A stretch of DNA of 64,000 bases from Phycisphaera sp. (GTDB lineage: Bacteria; Planctomycetota; Phycisphaerae; Phycisphaerales; UBA1924), in the NCBI GenBank assembly GCA_025916675.1, contig CP098402.1, positions 1,421,205 to 1,485,204 on the forward strand, written 5' to 3'. The translations under genes were made by a program, and so were the position numbers. Shown here piece by piece: positions 1-64,000 of the stretch. Each line of letters starts with the position of its first letter. The stretch's first letter is position 1. Under the pieces are notes generated by a model. The model worked only from the letters and a program-made list of their open reading frames with translations, ran no database searches and was not told the origin of the DNA.

Positions 1-1228
1 GGGCCTCGAGCCCCTCGAGCCGCGCCATCGCCGTGGCGTCGGGAGCCAGCGCGCCGGGGTCTTCCAGGCTGAGCCACGTGCGGGCCCGCAGGAATGTGAG
101 CACGGAGAGGCCCGCGCTCGACCGGGCGGTACCGCCGGTGGGCAGCGTGTGGTTGGGGCCGGCGCCGTAATCGCCGAACACCTCGGCGCTGTGCGGGCCA
201 AGGAATACCGCTCCGCCATGGCGCATTCCGGCGGCGAAGGCCTCCGCATCGCGCACAAGGACCTCAACGTGCTCGGCGGCGATCGTGTCGGCCGCGTCTC
301 GAGCCTCGTCAAGGCTTCCCACGACGCACGTAAATCCATTGGCTAGTGCTAGCAGGGCGGTGTCGCGGGTCGGCAGCGCCCTGAGCTGGCGATCGAGCGC
401 GGCCTCCACGGCGTCGGGCATCGATCGATCCGTGGTCACGAGCATGGCCGACGCGTCGGGATCGTGCTCGGCCTGGGCCAGCAGGTCCGCGGCGATGAGC
501 TCGGGATCCGCCGACTCGTCGGCGATGACCAGGAGTTCCGATGGCCCGGCCAGCATGTCGATGGCCACGTCGGCGCTGACGGCGTGCTTGGCCGCGGTGA
601 CCCAGGCATTGCCGGGTCCGGCGATGATGTCTACCGGATCGAAACCGGCAAAGCCGTAGGCCAGGGCGGCGACGGCGTGGGCCCCGCCCAGCGGCAGATA
701 GGCGTCGGCGCCCGACACGCCCGCCGCGGCGAGCATGAGCGGGTCGGTCGAGGGCGAGGCGACGACAACGCGCTCGCACCCGGCTGCGCGGGCCGTGACC
801 GCCGTCATCAGCACCGAGGATGGCAGCGGGTACCGCCCCGCCGGCGCGTAGCACCCCGCCGCTTCGATCGGTACCAGCGTGTGCCCCGCGCGGCCGCCGG
901 TGATAGATGTGTCCAGATCGGTGGTGGTCGCGCGCTGGGCTCGGGCGAAGGTCATGACGCGCTCGGCGGTGCGGTCCAGCACGCCGCGAGTTTCGGCGTC
1001 GAGCCCCGCCAGCGCCCGCTGCAGCGGTTCGGGCCCCAGCAGCAGGGGAGCGTCGGGCGCGACGCCATCAAACCGTTGGGCGTACCGCCGGACGGCCGGC
1101 TCGCCATCGCGGCGCACATCGCTCACGATCTCGGTGGCGCGGATCAGGACATCGGGATCCAGCGCGCCGCGACGGCGCGCGATGTCCCGGGCGTGCTTGA
1201 GTGGCAGCAGTCGTGTGGTGGTTTCCAT
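1..1228 (-). CDS. hisD: Histidinol dehydrogenase, 3' end outside window
   Basis: Catalyses the last two steps of histidine synthesis, oxidising L-histidinol to histidine with NAD. The frame opens at an ATG (complement of 1226-1228) with METTTRLLPLKHARDIARR and stays open to the window edge, about 409 codons of the usual 430. Recognisable HisD segments include GCYAPAGRYPLPSS, the AGPGNAWVTAAK nucleotide-binding region, DMLAGPSELLVIAD and AEHVEVLV. It starts 4 bp after the hisAIE stop and is the last visible gene of the his operon. Only the C-terminal end is missing. Confidence 0.93.
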   Translation of the reverse strand, partial: METTTRLLPLKHARDIARRRGALDPDVLIRATEIVSDVRRDGEPAVRRYAQRFDGVAPDAPLLLGPEPLQRALAGLDAETRGVLDRTAERVMTFARAQRATTTDLDTSITGGRAGHTLVPIEAAGCYAPAGRYPLPSSVLMTAVTARAAGCERVVVASPSTDPLMLAAAGVSGADAYLPLGGAHAVAALAYGFAGFDPVDIIAGPGNAWVTAAKHAVSADVAIDMLAGPSELLVIADESADPELIAADLLAQAEHDPDASAMLVTTDRSMPDAVEAALDRQLRALPTRDTALLALANGFTCVVGSLDEARDAADTIAAEHVEVLVRDAEAFAAGMRHGGAVFLGPHSAEVFGDYGAGPNHTLPTGGTARSSAGLSVLTFLRARTWLSLEDPGALAPDATAMARLEGLEA

Positions 1229-1232
1229 GGGT

Positions 1233-2507
1233 CTATCTCGCGGGCTTGGCGTGGCCCGGCCGGCGGGTCACGCGTTGGGATCGGGCGTCGAGTTCGCCTT
1301 CGATGGTCTCGAGTGACGCACCTTGCGCCCGAGCAGCCACCATGGCGAAGTACAATAAATCGGCAGCCTCATGGGCGGCGTGGCCGGGATCGCGAGCGTC
1401 GGCAAGCTCGGCGGCCTCCTCGGCGAGCTTGGCCGCGAGCAAGCGGCGATCGCCCAGCAGCCGTGCCGTGTACGAGTCCGGCGGTGGGGATTGCAGGCGC
1501 TGGGCGAGGGTCTGATCCAGAGCGGCAAGGCCCGAAGCATCGCCGAAGCAGGTGCGTGTCCCGGTGTGGCAGAAGCCCGGCCCGTGCTGGCGCACGGTGA
1601 ACCGCAGGGCGTCGCGGTCGCAATCGGCAGCAATACCCAGCAGGTCCTGGGTGTGGCCCGAGGCCTCGCCCTTGGTCCAGAGCCCGCCGCGCGAGCGAGA
1701 GTAGTAGATGCCGCGTTCTTGCTCGATGGCGGCCCGAACCGACTCGAGATTCGAGTACACCAGCCCGAGCGTGCGACCACCCGGATCGCACACTACCGTG
1801 GGCCACAGCCCATCGGGCCGATCGCTCCGCAGCGGGGCGCAGAAGCCCTCGGCAAGCCCGAACGCGCCCGTATAGAGCGCCATTCCCACCTGCACATCGG
1901 CACCCAGCCGGTCGAGCGCGGCGATGTCGGCGGGCGTGCGCACACCGCCGGCGACAGTGACGCGCGCGGGGGCGGCGAGGGTGACCAGATCCGCGACGCG
2001 AGCCAGGGTTTCCGGCGAGACTCCGCCCATCCGACCCTCGTGCTCGACGAACGTGATCAGAAAACCGCCAACATACTCGCGCAGGGCCTCGATGCGAGCC
2101 TCGATGGTGTGGCCAGTCCGTTGGGTCCAGCCGTGGCTGACAACCTCGCCATCCCGCGCGTCTACCGCGGCGATCACGCGCTCGCGGGGAAGCTCGCGCA
2201 GGATCTCGGGCCGGGCGGCCGTCCCGAGGATGACCTGGCGCGCACCCGCGTCGAGCCAACGCACCGCAGCAGCCGCGTCGCGGATGCCGCCGCCCACACG
2301 GCAGGGGCTGCGGCGCACGATGTCGGCGATGGCGTCCGAGTTGCTGCCGGTTCCCATCGCGGCGTCGAGGTCGATCACCGCGACCTCGCCCACGAGCCCG
2401 AACCGCCCGGCGATCGGGCGTGGGTCGCCCGCGTCGAGTGCCTGTTCGGCCCCGCCGATGAGCTGGACCGCGTGGCCCGCCCGGATATCGACCGAAGGGA
2501 TGATCAC
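1233..2507 (-). CDS. hisAIE: HisA-HisI-HisE triple fusion
   Basis: A 424-aa protein joining three histidine-pathway activities. Residues 1-232 form a HisA-type (beta/alpha)8 barrel (ProFAR isomerase) with IIPSVDI (Asp7) and AAVDARDG (Asp116) as the likely catalytic acids. Residues 233-330 are a phosphoribosyl-AMP cyclohydrolase (HisI) with YYSRSRGGLWTKGE at 268-281 and zinc ligands in DCDRDA (Cys296), FCHTG (Cys313) and TCF (Cys320). Residues 340-410 are a phosphoribosyl-ATP pyrophosphatase (HisE) with KLAEEAAEL and HEAADLLY. The barrel is divergent: where HisA/PriA usually show T-D/E-x-x-x-DGT, this one has FVEHEGRMGG. HisIE fusions are common, but HisA joined in front is unusual. The start overlaps the hisF stop by 4 bp. 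Confidence 0.93.
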   Translation of the reverse strand: MIIPSVDIRAGHAVQLIGGAEQALDAGDPRPIAGRFGLVGEVAVIDLDAAMGTGSNSDAIADIVRRSPCRVGGGIRDAAAAVRWLDAGARQVILGTAARPEILRELPRERVIAAVDARDGEVVSHGWTQRTGHTIEARIEALREYVGGFLITFVEHEGRMGGVSPETLARVADLVTLAAPARVTVAGGVRTPADIAALDRLGADVQVGMALYTGAFGLAEGFCAPLRSDRPDGLWPTVVCDPGGRTLGLVYSNLESVRAAIEQERGIYYSRSRGGLWTKGEASGHTQDLLGIAADCDRDALRFTVRQHGPGFCHTGTRTCFGDASGLAALDQTLAQRLQSPPPDSYTARLLGDRRLLAAKLAEEAAELADARDPGHAAHEAADLLYFAMVAARAQGASLETIEGELDARSQRVTRRPGHAKPAR

Positions 2508-3256
2508 AATCGCACCTCCACCCCCGCTTGACGCAGGGAGTCTTTGGCCTGGCCCACGGTGAGGACGCCATCATGGAAGATCGAGGCCGCCAGCACCGCA
2601 TCGGCCCCGGCCGTGAGGGCATCGATCATGTGCGATGCCCCCGCCGCGCCGCCTGAGGCGATGATCGAGAGCTTGGTTGCGCGGGCAACACCCGAGATCA
2701 GGTCGAGGTCGTAGCCCACGCCTCGGCCGTCCTCGTCGAAGCTGGTGAGCAGGATCTCGCCCGCACCCGCGTCCATGCCTGCGCGTGCCCAATCCAATGC
2801 GTCGAGCCCGGTGCGATGCGTGCCCGAACGCGTGACGACCTCCCACCCCGACACGGTCCGCGCCGCATCGATGGCCAGCACCACGCACTGGGCCCCCGCT
2901 CTGTCGGCGATCTCGGTCAACAGGGCTGGTCGCTCAACGGCGGCGGAGTTCACGGCCACCTTGTCGGCCCCGGCACCGAGCAAGGCCAGAGCGTGCGCAA
3001 CGCTTCGTACCCCGCCGCCGACTGTCAGTGGGATGGAGAGCGCATCTCGAACCAAGGCCACCGTCTCCAGGGCGGTCGCACGACCCTCGGGCGTGGCCGA
3101 GACGTCGAGGATCACGATCTCGTCGGCGGCCTGTTGTTCGTAGAGCGTCGCCCGTTCCACGGGATCGCCCGCGTCGCGCAGGCCGGCGAATCGCACGCCC
3201 TTCACGATGCGGCCGTCCCGGACGTCCAGGCACGGAATGACACGGCTGGTCAGCAT
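2504..3256 (-). CDS. hisF: Imidazole glycerol phosphate synthase cyclase subunit
   Basis: A 250-aa barrel enzyme that uses ammonia from HisH to turn PRFAR into imidazole glycerol phosphate and AICAR. The chosen ATG gives MLTSRVIPCLDVRDGRIVKG, the canonical N-terminus with catalytic Asp11. The second catalytic Asp is in LLTSFDEDGRG, and phosphate-binding loops VGGGVRS and ASGGAAG are present. The frame is open further upstream, but that part lies inside hisH and is not HisF-like. It overlaps hisH by 7 bp and hisAIE by 4 bp, consistent with translational coupling. Confidence 0.96.
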   Translation of the reverse strand: MLTSRVIPCLDVRDGRIVKGVRFAGLRDAGDPVERATLYEQQAADEIVILDVSATPEGRATALETVALVRDALSIPLTVGGGVRSVAHALALLGAGADKVAVNSAAVERPALLTEIADRAGAQCVVLAIDAARTVSGWEVVTRSGTHRTGLDALDWARAGMDAGAGEILLTSFDEDGRGVGYDLDLISGVARATKLSIIASGGAAGASHMIDALTAGADAVLAASIFHDGVLTVGQAKDSLRQAGVEVRL

Positions 3257-3861
3257 GGCACGGCCTCCTGTTGCATCCATCTCGAGATCAGGCCCGCGCC
3301 CCATGTCCCCGAGAGCTCGGGGTGGAACTGGCAGGCCACCACTCGGCCGCGCTCCAGCCCAGCGATAAACGGCGCGCCAAGCTCGGAGGTGGCGGCGTTC
3401 CAGCCTGCGGGCGTGTTCCGCAGGCCGAAGGAATTGGCGTAATACGCGTACCCCGCGGTTAGCTGCCGGCACTGGGGCGTTGGACTAACCATGTTCCAGC
3501 CGAATCTCGGCCGGGGCGGATTGGCCAGGGCCATGACGCGCGCTTCGATGACGCCCAGGCCTTCGACGCCCGGGGATTCTTCGGAGCTCACGCAGAGCAA
3601 CTGCATTCCCAGGCAGATGGCCAGCGTCGGCCGATCGGCTTCTACACGCCGGCGGATGGGGTCGATCAGGCCGAGCGAACGCAAGGCGGCCATGCCCTCG
3701 GCGAACGCGCCAACGCCGGGGAGTACGAGGAACTCGGCAGACTCGACCTCTGCGGGTCCGGTCGCCAGACGAACAAGCCCCCCGCGGCGGCGCACGGCGG
3801 CGCTGACCGAGGCGACATTCGCGACGCCGGTCATCACGATGGTGACGGTGGGGGGGCTCAC
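3250..3861 (-). CDS. hisH: Imidazole glycerol phosphate synthase glutaminase subunit
   Basis: A 203-aa class I glutamine amidotransferase that feeds ammonia to HisF. The nucleophile is Cys83 in ICLGMQLLC, and the His/Glu pair is in FHPELSG (His180, Glu182). LPGVGAFAEGM is the usual oxyanion-side motif. The N-terminus reads TGVANVASV where most HisH proteins have DYGxGNLxSV, a modest divergence. It overlaps hisB by 4 bp and hisF by 7 bp. Confidence 0.95.
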   Translation of the reverse strand: MSPPTVTIVMTGVANVASVSAAVRRRGGLVRLATGPAEVESAEFLVLPGVGAFAEGMAALRSLGLIDPIRRRVEADRPTLAICLGMQLLCVSSEESPGVEGLGVIEARVMALANPPRPRFGWNMVSPTPQCRQLTAGYAYYANSFGLRNTPAGWNAATSELGAPFIAGLERGRVVACQFHPELSGTWGAGLISRWMQQEAVPC

Positions 3862-4448
3862 AGGGTGCCTTTCGTTGAGGGGACCGTTCGTGCGGTCGGG
3901 TCGATGGCAACCGCTTGACGCAGTGCCAGCGCGAGGGCCTTGAAGGCGGCCTCGGCGCGGTGGTGGTCGTTATCGCCGCGCAGCACGTCCACGTGCAGGG
4001 CGCAGCGGGCGCTCATCGCCAGCGGGATGAACCAGTGGTCAATGTTCTCGCACGCCAGATCGCCGAGGCGGTCGCGCTTCAACCCCAGATCGATGCGGGC
4101 GCAGGGACGGCCGGAGAAATCGATAACGACCCGGGCCAGCGCCTCGTCGAGCGGCGCGTAGGCGTGCCCGAACCGCGTGATGCCGCGGCGGTCGCCCAGG
4201 GCTTCGTCGATGGCTGAGCCCAGCACGATGGCCGTGTCCTCGGCGGTGTGGTGGTCATCGACGACGAGGTCGCCCTCGCACCGCAGTTCCAGATCGATGC
4301 GGCCGTGGCAGGCGAGCGCCCCGAGCATGTGGTCGAGAAAGCCGATGCCCGTGGACACGTCGCACGCGCCCGAGCCGTCGAGAGAGAGCCCCCCCTCGAT
4401 CGAGGTTTCGTTGGTCTTGCGCGTGAATGTGGCGGTTCGCTCAGGCAT
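3858..4448 (-). CDS. hisB: Imidazoleglycerol-phosphate dehydratase
   Basis: A 196-aa monofunctional IGPD that dehydrates imidazole glycerol phosphate to imidazole acetol phosphate. The manganese-binding His/Glu motifs are intact: FLDHMLG, DDHHTAEDTAI, FGHAYAPLDEALAR and DNDHHRAEAAFKA. The start MPERTATFTRKTNETSI fits the family. The longer open frame upstream is hisC in another register. It overlaps the end of hisC by 8 bp and hisH by 4 bp. No phosphatase domain is fused. Confidence 0.96.
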   Translation of the reverse strand: MPERTATFTRKTNETSIEGGLSLDGSGACDVSTGIGFLDHMLGALACHGRIDLELRCEGDLVVDDHHTAEDTAIVLGSAIDEALGDRRGITRFGHAYAPLDEALARVVIDFSGRPCARIDLGLKRDRLGDLACENIDHWFIPLAMSARCALHVDVLRGDNDHHRAEAAFKALALALRQAVAIDPTARTVPSTKGTL

Positions 4449-5490
4449 GGGTCGTCTCCAACGCGAGTCGCAGGCGATCGAAGGCGGCTTCGTCGCCGGG
4501 CAGGGTGATGCGGGTCCAGCCGTCCAGATCGGGTCGGCCGCTGAAGGTGCGGACACGGACGCCGCTGCGCCGCAAGGCCTCCAGGGCATCGGACGGCAGG
4601 CGCGTGAGCACGAAGTTGGCAGAGGATTCCAGAACGTCCCAGCCTCGCGATCGCAACTCGGCGGTCAAGGTGGAGCGTTCGTGGCGCACGCGATCGATGG
4701 TGGCCGCACGCGGCACCGCGAGAGATGCACCAGCCACAGCCAGCGAGGGGCCGGCGACCGGATACGGGCCCCCAACGGTGCGCAGCCATCGGGCGACAAC
4801 GGGCGGGGCGATCGCGTAGCCCACGCGCAGGGCCGCAAGGCCGAAGGCCTTGGAGAAGGTCCGTGTGATGACGACGTTGCCGATATCGATGAGCGTGGTG
4901 GTGGGGTCCTTGTCGGCGAACTCGATGTACGCCTGGTCGACCATCAGCAGCCCGCCCACCCGACGCAGGGCGCTGGCGACCTCCTCGATTTCGTCGATTT
5001 GCACCAGGCCCCCGGTTGGGTTGTTGGGCGAGACGATCGCCGCGAGCGACGTCGCCGGCGTGATGCGCTCGATCATCGCCCCAACAGGGAACGGGCCGCC
5101 CATCCACGGGCACCGATCGATGGCCGCGCCCGCGAGCCGGCCGCTGCGCTCGATCATCTCGAACGTCGGGGCGTGCACCAGCAGCCGGCGGCCCGGCTCG
5201 AGCACCGCCCGGCACAGGCGGTCGATCGCATCGTCGGCACCGGCGGTCACAATGACCCGCTGCGGCGAAACGCCCAGGTCGTCGGCCAGCCGGGTTTCGA
5301 GCGTTCCCGCGTCGGGGTAACGCCGCGGGTCGTCGGCTCGCACCGTGCGGAGGATCGACAGGGCGCGCTCGTCGACGGGCGGGCCCTCGTTGGCGTCCAG
5401 CAGGAGTTCGTCGCCCGATCCGCGACCGGGCGGGGCGTAGGGCTCCAGGCCCTCGAGCCTGGCGGCGGGTTGGGGCATCGCGCCGCTCAT
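4441..5490 (-). CDS. hisC: Histidinol-phosphate aminotransferase
   Basis: A 349-aa PLP-dependent class I/II aminotransferase that converts imidazole acetol phosphate to histidinol phosphate. PLP-site motifs are SPNNPTGG (Asn157), VDQAYIEF (Asp185, Tyr188) and TRTFSKAFGLA, with the Schiff-base Lys at 214. LDANEGP near residue 32 is the HisC substrate-side motif. It overlaps hisG by 4 bp (5487-5490). Confidence 0.95.
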   Translation of the reverse strand: MSGAMPQPAARLEGLEPYAPPGRGSGDELLLDANEGPPVDERALSILRTVRADDPRRYPDAGTLETRLADDLGVSPQRVIVTAGADDAIDRLCRAVLEPGRRLLVHAPTFEMIERSGRLAGAAIDRCPWMGGPFPVGAMIERITPATSLAAIVSPNNPTGGLVQIDEIEEVASALRRVGGLLMVDQAYIEFADKDPTTTLIDIGNVVITRTFSKAFGLAALRVGYAIAPPVVARWLRTVGGPYPVAGPSLAVAGASLAVPRAATIDRVRHERSTLTAELRSRGWDVLESSANFVLTRLPSDALEALRRSGVRVRTFSGRPDLDGWTRITLPGDEAAFDRLRLALETTHA

Positions 5491-6425
5491 GGCACGATCT
5501 GCTCGGGCCGCGAGACCACGATGTCGGTGCCGCCCAGTTGCTTGATGAGGGGGATGACCCCGGCCAGCTCCTCGCGCCGCACGGCGGCCTTCACGGCGTA
5601 GCCCGAGTTGGAGCGCAGCGGTGACACGGTGGGCTCACGCATGCACGGCAGCGCTCCCACCACGGCGTCGAGGCGTTCGGCCGGCACGTTCACCTCCAGC
5701 ATGGCGCGCTGCCGGGCCTCCAGGACCGAGCCGAGCAGCAGGGCGAACCGCTCGATGCGTTCACGCGCCGCCGGCTCGGCCATCGCCGCCCGAGAGGCGT
5801 ACAGCCGCGTGGACGACACCATCAGCTCATCGATGATGGTCAGGCCGTTGGCCACCAGCGTCGCGCCCGTCGCGGTGTTGTCGACGATGCAGTCGGCGTC
5901 CTCGGGCGGCAGCACCTCGGTCGCGCCGTACGAGCACAGCACCGTGGCGTCCAGCCCCCGGTCGGCGATCCACCTTCGGGCCAGGCCCTCGTACTCCGAG
6001 GCGACGACCAGCGGCCGATCCGGCAGCGCGCCGCCCACCAGCAGCGCAGCCGGGGCGGCGGCGATGAGCCGCACGGTGTCCAGCTTCGTATCGAGCACCT
6101 CGACCAGTTCGGCGCCGGTCTCCTCGACCCAGTCGGCCCCGGCGAAACCGGCATCACGCCGGCCGGTGCGCAGCATCTCGACGATCGCCCGCGGCTTGAG
6201 CAGCTTCACGTCGAAGGCTTCGCTTGGCGTGGCCGGGCTGGAGAGGGCCGGGCGGTAGTCGCGGGCGCCCGCTCGCAGCGGCATGCCCGCATCGGCGAGC
6301 AGTTGCGCCACGCCCACGTGCATGCGTCCCTTGGGCAGCGCCAGGCGGATGGCCGCCGCGCCGCGCCCGGGCCCGGTCGTCGGCTCGTGTGTCGTCGAAG
6401 GGACAGGTTGTATCGAGGTCGTCAT
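5487..6425 (-). CDS. hisG: ATP phosphoribosyltransferase, long form
   Basis: The first committed enzyme of histidine synthesis, condensing ATP and PRPP. The PRPP-binding signature EDADCIVDNTATGATL is clear. After it comes a C-terminal domain ending MLEVNVPAERLDAVV...GTDIVVSRPEQIVP, the HisG_C regulatory fold. This is therefore the long form (about 312 aa) that binds histidine itself and needs no HisZ. The ATG at 6425 (MTTSIQPV) is chosen because GGAG lies about 11 nt upstream and the frame above it runs through the attenuator. Residues 1-25 are a poorly conserved extension before AIRLALPKGRM. Confidence 0.94.
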   Translation of the reverse strand: MTTSIQPVPSTTHEPTTGPGRGAAAIRLALPKGRMHVGVAQLLADAGMPLRAGARDYRPALSSPATPSEAFDVKLLKPRAIVEMLRTGRRDAGFAGADWVEETGAELVEVLDTKLDTVRLIAAAPAALLVGGALPDRPLVVASEYEGLARRWIADRGLDATVLCSYGATEVLPPEDADCIVDNTATGATLVANGLTIIDELMVSSTRLYASRAAMAEPAARERIERFALLLGSVLEARQRAMLEVNVPAERLDAVVGALPCMREPTVSPLRSNSGYAVKAAVRREELAGVIPLIKQLGGTDIVVSRPEQIVP

Positions 6426-6491
6426 CGGGAGAAGCTCCGCTGTGCGGGCTTCGGGCCAGAGCCTTCGTAAATGGGTACGCCCCACAACGAA

Positions 6492-6516
6492 GAACGCCGG
6501 CTCGAAGCCGGCGTTC
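6492..6516 (-). terminator. his attenuator hairpin
   Basis: A perfect 10-bp stem (gaacgccggc, 6492-6501, with gccggcgttc, 6507-6516) and a 5-nt loop. On the minus strand it is followed by a pyrimidine-rich stretch, TTCGTTG. It lies between the His-rich leader peptide and hisG, where an attenuator terminator is expected. The bases just before and in its 5' arm (6511-6521) can pair with 6575-6584 inside the leader codons, a possible antiterminator. That pairing was judged by eye, not computed. Confidence 0.75.
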
Positions 6517-6554
6517 GCATCTGGAGAACCTACGTGCGGTCCATCAGTCCAGAG

Positions 6555-6620
6555 TCATAGCCAGCCCCTGCGGGGATGCGTCGCGTGGCCATGGTGGTGA
6601 TGGAAGCAGGTCTGGAACAT
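6555..6620 (-). CDS. hisL: Histidine operon leader peptide
   Basis: A 21-codon frame, MFQTCFHHHHGHATHPRRGW plus Leu and a TGA stop. Six histidines fall within residues 7-15. It sits directly after a promoter and 39 bp before the attenuator hairpin of the his operon. Ribosome stalling at the His codons when charged tRNA-His is scarce is the classic way such leaders favour read-through. No Shine-Dalgarno site is visible. The -10 box ends only 9 nt before the ATG, so the transcript may be nearly leaderless. Confidence 0.85.
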   Translation of the reverse strand: MFQTCFHHHHGHATHPRRGWL

Positions 6621-6629
6621 GTCGTGCGA

Positions 6630-6657
6630 AGATTAGCCGGCATCGAACCCCGGTCAA
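6630..6657 (-). promoter_or_regulatory. his operon promoter
   Basis: On the minus strand TTGACC (complement of 6652-6657), a 16-nt spacer and TAATCT (complement of 6630-6635) resemble a sigma70 promoter. It lies immediately upstream of the leader peptide, with the expected transcription start about 0-3 nt before the leader ATG. Confidence 0.65.
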
Positions 6658-6700
6658 GCGAGCGTGGCGAGCGTGCTGGGCAAACCCGATCGGCGCGCAG

Positions 6701-6732
6701 GAAAACGGGAGGCGCCGCCTGGCGGGCCTCCC
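6701..6732 (-). terminator. Terminator of the FnIII-like gene, copy 1
   Basis: Arms gggaggc (6707-6713) and gcctccc (6726-6732) form a GC stem. Read on the minus strand it is followed by GTTTTCC. It lies 34 bp beyond the stop of the gene at 6767-7441. Confidence 0.6.
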
Positions 6733-6766
6733 CGAGTGTTCTTGCTGTTCGTGCGGCGCGGGGTCG

Positions 6767-7441
6767 CTACGCCGCGGCGGCCATCGGCCCGCCCTCGCTG
6801 CCCAGGTTGCCGAAGTCGAACGGCGCCGGGATGCTCCAGGGGCTGGCCACGCCGCTGCTGAGGGTCGCGCGCACGCGGTACTCCATGCGGCGCTGGCCCA
6901 CGGGCACGGCCTCGTCCAGGTGCTTCTTGTCGCCCACGGTGGCCAGGTGCTGCCAGCCGGCGCCCTCGCCTTCCAGCGGCGTGGCCCGACGCTGGATCTC
7001 GAACGTCGCGCCCGCGCCGGCGGTCACCTTGAAGGTGAACAGGATCGAGCCGTCGCTGGTGGACTCGGTGGCCAGCTCGGTGGGCTGGGGCGGCCCCTCG
7101 CGCGGGGCGGGCGGCTTGGGCGGGTCGATCAGGGCGCGGCTGTAGACGCCGGGGTCCTCGCTGGTCTTGGCGTAGGCCTCGATGGTGTCGATGAGCCCGC
7201 CGAGGTTCTTGCGCAGGGCCTTGATGGCGGTGCGCTTGTCGTCGAAGGCCGCCTTCGCTTGGGCATCCTGCGTGATGGCGTCGCCCAGGGTGGTTTCGGC
7301 TGTGCTCAGCAGCGCCGAAGCGGCGGCGACCTGATCGGCCGTGACGCCGATATCGGGCGGCGAGCCCTGCCCGGCCCAGGCGGCCAGACGCTCGGTGCTC
7401 CAGTTGATGAGGTCGGCGTCCTTGCTGGGCAGTCGTGCCAT
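6767..7441 (-). CDS. Helical plus FnIII-like protein, copy 1
   Basis: A 224-aa protein of unknown function, one of three paralogues here (others at 40579-41229 and 55933-56601). Residues 1-120 are mostly helical with a shared pattern: LINWSTERLAAWAG, then AAASALLSTAETT, then an alanine/lysine-rich helix leading to IEAYAKTSEDPGVYS. A proline-rich linker follows. Residues 135-215 resemble a fibronectin type III beta-sandwich (SILFTFKVTAGAGATFEIQR; MEYRVRATLSSG). The end is a short glycine/alanine tail. No signal peptide is seen. GGGAA about 9 nt upstream supports the ATG at 7441; a longer in-frame start at 7486 is less likely. Confidence 0.75.
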   Translation of the reverse strand: MARLPSKDADLINWSTERLAAWAGQGSPPDIGVTADQVAAASALLSTAETTLGDAITQDAQAKAAFDDKRTAIKALRKNLGGLIDTIEAYAKTSEDPGVYSRALIDPPKPPAPREGPPQPTELATESTSDGSILFTFKVTAGAGATFEIQRRATPLEGEGAGWQHLATVGDKKHLDEAVPVGQRRMEYRVRATLSSGVASPWSIPAPFDFGNLGSEGGPMAAAA

Positions 7442-7744
7442 GTCGGTCGTTCCCTTCGGGCGGCCGCGACCGATCGGTTGCGCCAATCGCTCGCGCCGGT
7501 GGTTTCGGTCCCACCACTCGGCCGCCCGGTGCGGCCGGTCGCGGGTTTGAGGGATGTATCGACGGCGCCGGATGGGGGCTTGAGTCCGGTTGCGATGGAT
7601 CTCATGAATTTCGTGGTAGTGGGGTCATGGATCGGATGGAATCGGGGCTGGCGGGGCGTGGGGACGGTTCTTATTGGCCGCTTCGCCCACTCCGGGGGGC
7701 ATTTCATGGGAGGCCACTCCCATGTGGGTTTTGGCTCGACGAGC

Positions 7745-7848
7745 CCCCGCCGTGAGGCGGGGTGGCCCTTTGCTCTCCTTCCGAGCCGGCGGCGTGAGCC
7801 CCCGGCCCTGGCTCTCCTCCTTCCGAGCCGCGCTGCGTGAGCACGCGG
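7745..7848 (+). repeat. Three GTGA-loop hairpin repeats
   Basis: Three hairpins each follow a CGAG flank and close on the same GTGA loop: ccccgcc-gtga-ggcgggg (7745-7762), gccggcggc-gtga-gccccc (7785-7806, one mismatch) and ccgcgctgc-gtga-gcacgcgg (7828-7848, one bulge). The stems differ but remain paired, so the shape is conserved more than the sequence. Further members are at 11592-11611 and 55277-55296. They resemble REP-type palindromes. Confidence 0.7.
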
Positions 7849-7874
7849 GCCACTCCGTGGCGGGCTCGCTCCCT

Positions 7875-7893
7875 CCCCCGCTCCCAGCGGGGG
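7875..7893. repeat. GC-rich hairpin, class 2
   Basis: cccccgct (7875-7882), loop ccc, agcggggg (7886-7893). The same stem recurs, longer and with a GGG loop, at 11086-11110 and 11553-11575, so this is a second small dispersed palindrome type. Confidence 0.6.
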
Positions 7894-7982
7894 CATTCCA
7901 TGCAGGATTGGGGCCACCCGAACCGAGGTCGGAGGGGTGCGGTGGGTCTAAGAGCGCAAGCGAGCATGTTTGCCATCACTCG

Positions 7983-9119
7983 TCATGGCTTGAACCGCTC
8001 GAACGCCTCGCCATCGAACGTGTACGCCCCGCCATTGTGCGTGCCAAGCCACAAGTTGCCGTGATTATCTTTGGAGATGGCGAACACGGTGATCGTGGTC
8101 TCGCCGTCCCTGATGGGGAACTGGGTCGCTTGCTCACCATCGTATCGGAAGGCGCCCCCGGCGAAGGCGGCCGTCCAAACCGTGCCGGCATCGTCCTCGA
8201 CGACCGACATGCCCTCGACGATCCTGCCTTCGGCCCCATCCTGCACGATGCCAAAGTCCTTGACCGATCGGAAACCATCGAACCAGGCCTGGCCGGTGTA
8301 CGTGAACCAGAAGTTTCCCTTCGAGTCTTCGAGGATGGAGCGCACGGGCTCCTCCACGAGCGTGCTGTCGGTGAACCAGTGGAAGCTCGTCCCGTCGAAG
8401 CGGCACACGCCCACGCTGCTCGAGCCGAACCAGAGGTTGCCCCGGCTATCTTTCAGGATGGAGTAGACGTCGTAGGGGCTGTAGGTCGCGTGTGGGAACT
8501 CCGAACGCGGCATCCTCTCGAAGTGCTCGTCGCCGAGCTTCGTCGTCGGGAACCGCAAGCGATGGAGTGTTGTCCCGTCGTAGCGGAAGACCACGCCGGC
8601 GTCGGGCGGCCCCACGAACCACAGGTCGTCCGGTTGTAGCTTCCATTGCTGGGCATCGGTCTGGGCTTGGGCATCGGCCGGGGCCTCCAGCGTCACGAAC
8701 GCCTGCCCGTCGAACCTGCTGATGCCCTCGTATGTCGTGAAGTAGATGTTCCCGTGCGTGTCTTCCTGGATGCCCCGGATGCGGTTGCTGGCCAGCCCAT
8801 CGTCGGTGGTGAAGTTAACGAGTGTGTGCCCGTCGTAGCGGTACACCCCCCGGTCGTTGCTGCCGAACCAGTAGGTGTCGTCCGCAGCTTGGAAGACGTA
8901 AAAGATCGCCGGATCGAGCTCGACCACGACCCGGCCTTGGGCGATGGTCGCCCCGTGGTCGCTGCCGCTGGCCTGCCGCTCGGGCACGGCGGCCGGATGC
9001 TTGTCTTGCCCGTCGCCACACGCGGGAAGCGCGGCGAGAAAAACCAGGGCGAGAAGAGCGCTCTGGTGGCACTTGTTTCCACGTGGCAAGTGGGTTCTGC
9101 GCGTCCGATGGGGTGGCAT
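7983..9119 (-). CDS. Lipoprotein with regulator-propeller repeats
   Basis: A 378-aa exported protein. The chosen start MPPHRTRRTHLPRG leads into a hydrophobic stretch and the lipobox LPAC, so it should be a lipid-anchored envelope protein. The rest consists of beta-propeller blades of the two-component-regulator type: NIYFTTYEGISRFDG, NLWFGSSSVGVCRFDG, NFWFTYTGQAWFDG and NLWLGTHNGGAYTFDG, with linking turns such as DGLASNRIRGIQEDTHG. No kinase or output domain follows, so it is not a complete sensor kinase. A ligand-binding or scaffold role is an inference. Confidence 0.8.
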   Translation of the reverse strand: MPPHRTRRTHLPRGNKCHQSALLALVFLAALPACGDGQDKHPAAVPERQASGSDHGATIAQGRVVVELDPAIFYVFQAADDTYWFGSNDRGVYRYDGHTLVNFTTDDGLASNRIRGIQEDTHGNIYFTTYEGISRFDGQAFVTLEAPADAQAQTDAQQWKLQPDDLWFVGPPDAGVVFRYDGTTLHRLRFPTTKLGDEHFERMPRSEFPHATYSPYDVYSILKDSRGNLWFGSSSVGVCRFDGTSFHWFTDSTLVEEPVRSILEDSKGNFWFTYTGQAWFDGFRSVKDFGIVQDGAEGRIVEGMSVVEDDAGTVWTAAFAGGAFRYDGEQATQFPIRDGETTITVFAISKDNHGNLWLGTHNGGAYTFDGEAFERFKP

Positions 9120-9202
9120 GAAGAGTCCCTTCAGCAGATAGAGATCGCGTTTCCAATTGAGACAGATGAGCCGCCGCAACACTTCGTTGGGAAGTACGCC
9201 TT

Positions 9203-9949
9203 TCAGTCCGCGAACAGGATAGAGACTACGTCCTCAATGAAGCTGCTTACCTTCTTCGGACCAGGCTTGTATTTGCCGGGATGCCCTGATTTGTTCCGAA
9301 GATTAAGCGCGTCTGTGAGGGCACTTCTCTCGTTCTTGTCGAAAAGCCCGAGATCCTGGGCCGCCAGAAGGAGGACTGCTTCCTTAATGTAGACGAGATC
9401 ATCGAGTTTCTTGATAGTACGGGCCTTCGGATCGTGCTTCCGCACGGCTGTGTCCACGTTGGATGGTCCGCAGTCGATGCAGCTTTGCTGGATTTGGCGA
9501 ACGGAACCAGCCCACAAGAAAACAACCGCAGCACGAAGAGCACCTACGGAAAGACACTTGATTGCCTCGGCCAAGTAATCTGCGATCTCAGCATCGGATA
9601 CTGATAACACGAGGGATTCCAGCGACGAAACGTCGTGTTCAATCTCTGGCTCTGCTTCAGGAAGACCCAGAATCGAACGGACGTGCTCCTTTCCGGCGGT
9701 AGTGAGTGTCCAGAGAAAACTGCGGCTACGTTTGCCAGCAGTGTCAACGTGGGGCGCTGACTTGGCAAGAATATCAGCGAGGTTTAGCTTAGCGGCGCGG
9801 GGTACGCGTGCGCGTTTCAAGAGAGCGCGAAGTTCTTCGACCGTGACCTCGGAGTTTCCGTTGTACCGATCAGAGAAGTACAGAGCGGCAAGGCAGATGT
9901 CGCGAATTGTTCCACCCTTCAAGGGATGGAGGAACTCCACGATCGTCAT
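9203..9949 (-). CDS. Winged-helix plus HEPN-like protein
   Basis: A 248-aa protein of no certain family. Residues 1-95 look like a winged helix: EVTVEELRALLKRARVPRA, LADILAKSAPHVD, then FLWTLTTAGKEHVRSIL. The C-terminal 120 residues are helical and end with LRNKSGHP, where Arg218 and His223 give the RX4H pattern of HEPN ribonucleases. It overlaps its upstream neighbour by 1 bp (TGATG), so the two are translationally coupled. Base composition is visibly less GC-rich than the flanks, which suggests transfer. A toxin or defence role is inferred from HEPN biology, not shown. A non-enzymatic HEPN is equally possible. Confidence 0.7.
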   Translation of the reverse strand: MTIVEFLHPLKGGTIRDICLAALYFSDRYNGNSEVTVEELRALLKRARVPRAAKLNLADILAKSAPHVDTAGKRSRSFLWTLTTAGKEHVRSILGLPEAEPEIEHDVSSLESLVLSVSDAEIADYLAEAIKCLSVGALRAAVVFLWAGSVRQIQQSCIDCGPSNVDTAVRKHDPKARTIKKLDDLVYIKEAVLLLAAQDLGLFDKNERSALTDALNLRNKSGHPGKYKPGPKKVSSFIEDVVSILFAD

Positions 9950-10461
9950 CAGTCATCCCCGGTCGGCCGAGGCTTATTGCCCTTCTTGACGCCGTAAGTT
10001 TCGTTGGCATAGGCCTCACCTTTGACCGTGAGCTGCCAACCAGAGTTCTTCTGCCTGTAGAGATTCTTTCCGTCCTTCTTGGCGGTCCGCATCGAATTGT
10101 CCGGCCGATCAGGAATGGTGAGCCCAGCGTCATTCGCGTATTCACGAATGTCTACCGGAGTGATGGGAGTCACACCATATTGCGAATAGATCCAAGCGCA
10201 GATGAGATGGACGTTGTCCTTAGGCTTGTCGTGGTCGTGCTTGTTGAAGAACGTCGCAGGATCTCCAGGTACCGAGGTAGCGCCCCGTGCCGCCGGATCC
10301 TTCTTCGATCGGTGCGTGTCTTCATCGGATTCGTAGTCATCGAAGTAGAGCGGGACCAGGATTTCGAATGCGGCGGCTCGGATTGAGTCGTCGAATCCGG
10401 CGATGACTTTGTTGATCTCGCCGAGCTTCTTCTTGGCGTCGTTGATGCGATCATCATTCAT
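9949..10461 (-). CDS. Winged-helix-like partner of the HEPN-like gene
   Basis: A 170-aa charged protein, first gene of the two-gene module. Residues 1-45 are helical (MNDDRINDAKKKLGEINKV). An Asp/His-rich segment, FFNKHDHDKPKDNVHLI, follows. Residues 95-160 look like a winged helix (ITPVDIREYANDAGLTIPD; SGWQLTVKGEAYANETYG). AAGGAAG lies about 10 nt before the ATG, and a TATACT box is at 10554-10559. Function is unknown. The coupling to the HEPN-like gene and the shared winged-helix theme suggest a regulator or antitoxin-like partner, but that is inference. Confidence 0.7.
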   Translation of the reverse strand: MNDDRINDAKKKLGEINKVIAGFDDSIRAAAFEILVPLYFDDYESDEDTHRSKKDPAARGATSVPGDPATFFNKHDHDKPKDNVHLICAWIYSQYGVTPITPVDIREYANDAGLTIPDRPDNSMRTAKKDGKNLYRQKNSGWQLTVKGEAYANETYGVKKGNKPRPTGDD

Positions 10462-10848
10462 TCGCTATATCTTCCTTTTGGCCGTGCCGCCCAACTGTCG
10501 ACTGAACGTAATCCCGTGTATCCAAAGGCTGTGGACCATGCGATGTGGAATCCAGTATAGCGGGAGAACCGCCGTGCTCAGCGGAAAGTGCGCCGACGCC
10601 TCGCCCCCGGCGGCCCGACCGCCGACGACCTGACGCATCACCGCGGCCCCATTGGGCAGGGTGGGCCGGCCTGAGGCGGCTGGACGCCCGCGCCCTTCCT
10701 CCGCCCCGCCGGGGCGGATCGCGCGGCGGGGTTGCTTTCCACGGGTTGTGTCCGCCCGCGGCGCTGGGCGGCTGCACCCGTGGCTACACGCCGGTGCCCC
10801 TTCGGGGCTGGCGATACGGGCCCATGCGTGGACCCCTGACGTCCCTCC

Positions 10849-10983
10849 TCAGAACACCACCGCCGCCACCAGGAACACCACCACGCTCCCCACGATCAAT
10901 ACCGCGGCGGCGAGCAGGACGACCTGGAGGCAGCCCGAACAGCCGATGGTGTCGTTGGGATTGGGCGGGCGGTGGAATCGCAC
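10849..10983 (-). CDS. Small CxxC membrane protein candidate
   Basis: A 44-aa frame from a GTG: VRFHRPPNPNDTIGCSGC followed by one strongly hydrophobic helix (LQVVLLAAAVLIVGSVVVF) to the stop. Nearly every codon ends in G or C, as in the real genes of this window. The frame therefore looks coding even though no Shine-Dalgarno site is visible. The start is uncertain; a TTG 24 nt upstream is the alternative. Function is unknown. Confidence 0.4.
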   Translation of the reverse strand: MRFHRPPNPNDTIGCSGCLQVVLLAAAVLIVGSVVVFLVAAVVF

Positions 10984-11085
10984 GGCGGAGGGTGCGAAGG
11001 CAAGCAAGACCCCTCACCCCGGCCCTCTCCCCGAAGACGGGGCGAGGGAGGCAAGCCCCCCTCCGACCTCGGCAGACCTCGGCCA

Positions 11086-11110
11086 CCTCCCCCGCCGGGG
11101 GCGGGGGAGG
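11086..11110. repeat. GC-rich hairpin, class 2
   Basis: An 11-bp perfect stem, cctcccccgcc (11086-11096) and ggcgggggagg (11100-11110), with a GGG loop. Same class as 7875-7893 and 11553-11575. Another hairpin, with the arms ccctc and gagggg around cccg-aaga-cggg, lies just before it near 11025-11047. Confidence 0.6.
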
Positions 11111-11280
11111 GAATCGGAGGCCACTGTGCCGAGCGTCGCGGGGCCGCGATAACTCTTTCTTCGGCGGCCGATTCGGGCGGCGTTGGGGGTGGCCGTGACC
11201 GGTTCGTGGTACGTGCGGGTCCGGATATAGGAACCGTCCTCATAGCCCGTGAACGCGGTTCTGGCCGCGAAAATCGTCGT

Positions 11281-11490
11281 CATGATCGATCGTGGCGACG
11301 ATTCGATCGATCGAATCGTCGATCTTCGCGCTCGTGGCGTGGGCTCCATCGAGCACGCCGTGCCGGGTATCGATCGTGGGCGGACCTTGATCGATCGTGG
11401 CGCGGGCGTGGTCGGGCACGCCGTGCGGGGTGGCGATCTCGGGGACGGGACGCTCGGGTGTGGGGCGGTCGCGGTGGGGGGCGTGGGGGA
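11281..11490. repeat. 21-bp-period array A (10 units)
   Basis: Ten consecutive 21-bp units with no insertion or deletion, starting at 11281, 11302, 11323 and so on. Four of the first six units carry the palindrome atcgat at the same offset (units 1, 2, 5 and 6), usually followed by cgtgg. Others keep atcgag, gtcggg or ggcgat in that place. Units near the right end become G-rich. All reading frames show a 7-residue rhythm, as expected from a 21-bp period. It lies in the gap downstream of the prpD-like gene. Confidence 0.8.
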
Positions 11491-11552
11491 GTTTTGAATG
11501 CGGAGGTCGCGGAGTCGGAGGCGAGACCCCCTCAGCCTCGAAGACTCGGCAG

Positions 11553-11611
11553 CTCCCCCGCTGGGAGCGGGGGAGCGGGGGCACGGGAAGGCCGCGAGCT
11601 CACGCTCGCGG
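11553..11611. repeat. Two hairpins downstream of prpD-like gene
   Basis: A class-2 stem, ctcccccgct-ggg-agcgggggag, is at 11553-11575. On the minus strand a perfect GTGA-loop hairpin (ccgcgagc, 11592-11599; gctcgcgg, 11604-11611) is preceded by CCGAG. The latter lies 27 bp past the prpD-like stop in sense orientation, so it may also end that transcript, although no T-run follows. Confidence 0.65.
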
Positions 11612-11637
11612 CTCGGTTGGAGGCGTTTGACCGCGGC

Positions 11638-13284
11638 TCACTCCGCGTCGTCGAAGTCGTCCTTGTAGCGAATCTCGAAGTCGTGGACGGCGGCGACCTC
11701 GGCGGCGCTCTTGCCACCGAAGTTTTCGAAGCGCGAGACGATCGCGTCGGCGTCGCCGGCGAGCGAGCCCATGACGCGGAACTTGTTGGCCAGGATGTCG
11801 TGCAGGTCGGCCTCGGTGTTGCGCGCGTGGCCGGCGGGGTACATGACCAGCCCGGAGTCGTGCGTGTTGCCGCTGGTGTCGGTGATGGCCATGCTGGTGG
11901 GGATGCCGTCGGGGTACTTGTCGTCGTACTCGCGGCCGCCGTGCTCGAAGGTGATCTTGTCCATGAGCGAGCGGGTGACGGTGTTGTGGATCGAGGCGCG
12001 GTCGTAGTCGTAGGGGGTGAGGATGAGGTCCTTCCAATTGACCTTCTTCGATTCCAGGGCCTTGCGGATCAAGGTGGACACGATGTAGACCATGCTGTGG
12101 TCGGCAGACTGACGAGTCGTGGGGGTGCGCTTGGCGGGGTCGCCGATGATGCCGAAGGCGGGCTCGTACGCGACGATATTGATATTCTTGATCGCGCCGC
12201 CGTCGGCCTGCTCGAGCAGGCCCGGGTTCTTGGTGAACAGGTCGAGGACGGCCTGGAGCGCGCCGGCGCTCTGGTGCTCGTAGAGGCCCAGCTTGAAGTG
12301 CATGCCCATGACGGCGAAGTCGCTGCCGGATTTGGCGAGGACAAGATCGAACGGCGACGCGTCCGCTTGCTCCGTGTTCGCGTCGGTGGCCTTGACGGCC
12401 TTGAACATCTGGCCCGGCCCCTCGAAGATGCGGAAGATCGCCTCGGGGTTGCGGAAGATGTCGCGCGGGCCGAGGAAGCCGGCCATGCAGCGCTTCATGC
12501 TGAGGATGGCGACCTCGGTGCTGATGGCGGCGCTGGCGCCCTTGCTGTCGCTGAGCTGCTTGCCGGCCCGGATCGCACGGAACGGGATGTAGTGGGCCAC
12601 GACCATGCCGATGGCCCGCTCGATCTGGTCCTCCGTCGCGCCGAGCATCGCGCCGAACACCGCGGCGCTGGCGATGGCGCCGTGGACGACGTGGTCGACC
12701 TTGTAGGTCTTGAGGCTGAAGACCTCGGCCAGGCGTCCTCGGATCTCGTCGAGGCAGACCATGCCCTTGAGGGCCACATCGCCGCCCGCGCCGAGCATCT
12801 GGGCGGCGGCCACCGGCACGGCGTAGAAGTCGTTGTGCCCGAACTCGCCGGCGGTGTGGCCGAGGCCGGGGTTGTAGCCGAAGTTGGTGCCGTTGCTGTC
12901 CCACTCGCGGACGGCGTTGGCGTTGGCCAGGATCGCCTTCTCGGCCTTCACGCGTTGCGACGAGCCGAAGCAGGTGGCCCCGTGGGTCGTGGAGTTGCCG
13001 AGCGGCTTGCCCGTGTGCCCTTCCGGAACCGCGTACTGCAACGCCTCTTCCCTCAAGATAGTCGGGGCGTTGGTCCGCAGGGCCAGGGCGCTCACGCCGC
13101 AGAGGCACGCGTCGGTGTAGAAGAGGTTGGTGCGCTCGAGCACGTCGGGCGCGGGGTCGCCCCCCCCCACACCAGACGCCATGAACTCGATGGCGTAGCG
13201 AGCGATGCCGCGGGCCTGGTTGGTGTCGGCGGGGAGCGTGGCGTGCGTGTCGGTGCTGCTGGGCGCGGTGGTCGCTTGGGTCAT
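11638..13284 (-). CDS. prpD: MmgE/PrpD-family dehydratase
   Basis: A 548-aa member of the 2-methylcitrate dehydratase / cis-aconitate decarboxylase superfamily, which removes water from a tricarboxylic substrate. Family segments include RTNAPTILREEALQY, REWDSNGTNFGYNPG, GMVCLDEIRGRLAE and HSMVYIVSTLIRKALE. The length matches PrpD better than shorter MmgE proteins. The ATG at 13284 has AGGA upstream, and MTQATTAPSSTDTH is a plausible flexible N-terminus. The 5' end overlaps the upstream membrane-protein gene by 4 bp. No prpB or prpC is nearby, so the exact substrate is uncertain. Confidence 0.85.
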   Translation of the reverse strand: MTQATTAPSSTDTHATLPADTNQARGIARYAIEFMASGVGGGDPAPDVLERTNLFYTDACLCGVSALALRTNAPTILREEALQYAVPEGHTGKPLGNSTTHGATCFGSSQRVKAEKAILANANAVREWDSNGTNFGYNPGLGHTAGEFGHNDFYAVPVAAAQMLGAGGDVALKGMVCLDEIRGRLAEVFSLKTYKVDHVVHGAIASAAVFGAMLGATEDQIERAIGMVVAHYIPFRAIRAGKQLSDSKGASAAISTEVAILSMKRCMAGFLGPRDIFRNPEAIFRIFEGPGQMFKAVKATDANTEQADASPFDLVLAKSGSDFAVMGMHFKLGLYEHQSAGALQAVLDLFTKNPGLLEQADGGAIKNINIVAYEPAFGIIGDPAKRTPTTRQSADHSMVYIVSTLIRKALESKKVNWKDLILTPYDYDRASIHNTVTRSLMDKITFEHGGREYDDKYPDGIPTSMAITDTSGNTHDSGLVMYPAGHARNTEADLHDILANKFRVMGSLAGDADAIVSRFENFGGKSAAEVAAVHDFEIRYKDDFDDAE

Positions 13285-14171
13285 GTTTGGGAGTCCTTTG
13301 GAGTGGTGGGGGAGGGTAGGGGGGTGGTGGCGCGGCGGCGATGCTTGCGCTGGTACGAGACCACCCAGTTGTGCTTCCAGTACACAGCCTTGATGAACGT
13401 TAGCGGCAACACCGCGATGAGAAGTGGCGGGAACGTGAAGGACATGAACCAGACGAGTGGGATATTGCCGAAGAACCACAACAAAATGCCAGTGTGGGCG
13501 ATCGAGCCAATGAGGCAGGCGATGGTGATGCGATTGCCGGTCGCCTTGGCTCTTCGACGTTGTTCTTGCACAGCATTCGGAAAGTGCTGGTCAGCAACGT
13601 GACGCAGTGCGGCTTTCATTGCACCGGTTGGGGTGCGAACAGTTTGCCGAACACCAGTATACGTCTCGAACGCCCATTGATTGCCTGACGGACTCACAGT
13701 GAGTCGCCGAACATCCTTCCATGTGATGTACTCTTTGACATTGTTCCTGAACTCGATCACTATGCGATCACAGTCTACCTCAAGGTAACGCTTGCTGAAG
13801 GTGGTACGGTGATCGAAGCAGACTTGCCACCCTGGACGAGCAACATGGTGCTTCCACCATCTCTCCGACGCGCGATAAGCGACCCACATCGCATGGCGAT
13901 TCTCAAAGGACACGACGTGCAGTATCTGCGGACGCTTGCGGATGCGCATGTTTCGGACAAGCGTGTTCTTCCACTGATGTGCGCCACCAATCCGCCAATA
14001 CCCAACCCCCCTGCCAACCAACCGCGGCTCGTGCGGCTCGGTGCGCACGACCACGAGCCGGTCCAGGCGCGGCTCGACGAACACTCGGATGGGTTTTCGC
14101 TTAGGGATTGATGGGGTCTCCCGACCAAACTCGTGCGGCTCCACCATCGTACGTGCCTCGACCATAATCAC
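13281..14171 (-). CDS. Membrane protein with soluble N-terminal domain
   Basis: A 296-aa protein of no recognised family. Residues 1-200 are soluble and rich in Arg/His/Trp (KRKPIRVFVEPRLDRLVVVR; GWQVCFDHRTTFSKRYLEVD; DVRRLTVSPSGNQWAFETY), possibly PH-like. Two hydrophobic helices follow (ITIACLIGSIAHTGILLWFF and PPLLIAVLPLTFIKAVYW), and the tail is basic. Its stop overlaps the prpD-like start (ATGA), so the two are probably co-transcribed. Codons are less GC-biased than in the neighbours. The start could also be the Met codons at 14165 or 14147. Confidence 0.65.
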   Translation of the reverse strand: MIMVEARTMVEPHEFGRETPSIPKRKPIRVFVEPRLDRLVVVRTEPHEPRLVGRGVGYWRIGGAHQWKNTLVRNMRIRKRPQILHVVSFENRHAMWVAYRASERWWKHHVARPGWQVCFDHRTTFSKRYLEVDCDRIVIEFRNNVKEYITWKDVRRLTVSPSGNQWAFETYTGVRQTVRTPTGAMKAALRHVADQHFPNAVQEQRRRAKATGNRITIACLIGSIAHTGILLWFFGNIPLVWFMSFTFPPLLIAVLPLTFIKAVYWKHNWVVSYQRKHRRRATTPLPSPTTPKDSQT

Positions 14172-14188
14172 ACTTCAACGGAGGCCCC

Positions 14189-14494
14189 ATGCACGTCGAA
14201 TTCAGCTACGCCAACGTCGAGTCCTCGGACGCGCTCGAAAGCCATACCCACCAGCAGCTCGAGTCCGCGATCGGCCGATTCGAGGACCGCCTGACGCGTG
14301 TGGAAGTCCACTTTGCCGACGAGAACAGCGCTCAGAAATCGGGCAGCGACGACAAGCGGTGCACGATGGAGGCCCGGCCACGCGGACGCGATCCGATCAC
14401 GGTGGAGGCCAACGCGGGAGATTTTTACCCCGCCGTCAACGATGCGGCGGGCAAGCTCAAGCGTGCGTTGGCCAAGCGACTCGAGCGAGACTAG
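14189..14494 (+). CDS. hpf: Short ribosome hibernation promoting factor
   Basis: A 101-aa S30EA/HPF-family protein. The pattern MHVEFSYANVESSDALESHT, then KLxxLxxRx-type helix, then RVEVHFADENS and a final helix KLKRALAKRLERD fits the short, single-domain HPF. That protein binds the 30S decoding region and helps store inactive ribosomes. GGAGG lies 8 nt before the ATG. It is divergent from the membrane-protein gene at 13281-14171. Confidence 0.8.
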   Translation: MHVEFSYANVESSDALESHTHQQLESAIGRFEDRLTRVEVHFADENSAQKSGSDDKRCTMEARPRGRDPITVEANAGDFYPAVNDAAGKLKRALAKRLERD

Positions 14495-14501
14495 CCCTGG
14501 G

Positions 14502-15344
14502 TCAGCTGCCCACGCTGCCCGCGTACACGAACCAGCCCAGCCCGGTGAAGAACAGCCACCAGCCGTAGAGCCAGTGCTCGACGCCGACGGCCAGGAGCGA
14601 CCTCGTTCGCACCCACGTCCACGCGAAGAGGACGCCGCCGGGCAGCGTGATGACGAAGGCCATGAGCCCCCAGAACGGCGCGTGCAGCCAGACGAAGGCG
14701 AGCACGTTGAGCGTGAACAGCACGCGCGGGTTCGGGATGATGCGCGTGTAGCGGTGGAAGAAGAACGCGCGGTGGGTCACCTCTTGCGGGAAGGCGCTGG
14801 CGATGGGGTAGCCGATGGCAATAAAGACCAGCAGCCAAGGCGCCTCGCGCGGCAGACGCAAGAGTGCCTCGGTTTCCGAGCCATCCCGGCTCGTGATCGT
14901 CATGACGCCGGTGAAATTCTGCAGCAGCCACGCGATGCCCAGCATGGCGGCGGCGTTGAACAGGAACAGCGGGGCCACGCGCGGTAGGTCGCGCTTGAAA
15001 GCACGCCAGTTCCAGAGTTGGCGGTTGTCGAAGGTCGGATCGATCAGCAGGAACAGCCCAAGCAGCAAGCCGAACACGAACACCAGCGGCAGGATGATGC
15101 TGCCGGGCGGCCAAGGCGGGTTGGACAGTGCCGTCAGGCCAAGTGCGTTGAACAACGGGTCGAACCGCTGGTCGGGGTCCATGACAGCGGCGACGAGGGC
15201 CGGGATGAAGGCGTAGAGAGTGATGAACTCAAACCAGAGCCAAGTTCGGCCAAAGCGGCCGAGAGTTTGGGGCTCACGAACCTTGGCCTCGATCGGGGCC
15301 GGCTGGCTGGGAGGCGTCGTGGGTTGGGTGGGATCGAGTACCAT
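14502..15344 (-). CDS. CPBP-family intramembrane protease
   Basis: A 280-aa polytopic membrane protein of the Abi/CAAX prenyl-protease-like family. The glutamate/arginine motif is EVTHRAFFFHRY, and the two histidine-bearing helices are LAFVWLHAPFWGL and VGVEHWLYGWWLF. At least six hydrophobic segments can be seen. Family members cleave within the membrane and are often tied to peptide maturation or immunity. Nothing nearby indicates a partner. The N-terminal 25 residues are Pro/Gln-rich and cytoplasmic-like. Confidence 0.8.
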   Translation of the reverse strand: MVLDPTQPTTPPSQPAPIEAKVREPQTLGRFGRTWLWFEFITLYAFIPALVAAVMDPDQRFDPLFNALGLTALSNPPWPPGSIILPLVFVFGLLLGLFLLIDPTFDNRQLWNWRAFKRDLPRVAPLFLFNAAAMLGIAWLLQNFTGVMTITSRDGSETEALLRLPREAPWLLVFIAIGYPIASAFPQEVTHRAFFFHRYTRIIPNPRVLFTLNVLAFVWLHAPFWGLMAFVITLPGGVLFAWTWVRTRSLLAVGVEHWLYGWWLFFTGLGWFVYAGSVGS

Positions 15345-15527
15345 GTCTGGACAATGATGGCTGCTTCAGGCCCTTGGCAGGTCCTACCCGCCGAAATCCC
15401 TGTGGCCCCCCGCCGTTCGTTAATAGCCGATAATACTAGTTATGTTGAATTAGGGCTCAAGGCGTCGAACCGCGCGAGTTCGGGGGCAGGAGCGATGCTG
15501 GCCTGGGTGCCGCTGGCTCTCGGACAC

Positions 15528-15974
15528 CTAGTGATTGGGTTGGTTCACAGTGCCGCCGATGACCATGGCAGCCGAGATGATCAGGATGTTCTTGACGATG
15601 TACTGCCCCTCCAGGGTCAGGCCGTAAGGGATCCGGCCAGCCTGGAACGTCTCGGAGGGCAGAATGACCAGGGGCATGAACGTCCCGACCATCTGCAAGG
15701 CAAGCAAGGCGATCGCAAAACGGAGTGTGGGGCCGAAGAGGAAGAGCACGCCGATGGCGACCTCCCACCAGCCGATGATCGAGAGCCAGGTCTTGGCCGG
15801 CAACAGCGGCATCCAATCGACGGTCTGGAGCACCAGATCCTCGGCTGGCGAGATTCCAAGGGGCTTCAGAATGCCGAACCAGATGAATATGGTCGCCAGG
15901 GCGAATCGGAGGGCGGTGTGTCCGTACCGATGCATGATGGACGCGATGCGTTGATCGAGTTGCTTCAAATTCAT
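15528..15974 (-). CDS. DoxX/YkgB-like membrane protein
   Basis: A 148-aa protein with four hydrophobic helices. LRFALATIFIWFGILKPLG and WWEVAIGVLFLFGPTLR are close in pattern to YkgB/DUF417 and DoxX proteins. The role is unclear in the family; some members are linked to membrane redox stress. The gap 15345-15527 holds no gene. Confidence 0.65.
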   Translation of the reverse strand: MNLKQLDQRIASIMHRYGHTALRFALATIFIWFGILKPLGISPAEDLVLQTVDWMPLLPAKTWLSIIGWWEVAIGVLFLFGPTLRFAIALLALQMVGTFMPLVILPSETFQAGRIPYGLTLEGQYIVKNILIISAAMVIGGTVNQPNH

Positions 15975-16066
15975 GGTTCACCTCGGACAGTGCTTGCTGG
16001 TGCATGCTATCGGCGGCTGGCTGGCTCGCTGGCGGCGGTCCGCCGGGGCGCGGACTATCTTGCACC

Positions 16067-16501
16067 ATGAGCCACCAACCCACCATCTTCGACAAGATCA
16101 TCGCCGGCCAGATCCCGTGCCACAGGGTGTACGAGGACGACCATGTGCTGGCGTTTCTTGACGTCGCGCCGCTCAGCCGGGGGCACACGCTGGTGATCCC
16201 CAAGGAGCGGGCGGCCCAGATGGACCAGCTCAGCGACGAGTCGGCGGCGGCGCTCGGGCGGGTGCTGCCGCGGATTTGCCGGGCCGTGCTCAAGGCGACC
16301 GGCGCGACGGCGTATAACCTGCTCCAGAACAACGGGGCCGACGCGCACCAAGCGGTGATGCACCTGCACGTCCATGTGATCCCCCGCTATCCAGACAAAG
16401 CCGAAGGCTCGCCGGGGAGCGGGCTTGGGATCGTGTGGCCATCGGGTAACCTCGAAGATGGCGAGTCGCTGGCGAGCCAGATTCGCGGCGCGATCGACTA
16501 G
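16067..16501 (+). CDS. HIT-family nucleotide hydrolase
   Basis: A 144-aa histidine-triad protein. HLHVHVIPR carries the HxHxH active site, and FLDVAPLSRGHTLVIPK and NNGADAHQAVMHLH are typical of bacterial HinT/Hit proteins that hydrolyse nucleoside phosphoramidates. The ATG at 16067 (MSHQPTIFDKII) fits the family; an upstream in-frame ATG adds only a GC-rich leader. TATCTT about 6 nt upstream suggests a nearly leaderless mRNA. It overlaps the convergent gene by 4 bp. Confidence 0.88.
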   Translation: MSHQPTIFDKIIAGQIPCHRVYEDDHVLAFLDVAPLSRGHTLVIPKERAAQMDQLSDESAAALGRVLPRICRAVLKATGATAYNLLQNNGADAHQAVMHLHVHVIPRYPDKAEGSPGSGLGIVWPSGNLEDGESLASQIRGAID

Positions 16502-18021
16502 GGGCAGCCGGCCGCGAATGCGTTCTGGAAGGCGAGGAAGTCGAAGATCGTGAGCGAGCCGTCGCCGTCGAAGTCGGCGGCGCAGGGGTTGGTCCTGAAC
16601 GCGAGCAAGACCGAGTCGCTCGTGGCTTCGCCAAGATCGTTCGTCGCTACGCAGTCGTACACGCCGACGTGGTCGAGTTCAGCGGTCAGTTCGAGTGTTG
16701 GTGTCGTGGCACCGTTGATAGCTCCCCCATCGACGAGGGCGACACCATCCATGCGCCATTGGTACTCGATCGTGGCTGCGCCGGTGACGACAACTTCGAA
16801 TTCCACGGCAGCGGGCCCGGCATCGAGCAGCACGTTCTGTGGTTGCACCTCGAACACCGGCTCTCCGACGCAAGCCCAGGACGCGATCCGGTTCGCCGGC
16901 TTGCCGTCGGCTTGTGTAAACCAGCCCGCGGCGGCAAGACGTTCGCGTCCATCGTCTATGAACGTCGTCACGACCTCGACGAAGCTGTCCATGCCGTCAC
17001 CCACGGCAGACCATGTTGTGCCGTCCCATCGGGCGATGTTGCCGACTGAAACCCCACCAGCGGTGTGAAACTTGCCGGATACGTAAAGATCGTCGCCAAG
17101 CGTCGTCATGCCCCACACGACCTGGCGTTCGTCGTCGATGAGGCCGGTGAAGTTTGTCCAGGTGGAGCCATCCCACTTCGCCAAGCCGGTCGCCGGCTGG
17201 CCGTTCATCGAGGCGAACTCGCCGCCGGCGTACAGCGCTGGGCCCGAGCCATCATCGAAGACCTCGAACCAGATGACAGCTTCGTCGGCGAGTACGCCCA
17301 CACCGGTACCAACAGTGGACCAGGACGTACCGTCCCACTTGGCGATGCCGTTGGCTGGGATACCCCCGGCGGTCGCGAACCACCCGCCCGCGTACAGGGC
17401 GGGGCCAGAGCCATCGTCGTAAACGTGCAGGTTGTACACGCCTCCCGGCCCCCCTGCTACTCCGCTGCCAAGCGGCGACCACGACGAGCCATCCCACTTC
17501 GCGACGTTGCTGGCAGCCACACCGCCAGCCGTGCTGAAGTCGCCGCCGGCGTAGAGCGCCGGGCCAGTGCCATCATCGAACACCGTAAGCGTGCGCACGC
17601 CACCGATGTTCATGCCACCGTCGAGGTCGGACCACTGCGAGCCGTCCCACTTCGCGATGCCGCCAACCGGATTGCCGTCGGCGGCCGTGAAGAACCCGCA
17701 GGCGTACAGCGCGTCGCCGGTACCATCGTTGAACGTTTCCATCGCGACCACCCAACTGTCCAGGTCGCCGCCGACGGGCTGCCAGCCGCAGCCGTCCCAC
17801 CTGGCGAGGTAGTTGGCATCCCAGCCGCCAGCACTGGTGAATGTCCCGCCCGCGTACAGCGAATCGCCGGTGCCATCGTCGTGGGTGGCCAGGCAGATGA
17901 TGCGGTCGTCCATGCCGCCGCCCATGGCCTGCCAGCCGCACTCCTGGGCCTGGGTGGCGGTAGTTCCAACGGCCAGGATCGAAATAATGGCGGGATAGGC
18001 AAGTTGGGTCCTGCGCTGCAT
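16498..18021 (-). CDS. Secreted repeat protein with Ig-like and dockerin-like tail
   Basis: A 507-aa exported protein. The signal peptide ends near TTATQAQEC. Residues 30-385 contain about seven repeats of the form LYAGGxFxxAGGxxAxxIAKWDGxxWSxxG, probably a beta-propeller. Residues 390-475 look like an Ig-like domain (PQNVLLDAGPAAVEFEVVV; YQWRMDGVALVDGG; DHVGVYDCVATND). The C-terminus is one copy of the planctomycete dockerin-like unit, DFDGDGSLTIFDFLAFQNAF, ending AAGCP. The other tailed proteins here have two units. Function is unknown; surface display or assembly is inferred from the tail. Confidence 0.85.
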   Translation of the reverse strand: MQRRTQLAYPAIISILAVGTTATQAQECGWQAMGGGMDDRIICLATHDDGTGDSLYAGGTFTSAGGWDANYLARWDGCGWQPVGGDLDSWVVAMETFNDGTGDALYACGFFTAADGNPVGGIAKWDGSQWSDLDGGMNIGGVRTLTVFDDGTGPALYAGGDFSTAGGVAASNVAKWDGSSWSPLGSGVAGGPGGVYNLHVYDDGSGPALYAGGWFATAGGIPANGIAKWDGTSWSTVGTGVGVLADEAVIWFEVFDDGSGPALYAGGEFASMNGQPATGLAKWDGSTWTNFTGLIDDERQVVWGMTTLGDDLYVSGKFHTAGGVSVGNIARWDGTTWSAVGDGMDSFVEVVTTFIDDGRERLAAAGWFTQADGKPANRIASWACVGEPVFEVQPQNVLLDAGPAAVEFEVVVTGAATIEYQWRMDGVALVDGGAINGATTPTLELTAELDHVGVYDCVATNDLGEATSDSVLLAFRTNPCAADFDGDGSLTIFDFLAFQNAFAAGCP

Positions 18022-18184
18022 GATCTCAGTCTCCTTTGGTGAGCCACCCGGCCCGACCCAGAAAACTCCGGTCGCGCGAGAGGACTACGTACGGTACTGA
18101 GCGTTGCCGTCGGGGGTTACTCACGGACTGACAGCCGAACTTCTTGTCTCATCGCCACATTCTGGCTTGAAAGGGTGAAAGAGC

Positions 18185-18709
18185 ATGGCAAATTCTGCAG
18201 CACCTGCGTTCCGCGAACTCATCATCGAGACGCTTCGACATGAGCGGGCCGAGGCCATCAAGATCGCCCGATCCATCCCAGAACAGCACTGCGCGGCCCA
18301 AGCGGGCGGCCTGGCTCAGTCTCCGGCCTGGATCGTCTGCCACTTCTATCTCGCCGACAACCTGCTGAGCCAGAACCTCGGCGTGGTACCCGGGGACATG
18401 CAGAAGCTGTTCGAGGGCGTCGGGCCGGGCTCGGACGTCACCCGGGCGGGCGAGGCAATGCGGACGCATTTCGGCACCTGGACCGGCGCGATCGAAGCCG
18501 CCGAGATGTCGCATCGGGCGCTGCTGGAGGCGATCGCCGCCGCGTCGCCCGAGTTGCTCGCGGCCCCCCACCCCAGCGAGGCCGCCAGAGCGTACTTCCC
18601 CACCGTGGGGCACAATCTGATCTACAACGTCTGGCACGAGGGCAACCACGGCGGGCAATTGCGTGCCTGGATACACGCGGCCAAGCATGAGGGTCTGATC
18701 GCATCTTAG
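18185..18709 (+). CDS. DinB-family protein
   Basis: A 174-aa four-helix-bundle protein of the DinB/YfiT superfamily. The metal-site histidines are visible in WIVCHFYLADN and NVWHEGNHGGQLRAW. Members act as thiol-dependent transferases or have no known activity. No thiol-related neighbours help to choose. GAAAGAG lies a few nt before the ATG. Confidence 0.75.
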   Translation: MANSAAPAFRELIIETLRHERAEAIKIARSIPEQHCAAQAGGLAQSPAWIVCHFYLADNLLSQNLGVVPGDMQKLFEGVGPGSDVTRAGEAMRTHFGTWTGAIEAAEMSHRALLEAIAAASPELLAAPHPSEAARAYFPTVGHNLIYNVWHEGNHGGQLRAWIHAAKHEGLIAS

Positions 18710-18735
18710 AGATAGCTGCCATTTGGCCGGAGTGA

Positions 18736-20298
<1,563 letters not shown>

Positions 20299-20333
20299 CG
20301 CTTGCCCCCAGCTTGAAGAAGGCAAAACACACG

Positions 20334-20360
20334 AGGGCGGCCGATCGGTCGCCCTTTTTT
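20334..20360 (+). terminator. atpD terminator
   Basis: Stem agggcg (20334-20339) with cgccct (20350-20355) around gccgatcggt, followed by six T residues (20355-20360). It lies 35 bp after the atpD stop, indicating that atpD is transcribed without a downstream partner. Confidence 0.85.
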
Positions 20361-20364
20361 ATGG

Positions 20365-20685
20365 TTACGCACTGGTGTGCTGTTGCTCATAGGCCGCAAT
20401 CAATGCCTCGGGAGTGGTGTACAGCCCAGGGTGAGCCAGCCACACCGTTTCGAGTTGGTCCAACGTGTACGGGCCAACATCCACACCGCTCTTTCGCAAC
20501 GCGATGTAGGCATCGCACACCAGCATGACCGGTGTCCGGCGCAGGCGCATGCCCACGACGCGCCCAGGGTTCATCGGGCAGTCGCTGACGAAGCAACGGA
20601 TCCACGGCAGGATAAACCAGATTCCAACCATCGGGAATAACACGGTGGCGACACCTGCGATCCAGCCGATGAAGTATGGGTTCAT
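20365..20685 (-). CDS. Small FloA N-terminal-like membrane protein
   Basis: A 106-aa protein. One or two hydrophobic helices (GWIAGVATVLFPMVGIWFIL) are followed by a stretch resembling the start of flotillin-like FloA: VVGMRLRRTPVMLV, a helix with IALRKSGVDVGPYTLDQLE, then EALIAAYEQQ. In FloA this is followed by about 220 residues of SPFH-like core, which is absent. It is therefore either a shortened relative or an independent partner. The ATG follows directly on the DinB stop, so the two form one transcript. Confidence 0.65.
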   Translation of the reverse strand: MNPYFIGWIAGVATVLFPMVGIWFILPWIRCFVSDCPMNPGRVVGMRLRRTPVMLVCDAYIALRKSGVDVGPYTLDQLETVWLAHPGLYTTPEALIAAYEQQHTSA

Positions 20686-21228
20686 CTACCACTCCCCCGC
20701 ATACTCACACCCGAACTCCCCCGCCGCCAGTTCGATGAGTTGGTGCCGCCGCTTGATGAGCTGGCGGGCGTGCAGCGTGTCGTGGTCGGCCCAGCTCGCC
20801 AGCAGGTCGCCGGCGCGGATCGTGAAGCCCTTGGGGTGGTGGTGCGCCCTGGTCCAGTCGATCGAATCGAGCGGGCCGAGCGAGGCAAGCCATGCCAGGT
20901 TCTCGTGTCGTAGCCTCGTGAATTCATGCAGGAAGCGACGCGGATCACCGTCGAGGTCCTTGAACTTCGTGACATCGCCCTGTGGGTCCATCGTCGGCCA
21001 CGCCTCGGTCGGGTCACGCAGTGTCCGCTCGAGCCGAGGCCGGAAGTCCTCGCGCTCCTCGCGGGCCAGGTGGCCCATGATCTCGGCGATGGCCCAGTCG
21101 TCGGGCCCGGGCTTGAACCGCCAGTCGGCCTCGGGCAGGTCCGCGAGGATGGCCGCGAGCAGATCCGGGAACGTGTGCAGGCGGCTGGCGATGGCGGCCG
21201 GATCGAAGCGTGGGTCGGTCGCGGGCAT
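20686..21228 (-). CDS. DinB_2-type protein
   Basis: A 180-aa helical-bundle protein. The conserved motifs are WRFKPGPDDWAIAEIMGHLA, with the first metal His, and WADHDTLHARQLIKRRHQL, with the others. This is the DinB_2 pattern, distinct from the gene at 18185-18709. The activity is not known. It is co-transcribed with the FloA-like small gene. The 21-bp array B lies upstream of its start. Confidence 0.75.
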   Translation of the reverse strand: MPATDPRFDPAAIASRLHTFPDLLAAILADLPEADWRFKPGPDDWAIAEIMGHLAREEREDFRPRLERTLRDPTEAWPTMDPQGDVTKFKDLDGDPRRFLHEFTRLRHENLAWLASLGPLDSIDWTRAHHHPKGFTIRAGDLLASWADHDTLHARQLIKRRHQLIELAAGEFGCEYAGEW

Positions 21229-21290
21229 GGGCGGGGCCTCCTCCGAGCGGCAGGGTAGAGACCGCTCGCGGGCCGTTCCCGAACCCGGCC

Positions 21291-21500
21291 CGAGCGGCCC
21301 TGGCCATCGACCGAGGAGATCTGGCTGCTTCCCGAGGAGTTGCGTCTATCGCCCGGGGATCTCGGGCGAAAGACAGAGCCATTCGGGCGATGGCCAGGAT
21401 GCCTCGGGCGATGGCCAGGATGCCTCGGGCGATCGACAGAGCCATTCGGGCGATAGCCAGAATCATTCTGTCAGCTGCCAGAATGATTCTGGCCGGACGT
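21291..21500. repeat. 21-bp-period array B (10 units)
   Basis: Ten head-to-tail 21-bp units starting at 21291, without a single indel. Units 5-8 are nearly identical around attcgggcgatggcc or cctcgggcgatggcc. Units 1-4 are degenerate, and units 9-10 change to the palindromes agaatcattct and agaatgattct at the same offset. The array fills most of the divergent region between a DinB gene (minus) and a nucleotidyltransferase (plus). Confidence 0.9.
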
Positions 21501-21615
21501 TATCCTGGTCCGCCCCCGGCACAGAATCGGCGTCGCACCGACGAAATCCGTCATTGTTCGGGTTATCGCAGGCGTGCCCGGTGCCGGGATTTCGTCCGGT
21601 CCCATAGTGTCATGG

Positions 21616-22422
21616 ATGCCCACGAGCGAGCCGCACCGCATCGTCCCGGATCACCCCCTCCGCCAGGACCTCATCGATCCGTACCTTGAAGCCCACCCCC
21701 ATCGCGTGCTGTTCGTCACCGTGAGCGGGGCCCACCTCTACGGCTTCGCCTCGCCCGACAGCGACTACGACTTGCGGGGGGCCCACGTGATCGACCTGCC
21801 CAGCATGATCGGCCTCGACCGCCCGCGCGAGACGTACGAGATTCTCGACCGGGACGCGGAGGTCGAGATGGACCTGGTGACCCACGACGCACGAAAATTC
21901 TTCACGATGCTGCTGGGCCGCAACGGCTACGTGCTCGAACAGATCTGCTCGCCCTTGGTGGTGCACGCCGGCGAGGGCTTCGCCGAGCTGCGCGACATCG
22001 CCATGCGCTGCCTCACCCGCCACCACCGCCACCACTTCCGCAGCTTCGCGACCAACCAGTGGGACCGCGTCGCCGGGCCGAGCCGGGGCACGGTCAAGGG
22101 CCTGCTGTACAGCTATCGCCCGCTGATGGCTGGCATCTACTTGCTCGAAGAGAAGGCGATGGAGAGCAACCTGCGCACGCTCAACGAGAAGTTCGGCCTG
22201 CCGTTTATCGACGATCTGATCGAGCGCAAGGTGAGTGGTGCCGAGACGCAACTGCTGGGCCAGGCGGACCTCGGCTTCCATCGCGAGCAATTCGAGCAGC
22301 TCAATGAACGATTGGAATCGGCGGCGGAGAAGTGCGGACTGCCCGAGACCCCGCCCGAAGCGGCGCGACAGGAGCTCAATGGCCTGCTGGTGCGGTTGAG
22401 GCTCGAAACCCATCGGGCCTAA
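21616..22422 (+). CDS. Predicted nucleotidyltransferase
   Basis: A 268-aa protein of the polymerase-beta-like nucleotidyltransferase superfamily (YcgL/COG3541-like). The catalytic motif is SGAHLYGFASPDSDYD. The following region (RDAEVEMDLVTHDARKFF) carries a possible third carboxylate, and the C-terminal half is helical. The substrate is unknown. The ATG at 21616 (MPTSEPHRIV) is preferred over 21574 because the region upstream is not protein-like; this is a weak choice. Confidence 0.75.
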   Translation: MPTSEPHRIVPDHPLRQDLIDPYLEAHPHRVLFVTVSGAHLYGFASPDSDYDLRGAHVIDLPSMIGLDRPRETYEILDRDAEVEMDLVTHDARKFFTMLLGRNGYVLEQICSPLVVHAGEGFAELRDIAMRCLTRHHRHHFRSFATNQWDRVAGPSRGTVKGLLYSYRPLMAGIYLLEEKAMESNLRTLNEKFGLPFIDDLIERKVSGAETQLLGQADLGFHREQFEQLNERLESAAEKCGLPETPPEAARQELNGLLVRLRLETHRA

Positions 22423-22425
22423 AAT
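22396..22425 (+). promoter_or_regulatory. Promoter of 3-hydroxyanthranilate dioxygenase gene
   Basis: TTGAGG (22396-22401), an 18-nt spacer and TAAAAT (22420-22425). It overlaps the end of the nucleotidyltransferase gene and lies 33 bp before the next ATG. Confidence 0.45.
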
Positions 22426-22458
22426 AGTGTGGCATCACTCGTCGGTCAGGAGGTTCAC

Positions 22459-23046
22459 ATGACGCAAGCCACTTCCACCTCGTTCCCCACCATCAACCTC
22501 CTCAAGTGGATCGACGAGCATCCCGAGGCGTTCACGCCGCCGGTGATGAACAACCAGTTCTTCCACGAGAGCAACGACGCGATCATCTTTGTGTCGGTGG
22601 GCCCCAACACACGCAATGACTACCACGTCAACGCGACCGAGGAGCTCTTCTACCAGCTCAAGGGCGACATCGCCGTCCGCGTCCGGCCGCTCGATGGCGG
22701 CGAGCCGCACAACGTGATCGTGCGCGAGGGCGAGTTGTTCTTGCTCCCGCGCTGGGTGCCCCACCGCCCCCAGCGGCCCGAGGGCACCATCGGCCTGATC
22801 GTCGAATTCCCACGTGGGCTCGATAAGGACGGGAACCCCAACAAGGACGGCCTGCGCTGGTACTGCCCCAAGTGCGACACGTTCGTTCATGAGGCCCAGT
22901 TCCTGCTCAAGCACATCGACCGCGACCTGCACGTGGTGATGGATGACTTCTGGAACGGGCCGGAAGAAGGCCGTACTTGTAAAAGCTGCGGCACGGTGAT
23001 CACGCGAGCACCCGAGTTCGAGATGGATCCTCTGGGCGACGGCTAA
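22459..23046 (+). CDS. haaO: 3-hydroxyanthranilate 3,4-dioxygenase
   Basis: A 195-aa cupin that opens the ring of 3-hydroxyanthranilate on the kynurenine/quinolinate route. Iron-site residues lie in RNDYHVNATEELFYQLKGD (His, Glu) and LPRWVPHRPQRP (His). The bacterial form also has a rubredoxin-like second iron site, CPKCD and CKSCG, both present. AGGAGG 6 nt upstream fixes the ATG at 22459. No kynureninase or nadC lies in the window, so the pathway genes must be elsewhere. It overlaps the convergent gene by 4 bp. Confidence 0.92.
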   Translation: MTQATSTSFPTINLLKWIDEHPEAFTPPVMNNQFFHESNDAIIFVSVGPNTRNDYHVNATEELFYQLKGDIAVRVRPLDGGEPHNVIVREGELFLLPRWVPHRPQRPEGTIGLIVEFPRGLDKDGNPNKDGLRWYCPKCDTFVHEAQFLLKHIDRDLHVVMDDFWNGPEEGRTCKSCGTVITRAPEFEMDPLGDG

Positions 23047-24125
23047 TCGTCATCGCGCCACCTAAACCCCACCGCGATCGGCCGATGATCGCTTCCCGCA
23101 TCCGGTCCAACAACCGACCACACCGGCTTGAGCTCACCTCCGTAGACCGCGTTGTCGATCCGGATACCTGGGGCGTACGACAGCAAGCCATCGGGCGGTC
23201 CCCAGGTCACGCCGCGATCCGTGCCGACGCGGGCGTGGGCCTCCCACAAGCCGACCCGCGCAAGCGGTCGCAGATGGTTAGAGTTCCACGGTGCATTGAA
23301 GTCGCCAACGTAGAGTACACCGTCGGCCCGCGGCTCACCGCTCATTCCACCCAATCGCTCGAACGCGTCATCGGCGACGCGTTGGATCTGGTCCAGCTGC
23401 GCTTGCAAGAGCACGAAACGCATTGGCGGGTATACGTGGACGTTCGTGATATCGACCCGCTTGCCCTCATGCCGGATCCCGACGCGAGGCGATGGAACCT
23501 TCCATACCCGCTCCCAGATGTCTGGTACCACGTCTACAAATGGCATCCGGCTGAGTGTCGCCTGCCCATGGGCGCCCCCGGGTTCTTGCCAGACATGCGG
23601 GTAGCGATCTTGCAGATTACGCGCCACAATCCCGGGCCAGGGATCGGCGTACTCTTGAAACATGATGACGTCCGGGTCGATTTCGGTGATCCAGGCAAGC
23701 AACGGCTCGGCATCGGCCGTGCCATACAGCAGATTGCAACTCAGGACCGTTAGGGTCGAGTCATCATCGGTAGCACGCACGGGCGCTCGCTGGGCTACGC
23801 GCAGCCCGAGCGGGCCAACCGTCACAAGCACACTCGCCAGCAACACCAGCCCCAGCCGCCACCGCCGCAACGCAAAGGCGATCAGCAGCATTCCTCCCGC
23901 CACCAGCCCCGCATGGAAGGCGAAGGTCTGGACTATGAGAGCCAGGAACGAGAAGGCCAACGACTCCGACCCCACCCACTCCACGACTCGCGCTGCCAGC
24001 AACGATACTGGGACGATGATCGCCGCCGCCCACAATACCGTCGCCACTGCCCGCCCTGCGCCTAGCCAGCTATGGTGAAGCTTAGAGTCAGACCGTGTTT
24101 CCGAGGCATCTCGCGTCGTCGGCAT
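23043..24125 (-). CDS. Membrane-anchored endonuclease/exonuclease/phosphatase family protein
   Basis: A 360-aa protein. Three hydrophobic helices lie within residues 20-110 (VLWAAAIIVPVSLLAARVV; ALIVQTFAFHAGLVAGGML; LGLVLLASVLVTVGPLGL). An EEP phosphohydrolase domain follows: LTVLSCNLLYG, PDVIMFQEYAD (metal Glu), VLYVGDFNAPWNS (Asp, Asn) and GSDHRPIAV (Asp-His pair). All catalytic residues are present. This layout is common in proteins annotated as membrane EEP phosphatases of unknown substrate. Confidence 0.85.
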   Translation of the reverse strand: MPTTRDASETRSDSKLHHSWLGAGRAVATVLWAAAIIVPVSLLAARVVEWVGSESLAFSFLALIVQTFAFHAGLVAGGMLLIAFALRRWRLGLVLLASVLVTVGPLGLRVAQRAPVRATDDDSTLTVLSCNLLYGTADAEPLLAWITEIDPDVIMFQEYADPWPGIVARNLQDRYPHVWQEPGGAHGQATLSRMPFVDVVPDIWERVWKVPSPRVGIRHEGKRVDITNVHVYPPMRFVLLQAQLDQIQRVADDAFERLGGMSGEPRADGVLYVGDFNAPWNSNHLRPLARVGLWEAHARVGTDRGVTWGPPDGLLSYAPGIRIDNAVYGGELKPVWSVVGPDAGSDHRPIAVGFRWRDDD

Positions 24126-25022
24126 TCATGGCGTACGACGTGTGGTGGAACGGGTTCGGCCCTATTCTTGGCCTCACCATGATGCTCGACCGACATAAAT
24201 CAACTCGCCCCTGTTCCAATTCTGGTGTTTTGGACCTAAGTCGTCTGCTGCTATGGCTCGCCCTGTTCCCGTTCCTGGCTGCCTGCTCACCGTTCGGTGA
24301 TGCCAACATGTCGACGGCCGATCTCGACCGCGCCCTGACGCAACCCGTAGGCGGCAACGCCGTGTCTTACGTCCACAGCGGAGATCACACTTCCACCCGG
24401 GTCATCTACGTCCACGGCACACCTGGCGATGCTGGCGCGTTCGCCATGTACGTTCGTGACGGCCTCAAGGGTGTTGGATCCATCAGTATTGATCGACCAG
24501 GCTTCGGCCAGACCGGCGGCGATATCGTCCGCTCGTTCGAGGCCCAAGCAGCGGCGTTCGAGCCCCTGCTCGTCGAACGCGATGGACGATGGCCCGTCTT
24601 GGTCGGACACTCGCTCGGCGGGCCGATCGTTGCAAGAGCGGCTGCCGACTACCCCGATCGTGTCGCCGCCATCGTGATCATCGCGGGCTCGCTCGACCCA
24701 GAACTGGAAGGCCCGCGCTGGTTCAATTACGCGGGTGTTTTGCTCAGCCCCGCATTGCCCCGGCCGCTGCGTGTGAGTAACAAGGAGATCTTCGCTGCTC
24801 GTGAGCAGACCGAGCTGCTCGCCGATGTGCTCGAACACATCCGCTGCCCGGTCGTCATCGTGCACGGGACCAGGGACCGGCTCGTGCCATACGCCAACGT
24901 GGAATACATGCGACACGCCTTCACGAACGCGGCCAGCATCGAAGTGATCACGATCGAGGATGGCAACCACTTCATCCCGTGGCAGCGTCCCGACGTTGTG
25001 CGAGACGCCGTCGTGCGTGCGA

Positions 25023-27737
<2,715 letters not shown>

Positions 27738-27878
27738 GGTCTTGTCCTCCGAGTGATCCGGCAGAACCAGTTACAAAGGGCGCGCCGGGGCTCGAAATCG
27801 GGCTGGGAGGGTCTGGAAGCCGGGTTGGTGGCGTCGAGTACGACACCAGAGCGGATCGCACTGCCTCTCTGGCAGTCG

Positions 27879-28343
27879 CTACCAGTTGATCGCGATCGCA
27901 AAGTACAAGTACGCGGCCACCATCGCGAACAAGCCGAGCCAAAGCGGCACCAGCAACGCCACACGCTTCCCGGTGCCCCACCGCCTTACCCGAGTCCACC
28001 TGGCAACCCACAGCCGGGTGCCCAGCCCGCACACGCTTGCGATAATGAGTGGAGCGATCCAATAGAACCCCGGTGCCCAGTCCCCAAAGTACAATGAGAG
28101 CAGGATAAAGACCACACCGGCGATGCCAAAGAACCCCAGCCCCATCGCCAGCGGAAGCAGCCCCAGCACAAGCAACCCGACCTGCGGCTTCTCGGCTTGC
28201 AGCCTCAGCACTGGAGTCTCCCCGCACTCGGGGCACACACCAGAAGTCAGATCACGCAGGTTGTACTTGCACGTAGGGCACGCGACGTCCCGACCCCGGA
28301 CGAAGGCCTCGACCATCTTTTGACTTTCGGGGGCACCCTCCAC
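27879..28343 (-). CDS. Zinc-ribbon membrane protein
   Basis: A 154-aa protein. The N-terminal zinc ribbon ACPTCKYNLRDL...GVCPECGET is followed by three to four hydrophobic helices (VGLLVLGLLPLAMGLGFFGI; VVFILLSLYFG; WIAPLIIASVCGLG; VALLVPLWLGLFAMVAAYLY). A protein of the same plan is encoded at 59090-59965. The type is frequent in planctomycetes and has no assigned function. Confidence 0.75.
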   Translation of the reverse strand: MEGAPESQKMVEAFVRGRDVACPTCKYNLRDLTSGVCPECGETPVLRLQAEKPQVGLLVLGLLPLAMGLGFFGIAGVVFILLSLYFGDWAPGFYWIAPLIIASVCGLGTRLWVARWTRVRRWGTGKRVALLVPLWLGLFAMVAAYLYFAIAINW

Positions 28344-28366
28344 GGGCGCAGTGTACGGGCCGTGGT

Positions 28367-28576
28367 TTAGCCGCTCAGGTCAACCCGACCGCCGACTTCG
28401 CCGGCTCCCGGGCTCGCCGAGACGGCTCCGCGGCTCGACTGGGCCACGTCGGCGGCGTTCTCGATCAGGCTGTTGATCGCCCGCCCCTCGGCCCGGGCCT
28501 GGTCCAGTTGCTTGCTGGCCACCGCGATGCTCACGGAGTTGGCCACGTTCACGTTGCTCAGGCTTGGGCTCGTCAT
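28367..28576 (-). CDS. YjfB-like putative motility protein
   Basis: A 69-aa protein whose pattern (VANSVSIAVASKQLDQARAE, INSLIENA, ending GGRVDLSG) matches the small YjfB family seen in some flagellated bacteria. The role is unproven. The ATG at 28576 is chosen because GGAGGGAG precedes it; a longer frame starts at 28636. No flagellar gene is adjacent. Confidence 0.6.
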   Translation of the reverse strand: MTSPSLSNVNVANSVSIAVASKQLDQARAEGRAINSLIENAADVAQSSRGAVSASPGAGEVGGRVDLSG

Positions 28577-28881
28577 GCTCCCTCCATCGGCCATTGCGGG
28601 CCCGACCTGAAGCGATATCACCAACCATCCAATCATATTCCGAACGATTCGGGCATCGTATCAAGAAAATCGCCCTTGGGGCACCAGAACCGGCGGGCCC
28701 CGGTCCGCGAACCGTTGCCCGTCGCGCTTGACCGGGCTGTCCCAAAGCCGTACAACAGCGGCCAGAAACCCGCGCCCCGGGAGCAACCCAGGGCTGGCGA
28801 GCCGATAGAATCGTCTGAGAATTCCAAGCGGCCCGTTTGGCCGCCATGACAGACCGCCCGAGACCGCAAAGGAAGGCCACC

Positions 28882-29160
28882 ATGACCCGCAGCCAGACCA
28901 CCCGCCGCGTCCTTGTCCCGGCCCTCCTGCTGACGATGACCGGTGCCATGCTGACCGGCTGCGGCAGCGCGGGCCGCCACACCTACCTCCGCTGGAACGT
29001 GGCCCCAGAGCTCGAGACGCTTGACCAGCGCTGGGTCGACACCGACAACGAGTATGCCATCATGAACTCCGAGAACACTCGCATGCTGCGGGGCGACTGG
29101 CGCCGCGTCTGGTACGTCGACCGCCCCAGCCGCCTGACCCGTGAGCCCAAGCCCTACTAG
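28882..29160 (+). CDS. Small lipoprotein
   Basis: A 92-aa exported protein. The signal peptide ends with the lipobox LTGC, followed by GSAGRHTYLRWNVAPELETL and a charged, tryptophan-containing tail. AGGAAGG lies just upstream of the ATG. No domain is recognised. Confidence 0.7.
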   Translation: MTRSQTTRRVLVPALLLTMTGAMLTGCGSAGRHTYLRWNVAPELETLDQRWVDTDNEYAIMNSENTRMLRGDWRRVWYVDRPSRLTREPKPY

Positions 29161-29188
29161 CGCTCGCTCCAGCAATCCCAGGATCACC

Positions 29189-29215
29189 AAGCCCGGCCCA
29201 TCAGGTCGGGCTTTT
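29189..29215 (+). terminator. Terminator after small lipoprotein gene
   Basis: Stem aagcccg (29189-29195) with cgggctt (29207-29213), then a short T-run. It lies between the lipoprotein gene and the end of asd and may serve the plus-strand transcript. Confidence 0.7.
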
Positions 29216-29224
29216 CATTCACCC

Positions 29225-30256
29225 TCAGCCGGCCGCGACGGCGGCCAGCCGCTCGGCGATCTGCACCGCGTTGAGCGCGGCACCCTTGCGGAGCTGATCG
29301 CCGCACGTCCACAGCGAGAGACGCTGGCCGTTGCGCGATAGCCGGGGACGCGAGACCGAGATCAAGTCACTTCCCGAGATGTCCCTCGGAGTGATCAGCG
29401 CCTCCGGGTCGGCATTGAATGCCACGCCCGGGAACGCACCAAACACCCCGGCCACCGCCCCCAGCGTCGCCGTGCGCTCGAACTCGATCGTCAACGACTG
29501 GCTGTGGCAGCGCTCCACCGGCACCCGCACGCACGTGGGAGATATGTCCAGGTCGGGAACGGCCAGGATCTTCCTGCTCTCGGCGACGATCTTGGCTTCT
29601 TCGGCGTTCATCCCGGTCTCTGCATCGACCGCAGACTCATGCGGGAACACGTTGAGCGCGCACGGCACCGGGAACACCGAGGGTTCGGCGGCCTTGCCGT
29701 CGAGCACGTCGCGGGTCTGTGTAAACAACTCTTCGAGCGCCGCCCGCCCCGCGCCGGAGATGGCCTGGTACGTCGAGGCGATCACCGACCGCACGCCAAA
29801 GGCTCGACGGACGGGCTCGATCGCAAGGAGCAGCAGGATTGTCGAGCAGTTGGGGTTGGCCACCAGCATCGGCCCGTCGTCGAGCAACTCCCCGTTGACC
29901 TCCGGCACGACAAGGGGCGTCTCTGGGTCGAGCCGATACGCCGATGAGTTGTCCACCACCCGCACGCCCACGTCATTGGCCGGGGGGATGTACGCCTTGG
30001 CTGTGTCGGCATCGGTACAGAAGAGCGCCACGTCGCAGCCGGGCAACGAGTCGTCTCGAAGCTCAGTGATCGTGAGTTCGCCGCCACGATACGGGACAAC
30101 TGTCCCCGCCGATCGCGCCGAGCCGAATACACGCACGCGTTCAATCGGCACGCCGCGATCGGCCAAGATCGACAAAGCCTCACGCCCGACCAGGCCGTAC
30201 GCGCCAACGACCGCGATCGTCGCGCCGGCCAGCGGGCTCGTACACTCTTCGGCCAT
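29225..30256 (-). CDS. asd: Aspartate-semialdehyde dehydrogenase
   Basis: A 343-aa enzyme that reduces aspartyl phosphate to the semialdehyde, the branch point to lysine/diaminopimelate, threonine and methionine. VVGAYGLVGREAL binds NADPH, NPNCSTI carries the catalytic Cys, and RVPVERCHSQSL carries the active-site His. The start overlaps the preceding gene by 1 bp (TGATG), so it probably belongs to the SAM-riboswitch-headed transcript that begins with metB. Confidence 0.95.
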   Translation of the reverse strand: MAEECTSPLAGATIAVVGAYGLVGREALSILADRGVPIERVRVFGSARSAGTVVPYRGGELTITELRDDSLPGCDVALFCTDADTAKAYIPPANDVGVRVVDNSSAYRLDPETPLVVPEVNGELLDDGPMLVANPNCSTILLLLAIEPVRRAFGVRSVIASTYQAISGAGRAALEELFTQTRDVLDGKAAEPSVFPVPCALNVFPHESAVDAETGMNAEEAKIVAESRKILAVPDLDISPTCVRVPVERCHSQSLTIEFERTATLGAVAGVFGAFPGVAFNADPEALITPRDISGSDLISVSRPRLSRNGQRLSLWTCGDQLRKGAALNAVQIAERLAAVAAG

Positions 30257-32103
30257 CAGCCCCCACCATCTTCCTTGGGCTTGCGGCCGGGCAGCAGCCC
30301 GCCGAGTCCCTCGCGTACTTTGTCGCCGACCTCGTCGTCGATCTTATCGAGAACCTTGTCCCGGGCCCGATCGATCTCCTCATGCACCTCGCCACGCAAC
30401 TCATTGGCCAATTGCGTTGCTCCGGCCTGCGCGAACGCCTGCCCCCAAGCCTCGGCGTCGATATTCAGCCCGGGCGCGTCGATCGGCCCCTTCACACCGA
30501 TGGGCAGCCGTAGTTCGCTCACTTTGGCCGACCCCGCGCCCGGCAGTGTGACGGTCGAGTCCCTCACCAGCACGTTCAGCGGCAGGTCGATCCACTCTGC
30601 CCGGAACACCCCCTCGATCACGGCATCGACCGTGCCGCCGGCCAGCAGCGGCTGATCTCCTCCAGCACTGAGAGCGCTCGACACACGGTCGGCCGGGATG
30701 CCGCGACGCGCCAGCAGCAGCGTCGAGTTGCCATCTCCCGCAGCAAGCGAGCCCAGCGTCACGTCGGCCTGGTACAAGCCCGACCGGCTGCTCACGGTCA
30801 CTTTTGGCGCGCCCTCGACCAGCCACGGCTGGGTCGACAAGTTCTCACCCCGCGCGTCGAACACTTCACCCGGCGCGTTGGCCGCGGTCATGCCCTCAAC
30901 GATCACCTCGCGCACCAGCACCTTGGGTGCATCGTCGACCAAGTGGTCGGCCGCCACGAACGCGTAGCCCTTTTCGGCGACCTCCCGCGCGAGCCGCTCG
31001 CGCAGGGTCTCCTTCTTGCCCTCCGGTGGCGCACCGGGGCCGGTCTCCTCCTCGCCCGGCTTCTTGTTGTTGACTCTTTCGAGCCACTCGCGGGCCTGCT
31101 TCAGGCGGCCCTTCCACTTCTCGGCTTCCTTGAGATAGTCTTCGAGTGTCTTGCCCTCGCCCGTCGGCTCGGGTGGCTTCCGACGCGGGCCGACCAGCAC
31201 GCCGGGCACCTTTCGTGCCTCGCCGGTCGATGCCTCGCTGGCCACCAGCCGATCGATCGCGAACCGCTTGCGCAGGAGGTCGGCGTTGCTGACATTGCCC
31301 TCGAGCTTCCCAGCCCGGAAAATGTCGGTGCCAAGGTCCTCGGGGTCCGCCATCGCCAACGACGTGACCACGAGTTGGCCGCTGGAGAGGTCGATGTCGG
31401 CGCTGCCCACGTCGACCGTCGCGCCGTTGGCCCGCTCCAGGCCCGCCTTCATCGCGTATGTCACGACCGGCTCGGTCAGGAACATCGTGCCCACCCACAC
31501 CAGGGCGACCATCAGCAAAGCAACGACCGCGCCTAAGGGCCGGATTGGCAGCCCAACCCGCTTGGCTGAGAGCTCGGCATAGCTCTTCTTGTGCCCGCCG
31601 AAGAAGATCCATAGGAGCGACCGCACCCACTTCTTGCTCGTGGCCTTCTTGTACCGTTCCGAGCCCTCCTCCATGCCGGCCAGCTTGCGACGGAGCTTGC
31701 CGATGGCGATCACCAGCAACGCGGTCGCTACGGCTCCCACGACCACGCCCAGAACGATGCCGCCGGTGGTTGCGTAGTACTCGAACCCGAACCACGCCAG
31801 CACGGGCGCGTTGATGAGCGCACCCATAGGCCCGCCGAGAGGCCCGTCGAGCACCGCCCGCCCGACACCGAACTGCACCGGCATGATGAGCAGGCTCAAC
31901 AGCTTGCTGCCCGCCGCCATGATGGTCGCCACGAACAGGTTGGCATTGAGCACCATCAGCAGCATGAGCAGTGCCAACAACAACGCGGGAGACGTGCTGA
32001 CGCTGGGCACGAAGCCGATCATGGCCCCCAGCACGCACGCCATGCCAACCTGGACGGGGGTGACCTTGCCTCGGACGAGTTTGCCGATCTTGCGGGTAAG
32101 CAT
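30256..32103 (-). CDS. Fused TIGR03546/TIGR03545-like membrane protein
   Basis: A 615-aa protein. Residues 1-170 form a small polytopic domain (KLVRGKVTPVQVGMACVLGA; PALLLALLMLLMVLNANLFV) like the TIGR03546/DUF2062 group. After a transmembrane helix near residue 195 comes an AsmA-like region of about 380 residues (ADIDLSSGQLVVTSLAMADP; VFDARGENLSTQPWLVEGAP) resembling TIGR03545. In other bacteria these are usually two adjacent genes; here they are one. AAGGAGG 7 nt before the ATG fixes the start. It sits between AK-HSD and asd, although it has no obvious metabolic link. Confidence 0.7.
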   Translation of the reverse strand: MLTRKIGKLVRGKVTPVQVGMACVLGAMIGFVPSVSTSPALLLALLMLLMVLNANLFVATIMAAGSKLLSLLIMPVQFGVGRAVLDGPLGGPMGALINAPVLAWFGFEYYATTGGIVLGVVVGAVATALLVIAIGKLRRKLAGMEEGSERYKKATSKKWVRSLLWIFFGGHKKSYAELSAKRVGLPIRPLGAVVALLMVALVWVGTMFLTEPVVTYAMKAGLERANGATVDVGSADIDLSSGQLVVTSLAMADPEDLGTDIFRAGKLEGNVSNADLLRKRFAIDRLVASEASTGEARKVPGVLVGPRRKPPEPTGEGKTLEDYLKEAEKWKGRLKQAREWLERVNNKKPGEEETGPGAPPEGKKETLRERLAREVAEKGYAFVAADHLVDDAPKVLVREVIVEGMTAANAPGEVFDARGENLSTQPWLVEGAPKVTVSSRSGLYQADVTLGSLAAGDGNSTLLLARRGIPADRVSSALSAGGDQPLLAGGTVDAVIEGVFRAEWIDLPLNVLVRDSTVTLPGAGSAKVSELRLPIGVKGPIDAPGLNIDAEAWGQAFAQAGATQLANELRGEVHEEIDRARDKVLDKIDDEVGDKVREGLGGLLPGRKPKEDGGG

Positions 32104-32154
32104 GGAGCCTCCTTGGTGTGTTGGCAAGGGTAGGACCGAAGCCGAGTTGCGCTG

Positions 32155-33825
32155 CTAAACCAGTACGCCCGCCGCCACTCGCGTGAACAAGGCTTCACGC
32201 TCCAAGGCCAGCACATCCGCCACCACCGCCTCCGCCGTCGGCCACCGCCCAGCCCCTCGCCCACGAACGACCGTGACCTCGCCATCGGCTCCGGTGATCT
32301 CTGCGGCGTTACACTCACCCGGAAGCTCGAACAACGGATCCCCCGTCTCGACGGCCTCGACAGCGACCGACATCGTGCCGTCGACGCCAACCGTCGCGAC
32401 CTGACGCTGGCACCAGCCGCGTGGGGCCAGACGCACGTTGGCGCAACCCAAGTCGATCGATCCCGGGGCATCGATGCCGCAGCACATCGCGAGCACCCGC
32501 AACTTGTCAAGGCTGTCGCGGCCATCCAAGTCCCGCGACGGATCGGCCTCGGCAAGCCCCAGGCGCCGAGCTTCGGCGATCGCGTCTTCCACGAGCACGC
32601 CTTCGGCAAGCCTGGATAGCACGAAGTTCGCCGTGCCGTTGAGCACTCCCCGCACTCGCGTAGCCCCGAGCCGGGTTGCCGCTTCGAGCACCGGCGCCCC
32701 CCCACCCACCGAAGCCGAAGACAGCAGCCGCCGATCGCACGCCTCGGCCAGATCGAACAACGTTCTCCCATGCTTAGCCAGCACCGCCTTGTTCGCCGTC
32801 ACAACGTGGGACCCCGACCGCAACGCCGTTGCAATAGCCTCACGCGCCGGCTCGACACCGCCTATCGCCTCGACCACCATGTCGGCCCCGCACCGGGCTA
32901 CTTCGAGCGGGTTGGTCGAGACCGTGCCTGCCGCCAGCCGACTCAGCAGGTCGCCATGCTTCTCGGCATCCCGCACCGCCGCCCCAACCACCTCGAACCG
33001 CTCGGGCATCTGGGTGAGCAGTTCCAGCACACCCCCGCCGACAACACCAACGCCAAGCAACGCGACGCGCAGCGGGAGAGGGCTTCTGTTGCACCCTGCG
33101 AGCACAGACGGGTGAGTTCCCACCCTAGTGGCCCGTGTCGCGTTGACCCGGCCAACCTCGAATGCCAGATTCCGCTCCCGAGCGAAACGTACGGCCTTGT
33201 GCTGCAGGATGGATCCATCCAGCCGCAAGGCATCGTCGAACGATGCCCGCTCGAACCGCTCGGGTGGCGGCCCGCTGCTGGCCGGATCACGCTCGTACAG
33301 GCCGTCCACGTCCTTCAGCAACCGGCACTTCTTGGCTTTCAGCCCATCGGCCAGTACAAGAGCGGTCAGATCGGACCCGCCCCGTCCTAGCGTGACCGTG
33401 CGCCCCTGGTCGTCGATGGCCAGGAACCCGGGCACGACGACTACGCCAGTTGTATCCAGAGACGATCGCACACGATTTGCATCAAGGCCCATAGGCTGCG
33501 CATCGAGCGCCGGCCCGTGGGCTCGCAAGCCGATGGCAGCCGGATCGAGCAACGCCGCCGCTACGCCAACCCTATCGAGGCACCCGACCAGCTTTGCAGC
33601 ACTTTCACGCTCACCGCACGCCAGAACCGTTGCCGTCGCGTGTCCGGTGGCTTCCAGACCACCACATTGACACGAGGCGAGCAACTCGTCGGTGCGCCCA
33701 GCAAACGCCGACACGACAGCAACGACCTGCCAGCCCTCACGGCGCCAGCGGTAGATCTCATGCACGGCGATCCGCAGCCGATCCTCATCGGTGAGCACCG
33801 ATCCGCCAAACTTCAGAACAATCAC
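32155..33825 (-). CDS. thrA: ACT-less aspartokinase-homoserine dehydrogenase fusion
   Basis: A 556-aa bifunctional enzyme for the first and third steps from aspartate to homoserine. Residues 1-245 are the kinase: IVLKFGGSV, ACGERESAAKL, LGRGGSDLTALVLAD and LLKDVDGLYERDP. Residues 252-556 are the dehydrogenase: VALLGVGVVGGG, TANKAVLAKHG, GVLNGTANFVLSRL and DPSRDLDGRDSLDKL. E. coli ThrA (820 aa) has ACT regulatory domains between the two; here only a few residues connect them. A GTG at 33825 is chosen because it gives the usual kinase N-terminus and a 4-bp overlap with metB; an ATG at 33837 is the alternative. Confidence 0.9.
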   Translation of the reverse strand: MIVLKFGGSVLTDEDRLRIAVHEIYRWRREGWQVVAVVSAFAGRTDELLASCQCGGLEATGHATATVLACGERESAAKLVGCLDRVGVAAALLDPAAIGLRAHGPALDAQPMGLDANRVRSSLDTTGVVVVPGFLAIDDQGRTVTLGRGGSDLTALVLADGLKAKKCRLLKDVDGLYERDPASSGPPPERFERASFDDALRLDGSILQHKAVRFARERNLAFEVGRVNATRATRVGTHPSVLAGCNRSPLPLRVALLGVGVVGGGVLELLTQMPERFEVVGAAVRDAEKHGDLLSRLAAGTVSTNPLEVARCGADMVVEAIGGVEPAREAIATALRSGSHVVTANKAVLAKHGRTLFDLAEACDRRLLSSASVGGGAPVLEAATRLGATRVRGVLNGTANFVLSRLAEGVLVEDAIAEARRLGLAEADPSRDLDGRDSLDKLRVLAMCCGIDAPGSIDLGCANVRLAPRGWCQRQVATVGVDGTMSVAVEAVETGDPLFELPGECNAAEITGADGEVTVVRGRGAGRWPTAEAVVADVLALEREALFTRVAAGVLV

Positions 33826-35063
33826 ACCCGGGCACATTCGGCCACCCCCTGGGCGCTGCCCGCCTTGTTGGTCGCGATCGAGATCGCCCGCTCGAGATCG
33901 GCGATGATCGCCTCGGATGGCTCGAGCCCCACGCTCAGCCGTAGCAATCCGTCTGCGATACCGCACGAACGCCTGTGTCCGGCTGGCACATCCGCGTGGG
34001 TCATCGTGGCCGGATGGGTGACCAGGGTCTCGACCGAGCCCACGTGCTCCACCAGGGTGCAAAGCTGGAGGGTCTCGGCCACCAGCCGCGCCGCTTCGAC
34101 GCCCCCGCGAACCTCGAAGCTCAGCACCGCCCCGTGGCAGGGCGTGCGTCCGCCGAGCGCCGGCAGGTGCTGGCTCTCGGCCAGTTCCCGGGTCGCCCCC
34201 GTCGCTAAGCCGGCATAATTCACGACGTCCACGGCGTGGTGGTCGTGCAGCCACCTCGCGATGGTGAGTGCAGTCTCGCTCTGCCGCGCCAGCCGCAGCG
34301 GCAGCGTCTTGAGTCCGTTGATGGTGGCCCACGCGTTGAACGGGCTCTGGATCGCTCCGGTACACTTTCGGATGAATCGGATGCGTTCGAGCAGCTTCGC
34401 ATCACGCGAAACGAGCGCGCCGCCGAGCGCCAGCGAGTGCCCATCGATGAACTTCGTCGTGGAGTACACCGAGATGTCCGCACCAAGGTCCAACGGCCGC
34501 TGGAGCACCGCCGTCTGGAACGTGTTGTCGACCGCGAGCAATGCCCCAGCCTGACGTGCCACGACGGCGATCGCCCGGATATCACTAACCTCAAGCACCG
34601 GGTTGCTGGGCGTCTCTACAAAGACCAGCTTGGTGTTCTCGCGAACCGCCCGTCGCACGTCTGCCACGTCCGTTGTGTCGACAAACGTCGCCTCGATGCC
34701 CAGCCCGGGGAGCACCTCTCGGAGCAACCGCACGGTCCCGCCGTACACCGACCGGCCGCACACGACGTGATCCCCCGCCCGCAGCACCGCCAGGAACAAC
34801 GCCGTCTCGGCGGCCAGCCCGGAGCCAAAACACGCTGCCGGCAGGGCGTTCTCGAGCTGGCCGAGAGCGTCTTCCAGCACGGCTACGGTGGGGTTGCTGA
34901 CGCGTGAATACTGGTGGGTTGGGTTGCTCCCCACGCCATCACGCCGGAACGTGGTGCTCTGGGTGATCGACGCCGTCAGCGGCTCGCCATCGCCTCCACC
35001 CCGGCCAATGCCCGGGCAAAAGGCGGACGCGTCCGTGATCTCGAAATTGGCAACGTGTCCCAT
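33822..35063 (-). CDS. metB: Cystathionine gamma-synthase-type PLP enzyme
   Basis: A 413-aa Cys/Met-metabolism PLP enzyme that would join an activated homoserine to cysteine (or sulfide). THQYSRVSNPTVAVLE and CFGSGLAAETA are typical. VETPSNPVLEV, AVDNTFQTAVLQRPLD and STTKFIDGHS (Lys204, Schiff base) form the active site. AAGGAG lies about 9 nt before the ATG at 35063. It is the first gene after the SAM riboswitch, and its stop overlaps the AK-HSD start. O-succinylhomoserine sulfhydrylase or cystathionine lyase cannot be excluded by eye. Confidence 0.88.
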   Translation of the reverse strand: MGHVANFEITDASAFCPGIGRGGGDGEPLTASITQSTTFRRDGVGSNPTHQYSRVSNPTVAVLEDALGQLENALPAACFGSGLAAETALFLAVLRAGDHVVCGRSVYGGTVRLLREVLPGLGIEATFVDTTDVADVRRAVRENTKLVFVETPSNPVLEVSDIRAIAVVARQAGALLAVDNTFQTAVLQRPLDLGADISVYSTTKFIDGHSLALGGALVSRDAKLLERIRFIRKCTGAIQSPFNAWATINGLKTLPLRLARQSETALTIARWLHDHHAVDVVNYAGLATGATRELAESQHLPALGGRTPCHGAVLSFEVRGGVEAARLVAETLQLCTLVEHVGSVETLVTHPATMTHADVPAGHRRSCGIADGLLRLSVGLEPSEAIIADLERAISIATNKAGSAQGVAECARV

Positions 35064-35165
35064 GCTGTGAACTCCTTCACAGCATCGAGAGCTTCCAGTG
35101 CTGGCGTGGACGCGGCGAACATCGCCACCGGTTTGCCGAGTGTCGTCTTCTAGACGACCTCGACC

Positions 35166-35270
35166 GCATCGCTCCCCACGCCGGGGCTGGCCTCGGCACC
35201 GTGGCATGGTCTGGATGACCCGCTCGGTTGCCGCCCGGAACCTTGTGAGGCATCCCGGGACTCTTGATGC
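35166..35270 (-). ncRNA. SAM-I/IV-clan riboswitch candidate
   Basis: On the minus strand a 105-nt element is closed by GCATC (complement of 35266-35270) and GATGC (complement of 35166-35170). It contains the SAM-I-like marks in order: ATCAAGAG after the first P1 arm, a P2-like CCCGG/CCGGG pair, CGGCAACC, a GGTC-ATCCA-GACC hairpin, GGTGCCGA and a CCCC-GGCGT-GGGG hairpin. It begins about 5 nt after the expected transcription start and lies about 100 bp before the metB-like gene. A 7-bp hairpin (GTCGTCT/AGACGAC) follows, without a T-run, so control may act on translation. Covariance scoring was not possible. Confidence 0.75.
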
Positions 35271-35278
35271 ATGTCGTT

Positions 35279-35309
35279 TGGAGGATAGCAAGCCTCCAAT
35301 GCCGGTCAA
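35279..35309 (-). promoter_or_regulatory. Promoter and palindrome of the metB cluster
   Basis: TTGACC (complement of 35304-35309), a 16-nt spacer and TATCCT (complement of 35282-35287). The -10 box lies inside the inverted repeat tggagg-N8-cctcca (35279-35298), which could bind a regulator. The riboswitch starts 12 bp downstream of the -10 box. Confidence 0.65.
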
Positions 35310-35683
35310 GCGACGCTCAAGTCCCAATATGACACGGATTTCATCCAGCTTTCATCTGGGCAAGAGGTGTTTTGCGGTATCACTGGCATGTCCACACTCT
35401 GCCACGCCATCAACCGGCGTCCGGCGTGTGTGAACCGGCCGAGCCGTTCCAAGCCGTCGATCACCGCGCCGGATGCCGTTCCTCGTCAGCCAGTCTGTTT
35501 TGGGATGGCCCCATCGACCGAACACGGTCGATGCAATATGAATCCCGATTCATCGCCTTCCAAGGGGGGTTTCATGCGCGGGGGCAACAGTACATACGTG
35601 AGAAGTAATGGCCCATTTGCCCGGAGCGTACGAACGGGAGGGGGGGCCGAGATTCGAGTACGGGTACGCATGGGAGACTTGAT
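35310..35683. other. Intergenic region without clear gene
   Basis: About 370 bp between the divergent metB cluster and the small-protein cluster. Short frames here have no protein-like composition, and no palindrome stands out. It should hold the promoter for the DUF1328 gene. Confidence 0.5.
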
Positions 35684-35866
35684 ATGTTGGGTTGGGCAAT
35701 CGCATTCTTTATCATCGCCATCATCGCGGCCGTTTTTGGATTCGGCGGCATCGCCGCCGGCGCCGCCTCGATCGCCAAGATTCTATTCGTCATTTTCCTC
35801 ATCCTGTTCGTGCTCTCGCTGATCTTCGGGCTGGTCCGTCGTGGCAAGACCAATGTCAGCGTCTGA
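35684..35866 (+). CDS. DUF1328-type small membrane protein
   Basis: A 60-aa protein with two hydrophobic helices, [20 protein letters not shown] and [20 protein letters not shown], and a short basic end. This is the DUF1328/YtjA pattern, often stress-induced in other bacteria. GGGAGA precedes the ATG. It opens a run of small envelope proteins. Confidence 0.85.
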
Positions 35867-35934
35867 GCCATCCAACCGATAGACTACACTTCGTTGTTCT
35901 ATTTCTGCTCGAACACCCGAAAAGGAGTCCCCAC

Positions 35935-36147
35935 ATGACCACTCGAATGAACGCTCGCAATCTCGCTAAGAGCCTTACCACCGCCAGCGCCATTACCCTG
36001 TTTGCCCTGACCGCCTCGCTCACCGGCTGCGAGGATGCCGCCGACGAGACGGGCGACGCACTCGAAGAAACCGGCGATGCGGTTGATGACGCCGTCGACG
36101 ACGCTGGCGATGCGGTCGACGATGCCGTCGACGACATGGGCGGCTGA
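35935..36147 (+). CDS. Small acidic lipoprotein
   Basis: A 70-aa protein. The signal peptide ends at the lipobox LTGC. The mature part is a low-complexity acidic repeat of TGDA, VDDA and GDAVDDA units. AAAGGAG precedes the ATG. It resembles entericidin-like or hydrophilic stress lipoproteins in general design, but no family is certain. Confidence 0.75.
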   Translation: MTTRMNARNLAKSLTTASAITLFALTASLTGCEDAADETGDALEETGDAVDDAVDDAGDAVDDAVDDMGG

Positions 36148-36212
36148 GCATCGCTTAGGCCCGCACGCCCGAATCACGAACCACTGCACCCTCTATCCGA
36201 GGAGGATATACC

Positions 36213-36671
36213 ATGGAGTCCATCACCAATCTTGACAAGAATACCCTCAGCGGCGTTAAGTCAATTATCGAGATCAACATCGACGCGAGCAAGGGGTTTG
36301 AGACGGCCGCCGAGAACATCGAGAATTCCGACATCGCAGGCTATTTCCGCCAGTGTTCGGCTCGCCGTGCCCAGTTTGCCGACCAACTGAGCCGAGTGGT
36401 CGACGTCAACGGTGTCGATTCGCCCGATTCGGGCACCGCCAAGGGGGCAATCCACCGCTGGTGGGTGAACATTCGTGGCACCGTTCAGAACGGTGATGAA
36501 CATGCCGTGCTCGCCGAGGCCGAGCGAGGCGAGGACGCCATCAAGGGCAAGTACGAGGAAGTGCTCAAGAGCACCGCGGGCAGCCCGCTCAACGCCATGC
36601 TGACCGACCAGTACGCCGCGGTGAAGGAAACGCACGACACGATCCGTGATATGCGAGACGCCCGGGCCTGA
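36213..36671 (+). CDS. PA2169-like four-helix-bundle protein
   Basis: A 152-aa helical protein like the PA2169/DUF2383 family: LKSIIEINIDASKGFE-type first helix, GYFRQCSARRAQFADQL, GAIHRWWVNIRGTVQNGDE and LAEAERGEDAIKGKYEEVL. Members are ferritin-fold proteins found with stress genes; the exact role is unknown. GAGGAGG precedes the ATG. Confidence 0.82.
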   Translation: MESITNLDKNTLSGVKSIIEINIDASKGFETAAENIENSDIAGYFRQCSARRAQFADQLSRVVDVNGVDSPDSGTAKGAIHRWWVNIRGTVQNGDEHAVLAEAERGEDAIKGKYEEVLKSTAGSPLNAMLTDQYAAVKETHDTIRDMRDARA

Positions 36672-36830
36672 CACGCCGAACACCGTCTCAACACAACAAA
36701 CCCCCCAGTAGGCGGCCGTTCAGGGATTCAATCCTGAGCGGCCGTCTCGCCGCGCCGAACGCCCAAGAGTCATCGAACGTAGAATCTGGTGCCCGGTAGC
36801 CTCCAACTGGGCATCATGGAGGATCGCATC

Positions 36831-38255
36831 ATGCCGGCGCACGGTTCGATAGCTACCACGATTTCGCTTGTCATCATGATCGGCGGCCCCCTGGTCGCGG
36901 GAGTCTGCCAGGTCGCCCGGGCACAAGATGGCCTCCAACGAGCCCGGGAAGACGAGCTCCCCAGCGGCCTCGACCTCCTCCGCGCCGCCGACGAACAACT
37001 CCGCAACACCCAGGGCTTGGCCTTCACCATCCGCCGCGACGGTTCGGGTGCCCAAGCGACGCGCGAGCCCTATACCAAGGCCCGCGTGGTCATTTCCCGC
37101 CGCAATGAAGCCACCCGTGCCGGCTTGCTCGATGCCGACTTGGCCCCGCAGTGGCAGGTCGCCACCTTCGGAATCATCAGCAGCGCCGACGGCAAGGACG
37201 ATCCCATCCCGTTCGCTTTTTCGATGGACCAGGAACACGCGCGGTACCTCGACGCGTTCCAGGGTGCACTGGTCGATAGCGAGCCCGAGCACGCCCAGAA
37301 TCTCATCGACGACTCGGGCGCGTGGACGGCCATGCACTGGCTCAGCGAGTGGGAGACGCTCGTTGGTAAGCCGATTATCGATGACACCCCACGCGAGCAT
37401 CCCCGCTTCGACGGCAACGTCCTCTTGGGCGAAAACCCAACCAACGCGATCTACGTCGACCTCGCCGAGTTCCCAAACACGCACGCCTTCGGTGCCTGGT
37501 GGTACCTTGGTGTCGAAGATAACCTGCCCCGCGGCTTCGAACTGGTTTACTACGACGTTCGCGGCGACGACAACGAGAGCATGGGCGATGGCATCTCACG
37601 CCTGACCATCTCCAACGTCGAGGCGTTGGACAACCCCACCGACATCGCGGCGGCCGTGAAACACGCCGCCAAGATCCTCGACGAGACCAACTGGCGCGAG
37701 AACGACGAGACGCCGCTCTCTGACCTCATCGATCTGGCCAACCCCTTCACGCTGCCCATGCCGGAGGGCTTCGAAGCCGTCGCCTACGAGCCGCCCGTGG
37801 ACCAACGCCAGGCCCGAGCCCCCGCCGAGCCCCCGCTGAACATCCCCGCCCCCGACTTCACCCTGCTCGACCCTGAGGGCAACGAGCACACACTCAGCGA
37901 TTACCAGGGCAAGACCGTGATCATCGACTTCTGGGCGACCTGGTGCGGCCCGTGCCTCCAGGTCATGCCCGAGCTCCAGGCCATCCACCAGAAGCACAAG
38001 GACAAGGGCGTCGTCGTCATGGGCGTCAACGCCTGGGAGAACGGCGATCCCAAGGCCCTCATGGACGCCCGTGGCTGGGATTACCTCCTCCTGCTCAACG
38101 GCGACCAGGTCGCCGCCGACTACCAAGTTGGCAGCATCCCGACGATGGTCATCGTCGATCCCAATGGCATGATCATCAAGCGAAAAGTGGGAGCCGGCCC
38201 CGGCCTGACCGAAGAACTCGAGGACGCCATCGAAGCCGCCGTCATCCTGCAGTAG
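36831..38255 (+). CDS. Exported TlpA-like thioredoxin protein
   Basis: A 474-aa protein. The signal peptide ends near ARAQD. Residues 30-330 form a domain of the DUF2092-like or outer-membrane-lipoprotein-carrier style (LDLLRAADEQLRNTQGLAFT; YYDVRGDDNESMGDGISRLT). Residues 335-474 are a redoxin fold: APDFTLLDPEGNEHTLSDYQ, then FWATWCGPCLQVMPEL with the CxxC pair, then GSIPTMVIVDPNGMII. It is likely an envelope thiol oxidoreductase. GGAGGA 7 nt upstream selects the ATG at 36831 over 36789. Confidence 0.85.
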   Translation: MPAHGSIATTISLVIMIGGPLVAGVCQVARAQDGLQRAREDELPSGLDLLRAADEQLRNTQGLAFTIRRDGSGAQATREPYTKARVVISRRNEATRAGLLDADLAPQWQVATFGIISSADGKDDPIPFAFSMDQEHARYLDAFQGALVDSEPEHAQNLIDDSGAWTAMHWLSEWETLVGKPIIDDTPREHPRFDGNVLLGENPTNAIYVDLAEFPNTHAFGAWWYLGVEDNLPRGFELVYYDVRGDDNESMGDGISRLTISNVEALDNPTDIAAAVKHAAKILDETNWRENDETPLSDLIDLANPFTLPMPEGFEAVAYEPPVDQRQARAPAEPPLNIPAPDFTLLDPEGNEHTLSDYQGKTVIIDFWATWCGPCLQVMPELQAIHQKHKDKGVVVMGVNAWENGDPKALMDARGWDYLLLLNGDQVAADYQVGSIPTMVIVDPNGMIIKRKVGAGPGLTEELEDAIEAAVILQ

Positions 38256-38359
38256 CCCGGCCTCGCGTGATATGAACGTGTTTTTACGCATGATTCATGG
38301 TGCTGTCAGACACACGCGGCAAGATACTCCTGTTCCATCACCGAAGCAGGAGATATCCA

Positions 38360-38662
38360 ATGGCGACCAGTAAAACCACCGACAGTCCCGCGGCCGACGT
38401 TGAGGCCATCCGCGAAGATCTTGCTTCGCTCAAGACCGACGTTGCCTCGCTCATTACCGACATCGCCCATCGCGGTGCCGATGGCGCATCCAGCATGGCT
38501 CAGACAGCCACCGACAAGGCCCAAGAGCTCGGGAGCGCCGCCCGGGATCAAGCCACCGAGGCTCACGATCGTTTGGCCAGCGAGGTCAGCCAGCGTCCAC
38601 TCCTGTGGCTCGCTGGAGCCGCCGTGGCTGGTGCGCTCATCGCCCGCGGTGTGCGACGCTAA
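38360..38662 (+). CDS. YqjD/ElaB-like (DUF883) protein
   Basis: A 100-aa protein. A heptad-rich soluble helix (VEAIREDLASLKTDVASLIT; MAQTATDKAQELGSAARDQA) leads to a C-terminal membrane helix, LLWLAGAAVAGALIARG, and a basic end. That is the DUF883 design of inner-membrane-anchored, ribosome-binding YqjD/ElaB proteins. AGGAGA precedes the ATG. Confidence 0.8.
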   Translation: MATSKTTDSPAADVEAIREDLASLKTDVASLITDIAHRGADGASSMAQTATDKAQELGSAARDQATEAHDRLASEVSQRPLLWLAGAAVAGALIARGVRR

Positions 38663-38760
38663 CGAGCGGCTCGTCTCTCTTGTTCGCCCCCTGCCAGCGG
38701 GGGGCGATCCAAGTGTACTGGCCACCACCACGCACAGAGTTTCCAAGGGGGGAACGATCG

Positions 38761-39060
38761 ATGCTCGAGAAAGCCGCCGACACCTTTATCGCCGCCGTCG
38801 ACCTCATGGAGGCCGAGGGCCGGCAACTCCGCCGCACCGGGGCCGACCTCACATTCTGGGGCGTTGTCGTGGTCGGCTCGGCGACCATCTCGGTGGTCGG
38901 CGTCACGGCCTTGCTGGTCGGCCTGGCGTGGATTCTGGCACAATCGGTCGGCGTGGCGGGGTCGCTGGCGATCATGGGCGCGGCGGCGACGCTGCTGGGG
39001 GTCGGGCTCGCCGCCCATGGCCGGCAACGCATGCGGGCCGCCGGAGGGAGCGCGCCATGA
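38761..39060 (+). CDS. YqjE/holin-superfamily-like membrane protein
   Basis: A 99-aa protein with an amphipathic start (MLEKAADTFIAAVDLMEAEG) and two membrane helices (VVVVGSATISVVGVTALLVG; AGSLAIMGAAATLLGVGLAA). In proteobacteria yqjD, yqjE and yqjK are neighbours, and the same order seems to hold here. Its stop overlaps the next start by 4 bp (ATGA). Confidence 0.7.
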   Translation: MLEKAADTFIAAVDLMEAEGRQLRRTGADLTFWGVVVVGSATISVVGVTALLVGLAWILAQSVGVAGSLAIMGAAATLLGVGLAAHGRQRMRAAGGSAP

Positions 39061-39431
39061 GCACGCCAGCACCCCGCCACCCCCATACCCGCCACCGCCG
39101 CCATCCCGCCGCGCTCCCGCCCGCCAAGCACGATGACGCGCAGGCCCGGCTCGGCAATCGACCCCGGCCGCAAACGATCGAGGAAGCCAAGCTCAACCTC
39201 CGGGTTGCCGCCGCCAGCCGCAGCGGCAGCGCGTCGGGGGGCGACTCGGGCTCGCTCGCCGGCGATCTCGCCTCGAGCGCGATCCGCTTCGCCAAGGACC
39301 ACCCCGCCGCCCTGGCCACCGGCATCGGCGTGGTCGCCCTAGTCGTCGGCCCGGGAGCCATCATCAAGGGGGCCGCAACCGCCGCCCGCCTGGCCACCGT
39401 CGCCGGCTTCCTGGGCAAGGCGGCCAAGTAG
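39057..39431 (+). CDS. YqjK/DUF3618-like small membrane protein
   Basis: A 124-aa protein. A His/Pro-rich start (TPAPRHPHTRHRRHPAALPP) precedes QTIEEAKLNLRVAAASRSGS. A C-terminal hydrophobic region follows (HPAALATGIGVVALVVGPGA). GGAGGGAG lies before the ATG, and the gene is coupled to the previous one. The family assignment rests on position and layout more than on motifs. Confidence 0.65.
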   Translation: MSTPAPRHPHTRHRRHPAALPPAKHDDAQARLGNRPRPQTIEEAKLNLRVAAASRSGSASGGDSGSLAGDLASSAIRFAKDHPAALATGIGVVALVVGPGAIIKGAATAARLATVAGFLGKAAK

Positions 39432-39618
39432 GCCCCTTCCCCCCCACACACACGAACCCTGTTCCCATCATCCGCCGCCCGGGGCCCCGCAAGGCCCCTG
39501 GCGGCCTGTTCTACTCACTGACGCGCCCTCCATTTGCTTGCCTGCCGTCTGCCCATTGGGCCTGCTCCCCCCTACCCTTGCGGCCCAACCCCACAAGCCC
39601 CCAAGGAGCCTTCCCAAG

Positions 39619-40089
39619 ATGGAAACCACCCTCATCATCCTCAAGCCCGACGCCGTCCAGCGGGGCCTCATGGGCCGCATCATCAGCCGCTTCGAGGACA
39701 AGGGCCTCCAGGTCGTCGGCTGCAAGCTCATGAAGATCAGCCCGCAGCTGGCCGCCGAGCACTACAAGGACCACGCCGGCAAGCCGTTCTACGACGGCCT
39801 CGTCCGCTTCATGACCGGCGCCCCGGTGCTGGTCATGGCCATCCGCGGCATCGGCGCCATCGCCATCAGCCGCTCGATGATGGGCGCGACGTTCGGCTCC
39901 AAGGCCGACGCCGGGACGATCCGGGGCGACTTCGGCGTCTCGAACAGCTTCAACCTCATCCACGGCAGCGACAGCCCCGAGGCCGCCCAGCGCGAACTGG
40001 GCCTGTTCTTCAACGACGGCGAGGTCCTCGACTACGAGCGGGCCATGAGCCAGTGGGTGTACGACTATTCGAGCGGGTCGCCGGAGTAG
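39619..40089 (+). CDS. ndk: Nucleoside diphosphate kinase
   Basis: A 156-aa enzyme that moves gamma-phosphate between nucleotides through a phospho-His. TLIILKPDAVQRGLMG, the Kpn-loop region GKPFYDGLVRFMTGAP and NLIHGSDSPEAAQRE, with the catalytic His, are all present. The C-terminus is slightly longer than usual. AAGGAG lies upstream of the ATG. A long GC-rich repeat begins just past the stop. Confidence 0.96.
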   Translation: METTLIILKPDAVQRGLMGRIISRFEDKGLQVVGCKLMKISPQLAAEHYKDHAGKPFYDGLVRFMTGAPVLVMAIRGIGAIAISRSMMGATFGSKADAGTIRGDFGVSNSFNLIHGSDSPEAAQRELGLFFNDGEVLDYERAMSQWVYDYSSGSPE

Positions 40090-40104
40090 GGCGTCGATCG
40101 CGCG

Positions 40105-40472
40105 TTTCTGGCGGTTCGCCGCTGCGGCGGGGCGGAAGACCGCCGCGCCTTCGCTCGCCCAACGGGGTTGCTTTTGAGCGGTCGCTTCGCTCCCTTGACG
40201 GCCTGACGGCCGGGCCGCAGAAGCGGCCGCGCCTCCGCATGCGCTCTCGCTCGAAGACTCGTTCGGCGGATGCTCCGTCGCAAGAGCCCGCTGCGCAGGT
40301 TCACACAAGGCACTTCGCGCCGGGGCATCCGCCGTCTTCGGCGCATGCCCCGGCGCGGCGGCCCCCGGCCGCCCGGCCGCTCATGCGGCCGCAAGCGAGC
40401 AACGCGAGCGCTCAAAACAAACCAAGTTCGCGCAGCTCAGGCGCAGCCGTCTTCGGCTCCGCCTGAGCGTCG
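40105..40472. repeat. GC-rich dispersed repeat, copy R2
   Basis: A noncoding GC-rich stretch that matches 55345-55802 over most of its length. Shared blocks include gcatgcgct(c/t)tcgctcgaag, acacaaggcactt/c, ggggcatccgc, ctcatgcggccgcaagcgag and ttcgcgcagctc. Both copies stand just beyond the 3' end of a FnIII-like paralogue. Internal short palindromes are frequent. Open frames here are not protein-like. Confidence 0.75.
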
Positions 40473-40498
40473 AACGTCCAAGCCCGCCCCAACAGCAC

Positions 40499-40545
40499 AA
40501 AACAAAGAGCGAGGGGCCCCGGCCTCCGCCGCGCCCCCTCGCTCG
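40499..40545 (-). terminator. Terminator of the FnIII-like gene, copy 2
   Basis: Arms gagcgagggg (40508-40517) and cccctcgctc (40536-40545). On the minus strand the stem is followed by TTTGTTTTG (down to 40499). It lies 34 bp beyond the stop of the paralogue. Confidence 0.8.
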
Positions 40546-40578
40546 CATACCAAGATCAACATATCGAATTGGCCGGGC

Positions 40579-41229
40579 CTACGCCGCGACGCTGGCCAGC
40601 CCCTGGCCGCCCACACCGAAGCGCACCAGGATCGGCTCGCCCGGCACGGTGTTGACCGTGTGCCGCGCGGTGACCTGGTAGCTCGCGCTCGCCGTGCCCG
40701 CGGGCACGGTGGTGTCGGTGAAGGCCTTGCTGGTGGTGTCGCCGAGGAACGCGAAGGAGGTTTCCCCAGCGAGCTGGCGGGTCACCAAGTAGAAGGTGCC
40801 CGCGGGGCCCTTGCCCTTCCAGCTGAGCTCGACCTGGCCGTTGTTGTTGAGCGTGGCGCTCAGGCCGGTGGGCTCGGCGGGCGGCTCGGCCGGGCTGGGC
40901 GCGCTGGCCCCGCTGATGTCGGCCAGGTCGTAGACCGCCTGGGGGTTCTCGCTGGCCTCGGCGAAGGCCTTGATGGCCAGCACGGCGTCGCTGGCCAGGT
41001 CCTTCATGCCGTCGGCGGTGCCGTACCAGGTCTGGGTAGCCCCCTTGCTGGCGTCGCGGACGGCCAGCGAGGTGGTCAGATCCTGGCGGGCGGAAGCCGC
41101 GGCGGAGATCACGGTCGCGACGGTTTGCGGATCTAGCCCGATCGCCGCGGCGTTGTCGTTCCAGGCGGCGGCGTGGCTCTCGACCCAGAGCAGCGCTTCG
41201 CGCCGGTTCTGGGGCATGTTGGTACCCAT
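40579..41229 (-). CDS. Helical plus FnIII-like protein, copy 2
   Basis: A 216-aa paralogue of 6767-7441 and 55933-56601. Residues 1-110 are helical (EALLWVESHAAAWNDNAAAI; TVATVISAAASARQDLTTSL; LASDAVLAIKAFAEASENP). After a Pro-rich linker, a FnIII-like sandwich has GLSATLNNNGQVELSWKGKG, FYLVTRQLAGETSFAFLGDT and ASASYQVTARHTVN. The tail VRFGVGGQGLASVAA is close to [16 protein letters not shown] of copy 3. AAGGAA precedes the ATG. The open frame continues upstream over the array, but that part is not protein-like. Function is unknown. Confidence 0.8.
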   Translation of the reverse strand: MGTNMPQNRREALLWVESHAAAWNDNAAAIGLDPQTVATVISAAASARQDLTTSLAVRDASKGATQTWYGTADGMKDLASDAVLAIKAFAEASENPQAVYDLADISGASAPSPAEPPAEPTGLSATLNNNGQVELSWKGKGPAGTFYLVTRQLAGETSFAFLGDTTSKAFTDTTVPAGTASASYQVTARHTVNTVPGEPILVRFGVGGQGLASVAA

Positions 41230-41491
41230 GATCGGTTCCTTTCTATGCAGCGGCGCTCGCCGCCTGCGTCTGGGTTTGCGGCGCTCGCCGCGGGTCTTCG
41301 TGTCCGGCCCGAGCACCGTGCCCGGGCCGATGCCCCTGGATCGCCCGATCGCGCGGGCCGCAACGGTCGCAAGGCTCGAAATCGCAGAAAACCGGTCCGG
41401 TTGTGCCGGTCGTACCGGTCGCGCGGCCGCACGGACGCTCGACGCCCCCCCAACGCTCCCCCATCGCGTTGCACGCCGACGCCCGAGAAGC
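41230..41491. other. 5' region of FnIII-like copy 2
   Basis: About 260 bp of GC-rich sequence between the paralogue start and array C. No gene is seen. It should contain the minus-strand promoter, which I could not place. Confidence 0.5.
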
Positions 41492-41701
41492 GCGATGATC
41501 GATCGTTGATCATCGACTGCCGGTCCTTGATGGTCGAGTGCGCGTCGCCGAACATCGAACGCGGGCCGCTCTGGATCGAGGCGCGGCACCGCACGATCGA
41601 TCGGCCGCTCCCGGGGCTCGAACGCCGATCCTGGTCGGTCGGGTGCCCGCGATCGATCATCGAGTGCCCGCCGTCGGCGTGCGACCATCGGGCACGCGGC
41701 C
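41492..41701. repeat. 21-bp-period array C (10 units)
   Basis: Ten units of exactly 21 bp from 41492. Units 2-9 (41513, 41534, 41555 and so on) each begin with tcga or tcgg, while the rest of each unit varies widely. Palindromes such as atcgatcg and tgatca recur. The array ends 105 bp before the -35 box of the plus-strand FG-GAP gene and begins 262 bp from the minus-strand FnIII-like gene. Confidence 0.88.
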
Positions 41702-41806
41702 CCGGCCGCCGCGCCACCAGCCGCCCACCCCGCCCGCCCCACCGGCCCCGCGTGGCCCGCACGCCCGATAGCCCGATGGCAGCCGACCGATGCCGCCGTT
41801 GTGCTC

Positions 41807-41835
41807 TTGCACGCGCGGCCGGATTTCGGTATGCT
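41807..41835 (+). promoter_or_regulatory. Promoter of FG-GAP gene 1
   Basis: TTGCAC (41807-41812), 17-nt spacer, TATGCT (41830-41835), followed by AGAGGAGA and the ATG at 41857. The block cggccggatttcggtatgct is echoed as cggccgatcctggtatgct before the second FG-GAP gene. Confidence 0.65.
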
Positions 41836-41856
41836 TGGGCCCAGAGGAGAACATCC

Positions 41857-43170
41857 ATGCCCCGAATCCGTGACCTCGTGGCCGTGCCGGCCGCTGCCGC
41901 CCTGATGGCCCCGGCCGTGCTGGCCCAGGACTGCGACCCCGCCGAGATCTTCGCGCCCCAGGTGGCCTACGGCGTAGGCGACCGTGCCGACGCCGTCGCA
42001 ATCGGCGACCTGGACGGCGACGGCGACGCGGACCTGGCCGTGGCGAACGCGGTGAGCGGCGACGCCAGCGTGCTGCTGAACAACGGCGACGGCACCTTCG
42101 CCTCCGACGTGCTTTATGCCGCTGGCGACTACCCCAGGGCGGTCGCGATCGGCGACGTGGACGGCGATGGAGACGCTGACCTTGTTGTTGCAAATACGAA
42201 TGGCAATGACATCAGCGTGCTGCTCAACCGCGGCGACGGCACGTTCGCGCCGCAGGTGCGCTACGCGGGGGGTATCGGCCCGCGTTCGGCGGCCATCGGC
42301 GACTTGGACGGCGACGGCGACGCCGATCTGGCTGTAACGAACGGGTTCGACCGTGATGTCAGCGTACTGCTCAACAACGGCGATGGGACGTTTGGGCCCC
42401 AGGTGTCCTATGGCGCGGGCAATGGGCCAAGGTCCGTAGCAATCGGCGATCTGGACGGCGACGGCGACGCGGACCTCGCCGTGGCGAACACCTTCAGCCA
42501 AGACGCCAGCGTGCTGATGAACAATGGCGATGGCACCTTCGCTTCCGATGTCCTCTATGACCTTCCGTTCGGGGGCCAGTCCGTGGCGATCGGAGACCTC
42601 GACGGGGATGGTGCCCCCGACCTTGCCGTGAGCACCACCGGGACCACGGCACTGGGCGGCGTGAGCGTGCTGCTCAACAATGGCGATGGCACCTTCGCAT
42701 CCCAGGTGGGCTATGTCGCGGGCGCGTTCGGCAGCTCGGTGGTCATTGGTGACCTGGACGGCGATGGCGACGCCGACCTCGCGGTAGCAGACGGCCAAGC
42801 CAGCAACCTGAGCGTGCTGATCAACAACAGCGATGGCACCTTCGCACCCGAGGTGCTTTACGTTTCGGGCTCCCGCCCCACGTCTGTGGCGATCGGCGAT
42901 CTGGATGGCGACGGAGACCCCGATCTCGCCACGGCAAACAGAGGGGATCTTCCCGGGGATGCCAACGTGGGCGTGCTGCTCAACCGGTGCGGGCCCTACG
43001 GCTGCCCGGCCGACCTGGACGGCGACGGCGCGCTGACCATCTTCGACTTCCTGGCGTTCGGCAACCTGTTCGACCTGATGGACCCCGCCGCCGACTTAGA
43101 CGGCGACGGCGACTTTACGATCTTCGATTTCCTGACGTTTCAGAACGCGTTCGACGCCGGGTGCCCGTAG
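41857..43170 (+). CDS. Secreted FG-GAP/VCBS protein 1 with dockerin-like tail
   Basis: A 437-aa exported protein. The signal peptide ends at MAPAVLAQ. Seven repeats of the form SVAIGDLDGDGDADLAVAN...VSVLLNNGDGTF build a calcium-binding beta-propeller of the FG-GAP/VCBS type. The C-terminus has two dockerin-like units, DLDGDGALTIFDFLAFGNLF and DLDGDGDFTIFDFLTFQNAF, ending DAGCP. The start is fixed by AGAGGAGA and the signal peptide; the frame is open upstream through array C but is not protein-like there. Confidence 0.88.
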   Translation: MPRIRDLVAVPAAAALMAPAVLAQDCDPAEIFAPQVAYGVGDRADAVAIGDLDGDGDADLAVANAVSGDASVLLNNGDGTFASDVLYAAGDYPRAVAIGDVDGDGDADLVVANTNGNDISVLLNRGDGTFAPQVRYAGGIGPRSAAIGDLDGDGDADLAVTNGFDRDVSVLLNNGDGTFGPQVSYGAGNGPRSVAIGDLDGDGDADLAVANTFSQDASVLMNNGDGTFASDVLYDLPFGGQSVAIGDLDGDGAPDLAVSTTGTTALGGVSVLLNNGDGTFASQVGYVAGAFGSSVVIGDLDGDGDADLAVADGQASNLSVLINNSDGTFAPEVLYVSGSRPTSVAIGDLDGDGDPDLATANRGDLPGDANVGVLLNRCGPYGCPADLDGDGALTIFDFLAFGNLFDLMDPAADLDGDGDFTIFDFLTFQNAFDAGCP

Positions 43171-43182
43171 AGTATGAAATCG

Positions 43183-43268
43183 GCAAATAAGCAAATAAGC
43201 AAATAAGCAAATAAGCAAATGGGAAGATGCGCAAATCCGGATTTGCGCATCTGCCCATTTGCTTATTT
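43183..43268. repeat. 8-bp tandem repeat leading into a 30-bp-arm palindrome
   Basis: Four exact copies of gcaaataa (43183-43214), then an inverted repeat with 30-nt arms (43209-43238 and 43239-43268) with one mismatch and no spacer beyond the central ccgg. It lies between the convergent FG-GAP gene and csrA and may act as a bidirectional terminator. Its low GC content contrasts sharply with the surroundings. Confidence 0.85.
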
Positions 43269-43279
43269 CGTTATTTCTC

Positions 43280-43540
43280 TTACGCCGGCGCCGCCGCGTC
43301 CTTCACGCGTACCTCGACCTCGGGCACGGGCTTCTCGGCCTGGCCGTTGCCATTGGGCGTCTCACCCTCGGCCGCGATCTGCTCGGCGACCTCCCGACGG
43401 TGCACGTCGATCGTCCTCGGAAAATCGAACGCCAGCCGGATGCGATCGCCCTTGATCGACGCGATCCGCACCACCCCGATGGGGTTCTTGGGGTCGCCGA
43501 CCACTACTTCTTCGCCCTCACGCCTCGTAATCACCAGCAT
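43280..43540 (-). CDS. csrA: Carbon storage regulator CsrA
   Basis: An 86-aa RNA-binding regulator that blocks translation at GGA-containing sites. MLVITRREGEEVVVG, IGVVRIASIKGDRIRLAFDF and VHRREV match the CsrA fold. A charged tail of about 30 residues (VAEQIAAEGETPNGNGQAEK and on) extends beyond the usual 60 aa. The ATG at 43540 gives the family N-terminus. No Shine-Dalgarno site is visible and no flagellar gene is adjacent. Confidence 0.88.
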   Translation of the reverse strand: MLVITRREGEEVVVGDPKNPIGVVRIASIKGDRIRLAFDFPRTIDVHRREVAEQIAAEGETPNGNGQAEKPVPEVEVRVKDAAAPA

Positions 43541-43837
43541 GTGCCACCACCATGTGTCGCGCGGGCGCCGAGTGCCCGCTCTTCGCGGCCCCACCATGGG
43601 CCGCCCCTCTCTTCTCGGATTCTCACCGACTCTCATGTCCCTACGGGCCCACCACGAGGAGTGTAACCGACAGGGGCCCGAACCGGCGCTAAATTTGAGT
43701 CTCGGGAGCCAAACGGCCACCGATAACGCGCAAATCTATGGCCCCAAGGCACTTGGCCGGAGTCCAACCAGCGATCAAGTCAAAATAGGGAATCTTCGGC
43801 GGAGCCGATTTCATCTTGGCGACCGGCCGCTGGAGGC

Positions 43838-44182
43838 TTATTCGACGGCCTCGACAGACGTGAACTCGGGCACGTGCTCCCGCAGGTTCCGCTCGAGCCC
43901 GACCTGCAGCGTCAGGCTGCTGCTGGGGCAGCCCACGCAGGCCCCGTGGAGCCGGATGCGGACGACTCCCTGCTCGGTAAACTCCAGGAATTCCACGTCG
44001 CCACCATCGGCCTGGATGCTGGGCCGGAGCTGCTCGATCACCTCCTGGACCCGCACCGCTGGCTGGAGCCGCTCTTCCGCCGATCCGGTGGTCGCAGCGA
44101 CGCCCTGGGGGCCGCGTGCGGCCGTCTCGTCGGCTTGGGGCAGGCTGTGTTCCTTGGCCACGGTGGGATCCTCGGGGGGCAT
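43838..44182 (-). CDS. nfu: NifU-like iron-sulfur scaffold
   Basis: A 114-aa protein whose C-terminal 75 residues are a NifU C-terminal domain: VIEQLRPSIQADGGDVEFLE and the cluster-binding CVGCPSSSLTL. Such Nfu proteins carry Fe-S clusters to target enzymes. The first 40 residues are a low-complexity leader, so the true start could be further in. It diverges from the lipoprotein gene 55 bp away. The 297 bp between it and csrA hold no gene. Confidence 0.9.
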   Translation of the reverse strand: MPPEDPTVAKEHSLPQADETAARGPQGVAATTGSAEERLQPAVRVQEVIEQLRPSIQADGGDVEFLEFTEQGVVRIRLHGACVGCPSSSLTLQVGLERNLREHVPEFTSVEAVE

Positions 44183-44237
44183 CTGGCGTGCGATCGATGT
44201 GCGAACATCTGGGTTCGTCTACCGATAGTATTGCCCT

Positions 44238-45752
44238 ATGCATGGACCCGCAGCGAACCGTACCGTCTTTCTGCTCGCTTTCGCCGCCCTGATGGCCCTG
44301 GCCATCCAGGGCTGCGCCGGCGGCGGCCACAAGCCCAGCGGCGACCCGCTGACCGACTTCCAGAACCCCGAACTCCGCACGCCCGATCGCATCGCCGCCA
44401 TGCGGGCCGCGTGGGAAGCGAACAGCGCCGATCGCTCCCAGCTCAGGCCGCCCCTGAAGTCCATGCTCTGGTCGGACCTAACCCCCCAGGAACTCCGCCA
44501 CGCGGCCATCGACCTGCTGATGAGCGACGATTCCTGGTCTGGCCTGCGTGACTCACAGAGCTTCATCCGGGCCCGCGTACCCACCGAGCGCGACTACGAG
44601 GTCATCCGTCGCATGGGCCGCCAGGCCGTCAGCCGCGGCTGGAGCGATCTGTCCCCCGCCTTCGTTCGCTCCTACGCCATCGAGGACGCCGCGATCGGCG
44701 ACCAGGATCGCGTTGAGAGGGTCATCCTGGAAGCGCTGAACCCCAACCAATCCATGGAACTCATCGCCACCCGGGTGTTCCTGAACCCCCAGCAGGGCAC
44801 GCTGGGCACCATCGACCTCGACGCCCGAGCGCGGGAAGCCGCGTGGGATCTGTTGGCCAGGCTCGACCCCAGCGGCGAGGCCCGCCGGGAAGTCCTGCGA
44901 CGCGACGACCTGCCCACCGACCAGATGGGGGCGCGCACGCTGACCACGATCCGTCGCGGCCTGAGCGAGCTGGGCGTCGTCCCCCGCAACGGCGAGGAAC
45001 TCCGCTGGCTGGTCGCCCTCTCGGAGGATCGCGGCAGCCAGTGGTGGAACCAGGCGGCCGCGGCCGTCGCCGGATTGTCCGATGGGCAGGCCCACGGCCT
45101 CAAGCTCCGCAACCTGGAAGCTGTACGTTGGGCTTCGATCTACCGCGAAGCCTGGATGCGCGACGATCGGGCCCAACTCGAAGGACGCCTGCGGGCACGC
45201 ATTGGCGATCGCGAGACGACGCCCCGCCGGGCAGACCGCAGCGAGCTCAAGGGCGTGCCACAACTCCTTGAGGAGGCCTCGGGCCGCCTCAGTTGGGGCG
45301 ACCTCATGGGCATGCTCGCCGTCGATGTGGCGCTGCACGATCCCGAAGTCATGAAGCGCATCTTCGAGCAGGTCGAGATGGACCGCGAGGACGAGACCAC
45401 CGAGTACGGCGGCCTGCTGTTCGTCGATAGCTCGGGCCGCTTCATCGCGCAGCTCTACCCGCCGCGTCCCCAGCACCGCCAGGGCGACGACACGTTTGTG
45501 GCCTCCTCGGACATGGTCGAGCAGAGCGTCCGCGCCCTGGCGATGTACCATTTCCACGTCATGCGCGAACGCAACAGCAGGTTCGCAGGCCCGAGCGTCG
45601 AAGACTTCGTCCAGGCAAGTACGCAAGGCCGCATGGGCGTCGTGATCACCTCGATCAACGAAGACGAGCTCAACGTTGACGCATTCATCGACGCGCCAGC
45701 AGCGGTCGACTTGGGCGCTCTCCCGCGCGTGCCGGCCTTCATGGACAACTGA
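44238..45752 (+). CDS. Large lipoprotein of unknown function
   Basis: A 504-aa exported protein. The signal peptide ends with the lipobox IQGC. Residues 40-340 are helical and may form HEAT-like repeats (LRHAAIDLLMSDDSW; AREAAWDLLARLDPSGEARR). The last 150 residues have alternating beta/alpha segments (YGGLLFVDSSGRFIAQLYPP; DDTFVASSDMVEQSVRALAM; GRMGVVITSINEDELNVDAF). I do not recognise the family. It precedes the M48-type gene by 23 bp and is probably co-transcribed. Confidence 0.75.
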   Translation: MHGPAANRTVFLLAFAALMALAIQGCAGGGHKPSGDPLTDFQNPELRTPDRIAAMRAAWEANSADRSQLRPPLKSMLWSDLTPQELRHAAIDLLMSDDSWSGLRDSQSFIRARVPTERDYEVIRRMGRQAVSRGWSDLSPAFVRSYAIEDAAIGDQDRVERVILEALNPNQSMELIATRVFLNPQQGTLGTIDLDARAREAAWDLLARLDPSGEARREVLRRDDLPTDQMGARTLTTIRRGLSELGVVPRNGEELRWLVALSEDRGSQWWNQAAAAVAGLSDGQAHGLKLRNLEAVRWASIYREAWMRDDRAQLEGRLRARIGDRETTPRRADRSELKGVPQLLEEASGRLSWGDLMGMLAVDVALHDPEVMKRIFEQVEMDREDETTEYGGLLFVDSSGRFIAQLYPPRPQHRQGDDTFVASSDMVEQSVRALAMYHFHVMRERNSRFAGPSVEDFVQASTQGRMGVVITSINEDELNVDAFIDAPAAVDLGALPRVPAFMDN

Positions 45753-45775
45753 CCGACACCAGCCCCTGAGCGAAC

Positions 45776-47194
45776 GTGCCCAGCATCCATGTCCTTATCA
45801 TCCTGGTTGGCTTGCTGGTTGGCCGAGACCTGGCCAAGGCCCGCGGCGATGCGTTCATCGGCACGCCCGGACAGTTCCTGATCGCCAGCGGATGGACCGT
45901 GCTCATTGCCGTGGTCGCAACGATCGCGCTGCCAGCGTGCGCTCGCGCCGCGGCCCACCGGGGCTCGTGGCGGATGCTCAACCGGGGGCTGGGCCTCGCC
46001 CAGAAGCTCCGCTGGCTCGCCGTCCTCCCGTTCGCGACGTGGTGCATCACATCGGATGGCGTGGGCGCGGTTGAGGCGCTCATCGGGTCCTGGATCGGGT
46101 TGGACGAAGCTCTCGCGGCCACGCCACCGCTGCTGGCCTTGCTCGCCATCGCCTGGGCCGAGCACCCGTTGCACGATCGCATGCGTCAGGCCATGATGGT
46201 GCGCCAGCTCGACGAGGGTGTCGCCATGGAGCGGCCGCCAACTCGGTTCGAAGCCACGGTCGGCCACGCCCGCGCCATGCTGGCGATGCCGCTCGCGCCG
46301 ATCCTGCTGCTCGTCTGCTGGCATGAGACAACCGAGACATTGACCGGCCTTCCCGAATGGCTCACGCGAACCATCGACATCGGCGGCACGGTGGCCATCA
46401 TCACGATCGCCCCGGCCATCGTCGTGCGCGTGCTGGGCACGAAGTCGCTGGACTCGGGCGAATTCCGCGAACGCATCGATGATCTCTGCCAACACATGGG
46501 GGCGCGTATCCGTGGTGTTCGCCTGTGGACTAACCCCTCGGCGAACGCCGCCATCCTTGGGCTTCTGCCCTGGGCTCGCTACATGCTCGTCACCGAACCA
46601 CTGCTTCGCGGCATGCCCAGGCACGAACTCGACGCCGTGGTCGCCCACGAGCTCGCCCACGTCCGCCAGCACCACGTCCTGTGGATCGTGCTCTCGATGC
46701 TCGCGATGGTTACCGCCCTGAGTTTCGGCCAACCGGCAGTCACGGCCGGAATCATGCGTGTTGGAGTGCTTCCCGGTATTGCCGAGGTCGTGTCGCTTCT
46801 GGCAGTCCTGGCCGTGGCGATCTTGGGTTTCGGGGCCATCAGCCGCACGATCGAACGCCACGCCGATGCGCGGGCGGCGGTCGCGATCGGGCAAGAGATC
46901 GCGACGACCCAATACGAGAGCACCACCCACGTCCATCCGGGTGGCCCCGCCTCGATGGCCGCCGCACTCGACCGCGTGTGCGCGCTCAATGGCGTCGACC
47001 CTAAGCGATGGGGCTTCCGCCACGGCTCGGTCGCGCAGCGTCAGCGTGCACTCGCCAAGCTGCCCGGGCTGCCCGTTGCCTCGCTCCCAATCGACCGAAG
47101 AATCCGGGTTCTGCGATGGGCTACGGTTCTCGGGATCGCGGGCATGGGCGGATTCCTGCTCGTTGGCCTCAGCCTTGGCTGGCTCCAGTGGTAG
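45776..47194 (+). CDS. M48-type membrane metallopeptidase
   Basis: A 472-aa polytopic membrane protein starting with GTG. The zinc motif is AVVAHELAHVRQHH, followed by the glutamate in RTIERHADARAAV. Hydrophobic helices flank the domain on both sides. This is the layout of Ste24/HtpX-type proteases, which remove or quality-control membrane proteins. The dapF start follows 26 bp later. Confidence 0.85.
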   Translation: MPSIHVLIILVGLLVGRDLAKARGDAFIGTPGQFLIASGWTVLIAVVATIALPACARAAAHRGSWRMLNRGLGLAQKLRWLAVLPFATWCITSDGVGAVEALIGSWIGLDEALAATPPLLALLAIAWAEHPLHDRMRQAMMVRQLDEGVAMERPPTRFEATVGHARAMLAMPLAPILLLVCWHETTETLTGLPEWLTRTIDIGGTVAIITIAPAIVVRVLGTKSLDSGEFRERIDDLCQHMGARIRGVRLWTNPSANAAILGLLPWARYMLVTEPLLRGMPRHELDAVVAHELAHVRQHHVLWIVLSMLAMVTALSFGQPAVTAGIMRVGVLPGIAEVVSLLAVLAVAILGFGAISRTIERHADARAAVAIGQEIATTQYESTTHVHPGGPASMAAALDRVCALNGVDPKRWGFRHGSVAQRQRALAKLPGLPVASLPIDRRIRVLRWATVLGIAGMGGFLLVGLSLGWLQW

Positions 47195-47220
47195 ATAGCT
47201 CGTTTGCCCGGGAGGGCGAT

Positions 47221-48111
47221 ATGCGATTCACCAAGATGCACGGGCTCGGCAACGATTATGTCTACATCGACGCCATGACCGAGCCCAACCTCGAGAGCTT
47301 GGACTGGCAAGAGCTGAGCGCCCGCATGAGCGATCGGCACACCGGAATCGGCAGTGACGGTGTCATCCTGATCTGCCGGCCACGCGACACGACGAACCAC
47401 GCCCTCATGCGCACCTTCAACGCCGATGGCAGCGAAGCAGACGCGTGCGGCAACGGAACACGGTGTGTAGCCCGGTTTGTCCGAGATCGCTTGGGGGTAT
47501 CAGCCTCGATACTCCATATCGAGTCCGGCACCCGTGTGCTGGAGTGCAAGCCACTTGAAGGCGGCATCGTACGGGTTTCCATGGGCGCGCCCGGATTGGC
47601 ACTCGATGACTGCGACATCAACCCACGTGCGCTGGTGTCTGGCGATCCGATGTGCATCGAGATTGCCGGGCATCACCTCAGATTCAGCGCCGTCTCGATG
47701 GGCAACCCACACGCGGTCGCGTTCGCATCGGACAACCCGTGGTTGGGCGAGCACCTGGCCATGGAAGCATCGACGCTCGGGCCCTTGATCGAACGGCATC
47801 CCGCGTTCGCGAATCGAGTGAACGCCCACCTTGTCCGTGTCGACACGCCATCGCACGCAACTGTTCATACCTGGGAACGCGGCGCGGGCCCGACACGTGC
47901 GTGTGGCACCGGCGCGTGCGCGGTGCTGGTTGCCGCGGTTCTCGCCGGGCGACTCGAGCCTGAAGCAACCCTGATGCTCCCCGGGGGCGATCTGTTGGTA
48001 TCCTGGGCTCCATCTTCGCTCGGCGGCGACGGCATCGTCCGGCAGGCGGGACCGGCGGAGTTTGTGTTCGATGGGCATTGGAGCGTAGCGCGCGAGAGGA
48101 TCATGGCTTGA
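47221..48111 (+). CDS. dapF: Diaminopimelate epimerase
   Basis: A 296-aa enzyme that converts LL- to meso-diaminopimelate for lysine and, where present, peptidoglycan. MRFTKMHGLGNDYVYIDA and the two catalytic cysteines, ACGNGTRC (Cys76) and RACGTGACA, are intact. GGGAGGGCG lies just before the ATG at 47221. Its presence agrees with the peptidoglycan now recognised in planctomycetes. The stop overlaps the next start. Confidence 0.95.
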   Translation: MRFTKMHGLGNDYVYIDAMTEPNLESLDWQELSARMSDRHTGIGSDGVILICRPRDTTNHALMRTFNADGSEADACGNGTRCVARFVRDRLGVSASILHIESGTRVLECKPLEGGIVRVSMGAPGLALDDCDINPRALVSGDPMCIEIAGHHLRFSAVSMGNPHAVAFASDNPWLGEHLAMEASTLGPLIERHPAFANRVNAHLVRVDTPSHATVHTWERGAGPTRACGTGACAVLVAAVLAGRLEPEATLMLPGGDLLVSWAPSSLGGDGIVRQAGPAEFVFDGHWSVARERIMA

Positions 48112-49328
48112 CGATCGAATTGACCAACGAAGAACGCCGCACCTGCGATCTCATCGAGTCTCGCGCGAGCCTCTTGCTCGAAGACCTCAAACGCCACGTG
48201 GAGACACCTACCGGTCCGGGCGGTGGAGAGGGAATCAAGGCCACGCGCGCCATCTTCACCGAACGCATGAAGAAGCTGGGGGCGAACGACTCCATCGTTG
48301 AGGGCCAGCCCAGGCCGGCCTGGCTCAAGGGTGGAGCGGCGGACGGCATTCCACCCACCGCCGTACTCGAACGCCTGCGTCCTGGCATGCAGAAGGTGCT
48401 CATCGCCGGCCACCTCGATACCGTGCATCCCATCGATAGTCCGTTCCGCGAATTGACGATCTCCGAGGATAACAAGACAGCCCTCGGCCCTGGCTGCGTC
48501 GACATGAAGGGCGGGCTCGTGATAGCGGCGTGCGCACTCGAATGCCTTGAAGAAGCGGGCGCGCCGGCGAGTTGGACGTTCATGCTCAACGCGGACGAGG
48601 AGACCGGAAGCTACCACAGCGAGGCCGCGCTGCGAGATCAGGCAACGCTGCACGACTTCGGCCTTGCGCTCGAACCCGCGTTGCCCGGTGGTGAACTCGC
48701 CGTCGAACGCATGGGAAGCGGGCAGTTTATGATCGAGTCTCTGGGCCGATCTTCGCACGTCGGGAGAGACTTCCGCGGTGGCGTGAGCGCGGTGACCGCG
48801 CTTGCGCGCGCTATCGCCGCGATCGGGGAGATGGCCGACCCCACCAAAGAGGGCTCATACATCATGAGCATCGGGCCGCTGCAGGGTGGAACCGCCACCA
48901 ACGCCGTACCCGATCATGCCGCCGCGTGGGGGAATGCTCGGTACAGGGACAATGGCATCGCCGAAGAGATGGGCAAGGCCCTCGATGCCCTGGGGACGAA
49001 AAACCAAGCCTGCGAGGGGACAAAGGCCGCGGTGATTATTCGAAGGTCATTCAATCGTCCGGCCAAGCCGCTCACGCCGGCGACCGAGAGTCTCGCGCTC
49101 AGCGCACGTGCGGTCGCCGAAGTTCTGGGGCAGCAGCTCCCCTTCGCAAGCACCGGCGGCGTGTGCGACGGCAACATCCTGCAAGACGCGGGGCTGCCCA
49201 CGATCGACACGCTGGGCGTGCGCGGGGGCGGCTTGCACACGCCAACAGAGTGGATCGAACTCTCGAGCCTCGTCGAGCGATGCAAGCTGCTCGCGGTCTT
49301 GATCTCCCGGCTCGGTCGAGGGGCATGA
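48108..49328 (+). CDS. M20-family metallopeptidase
   Basis: A 406-aa zinc peptidase of the ArgE/DapE/carboxypeptidase G2 family. IAGHLDTVHP and GPGCVDMKGGL supply metal and Asp ligands, LNADEETGS the catalytic Glu pair, and GGVCDGNILQDAGLPTIDTL the C-terminal part. A TTG at 48108 is chosen: it overlaps the dapF stop by 4 bp (TTGA) and has GAGAGGA upstream. DapE would be attractive next to dapF, but the pattern is closer to glutamate carboxypeptidases, so the substrate is open. Confidence 0.85.
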   Translation: MTIELTNEERRTCDLIESRASLLLEDLKRHVETPTGPGGGEGIKATRAIFTERMKKLGANDSIVEGQPRPAWLKGGAADGIPPTAVLERLRPGMQKVLIAGHLDTVHPIDSPFRELTISEDNKTALGPGCVDMKGGLVIAACALECLEEAGAPASWTFMLNADEETGSYHSEAALRDQATLHDFGLALEPALPGGELAVERMGSGQFMIESLGRSSHVGRDFRGGVSAVTALARAIAAIGEMADPTKEGSYIMSIGPLQGGTATNAVPDHAAAWGNARYRDNGIAEEMGKALDALGTKNQACEGTKAAVIIRRSFNRPAKPLTPATESLALSARAVAEVLGQQLPFASTGGVCDGNILQDAGLPTIDTLGVRGGGLHTPTEWIELSSLVERCKLLAVLISRLGRGA

Positions 49329-49340
49329 AACAACAAAGCC

Positions 49341-49368
49341 GAACGGGCCCATCGTGATGGGCCCGTTC
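49341..49368. terminator. Bidirectional terminator
   Basis: gaacgggcccat (49341-49352) and atgggcccgttc (49357-49368) form a perfect 12-bp stem with loop cgtg. It lies 12 bp after the M20 stop. On the minus strand it is followed by GGCTTTGTTGTTTC, so it can also end the dockerin-tailed gene at 49451. Confidence 0.8.
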
Positions 49369-49450
49369 GATGATCAACCTCGGGGAGGTTTGAGGCTGAC
49401 CACGGCTTTGTTCTACGAATCTGAATCAGGCCAGTATCGGCCCGAGTAAA

Positions 49451-50257
49451 TTACGGGCAACCAGCGTCGAACTGGTTCTGGAACTCGAGGAAATCGAAGA
49501 TCGTGAGCACGCCATCATCGTCAAAGTCGGCAACAGCGAGGTCGCCGGCGTCGAACGCGTTTTGGAATGCCAGGAAGTCGAAGATCGTCAGCGTGCCATC
49601 GCCATCGATGTCGGCACGGCAGCCCACCGCACCGGTCTCGCCGTTGGCGATGATGATCAGGTGGACATCCGGGAAGCCGATGTCGTTGTAATCGGTCGGA
49701 TCCACAGCGCCACAAGTCGGGGCATCGATGTAGCTCGGGCCGGTCTGGCCGAACGCGTTGGAGCCCGGGAAGAACACATCGCCGGTCAGGCCGTCGATCG
49801 TAAAATCAGGGGCGAACACTTCGACGATCAGGGCGGTGCCAGCGTCAACGGTACCGTCGACGTCGATGGTCACCACTTCAAGAGCCCGATCGCCCGAAGT
49901 CAGAGTGGCCGAACCGACGAGATCGAGACCGAAAGCCGGAGCCGAACCCGCCGGAGCCTGATAAAGGTTGACCGTGATGTCGGTTTCGATCGACGTCGGC
50001 AGCAAGAGGTTCTCGATACCCACTTCAACGTCCGAGATGGTGACAGCTTCGGTCACGCCGAAGTCCGCCAGAGTAAACGAACGCCAAAAACCATTCTCAG
50101 CCGTGGTTTGTGGCGCACCGGTCGAGGCGCACGCGATGGTACCCGTGGTGACGAGGAACTCTTCGGTGCTGTGCGACAGGCGCACGGGGTCGGCACTGGC
50201 CACGCCAGCTGCCAGGATGGTGGACAGCGCGGCAACGTTAGCAATCTGCTTCTTCAT
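49451..50257 (-). CDS. Secreted protein with dockerin-like tail
   Basis: A 268-aa exported protein. The signal peptide MKKQIANVAALSTILAAGVA ends near SAD. Residues 25-195 are a beta-rich domain (FTLADFGVTEAVTISDVEVG; ITVNLYQAPAGSAPAFGLDL) with two cysteines. It may be a jelly-roll, but the family is unknown. The C-terminus has two dockerin-like units, DIDGDGTLTIFDFLAFQNAF and DFDDDGVLTIFDFLEFQNQF, ending DAGCP. It is one of three tailed genes in a row on this strand. Confidence 0.85.
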   Translation of the reverse strand: MKKQIANVAALSTILAAGVASADPVRLSHSTEEFLVTTGTIACASTGAPQTTAENGFWRSFTLADFGVTEAVTISDVEVGIENLLLPTSIETDITVNLYQAPAGSAPAFGLDLVGSATLTSGDRALEVVTIDVDGTVDAGTALIVEVFAPDFTIDGLTGDVFFPGSNAFGQTGPSYIDAPTCGAVDPTDYNDIGFPDVHLIIIANGETGAVGCRADIDGDGTLTIFDFLAFQNAFDAGDLAVADFDDDGVLTIFDFLEFQNQFDAGCP

Positions 50258-50441
50258 CTAAAAATCCTCCCTCATGGGATACGAGATAAGCCTCCCACGT
50301 CACTCCCCGGTGCGATGCCGAGGCAGGGGCATCGCGGACGATACAGTTCTTAGCCGACAAGCAGCCATGGGTTGCATGAATCGGTGCCGTACCGAGCCTG
50401 CAAGCAGGAAGCTGAGAGATAAAACTATTATCTGATAGCAG

Positions 50442-50474
50442 AAGCCCCCGAATCTGCAAGAGATTCGGGGGCTT
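50442..50474 (-). terminator. Terminator of tailed gene 50509-51597
   Basis: aagcccccgaatct (50442-50455) and agattcgggggctt (50461-50474) form a perfect 14-bp stem with a 5-nt loop, 35 bp beyond the stop. A T-rich stretch follows further along on the minus strand. Confidence 0.8.
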
Positions 50475-50508
50475 CAGATGTTATTGGATTCAAGTCGAAA
50501 CTGTCAGA

Positions 50509-51597
50509 TTACGGGCAACCGGCGTCGAACTCGTTCTGGAAGGCCAGGAAGTCGAAGATCGTCAGAGCGCCGTCGCCGTCGAAGTCGGCAAGCAAGTCGC
50601 CGGCATCAAACGCGTTCTGGAAGGCCAGGAAGTCGAAGATCGTCAGAGCGCCGTCACCGTCGATGTCGGCGCGGCAATCACTGCCGCAAGGCGAGCCGTC
50701 GCCGATGATGGCATACCGCTGGACGAAATCATAGGGGTCTCCCTGCGCCAGCACGATCGCGGTCACGTTGGTACCGTCCGACTCGATGTCCGCGCCGCCT
50801 GGGATGTAGCCAATGAGGGGATCGCCGCCCACGGCGTCGGTGTCGAACTCACGACCCGTCACGTCACGAGTGGCCGGATCCCATTCGACCAGGCGGGTCT
50901 TGGGGGCGTCCGATGAACCGGTGGTGCCGGTGCGATAGGCATGGAACCACACCGTCTGGTTCACCTGGTCATAGGCCGCGCCATACGCCGAGATGCTATC
51001 CGCAGCCACAATGTCCAGCGTGTTGCCATTGCGATCCATGATCTCGATCGTGCCACCAAAGCTCTTGGTGTAGAACACCTCGTTGTTCGGATCCCAAGCG
51101 AGCGCGCGAACAGTATTGATCGCGCCGTTCATGATCGTCGTCTGGGTCAGGTCGAGCCGCTCGGTGGTCGGATCCCAACGATACTCGATCAGTTCACCGT
51201 TGTCCGCACCGAAGAACAACGCGTTCTCGCTCTCGATGGACGCGCCATCGCGACCACCCCACGGAACCGCAAGGGTCGCTTGGACGTAATCTTCGACAAG
51301 GTTCCAGTCCTCGTCAAACTGCGAGATGAACTGCCCACCGGTGACGCCATCCGCACGGCGGCTGACAAAGTAGTAGCCCCACGCGAACTCGATGCCCAGG
51401 TTAGCCGGATCACCCGTGAGCGTGTTGATGTCCACAGCACATCCGATGCTGTCGCCCAAGGCATCCACCCCGCCGATTGGCGTGGACGGCTGGGAAATTG
51501 TGGTGGAGTTCGAGTCGCCCTCGTTGGCCTGACCGAACGCCATGCCGCACGCGGCGAGTACCGAAACAACGGAAACGGTCGAAGCGATGCGATTCAT
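50509..51597 (-). CDS. Secreted protein with dockerin-like tail
   Basis: A 362-aa exported protein. The signal peptide (MNRIASTVSVVSVLAACGMA) ends at FGQA. Residues 30-300 resemble a beta-propeller of the kind that reports on an observed quantity (DWNLVEDYVQATLAVPWGGR; TVRALAWDPNNEVFYTKSFG; KTRLVEWDPATRDVTG). The tail has two units, DIDGDGALTIFDFLAFQNAF and DFDGDGALTIFDFLAFQNEF, ending DAGCP. AAAGGAG before the ATG at 51597 rules out the longer frame. Confidence 0.85.
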   Translation of the reverse strand: MNRIASTVSVVSVLAACGMAFGQANEGDSNSTTISQPSTPIGGVDALGDSIGCAVDINTLTGDPANLGIEFAWGYYFVSRRADGVTGGQFISQFDEDWNLVEDYVQATLAVPWGGRDGASIESENALFFGADNGELIEYRWDPTTERLDLTQTTIMNGAINTVRALAWDPNNEVFYTKSFGGTIEIMDRNGNTLDIVAADSISAYGAAYDQVNQTVWFHAYRTGTTGSSDAPKTRLVEWDPATRDVTGREFDTDAVGGDPLIGYIPGGADIESDGTNVTAIVLAQGDPYDFVQRYAIIGDGSPCGSDCRADIDGDGALTIFDFLAFQNAFDAGDLLADFDGDGALTIFDFLAFQNEFDAGCP

Positions 51598-51823
51598 ATC
51601 ACCTCTCCTTTGGCTTGTCTGCAAACAGCCTCGGTAGTAGATATCCCAAGCCGATCAGATGGCGGCCTCGAATATCCCAAACAGCGGCCAACACCGGCCC
51701 CACCCCTGGGGGCAGCGTGCGACCTCTTCATGGGTATAGATATACCAGATTCTCGTGCCCGATGGAAGCCAATTTCGGGCCTATCGGCGAAAAATAATTA
51801 CCAAGATCTTGCCCAGACCCCTC

Positions 51824-53494
51824 TCAGCCGCACCCAGCATCGAATGCCGTCTGGAAGGCCAGGAAGTCGAAGATGGTCAGAGAGCCGTCCCCATCGAAGT
51901 CGGCCACGGGCTCTCCAGCGTCAAATGCGGTCTGGAAGGCCAGGAAGTCGAACAGCGTCAGGGAGCCATCCCCATCGATGTCCGCCGGGCACAGGCCGCC
52001 GAGGAGGGCATCCACGGCCGCCGCCATGTCGGGCAACGGACCGATGTGCTGACCGCCGCCCTGGGGCCTCCCAGAGTCGATCAGGAGCTGCCGCAGGTCG
52101 TCCGGAGCCATTGCCTGGCCGGTGGCCGCCCGGTGGATGCCCTGCAAGCTCACCGCCGCCGACGCCACAATGGGCGATGCCGAACTGGTGCCGCTGAAGA
52201 ATTGGGTGTACGACTGGAGTTCGTCCCCACCCACCCGGATGAAATCGCCGTAACCAGCCGTAAACACATTCTGGCCCCAGGCCTGGACGTTCACCCGGCT
52301 GCCATACGTACTGAATCCAAGCCGGCTCCGGCTGCCCGATGAACTCCCAGCACCGACGATGATGGCCCCGCTGTCACCCCGGGAGCGATACTCGGCGTAA
52401 GGACCCGAATCCAGGTCTTGGTCGCCGTTGCCGGCCGCGGCCACGATCGTGACACCGCGGTCGGTTCCCACCCTGGTGATCTGCCACACCAGCGGGTTGA
52501 TCTCGGCCGGTGCGTAGTCGCCGCCGGGCCCGAAGTCCTGCATCTCGAGCAGGATCACGTCGCCCTCGCCCATCGTGCCAACGGCCCGCGAGATCGCCGC
52601 GACACGGCGGCCGCCGCCGGCCTCGATGGTCCACTCGGGGAAGAAGTACGCCTGCGCGTCGGGCACGAGCCCGGTCACCCCGTACCCGTTGTCGCCGCCG
52701 ATCATCTCGCCCAGCACCGCCGTGCCGTGCTCGAACCAGCGTTCATCGATAATCCACTGGGCGGGCGTCTGCCCGGGCTCGGGGATCACCCCGCAGATGT
52801 CCTCGTGGTCGCCGTCGAACCAGTACTCGCAGTCGGCCACGTTCACGCCCTGGCCCCGACCGCCGGGGTGGTCCCACGCGGCGGCCATGCCGATACCAAC
52901 GCTCGCATTGTGGTAGCCCTGGCGTGCGAAGAACTCGGCGGTGATGGGCGCGATGTCGACGCACCCGTCCGGCCCGCCTTGCCACCAGCCCGGCAACGCC
53001 GGCCTCAACGCCTCGTAGTACACCACCTCGACCAGGTCGCTGGCGTGGAGCACACGGGCGACAGCCTCCATCGCCCCATCGTCGACCACGACGGCCATCA
53101 TGCCGCCTAAGTCTGGCTGGGCGCGGCCGCTCCGGCCGGCGGCCTCTTGCAGCATCTGCTCCAAGTCGGCACGGGGCATGTCGATCAAGGGCCGGAACCC
53201 GACCGCCGCGTCGCCGGGGGCAGCGCCAGCAAGTTCGGCTTGGAGTTCCGTCAGATCGACGCCGTTCTCGCTGACGAGCCGCTCATCGGCCCCCACGCGG
53301 GCCCGCACGCGGTCGTGGAACTTGACCGTCAGCCGATGCTCGTGGGCCGGCCGGGCGGGCAGGTCGGCCTTGGCGAACGGCTGGCGTGGCTCAAGGGGCG
53401 CCTGATCGATTCCAGTCGCCAGAGCCTGGCCTGCCCAGCTTCCCAGGCCCACGCTCGCGAGCAGGAGCCACGCCATCGCCGTGTGATGTTTCAT
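51824..53494 (-). CDS. Subtilisin-like protease with dockerin-like tail
   Basis: A 556-aa exported S8-family protein. After a signal peptide (MAWLLLASVGLGSWAGQALA) comes a propeptide-like region of about 150 residues. The triad is visible: Asp in GVNVADCEYWFDG, His in ERWFEHGTAVLGEM and Ser in FFSGTSSASPIVASAA, with the oxyanion Asn in AAAGNGDQD. The tail has two dockerin-like units, DIDGDGSLTLFDFLAFQTAF and DFDGDGSLTIFDFLAFQTAF. It ends DAGCG, not DAGCP. GGGGAG selects the ATG at 53494. A catalytic domain on such a tail suggests anchored or assembled enzymes. Confidence 0.88.
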   Translation of the reverse strand: MKHHTAMAWLLLASVGLGSWAGQALATGIDQAPLEPRQPFAKADLPARPAHEHRLTVKFHDRVRARVGADERLVSENGVDLTELQAELAGAAPGDAAVGFRPLIDMPRADLEQMLQEAAGRSGRAQPDLGGMMAVVVDDGAMEAVARVLHASDLVEVVYYEALRPALPGWWQGGPDGCVDIAPITAEFFARQGYHNASVGIGMAAAWDHPGGRGQGVNVADCEYWFDGDHEDICGVIPEPGQTPAQWIIDERWFEHGTAVLGEMIGGDNGYGVTGLVPDAQAYFFPEWTIEAGGGRRVAAISRAVGTMGEGDVILLEMQDFGPGGDYAPAEINPLVWQITRVGTDRGVTIVAAAGNGDQDLDSGPYAEYRSRGDSGAIIVGAGSSSGSRSRLGFSTYGSRVNVQAWGQNVFTAGYGDFIRVGGDELQSYTQFFSGTSSASPIVASAAVSLQGIHRAATGQAMAPDDLRQLLIDSGRPQGGGQHIGPLPDMAAAVDALLGGLCPADIDGDGSLTLFDFLAFQTAFDAGEPVADFDGDGSLTIFDFLAFQTAFDAGCG

Positions 53495-53612
53495 CGCACT
53501 CCCCAGTGCCCGCCCCAGATACCCGGACGCACCCACACAACGGGCCAGCCGGGCCTCCGAGGCAACCTATCGTCTGGGTTCCCTTTCGCTGTTCCCCGTC
53601 GCCGGTTCGCCC

Positions 53613-55262
53613 ATGCCCACCAATCGCTCCCAAACTCTTGCTCGGATCGCCTGCGCCCTCGACTGGCGTAACGCCATGGGCGTGGTGGAGATCCTGCGCG
53701 GGCCTCCGGGGCCCGCGCAGGGCCTGGACGACCGCGGCCGGCTCCGCTCGGGCCGCCTCAAGGGCCTCTCGATGGCCATGGCCATCTGGGTGCTGAGCTG
53801 GCCCATCCTGGTCGAGAGCGCCCTGAACGCCTTCGTGGGCCTGACCGACACCGTCCTGGCCAGCCAGATCGGCGCGGGGGCGGACGACGGTTTGGGCCCG
53901 CTGGGCGTGTCCGCCGTCGACGCGGTCGACGCCATCAGCGCCGCCAGCTACATCATGTGGTTCATCGGGCTCACCTTCATGGCCCTGGGCATGGGGGCCA
54001 CCAGCCTCATCAGCCGCTCGGTGGGCAAGGGCCGCATGGGCGTGGCCGGGGCAGCGATGGGCCAGTGCCTGCTGCTGGGGGTTGTGCTGGCAACGCTCGT
54101 CGGCGGGCTCGTCGCCATCAGCACCATCTGGATCCCCGGTTTCATGGGCCTGAGCGATGCGGGCACCACCGCCTTCCGCAGCTACATGCTCATCATCGCC
54201 AGCGCCACGCCCGTGGCCGGCGTCCTCTTCGGCGGCATCGCGTGCCTGCGCGGCGCGGGAGACTCGGTCCGCCCGCTCTGGGCCATGATCGCGCGCAACG
54301 TGGTGAACATCGCCGTCAGCTTCGCCCTCAGCGGCGTCGACCTGCCCTTCCTGGCCAACCCCTTCGCCTTCGACATGGGCATCGTCGGCATCGCCATCGG
54401 CACGGTCGCGGGCGACGCCATCGGCGCGGCCATGATCCTCTTCTACTGCCTGGTCGGCCGGTCGGGCGTCAAGCTCCGCCTGCGCCGCCTCAAGCCCCAC
54501 TGGCACACCATCCGCCGCCTGGTCCGCCTGGGCCTGCCCAACTACTTCGAGACCCTGGGCATGTGGGTGGGTAACTTCGCCATCGTCTTCTTCGTCGCCC
54601 ACCTGGCCGCGAAGGACGCGATGCAGGCCCTGGCCGAGACAACACCCGGCCAGTCGGCGGGCCTGCTCGGCTCGCACATGTGGGCCATCCGCATCGAGGC
54701 CCTCAGCTTCCTGCCGGGCTTCGCGATGGGCATCGCCGCCGCCACGCTGGCGGGGCAGTACCTTGGTGCCGGCGCCCCACGCCACGCCATCCGCGGCGTG
54801 CTCATCTGCGCCGCCTTCGCCACGGCCCTCATGGGCTCGCTCGGTGTCCTCCTGTTCGTCTTCCCCACGCAGATCACCAACGCCCTGACCCCCGTGCCCG
54901 AGCACCGCGAGATCGTGCCGCAGCTGCTCATGATCTGCGGCGTCGTGCAGATCCCCTTCGCGATGGCCATCGTCTTCCGCCAGGCGTTGCGCGGCGTGGG
55001 CGACGTGCGGGTGGTCATGGCCCTCACCTGGATCACGACCTACGGCGTCCGCCTGCCCGCCGCATACCTCGCCAGCGGCGTGCGCATCCCCTTGCCCGAC
55101 TTCCTCGGCGGCGGCGAGCTGCCCAACCCCATGGGCGAGCTCTTCGGCTGGGAGCCCAGCCTCACCCGCCTGTGGATCGGCATGTGCGGCGAGCTGGTCG
55201 TCCGCGGCGTGGTCTTCGCCGTGCGGTTCGGGCAGGGGACGTGGACGACGATCCGGGTGTGA
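53613..55262 (+). CDS. MATE-family efflux transporter
   Basis: A 549-aa polytopic protein with two homologous halves of six helices each. Characteristic stretches are LSWPILVESALNAFVGLTDT, FMALGMGATSLISRSVGKG, VAGVLFGGIACLRGAGDSV and LSFLPGFAMGIAAATLAGQY. It should export drugs or metabolites in exchange for sodium ions or protons. The first 55 residues are a soluble extension. A GTGA-loop hairpin follows 14 bp after the stop. Confidence 0.9.
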   Translation: MPTNRSQTLARIACALDWRNAMGVVEILRGPPGPAQGLDDRGRLRSGRLKGLSMAMAIWVLSWPILVESALNAFVGLTDTVLASQIGAGADDGLGPLGVSAVDAVDAISAASYIMWFIGLTFMALGMGATSLISRSVGKGRMGVAGAAMGQCLLLGVVLATLVGGLVAISTIWIPGFMGLSDAGTTAFRSYMLIIASATPVAGVLFGGIACLRGAGDSVRPLWAMIARNVVNIAVSFALSGVDLPFLANPFAFDMGIVGIAIGTVAGDAIGAAMILFYCLVGRSGVKLRLRRLKPHWHTIRRLVRLGLPNYFETLGMWVGNFAIVFFVAHLAAKDAMQALAETTPGQSAGLLGSHMWAIRIEALSFLPGFAMGIAAATLAGQYLGAGAPRHAIRGVLICAAFATALMGSLGVLLFVFPTQITNALTPVPEHREIVPQLLMICGVVQIPFAMAIVFRQALRGVGDVRVVMALTWITTYGVRLPAAYLASGVRIPLPDFLGGGELPNPMGELFGWEPSLTRLWIGMCGELVVRGVVFAVRFGQGTWTTIRV

Positions 55263-55276
55263 TCCCTCCTTCCGAG

Positions 55277-55296
55277 CCGCGTGCGTGAGCACGCGG
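55277..55296 (+). repeat. GTGA-loop hairpin repeat
   Basis: ccgcgtgc (55277-55284), gtga, gcacgcgg (55289-55296): a perfect 8-bp stem after tccgag, in sense orientation just past the MATE stop. About 30 bp are shared with the hairpin at 7828-7848. Confidence 0.7.
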
Positions 55297-55344
55297 ACCA
55301 GCGCCCGGGGGTTCGGGCGCATCGGAGTGTCCGTGTTGTGCTGA

Positions 55345-55802
55345 ACGGGCGTTCTTGGCACTTCGCCGCTCGGCGGGGCCGAGGACGGCCGCGCCTGCGC
55401 TGCGCTCCGTTTGGTTGTTCTTGAGCGCTCCCTTCGGTCGCTTGCGGCCTATCGGCCGGGCCGCTCAGCGGCCGCGCCTCTCGCATGCGCTTTCGCTCGA
55501 AGACTCGCTCGGCGGATGCTTCGGCGTCAGGAGCCCAACGCGTGCGGCCACACAAGGCACTCGGCGACGGGGCATCCGCGGTCTTCCGCGCATGTCCCCG
55601 GCGCCTGGGCCCGCCGCCGAGGCGACACAACAACGCCGGGGCATCCGCACCAGCCGTCTTCGGCGCAGGGCGCATGCCCCGGCGCGGCCCGCAAGGGCCC
55701 GGCCGCTCATGCGGCCGCAAGCGAGCAACGCGAGCGCCCAAGAACAACCAACTTCGCGCAGCTCTGGCGCAGCGGTCTTCGGCTCCGCCAGAGCGTCGGG
55801 CG
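55345..55802. repeat. GC-rich dispersed repeat, copy R3
   Basis: The second copy of the repeat at 40105-40472, about 90 bp longer because of extra sequence near 55590-55690. The two share long near-identical blocks and the same orientation relative to the FnIII-like gene. No coding pattern is evident. Confidence 0.75.
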
Positions 55803-55859
55803 TGCAAGAACCACCCAACACCACAACCCAAACACCCAAGACCCCTCCAACAGCACCCC

Positions 55860-55896
55860 CAAACAACAAAGGGGCCCGGCCTCCGCCGAACCCCTT
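55860..55896 (-). terminator. Terminator of the FnIII-like gene, copy 3
   Basis: Arms aagggg (55869-55874) and cccctt (55891-55896) with an inner ggc/gcc pair. On the minus strand it is followed by TGTTGTTTG. It lies 37 bp beyond the gene stop, the same place as in copies 1 and 2. Confidence 0.65.
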
Positions 55897-55932
55897 CACA
55901 AACACACACAAGATACCGAATCGAGCCAGCGC

Positions 55933-56601
55933 CTACGCCGCCTCGGCCATCGCCATCCCGTTGCCGCCCACACCGAAGCGGACGGCGAACAGGGCCGGGT
56001 CGCCGGCCAAAGTCGACCGCCGCGCGACCACGCGGTACGTCGCCACGGCCGTGCCCGCGGGCACGCTGGCGTCGGTGAAGCGGCGCTCGCCGGTGTTCAG
56101 CAGGTACACGAAGCCGCCCTCGGCCTCGTCCTGGCGCCACACGTCGTAGGTCACGCCCCCCGCCGAGCCGCCCTGGGCCCCGGGGTTGTCGCACTTAAAG
56201 GCCAGCTCGACCGAGCCGTCCTGGCGCAGGTCGATGGCGAACTCGTAGGGCGTGCCCGGGGCCGGCGTGGGCTCGGGCGTGGCCGGGTCGGGCAGCAGCG
56301 CGGTGGCGTAGACCGACTCGTCGCCCGTTGCCTTGGCGTAGCCGCGGATCTTCTGCACCAGGCCGACACCAATCGTGCGCATGGCGTCGGTCTGCGTGCG
56401 GAAGGTCTGGCTGGCCGCCAGCTTGGCGTCGGCGGCCTGCTGGGCGTCCTGGCGCGCCGTCGAGGCAGCGCTCGTGGCGGCGGCCAGCTCGTTGACGAGC
56501 TCCAACGTGAGGCCGATCGACGCGGGGTCGGCGGTCCAGGCCGCCAGGCGGTTGGTGAAGAAGTCGATGGCCTCGCTGCGGCCGTCTGGGATGACGCTCA
56601 T
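55933..56601 (-). CDS. Helical plus FnIII-like protein, copy 3
   Basis: A 222-aa paralogue. Residues 1-115 are helical ([60 protein letters not shown]). A Pro-rich linker precedes the FnIII-like domain ([57 protein letters not shown]) and the tail [23 protein letters not shown] precedes the ATG at 56601. The N-terminal pattern LAAW, x, GL and the Ala-rich helix are shared by all three copies, so this is a small lineage-specific family. Function is unknown. Confidence 0.8.
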
Positions 56602-56821
56602 GACGCACCCCCTTCGAGTGCGCACGGCCCACTGAAGATGGGCGTGCTGGGTGCGGACGGAGAAAGAACGACTGCGATTCGTGCATTCATGACAAACCCC
56701 ATAGGTTGCGATGCATCCGTGCACGCGGCCGACGGTCGGACGCGTCCGGTTCTTGCATCGCCGGTTCGTCCAGCCGGATCGAGCGCCGGATCCATCACGA
56801 ACGCGAAAAACCACACTGCCG
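56602..56821. other. 5' region of FnIII-like copy 3
   Basis: About 220 bp with no gene, between the paralogue start and array D. The minus-strand promoter should be here. Confidence 0.5.
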
Positions 56822-57052
56822 GTCCCAGAACGGCGCGTCTTCGTCCCAGAACGGCGCCAAACCGTCCCAGAACCGACGCCGGTGGTCACCAAAAGCACGG
56901 CGGAGGTCACGACCGAGCGGCCGGCGGTCATCACCGGCGCGTCGGATGTGGTGACCGGGCGGGCGGCGGTCGTGTTTGACCGGCCGGTTGGAAGGCCCGG
57001 TCACCCGTGCGCGGCGGTCGAGCACCCGATCGCGATGGCCGGGCGGCGGAGC
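56822..57052. repeat. 21-bp-period array D (11 units)
   Basis: Units of exactly 21 bp from 56822. Units 1-6 and 8 start with gtc, unit 7 with gtg. The first three share gtcccagaac and then drift (gtcaccaaaa, gtcacgaccg, gtcatcaccg, gtggtgaccg). The last three are recognisable only by phase. The array ends 23 bp before the -35 box of FG-GAP gene 2. Confidence 0.82.
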
Positions 57053-57075
57053 ATGCCCGGCAATGCACATTGGGG

Positions 57076-57104
57076 TTGTGTCGGGCGGCCGATCCTGGTA
57101 TGCT
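57076..57104 (+). promoter_or_regulatory. Promoter of FG-GAP gene 2
   Basis: TTGTGT (57076-57081), 17-nt spacer, TATGCT (57099-57104), then CGGAGGA and the ATG at 57125. Its layout matches the promoter at 41807-41835, including the same -10 box. Confidence 0.65.
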
Positions 57105-57124
57105 ATGGATCGGAGGACAATCCC

Positions 57125-58975
57125 ATGCCCACAACACCTCGCCCCGTTGCGCCGATCGCCGCTTGCGGTTTGGCCATCGCCGGAACCACGCCCCACGCCC
57201 TGGCCCAGGGCGACCCGCTTCTAGAACCATTCCCGGCGGTACTGACACACCTTGACCTGGACGGCCAGATCGGCTTTCGGGTCGAAGGGGTGAGCACCGG
57301 CGATCTGAGTGGATCTTCCGTTGCCGCCGCCGGAGACCTGAACGGCGACGGAATCGACGACTTCGTCATCGGTGCTCTGCGCGCCAGCCGGTTCCCGGCT
57401 GGCGATGATGGCAATGCCTATGTCATCTTTGGCAGGCAAGCCTCGGCGGGGAATCCGTTTCCGGCCGGCGTGCGGCTTGCCGACCTCGATGGCAGCGACG
57501 GATTCCGCATCCTTGGCGCGGACAGCGAGGGCGAACTCGGCAGCTCGGTCGCGGCGGCCGGCGACCTCAATGGCGATGGTATCTCCGATCTCATCGTTGG
57601 AGCCCCCAAGTATGGTCGACCCAGCACCCACACCGGCGCGGCCTACGTCATCTTCGGGCGGGACTCGCTGTCCGGCGCCACGTTCCCAGAGTCCATCGAC
57701 CTGGCTGGGCTGGGCGTCGACGTCGGCTTCCGCCTGCAGGGCGCCGATGGCTTTAACTTTGCTGGTGCTTCGGTCGCCGGCGCCGGAGATATCAACGGCG
57801 ATGGGTTCGACGACGTGATCGTTGGGGCTCCGCGTGCCTACCTCTCACCCGGCGGCGTCGATTACACCGGCATTTCTTACGTCGTCCTTGGCCGCGATAC
57901 GTCTGTCTCCGGCTCGTTCCCGGCCGTGGTGATGCTCGACGAGTTGGATGGCGCCGATGGCTTCGGCATCGTCGGGGTCGAGCAGTCCGAGCGGAGTGGC
58001 CACTCCGTTTCGTCGGCGGGCGACTTCAACGGTGATGGAATCGGCGACGTCATCATCGGAGCCATCTTCGCCGGTCACTCGACGCGGTACGGGTTCAACT
58101 TCGGAGCGAGCTACGTCGTGTTCGGGCGGGACACCGCGGCTGCGGGCGCTTTTCCGGCCATCCTCAACTTGGCCGACCTCGATGGAGCCAATGGCGTGCG
58201 TTTCGAGGGCGTGGATCACGCCGATCTGAGCGGGACCTCCGTTGCGGATGCCGGTGACGTCAACGGCGACGGCGTCGACGACGTCATCATCGGGGCCACG
58301 GGCGTCCAGCGCGATGGACGGTCGTTCGGTTCCAGCTTCGTTGTTTTTGGCAGGGATACCGCGGTTACGGGTCCGTTCGCGGCCATCGAGCAGCTCAGCG
58401 ACTTGGATGGACTGACGGGGTTCCGTCTCGATGCTGGCGGGGACGATCGCTACTCCGGAACCTCGGTGTCCGGTGCCGGCGACATCAACGGCGATGGCGT
58501 GGATGATGTTCTGGTCGGAGCGATTCCTCCTGGCTCGCCCGGATCGTGCTCGATCATTTTCGGGCGCAAGACGAGCGACGCCGGTCCGTTCCCCGAGGCG
58601 ATCTCCTTGACGAACCTGGACGGGACCAATGGGTTTCGGTTCTCCAGGACTGATGGTTCAGACTATGTTGGAGCCTCGGTTGCGGCGGCCGGCGACGTCA
58701 ATGGCGACGGCCAGGAAGACATCATTGTGGGAGGGCCGCAGGTTTCAACGGTCGGAAGCGTGTTGTCAGGTACCAGCTACATCGTCTACGGACGCGATGT
58801 CGCAGCCTGCCCCGCCGACCTCGACGGCGACGGCGAGTTGACCATCTTCGACTTCCTGGCCTTCCAGAACCTCTTCGACGCGATGGACCCCGCCGCCGAC
58901 TTCGATGGCGACGGCGACTTCACCATCTTCGACTTCCTGGCCTTCCAGAACGCCTTCGACGCGGGGTGCCCGTAG
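57125..58975 (+). CDS. Secreted FG-GAP protein 2 with dockerin-like tail
   Basis: A 616-aa exported protein. The signal peptide ends at TTPHALAQ. Seven integrin-alpha-like FG-GAP repeats follow the form SVAAAGDLNGDGIDDFVIGA...AYVIFGR, each with a calcium-loop DxNGDG. The tail has two dockerin-like units, DLDGDGELTIFDFLAFQNLF and DFDGDGDFTIFDFLAFQNAF, ending DAGCP. GGAGGA and the signal peptide fix the start. It differs from FG-GAP protein 1 in repeat type (FG-GAP instead of VCBS) but sits in the same locus design. Confidence 0.9.
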   Translation: MPTTPRPVAPIAACGLAIAGTTPHALAQGDPLLEPFPAVLTHLDLDGQIGFRVEGVSTGDLSGSSVAAAGDLNGDGIDDFVIGALRASRFPAGDDGNAYVIFGRQASAGNPFPAGVRLADLDGSDGFRILGADSEGELGSSVAAAGDLNGDGISDLIVGAPKYGRPSTHTGAAYVIFGRDSLSGATFPESIDLAGLGVDVGFRLQGADGFNFAGASVAGAGDINGDGFDDVIVGAPRAYLSPGGVDYTGISYVVLGRDTSVSGSFPAVVMLDELDGADGFGIVGVEQSERSGHSVSSAGDFNGDGIGDVIIGAIFAGHSTRYGFNFGASYVVFGRDTAAAGAFPAILNLADLDGANGVRFEGVDHADLSGTSVADAGDVNGDGVDDVIIGATGVQRDGRSFGSSFVVFGRDTAVTGPFAAIEQLSDLDGLTGFRLDAGGDDRYSGTSVSGAGDINGDGVDDVLVGAIPPGSPGSCSIIFGRKTSDAGPFPEAISLTNLDGTNGFRFSRTDGSDYVGASVAAAGDVNGDGQEDIIVGGPQVSTVGSVLSGTSYIVYGRDVAACPADLDGDGELTIFDFLAFQNLFDAMDPAADFDGDGDFTIFDFLAFQNAFDAGCP

Positions 58976-59005
58976 GGAAGAGGAGGCATCGGGCACTAGG
59001 CATCC

Positions 59006-59047
59006 GGCATCGGGAAGACGCCTGAAGGCACGCGTCTTCCCGATGCC
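59006..59047. terminator. Long hairpin after FG-GAP gene 2
   Basis: Perfect 16-bp arms, ggcatcgggaagacgc (59006-59021) and gcgtcttcccgatgcc (59032-59047), with a 10-nt loop. The flanks repeat catcgggca and atgcccggt motifs. It lies 30 bp past the stop and probably ends transcription, as the palindrome at 43209-43268 may do for FG-GAP gene 1. Confidence 0.7.
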
Positions 59048-59089
59048 CGGTGCCTGATGCCCGGTGCCCTGTTCCCTCTACCCTGCCCC

Positions 59090-59965
59090 ATGCCCCCCGG
59101 CACCCCCACCCCAACCCCCACCCCCACCGTCGCGGCCCCCCTCCCCTGCGTGGGCTGCGGCTACGACTTGGTGGGGCTGGCCGAGGACGGCCCCTGCCCC
59201 GAGTGCGGGGTGCCGATCGGGCGGTCGATCAGCGGGGACCATCTGGTTGCCAGCTCGAAGGCGCACCGGCGGAAGCTGGCCAGCGGGGCGGGGTTCGCGC
59301 TCACCGGCGTGTGGGCGGGGTGGGTGTCGGTGGCACTGTTACCCGTGTACGCGCTGCTCGTGCAGTCGCTCGGCCCAGACCTGGCCATCATGACGGTGGG
59401 CGGTCCGGTCGCACTCGTGGTGTCGCTCTCGCTGCTGGCCAGCGGGCAGGGGTGGCTGCGGCTGACCGCTGCCGACCCCGATCGCATCGGCGATGGCACC
59501 GGGCGATGGATGCAGCGGTTCGTGCTCCGGCTGTACGCCTGGGGCTTGGGCTACCTTGGGCCCATCATGGCCCTGCTGTGGTTCGCGCTGGACGGCCTCG
59601 CCCGCACTCGGGGCACGCCTCCGCCGGGGCCGCCAGTCCCAATTCTGTTGACAGCCTTGGCTTGCCTGCCGATGCTGGCGCTCTCCGGCCCGATCGCCGC
59701 GGAGTTCTCCAAGCTGGGCAGGCGGTTGCTTGAGGGGGATCTGGCCGACCGCTCGCGAGGGCTCACGGCCACGGGCTGGGTGGCCTTCGGGCTCGTCATC
59801 GTGGCCGTGCAGTTCGGCTGGTTCACTCTCCAAGGCTGGTGGTGGCTGCTCGAGCCGATCGCCTGGACGCTCGCTGGCATCGCCGTGTTGGCCTGGGCCG
59901 TGCAGTACCACACCCTCGTCCGGGCCCTGCGGGCGGCCCTCATCCCCGTCGCCGCCAGGCCGTAG
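59090..59965 (+). CDS. Zinc-ribbon membrane protein
   Basis: A 291-aa protein. After a Pro/Thr-rich start, the zinc ribbon LPCVGCGYDLVGL...CPECGVPI is followed by about six hydrophobic helices (GFALTGVWAGWVSVALLPVY; IMTVGGPVALVVSLSLLASG; ALACLPMLALSGPIAAEFSK; ATGWVAFGLVIVAVQFGWFT). It shares its design with 27879-28343. The start at 59090 is chosen because the earlier frame overlaps the hairpin. Function is unknown. Confidence 0.75.
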   Translation: MPPGTPTPTPTPTVAAPLPCVGCGYDLVGLAEDGPCPECGVPIGRSISGDHLVASSKAHRRKLASGAGFALTGVWAGWVSVALLPVYALLVQSLGPDLAIMTVGGPVALVVSLSLLASGQGWLRLTAADPDRIGDGTGRWMQRFVLRLYAWGLGYLGPIMALLWFALDGLARTRGTPPPGPPVPILLTALACLPMLALSGPIAAEFSKLGRRLLEGDLADRSRGLTATGWVAFGLVIVAVQFGWFTLQGWWWLLEPIAWTLAGIAVLAWAVQYHTLVRALRAALIPVAARP

Positions 59966-59989
59966 GCGGGCCCACTACCCTTCCCATTC

Positions 59990-60409
59990 ATGTTCGAGAT
60001 CACCGCCCAGACCCGCTTCAACGCCCAGCACGCCATCCTCATCAAGGGTGAGCGGGAGCCCCTGCACGGCCACGATTGGCTCGTCAGGGCGACCATCGCC
60101 GGGCCCACGCTGGATGGGGAGGGCCTGCTGTGCGACTTCCACGCCGTCGAGGCGGCGTTGAGGCTCATCGTCGACCCCTGGAACCACGACAACCTCAACC
60201 ACAGCGAGGCGTTCCGGGGCCGGAAGATCGAGCCCACCGCCGAGAACGTCGCGATGGTCATCGCCACCGAGCTCGCTTCGGCCCTCGGCGAGACCCTGCC
60301 AACGGACGCGCGGGTGGCCCGGGTGAGCGTGACCGAGGCGCCCGATTGCGTGGCGACGTACATTCCCCCGACCGCAGCGGATCCCAAGGCCGGGGCAAGG
60401 ACGCCATGA
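59990..60409 (+). CDS. queD: 6-carboxytetrahydropterin synthase-like protein
   Basis: A 139-aa member of the 6-pyruvoyl-tetrahydropterin synthase/QueD family. Zinc histidines are in FNAQHAI and PLHGHDW. LLCDFHAVEAAL and DPWNHDNLNHSEAF follow the family pattern, as does EPTAENVAMVIATEL. QueD starts queuosine and deazapurine synthesis, but the catalytic Cys usually seen in QueD is not evident, so another PTPS-like role is possible. Its stop overlaps the ppk start. Confidence 0.8.
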   Translation: MFEITAQTRFNAQHAILIKGEREPLHGHDWLVRATIAGPTLDGEGLLCDFHAVEAALRLIVDPWNHDNLNHSEAFRGRKIEPTAENVAMVIATELASALGETLPTDARVARVSVTEAPDCVATYIPPTAADPKAGARTP

Positions 60410-62610
60410 ACGATCGACCGACACAGACCGCCCCGCCGGAAGCGGGCGAATCCATCGCTGGGCCCAATCGTTTCATCAACCGCGACCTCTCGTGGCTGGC
60501 CTTCAACCAGCGCGTGCTGGAACTGGCCGAGGACGAATCGACGCCGCTCCTGGAGCGTGTGAAGTTCCTGGGCATCTTCGCGAGCAATCTTGACGAGTTC
60601 TTCATGAAGCGCGTCGGGCTCATCCGCCGCCAGGTCGACGCGGGCATCGAGGCCCCCTCGCCAGACGGCCTGAGCCCCCGCCAGCAGCTCGCCGCCGTGC
60701 GCGAGATGGTCGAGGGCTTGCAAGATCGCCAGGCGATCTGCTGGGAGGACGCGCTCCGCCCCGCCCTCGAAGCCAACGGCGTCGCGCTCGTCGACTACGA
60801 CAAGCTCGAAGACGCCGAGCGTGCCCGGCTCGACGCGTGGTTCGAGGACGAGGTGTTCCCCATCCTCACGCCGCTGTCGATCGACCCGGGCCACCGCTTC
60901 CCCTTCATCAGCAACCTGTCGGAGAGCCTGGGCATCCTGCTGTCGAGCGACGGCGGGCCAGCCGAGTCGGAAAGCCCCTCGAACGGCCGCTACTGCCGCC
61001 TCAAGATCCCCGACGGCGTCACCCGCCTGGTCCGCTGCGACGACCCGCAGGGGATCGGCGAGTCGGCTACCGCGATGGCGCTCGCGGGCAACCTCCGCGT
61101 CACGCCCCTCGAACAGGTCATGCGCGCCAACCTGGGCATGCTCTTCCCCGGCGTGTCCATCCTGGCCACCAACGCCTTCCGCATCACGCGATCGGCCAGC
61201 GTCGAGGTCGAGGACGAGGCCGGCGACCTGCTCGAGAGCGTGCAGGAAGAGCTGCGCCGCCGCCGCTTCGCCCGGCCCGTGCGCATGGAGATGGCCGAAG
61301 AACCCCACGAGGAACTCACGTCGTTCTTCGCCACCAGCCTGGGCCTGCAACAGGGCGACATCTACGTCCGCCGGGGCCCGCTGGAGTATGGCGACCTGAT
61401 GGAATTGGCCTCCCTCGACCTGCCCCACCTCAAGGACAAGCGATGGAAGCCGCTCACGCCCCCGCGCCTGCTGGGCGTCGACGTGCGCAGCGGCCGGGGC
61501 GACATCTTCGCGGCCATCCGCGAACGAGACATCCTGGCCCACCACCCCTACGAGAGCTTCGACGACTCGGTGCGTGCATTCGTGAGCGCCGCCTCGCGCG
61601 ATCCCGACGTGCTGGCCATCAAGCAGACCATCTACCGCACCAGCCGCGACTCGCCCTTCGTCCGCTCGCTCGTCCGCGCCGCCGAGCACGGCAAGCAGGT
61701 CGCCTGCATGGTCGAGTTGCGTGCCCGCTTCGACGAGAATCGCAACGTGAGCTACGCCCGCCGACTCGAACACGCGGGCGTCCATGTCGCCTACGGCATC
61801 GTCGGGCTCAAGACCCACGCCAAGTGCTCGCTGGTCGTGCGGCGCGAGAAGGACGGCCTCCGCGCGTACGCCCACGTGGGCACGGGCAACTACCACCCCC
61901 ACACCGCCCAGCTCTACACCGATCTCTCGCTGCTCACCTGCGATCCGCGGATCACCGGAGAGGTCCTCGAACTCTTCAACGCCATGACCGGCTACTCGCT
62001 CAAGGCAGACTACGAGCACCTTCTGATCGCCCCCACCACCATGCGGCCGCGCTTCGAGGAACTCATCGACGCAGAGATCGAGAACGCCAAAGCCGGCAAG
62101 CCCGCGCGCATCTTCGCGAAGCTCAACTCGATGGAAGATCGCAAGATCACCACGAAGCTCTACGAGGCATCGCAGGCGGGCGTCCAGGTCGACCTGTGCG
62201 TGCGCGGCTTCTGCTGCCTGCGGCCGGGCGTGCCGGGCTTGAGCGAGAACATCCGCGTGGTCTCGGTTGTGGGCCGCTTCCTCGAGCACTCCCGCGTCTT
62301 CTACTTTGCTGGCGGCTACGACGACCCGCTCAAGGGCCACTGGTACTTCGGCAGCGCCGACTGGATGTACCGCAACCTCAACAACCGCCTCGAAGCGATC
62401 AGCCCGATCTACGACACCACGGCACGCAAACGCCTGCACGAGGCCATGCGAGCCAATCTCGATGACAAGGCGTACGCGTGGGACCTCCAGCCCGACGGCA
62501 CCTACCAGCGCCGCGAACGTACCGGCCAGGGCACGTTTGCCACGCTCATGCGCACCACGCAGAAGGCCCACGCCGCCGCGCTGGCAGAGATGAACGAGCA
62601 GGACGCCTGA
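60406..62610 (+). CDS. ppk1: Polyphosphate kinase 1
   Basis: A 734-aa enzyme that makes polyphosphate from ATP. FINRDLSWLAFNQRVLELAE opens the family, and the two catalytic histidines are in GLKTHAKCSLV and VGRFLEHSRVFYF. The phospholipase-D-like repeats LAIKQTIYRTSRDSPFV and YVHVGTGNY-like AHVGTGNYHPHTAQ are present. The ATG at 60406 overlaps the queD-like stop by 4 bp; the longer open frame upstream is queD in another register. Confidence 0.95.
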   Translation: MNDRPTQTAPPEAGESIAGPNRFINRDLSWLAFNQRVLELAEDESTPLLERVKFLGIFASNLDEFFMKRVGLIRRQVDAGIEAPSPDGLSPRQQLAAVREMVEGLQDRQAICWEDALRPALEANGVALVDYDKLEDAERARLDAWFEDEVFPILTPLSIDPGHRFPFISNLSESLGILLSSDGGPAESESPSNGRYCRLKIPDGVTRLVRCDDPQGIGESATAMALAGNLRVTPLEQVMRANLGMLFPGVSILATNAFRITRSASVEVEDEAGDLLESVQEELRRRRFARPVRMEMAEEPHEELTSFFATSLGLQQGDIYVRRGPLEYGDLMELASLDLPHLKDKRWKPLTPPRLLGVDVRSGRGDIFAAIRERDILAHHPYESFDDSVRAFVSAASRDPDVLAIKQTIYRTSRDSPFVRSLVRAAEHGKQVACMVELRARFDENRNVSYARRLEHAGVHVAYGIVGLKTHAKCSLVVRREKDGLRAYAHVGTGNYHPHTAQLYTDLSLLTCDPRITGEVLELFNAMTGYSLKADYEHLLIAPTTMRPRFEELIDAEIENAKAGKPARIFAKLNSMEDRKITTKLYEASQAGVQVDLCVRGFCCLRPGVPGLSENIRVVSVVGRFLEHSRVFYFAGGYDDPLKGHWYFGSADWMYRNLNNRLEAISPIYDTTARKRLHEAMRANLDDKAYAWDLQPDGTYQRRERTGQGTFATLMRTTQKAHAAALAEMNEQDA

Positions 62611-62613
62611 TCG

Positions 62614-63678
62614 ATGCGCATCGGCGACCGCACGATCGATCTGGAGCACCCGCCCTACGTCATCGCCGAACTGGGCGTCAACCACGACGGCTCACCCGAC
62701 CAGCTTATGGCCCTCGTACACGCCGCTGCGGCTGCCAAAGCGGACGCCATCAAGCTCCAGCTCTTCACCGCCGGCGACCTGCTCTCCGATGCCGCCTCGC
62801 TGGCCGAATACCAGAAAGACGCCGGCGAACACGACCCACGTGCGATGCTCCGCCGGCTCGAACTTTCAATCGAGATTGCCAACCAAGCCATCGACCTCGC
62901 GCATGACCTTGGCTTGCACGCCATCGCCACCGTCTTCGATCTGCCACTCGTACCGATCGCCGACCGACTCCCCCTCGACGCCTACAAGACCGCCTCGCCG
63001 GACCTCGTCCATATGCCGCTACTCGAGGCCCTGATCGCTACGAACAAGCCGCTCATCATCAGCACGGGCGCTGCTTCACGAGAAGAAGTCCAGCGCGCCG
63101 TCGGCTGGCTCGCCCCCGTCCGGCAGCGCACGGCCCTGCTCCAATGCGTCAGCAGCTATCCCACGCCACCCGAGCACGCCGCGGTCGCCGCCGTGCAAGA
63201 CATAGCCGACATCTTCATGGGCCCGGTTGGGTACAGCGACCACACCACGGCCATCGACACCGGCGCGCTGGCCGTCTCGCTCGGCGCTCGCGTTCTCGAA
63301 AAGCACCTCAGCCTCGACCGCACGTTGCCCGGCCCTGACCACGCCGCCTCGATCGAGCCCGATGGGCTCACCGAGTACGTCCGCCTCGCACGAGCCGCAT
63401 TCGATGGCTCATGGAACGCCAAGCCCGACGACGAACGCCTTGGCCCGCCCACGAAATTCCTGCTGCCCATCGAGGCCGACGTCCGCCAGGTCGCCCGCCG
63501 CAGCATCGTTGCCGCGCGAGATCTGCCCGCCGGGCACGTCCTCACGCTGGACGACCTCGCCTTTAAGCGCCCCGGCGGCGGCCTCGAACCCTGGCAGGCC
63601 GACCTACTCCTCGGCAAGCCGCTCGAGTTCCCCGTCGCCGCCGATCGTGCGATCATGCCGGACGACGTAATCGACTGA
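62614..63678 (+). CDS. NeuB-family sialic-acid-type synthase
   Basis: A 354-aa synthase that condenses PEP with an N-acetyl amino sugar. PPYVIAELGVNHDGS, ADAIKLQLF, YKTASPDLVHMPLLE, LLQCVSSYPTP and GYSDHTTAIDTG are NeuB-type. The C-terminal 60 residues resemble the SAF/antifreeze-like domain (RSIVAARDLPAGHVLTLDDL). The sugar cannot be told from sequence; legionaminate or N-acetylneuraminate are the usual products. It starts 3 bp after ppk1 and may share its transcript. Confidence 0.88.
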   Translation: MRIGDRTIDLEHPPYVIAELGVNHDGSPDQLMALVHAAAAAKADAIKLQLFTAGDLLSDAASLAEYQKDAGEHDPRAMLRRLELSIEIANQAIDLAHDLGLHAIATVFDLPLVPIADRLPLDAYKTASPDLVHMPLLEALIATNKPLIISTGAASREEVQRAVGWLAPVRQRTALLQCVSSYPTPPEHAAVAAVQDIADIFMGPVGYSDHTTAIDTGALAVSLGARVLEKHLSLDRTLPGPDHAASIEPDGLTEYVRLARAAFDGSWNAKPDDERLGPPTKFLLPIEADVRQVARRSIVAARDLPAGHVLTLDDLAFKRPGGGLEPWQADLLLGKPLEFPVAADRAIMPDDVID

Positions 63679-64000
63679 CCCCGCGACGGCCAGCCCCATC
63701 AGCAGCATCCACATCGCCAGCACGTGCGTGTTCATGTGCATGACCTCGAACGTGCACGCCACAAACAACCCCAGGAGCGCCCACGGCACGGCGGCGGCAT
63801 ACGGGTGCTGGTGCCGCCGCATCACCCACGCGATTCGGGCCAGCATCAGCAGCACCGCCGCGTACAACCCGAAACCGATGATGCCGGTATTGGCCAGCGG
63901 CTGGAGCAGCGTGTTGTGCGGGTGCGGCCCGGTATGGGTCCGATCGGCCGGATCGATCCCGCGCTTCTCAAGGTTCGCTTCCACCCAGGGCTGGTAGCCG
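63604..64000 (-). CDS. O-antigen-ligase-like protein, N-terminal part outside window
   Basis: The last 131 codons of a membrane protein entering from the right edge. HTGPHPHNTLLQPLANTGII is the periplasmic HxHN-type loop typical of O-antigen ligase/WaaL proteins. Two or three hydrophobic helices follow (FGLYAAVLLMLARIAWVM; WALLGLFVACTFEVMHM; VLAMWMLLMGLAVAGSVDYV). Its 3' end overlaps the NeuB-like gene by 75 bp, in convergent orientation. Together with NeuB this suggests a surface-glycan region beyond the edge. Confidence 0.75.
   Translation of the reverse strand, partial: GYQPWVEANLEKRGIDPADRTHTGPHPHNTLLQPLANTGIIGFGLYAAVLLMLARIAWVMRRHQHPYAAAVPWALLGLFVACTFEVMHMNTHVLAMWMLLMGLAVAGSVDYVVRHDRTIGGDGELERLAEE

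Follow-up and report, generated by a model that had tools for sequence, protein, structure and literature searches.

A putative histidine attenuator on a probably leaderless message upstream of hisG in planctomycetes

How might a planctomycete couple transcription of its histidine operon to the supply of histidine? Attenuation of his is the textbook case in enterobacteria, and the locus described here carries, ahead of hisG, a short reading frame crowded with His codons. In the portions of PMC9413887 available to us, His-rich leaders are treated as established attenuators in gammaproteobacteria and as predicted ones in some Firmicutes. The window (the whole stretch of 64,000 nucleotides from Phycisphaera sp. 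that was analyzed, to which all coordinates refer) comes from a genome that consists of one contig of 3.62 Mb. Its operon runs on the minus strand in the order hisGCBHF-A/I/E-D, with a promoter, a leader open reading frame (ORF), and a hairpin following one another 5' of hisG. The genes are as follows.

5487 to 6425, minus strand: hisG, ATP phosphoribosyltransferase with a HisG_C domain (Pfam; TIGR00070 above its cut-off; ATG at 6425)
4441 to 5490, minus strand: hisC-like aminotransferase (best profile TIGR01141, under its cut-off)
3858 to 4589, minus strand: hisB (IGPD; profile match from about residue 50, ORF probably over-extended)
3250 to 3861, minus strand: hisH (TIGR01855 above its cut-off)
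2504 to 3472, minus strand: hisF (best profile TIGR00735, just under its cut-off; match from about residue 73, ORF over-extended)
1233 to 2507, minus strand: hisA-hisI-hisE fusion (His_biosynth, PRA-CH, and PRA-PH domains)
2 to 1228, minus strand: hisD (Histidinol_dh; the gene runs past the window edge)

The closest named matches to the HisG of the window, at 73% identity, are L092 and L093, from metagenome-assembled genomes (MAGs) labelled Phycisphaeraceae and Phycisphaerae. Upstream of the leader, a 239-amino-acid ORF (6767 to 7486, minus strand) has no Pfam or NCBIfam match at E ≤ 0.001; judged by eye, it is followed by a GC-rich hairpin and TTTT near 6735-6697, an arrangement consistent with a separate transcription unit. 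The first-pass annotation had described a promoter, a 21-codon His leader, and a 10-bp hairpin before hisG, and all three were found again when the sequence was re-read, with the following anatomy.

6652 to 6657, minus strand: -35 element TTGACC (sequence reading)
6630 to 6635, minus strand: -10 element TAATCT (sequence reading; 16-nt spacer from the -35 element)
About 6624 to 6620, minus strand: predicted transcription start (placed by promoter spacing)
6555 to 6620, minus strand: leader ORF of 21 codons, MFQTCFHHHHGHATHPRRGWL (ATG 6620-6618, TGA stop 6557-6555; no evident Shine-Dalgarno sequence)
6576 to 6602, minus strand: His codon run HHHHGHATH, the putative sensing codons and protector, segment 1 (sequence reading; His-region shuffling in the fold model)
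6560 to 6568, minus strand: left strand of the predicted antiterminator, GGGGCUGGC, segment 2, in the last leader codons (duplex, swap, and fold tests)
6504 to 6512, minus strand: right strand of the predicted antiterminator, GCCGGCUUC, segment 3, sharing bases with the 5' arm and loop of the terminator (duplex, swap, and fold tests)
6492 to 6516, minus strand: terminator hairpin GAACGCCGGC-TTCGA-GCCGGCGTTC, segments 3:4 (arms 6516-6507 and 6501-6492, loop 6506-6502, 10 bp)

Six His codons fall within residues 7-15 of the leader peptide. When the host genome was searched for a pattern of promoter, start codon, and CAYCAYCAY, four distinct places were returned, the his leader among them, and the backward control returned none. 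Rfam family RF00514 (His_leader) was absent from the matches obtained at E ≤ 5 for positions 5000-9000 of the window, where ARAGORN likewise found no tRNA, and a scan of five related loci brought no Rfam family to its gathering threshold.

A search of the family matched the HisG of the window in 86 of 163 genomes at E ≤ 0.001 (60 of the 112 of good quality), and because only this many match, histidine synthesis may have been lost or replaced in about half of the family. We could use 83 of the 86 upstream regions; G153 was set aside for a contig edge and a broken match, and G103 and G134 were set aside at 119 and 62 nt. Scored by His codons in any 10 codons, with TTG starts allowed, a leader is present in 80 of 83 at a threshold of at least three, in 78 at four, and in 75 at five. 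In the comparison with 20 dinucleotide shuffles, at least five His in 10 codons occur in 74/83 regions against a shuffle mean of 0.05 (the shuffle mean at four or more is 0.8 of 83). The next-best residue at the threshold of at least five is Ser, with 10/83, and at four the next residue reaches 21/83. The His codons are under selection, and the leader peptide is otherwise variable among the family genomes. By reading, two of the three upstream regions below threshold (G087 and G018) have a leader-like ORF with two His; the third is G032.

Both the His run and the hairpin, which the first-pass annotation had expected to recur in related leaders, are thus kept in the family, and together with the specificity for His they lend its his-attenuator reading support at the level of sequence. 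Since a His leader and a matching hairpin precede hisG in nearly all of the family relatives that have hisG, these bacteria probably sense histidine shortage by means of a stalled ribosome. From sequence comparison and modelled folding, we consider it very probable that the element controls the his operon by ribosome-mediated transcription attenuation on a leaderless message.

The leaderless geometry was assessed with a start codon rule blind to promoters, which takes the ATG or GTG that most closely precedes the stretch densest in His. Under this rule, 65 of 78 family leaders have TTGA[CT] at -40 to -33 relative to their start codon, and in any other 8-nt bin within 160 nt it is seen in at most 5/78; TANNNT lies at -16 to -9 in 46/78, and both promoter elements are present in 39/78. 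Shine-Dalgarno-like 4-mers occur in just 6 of 79 leaders, a count made with a leader chooser that favored -35 elements, not with the blind chooser used for the promoters. Promoter elements held at a fixed distance from the start codon lead one to expect a leaderless mRNA, so that transcription probably begins on the leader start codon or no more than a few bases from it, and the leaderless message suggested in the first-pass annotation gains support as a prediction; it is from this spacing that we infer the actual 5' end. An attenuator whose leader mRNA has another promoter or a longer 5' untranslated region, and hence is not leaderless, would account for the 13 of 78 family leaders that lack TTGA[CT] at its usual place, but it does not fit the sharp -35/-10 peak or the near absence of Shine-Dalgarno sequences, and we regard it as unlikely.

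Structure statistics were computed for 77 of the 80 leaders (G035 was left out, as were G015 and G162, whose called hairpins looked wrong), and in these the hairpin follows the stop codon at 21-50 nt (median, 34). With hairpins picked blind to T, the 8 nt 3' of the stem hold a mean of 3.9 T, compared with 1.0 before the stem (79 genomes); a terminator chooser that favors T gave a biased value of 4.6, and the blind choice falls at the same hairpin place in 69/79. The family average is therefore that of an intrinsic terminator with a U-tract, although in the window the stem is directly followed by TTCGTTGTG, in which the tract is interrupted by C and G. This imperfect tract could instead point to a His-rich ORF that acts through Rho or translational coupling, the hairpin being a processing or stability element, and a parallel exists in mycobacterial cys leader regions, which, in the part of PMC1262725 available, lack conserved terminators and for which its authors weakly suggest Rho. 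Against such a role for the hairpin stand the T enrichment after the stem, the covariation of the terminator arm with the leader end that is described below, and the position of the window hairpin, which ends 66 nt short of hisG and therefore does not cover the hisG start; we judge this explanation to be distinctly unlikely.

For the attenuator, a second fold that competes with the terminator is needed, and the first-pass annotation had placed it between 6575-6584 and 6511-6521. The complementarity it noted is present (duplex of 6584-6575 with 6521-6511, -12.9 kcal/mol), but the pairing conserved in the family is another, that of 6568-6560 with 6512-6504 (-16.4 kcal/mol), the fold that the RNA of the host genome also adopts in the modelled stalled state. 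In the set of 77 genomes, the mean duplex energy between a genome's leader end and its terminator arm is -20.8 kcal/mol, compared with -15.3 kcal/mol when the leader ends are shuffled; the native duplex beats the shuffle mean in 75/77, with p ≤ 0.05 in 44/77. Arms taken from other genera yield -19.3 kcal/mol, the own arm being better in 52/77, and when arms were swapped among 39 genomes, each representing a different genus, 1 of 5000 permutations did as well as the native pairing; the swap test on single genomes is weak, with the own arm among the best 5% in 11/77. Synonymous recoding of the last eight codons gives a mean of -16.9, and the native codons do better than the recoded mean in 70/77 (p ≤ 0.05 in 15/77). 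At several 2:3 positions the base pair differs from genus to genus, taking the forms GC, TA, AT, and CG, in a count limited to the pairs chosen by the duplex program. Judged by these comparisons, the predicted antiterminator pairing covaries between genera. RNAalifold, applied to 8 relatives, returned almost no covariation term and missed the antiterminator; it is uninformative here because the element has alternative folds, and the swap, shuffle, and recoding tests were used in its place.

How the two folds depend on the ribosome was modelled on RNA made as far as the terminator loop, the measure being occupancy of the terminator 5' arm by upstream sequence relative to shuffled controls. With a ribosome at the first His codon, the arm is occupied at 0.77 (control, 0.57; higher in 73/77), and with the ribosome at the middle His codon, at 0.79 (control, 0.60; higher in 74/77). 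A ribosome at the stop codon lowers occupancy to 0.35 (control, 0.42; higher in 29/77), and without a ribosome it is 0.51 (control, 0.56; higher in 31/77). When the His region alone is shuffled in the ribosome-free RNA, occupancy rises from 0.51 to 0.66, with an increase in 69/77. The protector role of the His codons rests on this shuffling; a direct duplex of these codons with the segment after the stop is near chance (p ≤ 0.05 in 7/77). In the model, these occupancies correspond to the three states of a classical attenuator, in which terminator and antiterminator exclude each other and the position of the ribosome decides between them.

The sequence of events that we propose would begin with transcription initiating on the leader AUG or at most a few bases away from it, and a ribosome would accordingly load on the RNA 5' end without a Shine-Dalgarno sequence. 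Were charged His-tRNA scarce, this ribosome would stall on the His codons (segment 1) and leave segment 2 (6568-6560) free to pair with segment 3 (6512-6504) before the 3' arm of the terminator is made, and RNA polymerase would read through into hisG. Were His-tRNA plentiful, the ribosome would reach the stop codon and cover segment 2, and the 3:4 hairpin (6516-6492) would end transcription; with no translation at all, the His codons would tend to hold segment 2 off segment 3, again favoring termination. When the full RNA is folded to equilibrium after a stall, the probability of the terminator exceeds 0.5 in 58/77 genomes (first His) or 54/77 (middle His) and is 0.98 in the host genome; since the terminator usually dominates at equilibrium, the switch must act kinetically, during transcription. 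We infer termination and read-through in vivo, and their response to histidine, from this modelled behavior.

A related arrangement occurs upstream of trpE in the same genus, where 5/6 genomes (a raw count without a shuffle control) have a Trp-rich ORF whose GW(L/W)WRW motif holds three or four Trp. TTGA and GGCATAAT lie at similar distances 5' of its ATG, and GGCATAAT is conserved just before the ATG. The loci are L249 (G000:C1, upstream of trpE near 1242007 and outside the window; leader sequence MSTAASKSALPAGRKCGWLWRWRMGRGALGARAGRLSA), L247, L250, L252, and L253. Among the 12 of 15 trpE matches examined, the other seven loci (one in the remaining same-genus genome, six in genomes from other genera) have no Trp leader. 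A host-genome pattern that required TGGTGG was discarded: its 20 places, set against 8 in the backward control, did not include the trp leader. At the sequence level, the Trp leaders suggest that leaderless attenuation is not limited to his in these planctomycetes. They also bear on the possibility that the His leader encodes a functional micropeptide, for example a metal-binding one, with the hairpin merely a terminator or spacer. His runs can bind metals, but such a function does not predict a Trp-rich equivalent before trpE. Also against it are the location of the ORF ahead of hisG, a peptide that is variable apart from its His, and last codons matched to the terminator arm more closely than the peptide sequence requires (better than the recoded mean in 70/77), and we find a micropeptide very improbable. 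A search for ilvB in relatives gave a match over the cut-off in 1/13 genomes. The best match in G000 to the acetolactate synthase profile TIGR00118 (L261) is under the cut-off, at 351 versus 538 bits, hinting that branched-chain synthesis is missing or that the enzyme is divergent.

Where the first-pass annotation had treated the attenuator as a feature of this one DNA, its description stands and its scope widens, to the family, a sister family, and other phyla. In the sister family, of the same order, 4/4 HisG upstream regions have the leader. The HisG proteins of two other families of the order are more distant (32-35% identity, five compared), and in 30 upstream regions scanned from the 54 matching genomes of this distant type in the order, none has at least three His in 10 codons. 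Elsewhere in the phylum, 22 genomes outside both leader-bearing families match HisG at E ≤ 1e-60, and 16/22 are flagged at three His, a raw scanner count without a shuffle control in which G302 looks spurious and the start of G543 is doubtful, and in which G327, among the six genomes not flagged, is truncated. Other planctomycete families also carry a His leader before hisG.

Among 80 named hisG loci, the scanner finds a match at four His in 51, of which L163 looks spurious. All nine loci labelled Spirochaetota, Spirochaetes, Spirochaetae, Spirochaetales, or Treponema have the leader, and single flagged loci bear labels such as Deltaproteobacteria, Armatimonadetes, Krumholzibacteriia, and Pirellulaceae. 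One of 12 loci labelled Myxococcales or Myxococcota is flagged and looks spurious, and none of five labelled Alphaproteobacteria or Rhodospirillaceae is flagged (one with just 177 nt upstream); the near absence in these two groups means that the leader is not tied to the window-type HisG lineage everywhere. MAG labels can err (L114, labelled Cyanobacteria, is a contig of the family genome G050), and the named and genome sets are not independent, as they share many contigs (e.g., L092 is G006 and L114 is G050). A broader reading, that leaderless attenuation is general for amino acid operons (his and trp at least) in these planctomycetes and that the his attenuator has spread as a portable module of operon plus switch, together with one lineage of HisG, through Planctomycetota, Spirochaetota, and perhaps other phyla, we advance tentatively, giving it a little less than an even chance.

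Like enterobacterial hisL (Rfam RF00514), the element has a short ORF with a run of His codons before the his operon and a terminator and antiterminator that exclude each other; it differs in its leaderless geometry and in an antiterminator formed between the terminator arm and the final codons of the leader itself. It likewise resembles the his attenuators predicted in Firmicutes (the Bacillus cereus group, Peptostreptococcaceae and Lutispora, and Erysipelotrichales), which combine a His leader, a terminator, and an antiterminator before his genes; these belong to a different phylum, and leaderless starts are unmentioned in the available portions of that report (PMC9413887). For leaderless ribosome-mediated attenuation, a parallel in form is trpL of Sinorhizobium meliloti, whose attenuated RNA begins at the leader ATG and which, unlike the planctomycete leader, concerns Trp, belongs to an alphaproteobacterium, and has been studied experimentally (PMC7298713, in the parts available). 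The leaderless polycysteine short ORFs of mycobacteria (Canestrari 2020, as described by its title and by texts that cite it) also place a run of sensed codons where it affects a downstream operon; they differ in their amino acid (Cys), in their actinobacterial hosts, and in the want of a conserved terminator hairpin noted above for cys leader regions. The ilvBNC leader of Corynebacterium glutamicum, to go by the title of Morbach 2000, has an attenuator peptide made without a ribosome binding site; it serves branched-chain amino acids in an actinobacterium. The available text of PMC4833913 mentions planctomycetes just for the distance from leader to next gene, and our literature search, which covered few subscription papers, yielded no recognized description of such an attenuator in Planctomycetota or Spirochaetota.

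The attenuation logic itself is known; what is new is the combination of a His leader, leaderless geometry, these phyla, and a separately built antiterminator. Textbook his logic would thus run on seemingly leaderless messages in other phyla through an RNA switch of separate construction, which makes it testable whether ribosomes that load on bare 5' ends can be coupled to RNA polymerase tightly enough to permit attenuation. The spacing from promoter to ATG offers a simple handle for finding further such leaders.

Two groups of leaders depart from the common form. Six Spirochaetota-labelled ones (L115, L116, L118, L121, L124, and L140) share the peptide HLHHHGH, followed by a terminal AVxMIV(I/L)P, and the region 5' of their hairpin is arranged differently. 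In one genus of the family (L052, which is G087; L054, G088; L047, G089; and L062, G090), leader position, promoter, and terminator are kept while the number of His has fallen to 2-4, Gln and Cys having replaced it, e.g., VTKALHQLQHCMKPHAKSVCR; the leaders of this genus are perhaps decaying or re-targeted.

Follow-up and report, generated by a model that had tools for sequence, protein, structure and literature searches.

Two places in the window, that is, in the whole stretch of 64,000 nucleotides that was analysed, carry the same series of parts: a GC-rich repeat, a terminator, a minus-strand gene for an FnIII-like protein, a 21-bp tandem array, a promoter-like site, a plus-strand gene for a secreted FG-GAP protein with a dockerin tail and a long hairpin. 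The question is which of these parts belong together. The first-pass annotation had read them as a duplicated composite locus whose layout is preserved although its parts have diverged. We found that the small-protein gene and the 21-base array form a hitherto undescribed pair, of which the two window loci are two of the ~41 examples in this genome, and that dockerin genes, though frequent nearby, are no more so than expected by chance.

Anatomy of the loci in the window

The order and orientation of the parts proved correct at both loci. The first contains: copy 1 of a GC-rich dispersed repeat (40105..40520), the gene F13 of what we call the helix-FnIII family (216 aa; 40579..41229, minus strand), its degenerate array of ~8 units (41472..41726; mean column identity 0.68), a promoter-like site TTGCAC-N17-TATGCT (41807..41835, plus strand), the first FG-GAP gene (41857..43170, plus strand) and, 3' of that gene, a long hairpin (43183..43269; -45.5 for 43180-43280). 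The second contains: copy 2 of the repeat (55345..55850), the family gene F00 (222 aa; 55933..56601, minus strand), its array (56783..57128) with gene-proximal units GGTTCTGGGACG+9, a promoter-like site TTGTGT-N17-TATGCT (57076..57104, plus strand), the second FG-GAP gene (57125..58975, plus strand) and again a 3' hairpin (58985..59070; -78.9 for 58976-59075). The two promoter-like sites are the only matches to TTGxxx-17-TATGCT in the window, and seven were found in 1.33 Mb. A strong terminator was predicted at the first locus (-40 kcal/mol, 40480-40580), and a weak one at the second (-17). The repeat copies are ~80-81% identical over 267+202 bp; the repeat occurs at 20 loci in 1.33 Mb and lies within 1.5 kb of 11 of the 41 family genes. 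Both plus-strand genes encode secreted proteins that end in a GC-type dockerin (NF041540; 40.1 and 43.2 bits, with a curated cut-off of 29 bits), and their FG-GAP repeats are of different types, matching FG-GAP_3 and FG-GAP, respectively; they are occasional neighbours outside the general pair.

The shared anatomy is real, but 'duplicated' is a misleading term: the two FnIII proteins are 34% identical and belong to separate paralogue clades, and the arrays and the FG-GAP types differ. A recent duplication of one composite locus is ruled out by the paralogue identity and the unrelated arrays. The window holds a third family gene, F19 (224 aa; 6767..7441, minus strand), with its own array (11246..11522) 3.9 kb upstream and unrelated genes in between (399, 248 and 170 aa; 7983..10461, minus strand), and a further array, TCGGGCGATNGCCAGAATNAT (21253..21563), which has no family gene nearby and lies upstream of a nucleotidyltransferase-like gene.

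The helix-FnIII family and its 21-bp arrays

The family comprises ~41 paralogues in the 3.6-Mb planctomycete genome under study (G000) and reaches 68 copies per genome elsewhere. In its members a helix of 59 residues forms part of an N-terminal domain, which is followed by an FnIII domain. It is absent from Pfam and NCBIfam: the two minus-strand proteins gave no Pfam match and no NCBIfam match above cut-off, and the Pfam fn3 models matched neither these two nor three distant homologues. Structure prediction confirmed that F13 has a long-helix domain followed by a C-terminal FnIII fold, with a mean pLDDT of 93.6 for the AlphaFold model and Foldseek matches to FnIII structures with E-values down to 3.7e-5 and target-normalised TM-scores up to 0.79. 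No match for the family protein was found with PADLOC. Most family genes have in common a motif WTCGGACTSAAGYC near -110 to -150 (LLR 120 versus 46-49 for shuffled sequences), which places the array upstream of a common promoter in those loci where array and gene adjoin.

The array statistics for G000 rest on 1.33 Mb of the genome, read as stretches. We scanned for periodicity at three lags and at control lags, and the annotated 21-bp period was borne out: 46 segments passed at lag 21, far above chance, whereas lags 19, 20, 22 and 23 gave no segment at all. All 38 G000 arrays analysed have the exact 21-bp period, with a mean unit match of 0.61, 0.63 and 0.62 at lags 21, 42 and 63, respectively, and of 0.26-0.31 at every other lag from 1 to 65. 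The arrays count ~5-13 units (spacing 21 bp, rarely 20), and the unit sequences of the 38 arrays are essentially unrelated, with no consensus in common. A tandem array precedes ~38 of the 41 family genes and is never found downstream only; conversely, of the 46 arrays detected, 38 have a family gene within 6 kb and 6 to 8 (two borderline) have none nearby.

A coding origin of the period as heptad repeats was rejected, and the arrays are non-coding, because no codon-position signal was present (mod-3 p=0.93) and because one other genome has arrays with 20-bp units. Column conservation within the units is heterogeneous (Fisher 4e-16) and dyad symmetry is in excess (Fisher 1.6e-6 in G000 and 6e-11 in other genomes), significantly so in only about one third of the arrays. 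The units turn over via local amplification of variants, and do so in concert within an array without a matching change in the protein: divergence of the N-domain and of the units is uncorrelated (Mantel r=-0.07, p=0.89), and one protein pair that is 93%/98% identical has different consensus units, though the arrays are still visibly related.

Spread of the pair and exchange of cargo genes

Several bacterial phyla carry the pair; the unit spacing is retained, and the sequence that is repeated differs between loci. It was found in other genera, in 17 of 27 cases (by a strict rule) in other planctomycete families and another class, and in all nine evaluable loci of WOR-3/Stahlbacteria, Elusimicrobia and Brocadiia. 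The distant proteins form one superfamily by profile-profile comparison (E=4.6e-9 over 183 columns). A phage or plasmid origin was rejected, as the queries used gave no match in viral contigs, phages or 72,556 plasmid records, and the pairing is not described in the literature that was searchable, a body that leaves preprints and most subscription journals outside its coverage. The notion of a kept plan with diverging parts holds for the FnIII gene and its array, in G000 as in other lineages, and fails for the dockerin gene; in relatives the latter occurs unlinked from the other pieces, and the array does not.

Between the array and the FnIII gene, unrelated genes are acquired and exchanged, and several of these are defence-like. 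Such genes occur at ~15 loci, in either orientation, and gave partial matches to MTase, HATPase, KAP/PifA-like and SIR2-like proteins, or no match. At the F05 site the FnIII gene has orthologs in G005 and G003 (71% and 58% identical), and the three species have unrelated arrays and three different large genes, encoding a KAP NTPase, an 1188-aa protein without Pfam match and an NB-ARC/TPR protein (two of the three being NTPases). At the F24 site the matching cargo is absent in G005. The ndk-csrA site is unoccupied in G001, G002 and G004; in G000 and G005 it contains different FnIII/array/dockerin sets. The arrays thus appear to sit at hot spots of gene turnover.

Possible roles of the array and comparison with known systems

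The explanation that we tentatively favour, at somewhat less than even odds, is that the array is a multi-site cis-acting platform, phased at two helical turns, that controls the FnIII gene. The conserved unit would then be the helix-FnIII gene plus an array with two helical turns per unit upstream of the promoter of the gene. The units would align dyad-biased candidate binding sites along the same side of the double helix, on which a putative dimeric DNA-binding protein could stack cooperatively and so turn on or off both the FnIII gene and whatever genes are inserted between it and the array. The reader would be a protein other than the FnIII protein, and may tolerate sequence change by relying on repetition, spacing or shape, or by co-evolving. 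The pairing, the period, the column constraint, the dyad excess, the promoter motif, the cargo swaps and the missing co-diversification all argue for such a platform. Against it counts that no DNA-binding partner was found linked to the pair, that a conventional operator would not alter its unit sequence while the gene stays, that cargo separates array and gene in ~15 loci, which is awkward for a simple promoter-proximal operator, and that dyad symmetry is significant in a minority of arrays and some arrays lack a family gene nearby.

Alternatively, the array could be a platform for recombination or integration, at which the stretch upstream of the FnIII gene is replaced by incoming DNA that brings an array and cargo of its own, so that the loci would be hot spots of gene exchange. 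The different array and large gene per species at the F05 site and the presence/absence patterns at the F24 and ndk-csrA sites fit this reading, which we nevertheless regard as rather doubtful: an unsystematic look identified no integrase, transposase, att site or target duplication, the array directly adjoins the gene at many loci, including those in other phyla, and the same pattern would result if conserved flanks underwent homologous exchange. With similar doubt we put forward a wider view, in which a multi-phylum system recognises the array by its two-turn periodicity and internal repetition, not by a fixed sequence, and in which the array marks sites where defence-like and surface genes are exchanged beside a helix-FnIII protein.

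A role of the arrays at the RNA level, as transcribed repeats that form hairpins or as small RNAs, is improbable. Next to the dyad excess the G000 arrays show slight covariation (mean z 0.54, p=0.008), but the 29 arrays of other genomes show none (z -0.02), a strong hairpin is missing from most arrays, and arrays close to their gene precede the common promoter motif. With so little covariation, the dyad excess agrees better with DNA sites than with RNA hairpins. Binding of the FnIII-family protein to its own array, for autoregulation or a partition-like assembly, has in its favour that no other protein accompanies the array consistently. Such recognition of the array sequence is disfavoured and very improbable, given the uncoupled divergence of protein and units, the acidity of the protein (median pI 5.0, N-domain 4.7) and a model of F13 in which no DNA-binding fold is apparent. 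Neutral minisatellites that survive by chance near these genes would explain the local amplification of variants, but are hardly credible: what contradicts them is the one fixed period, without any second lag, that 38 unrelated arrays have in common and that extends across phyla, together with the column-specific constraint and the upstream-only position. Least credible of all is the four-part module of the first-pass annotation, in which a cytoplasmic FnIII protein is paired with a dockerin-tailed surface protein: it is seen at both window loci and at F00-type sites, but dockerin genes are not significantly enriched near arrays (12 of 46 arrays within 1 kb of a dockerin ORF versus 7.5+/-2.5 expected) and are equally dense where FnIII genes are absent (21 in an FnIII-free region of 397 kb versus 25 in an FnIII-rich region of 526 kb).

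Only ~4 of 22 array-adjacent loci have a dockerin gene on the far side of the array. As a fixed partner the dockerin gene is ruled out genome-wide, and as part of a general module it is largely refuted. Subclade F00 keeps one beyond the array at three sites (G000, G005 and G003) and probably also in G001, whose array lies on one contig and whose FG-GAP/dockerin gene lies on another.

If the cis-acting platform or any other function holds for the array, some component of the cell must read spacing or repetition, or its reader must co-evolve very fast. The pair also provides a searchable signature for an expanded family without a curated name and points to loci that swap genes, defence-like ones included.

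An element that is fixed in position and period and free in sequence falls outside the known classes of operators, iterons, CRISPR and minisatellites. The iterons of plasmid origins are tandem sites of ~20-22 bp, two helical turns apart and beside a gene, and in these respects the helix-FnIII arrays are alike. However, iterons have a common sequence that is recognised by the Rep protein encoded next to them, whereas the unit differs at each helix-FnIII locus, nothing indicates that the neighbouring protein reads it, and the chromosome carries ~41 copies. The adjacent helix-FnIII proteins gave no Rep-like Pfam match, and instead of one sequence-specific repeat per replicon type there are 38 arrays with essentially no shared consensus. 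Like CRISPR, the array lies beside a protein gene and is hypervariable between relatives, but its units abut, are degenerate and ~61% alike, in place of a conserved repeat with unique spacers; the adjacent protein is not Cas-like and the Pfam scans run on the neighbours gave no Cas match. The two plus-strand neighbours are ordinary members of the GC-type dockerin proteins (NF041540) with FG-GAP propellers. Defence and accessory hot spots likewise have varied cargo (R-M-, KAP-, STAND- and SIR2-like) between conserved flanks, but here the cargo of many sites is flanked by the same specific marker pair, the array and the helix-FnIII gene. As in eukaryotic satellite DNA, the monomer length is kept while the sequence turns over by concerted evolution, with the difference that the arrays here are short (5-13 units) and lie upstream of one bacterial gene family.

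The two loci of the window and the helix-FnIII family

All parts described by the first-pass annotation were recovered at both the first (40105-43170) and the second locus (55345-58975) of the window, which spans positions 1421205-1485204 of a source genome that comprises 3.62 Mb in one contig: a GC-rich repeat, an FnIII-like gene on the minus strand, a 21-bp periodicity, a TTG-N3-N17-TATGCT site, an FG-GAP gene with a GC-type dockerin on the plus strand and a long hairpin. The terminator also occupied the described place, that of the second locus being weak. The two FnIII-like proteins share only 34% identity and therefore the loci do not stem from a recent duplication.

Neither protein had any match in Pfam, nor one above cut-off in NCBIfam, and distant homologues likewise lacked matches above cut-off. 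In the AlphaFold model (39-row alignment; pLDDT 93.6) the first domain contains a 59-residue helix and the second is an FnIII sandwich, a fold that Foldseek confirmed. A genome search recovered 41 members of this family in the host genome (mostly 28-45% identical to the query), and a profile search two further short FnIII-only matches; within the genus the profile matches per genome numbered 43, 68, 2, 26, 47, 22 and 37.

Arrays of 21-bp units upstream of family genes

Tandem units of 21 bp occur in the regions upstream of family genes and vary between genes. According to a three-lag score with codon-periodicity controls, nearly every family member in the host genome has an upstream array. The array and neighbour counts in this genome cover 1.33 Mb (about a third of it), with crude scripted gene calls: 46 segments passed at lag 21, none at lags 19, 20, 22 and 23, and 44 at lag 27, which are attributed to the 81-bp dockerin repeat. 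Of the 46 lag-21 segments, 38 are no more than 6 kb away from a family gene. The unit-to-unit match is nearly equal at lags 21, 42 and 63 (0.61, 0.63 and 0.62), so adjacent units are no more similar than far-apart units. No codon signal was found in the arrays, constraint is uneven among the unit columns, and dyad symmetry is in excess, though not universal. The consensus units are unrelated to each other, one pair excepted. In two distant arrays of the host genome, those of family members F28 and F32, the consensus units match at 20/21 positions on opposite strands despite dissimilar proteins, which may be chance in degenerate units.

The suggested pairing with dockerin-tailed proteins was not borne out as a general rule, as arrays in the 1.33 Mb were not significantly nearer to the 72 dockerin ORFs than random points. 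Unlike these ORFs, the dispersed GC-rich repeat (window 40105-40520 and 55345-55850; 20 loci in 1.33 Mb) is enriched, lying within 1.5 kb of 11/41 family genes versus roughly 2 expected from the fraction of sequence covered. Window 49451-53536 holds a cluster of three genes with dockerin tails, one of them a subtilase gene, and the synteny of this cluster is conserved across most of the genus.

A 526-kb FnIII-rich region contains 13 arrays and 9 family genes, and a 397-kb region without FnIII genes one strong and two borderline arrays. From 2.81 to 3.61 Mb of the host genome, 0.8 Mb lacks any family gene, with almost no arrays in the half read and dockerin genes at a normal level. The window itself holds a clear 21-bp orphan array (TCGGGCGATNGCCAGAATNAT, 21253-21563) with no nearby family gene; its neighbours are a small, divergently oriented gene on one side and a nucleotidyltransferase-like gene on the other. 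Elsewhere in the genome, five further clear orphans were seen.

Cargo, turnover and breadth

At about 15 host loci the array lies 1-5.6 kb from the FnIII gene, invariably on its upstream side, with other genes in either orientation between them. These intervening genes include ones for a methylase, an HATPase protein and a KAP NTPase, one that is SIR2-like, and others for proteins of the beta-helix and dockerin types. One set, a secreted protein of roughly 610-660 aa with dockerin-tailed genes, recurs at three loci (L043, L027 and L040, of F36, F20 and F33). At the site of family member F05 the order array, large gene, orthologous FnIII gene is found in the host and in genomes G005 and G003; the large gene encodes a KAP NTPase, a 1188-aa protein without Pfam match and an NB-ARC/TPR protein, respectively, the latter two showing no relationship to the first by BLASTP, and the array units agree at chance level (9-10/21). 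The first window locus lies at the ndk-csrA site. Three other genomes (G001, G002 and G004) have this site empty, and in G005 it carries a different FnIII/array/dockerin set.

Cargo-free orthologues may have units in common (16/21 in a ppk-linked pair), orthologues of the clade of F00, the second locus's gene, have only gene-proximal units in common, and the arrays of one protein pair (93%/98% identity) are related but re-homogenised. Such array turnover is concerted evolution in which the period stays constant.

The gene/array pairing is present in other genera of the same taxonomic family and in another planctomycete class. In WOR-3/Stahlbacteria, Elusimicrobia and Brocadiia an array was near the gene in 9/9 evaluable loci, including one (L158) with only three units visible at a contig edge; a further survey of other planctomycete genomes gave a strict array call at 17/27 loci. 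Two loci of G031 (L193 and L200) carry upstream arrays with a 20-bp period instead. The near and distant protein families are homologous (E=4.6e-9).

Possible roles of array and protein

Most family genes share the motif WTCGGACTSAAGYC at about -110 to -150 upstream, possibly a promoter for a specialised sigma factor. The array lies upstream of this shared motif, its units are spaced two helical turns apart, constraint differs between their columns, and dyads are present; these features would fit a multi-site protein-binding platform, and we infer a regulatory role for the array. For the cargo-bearing loci, a recombination platform is almost as good an explanation as the regulatory reading. 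That the FnIII protein would itself read the array is disfavoured, since array and protein do not co-vary (Mantel r=-0.07).

No description of the helix-FnIII/array pair was found in the partially accessible literature or the family databases, and it is undescribed in that sense. The proteins end in Ala-Ala or Ala-Gly in 38/41 cases, a possible C-terminal degron reminiscent of the ClpXP type.
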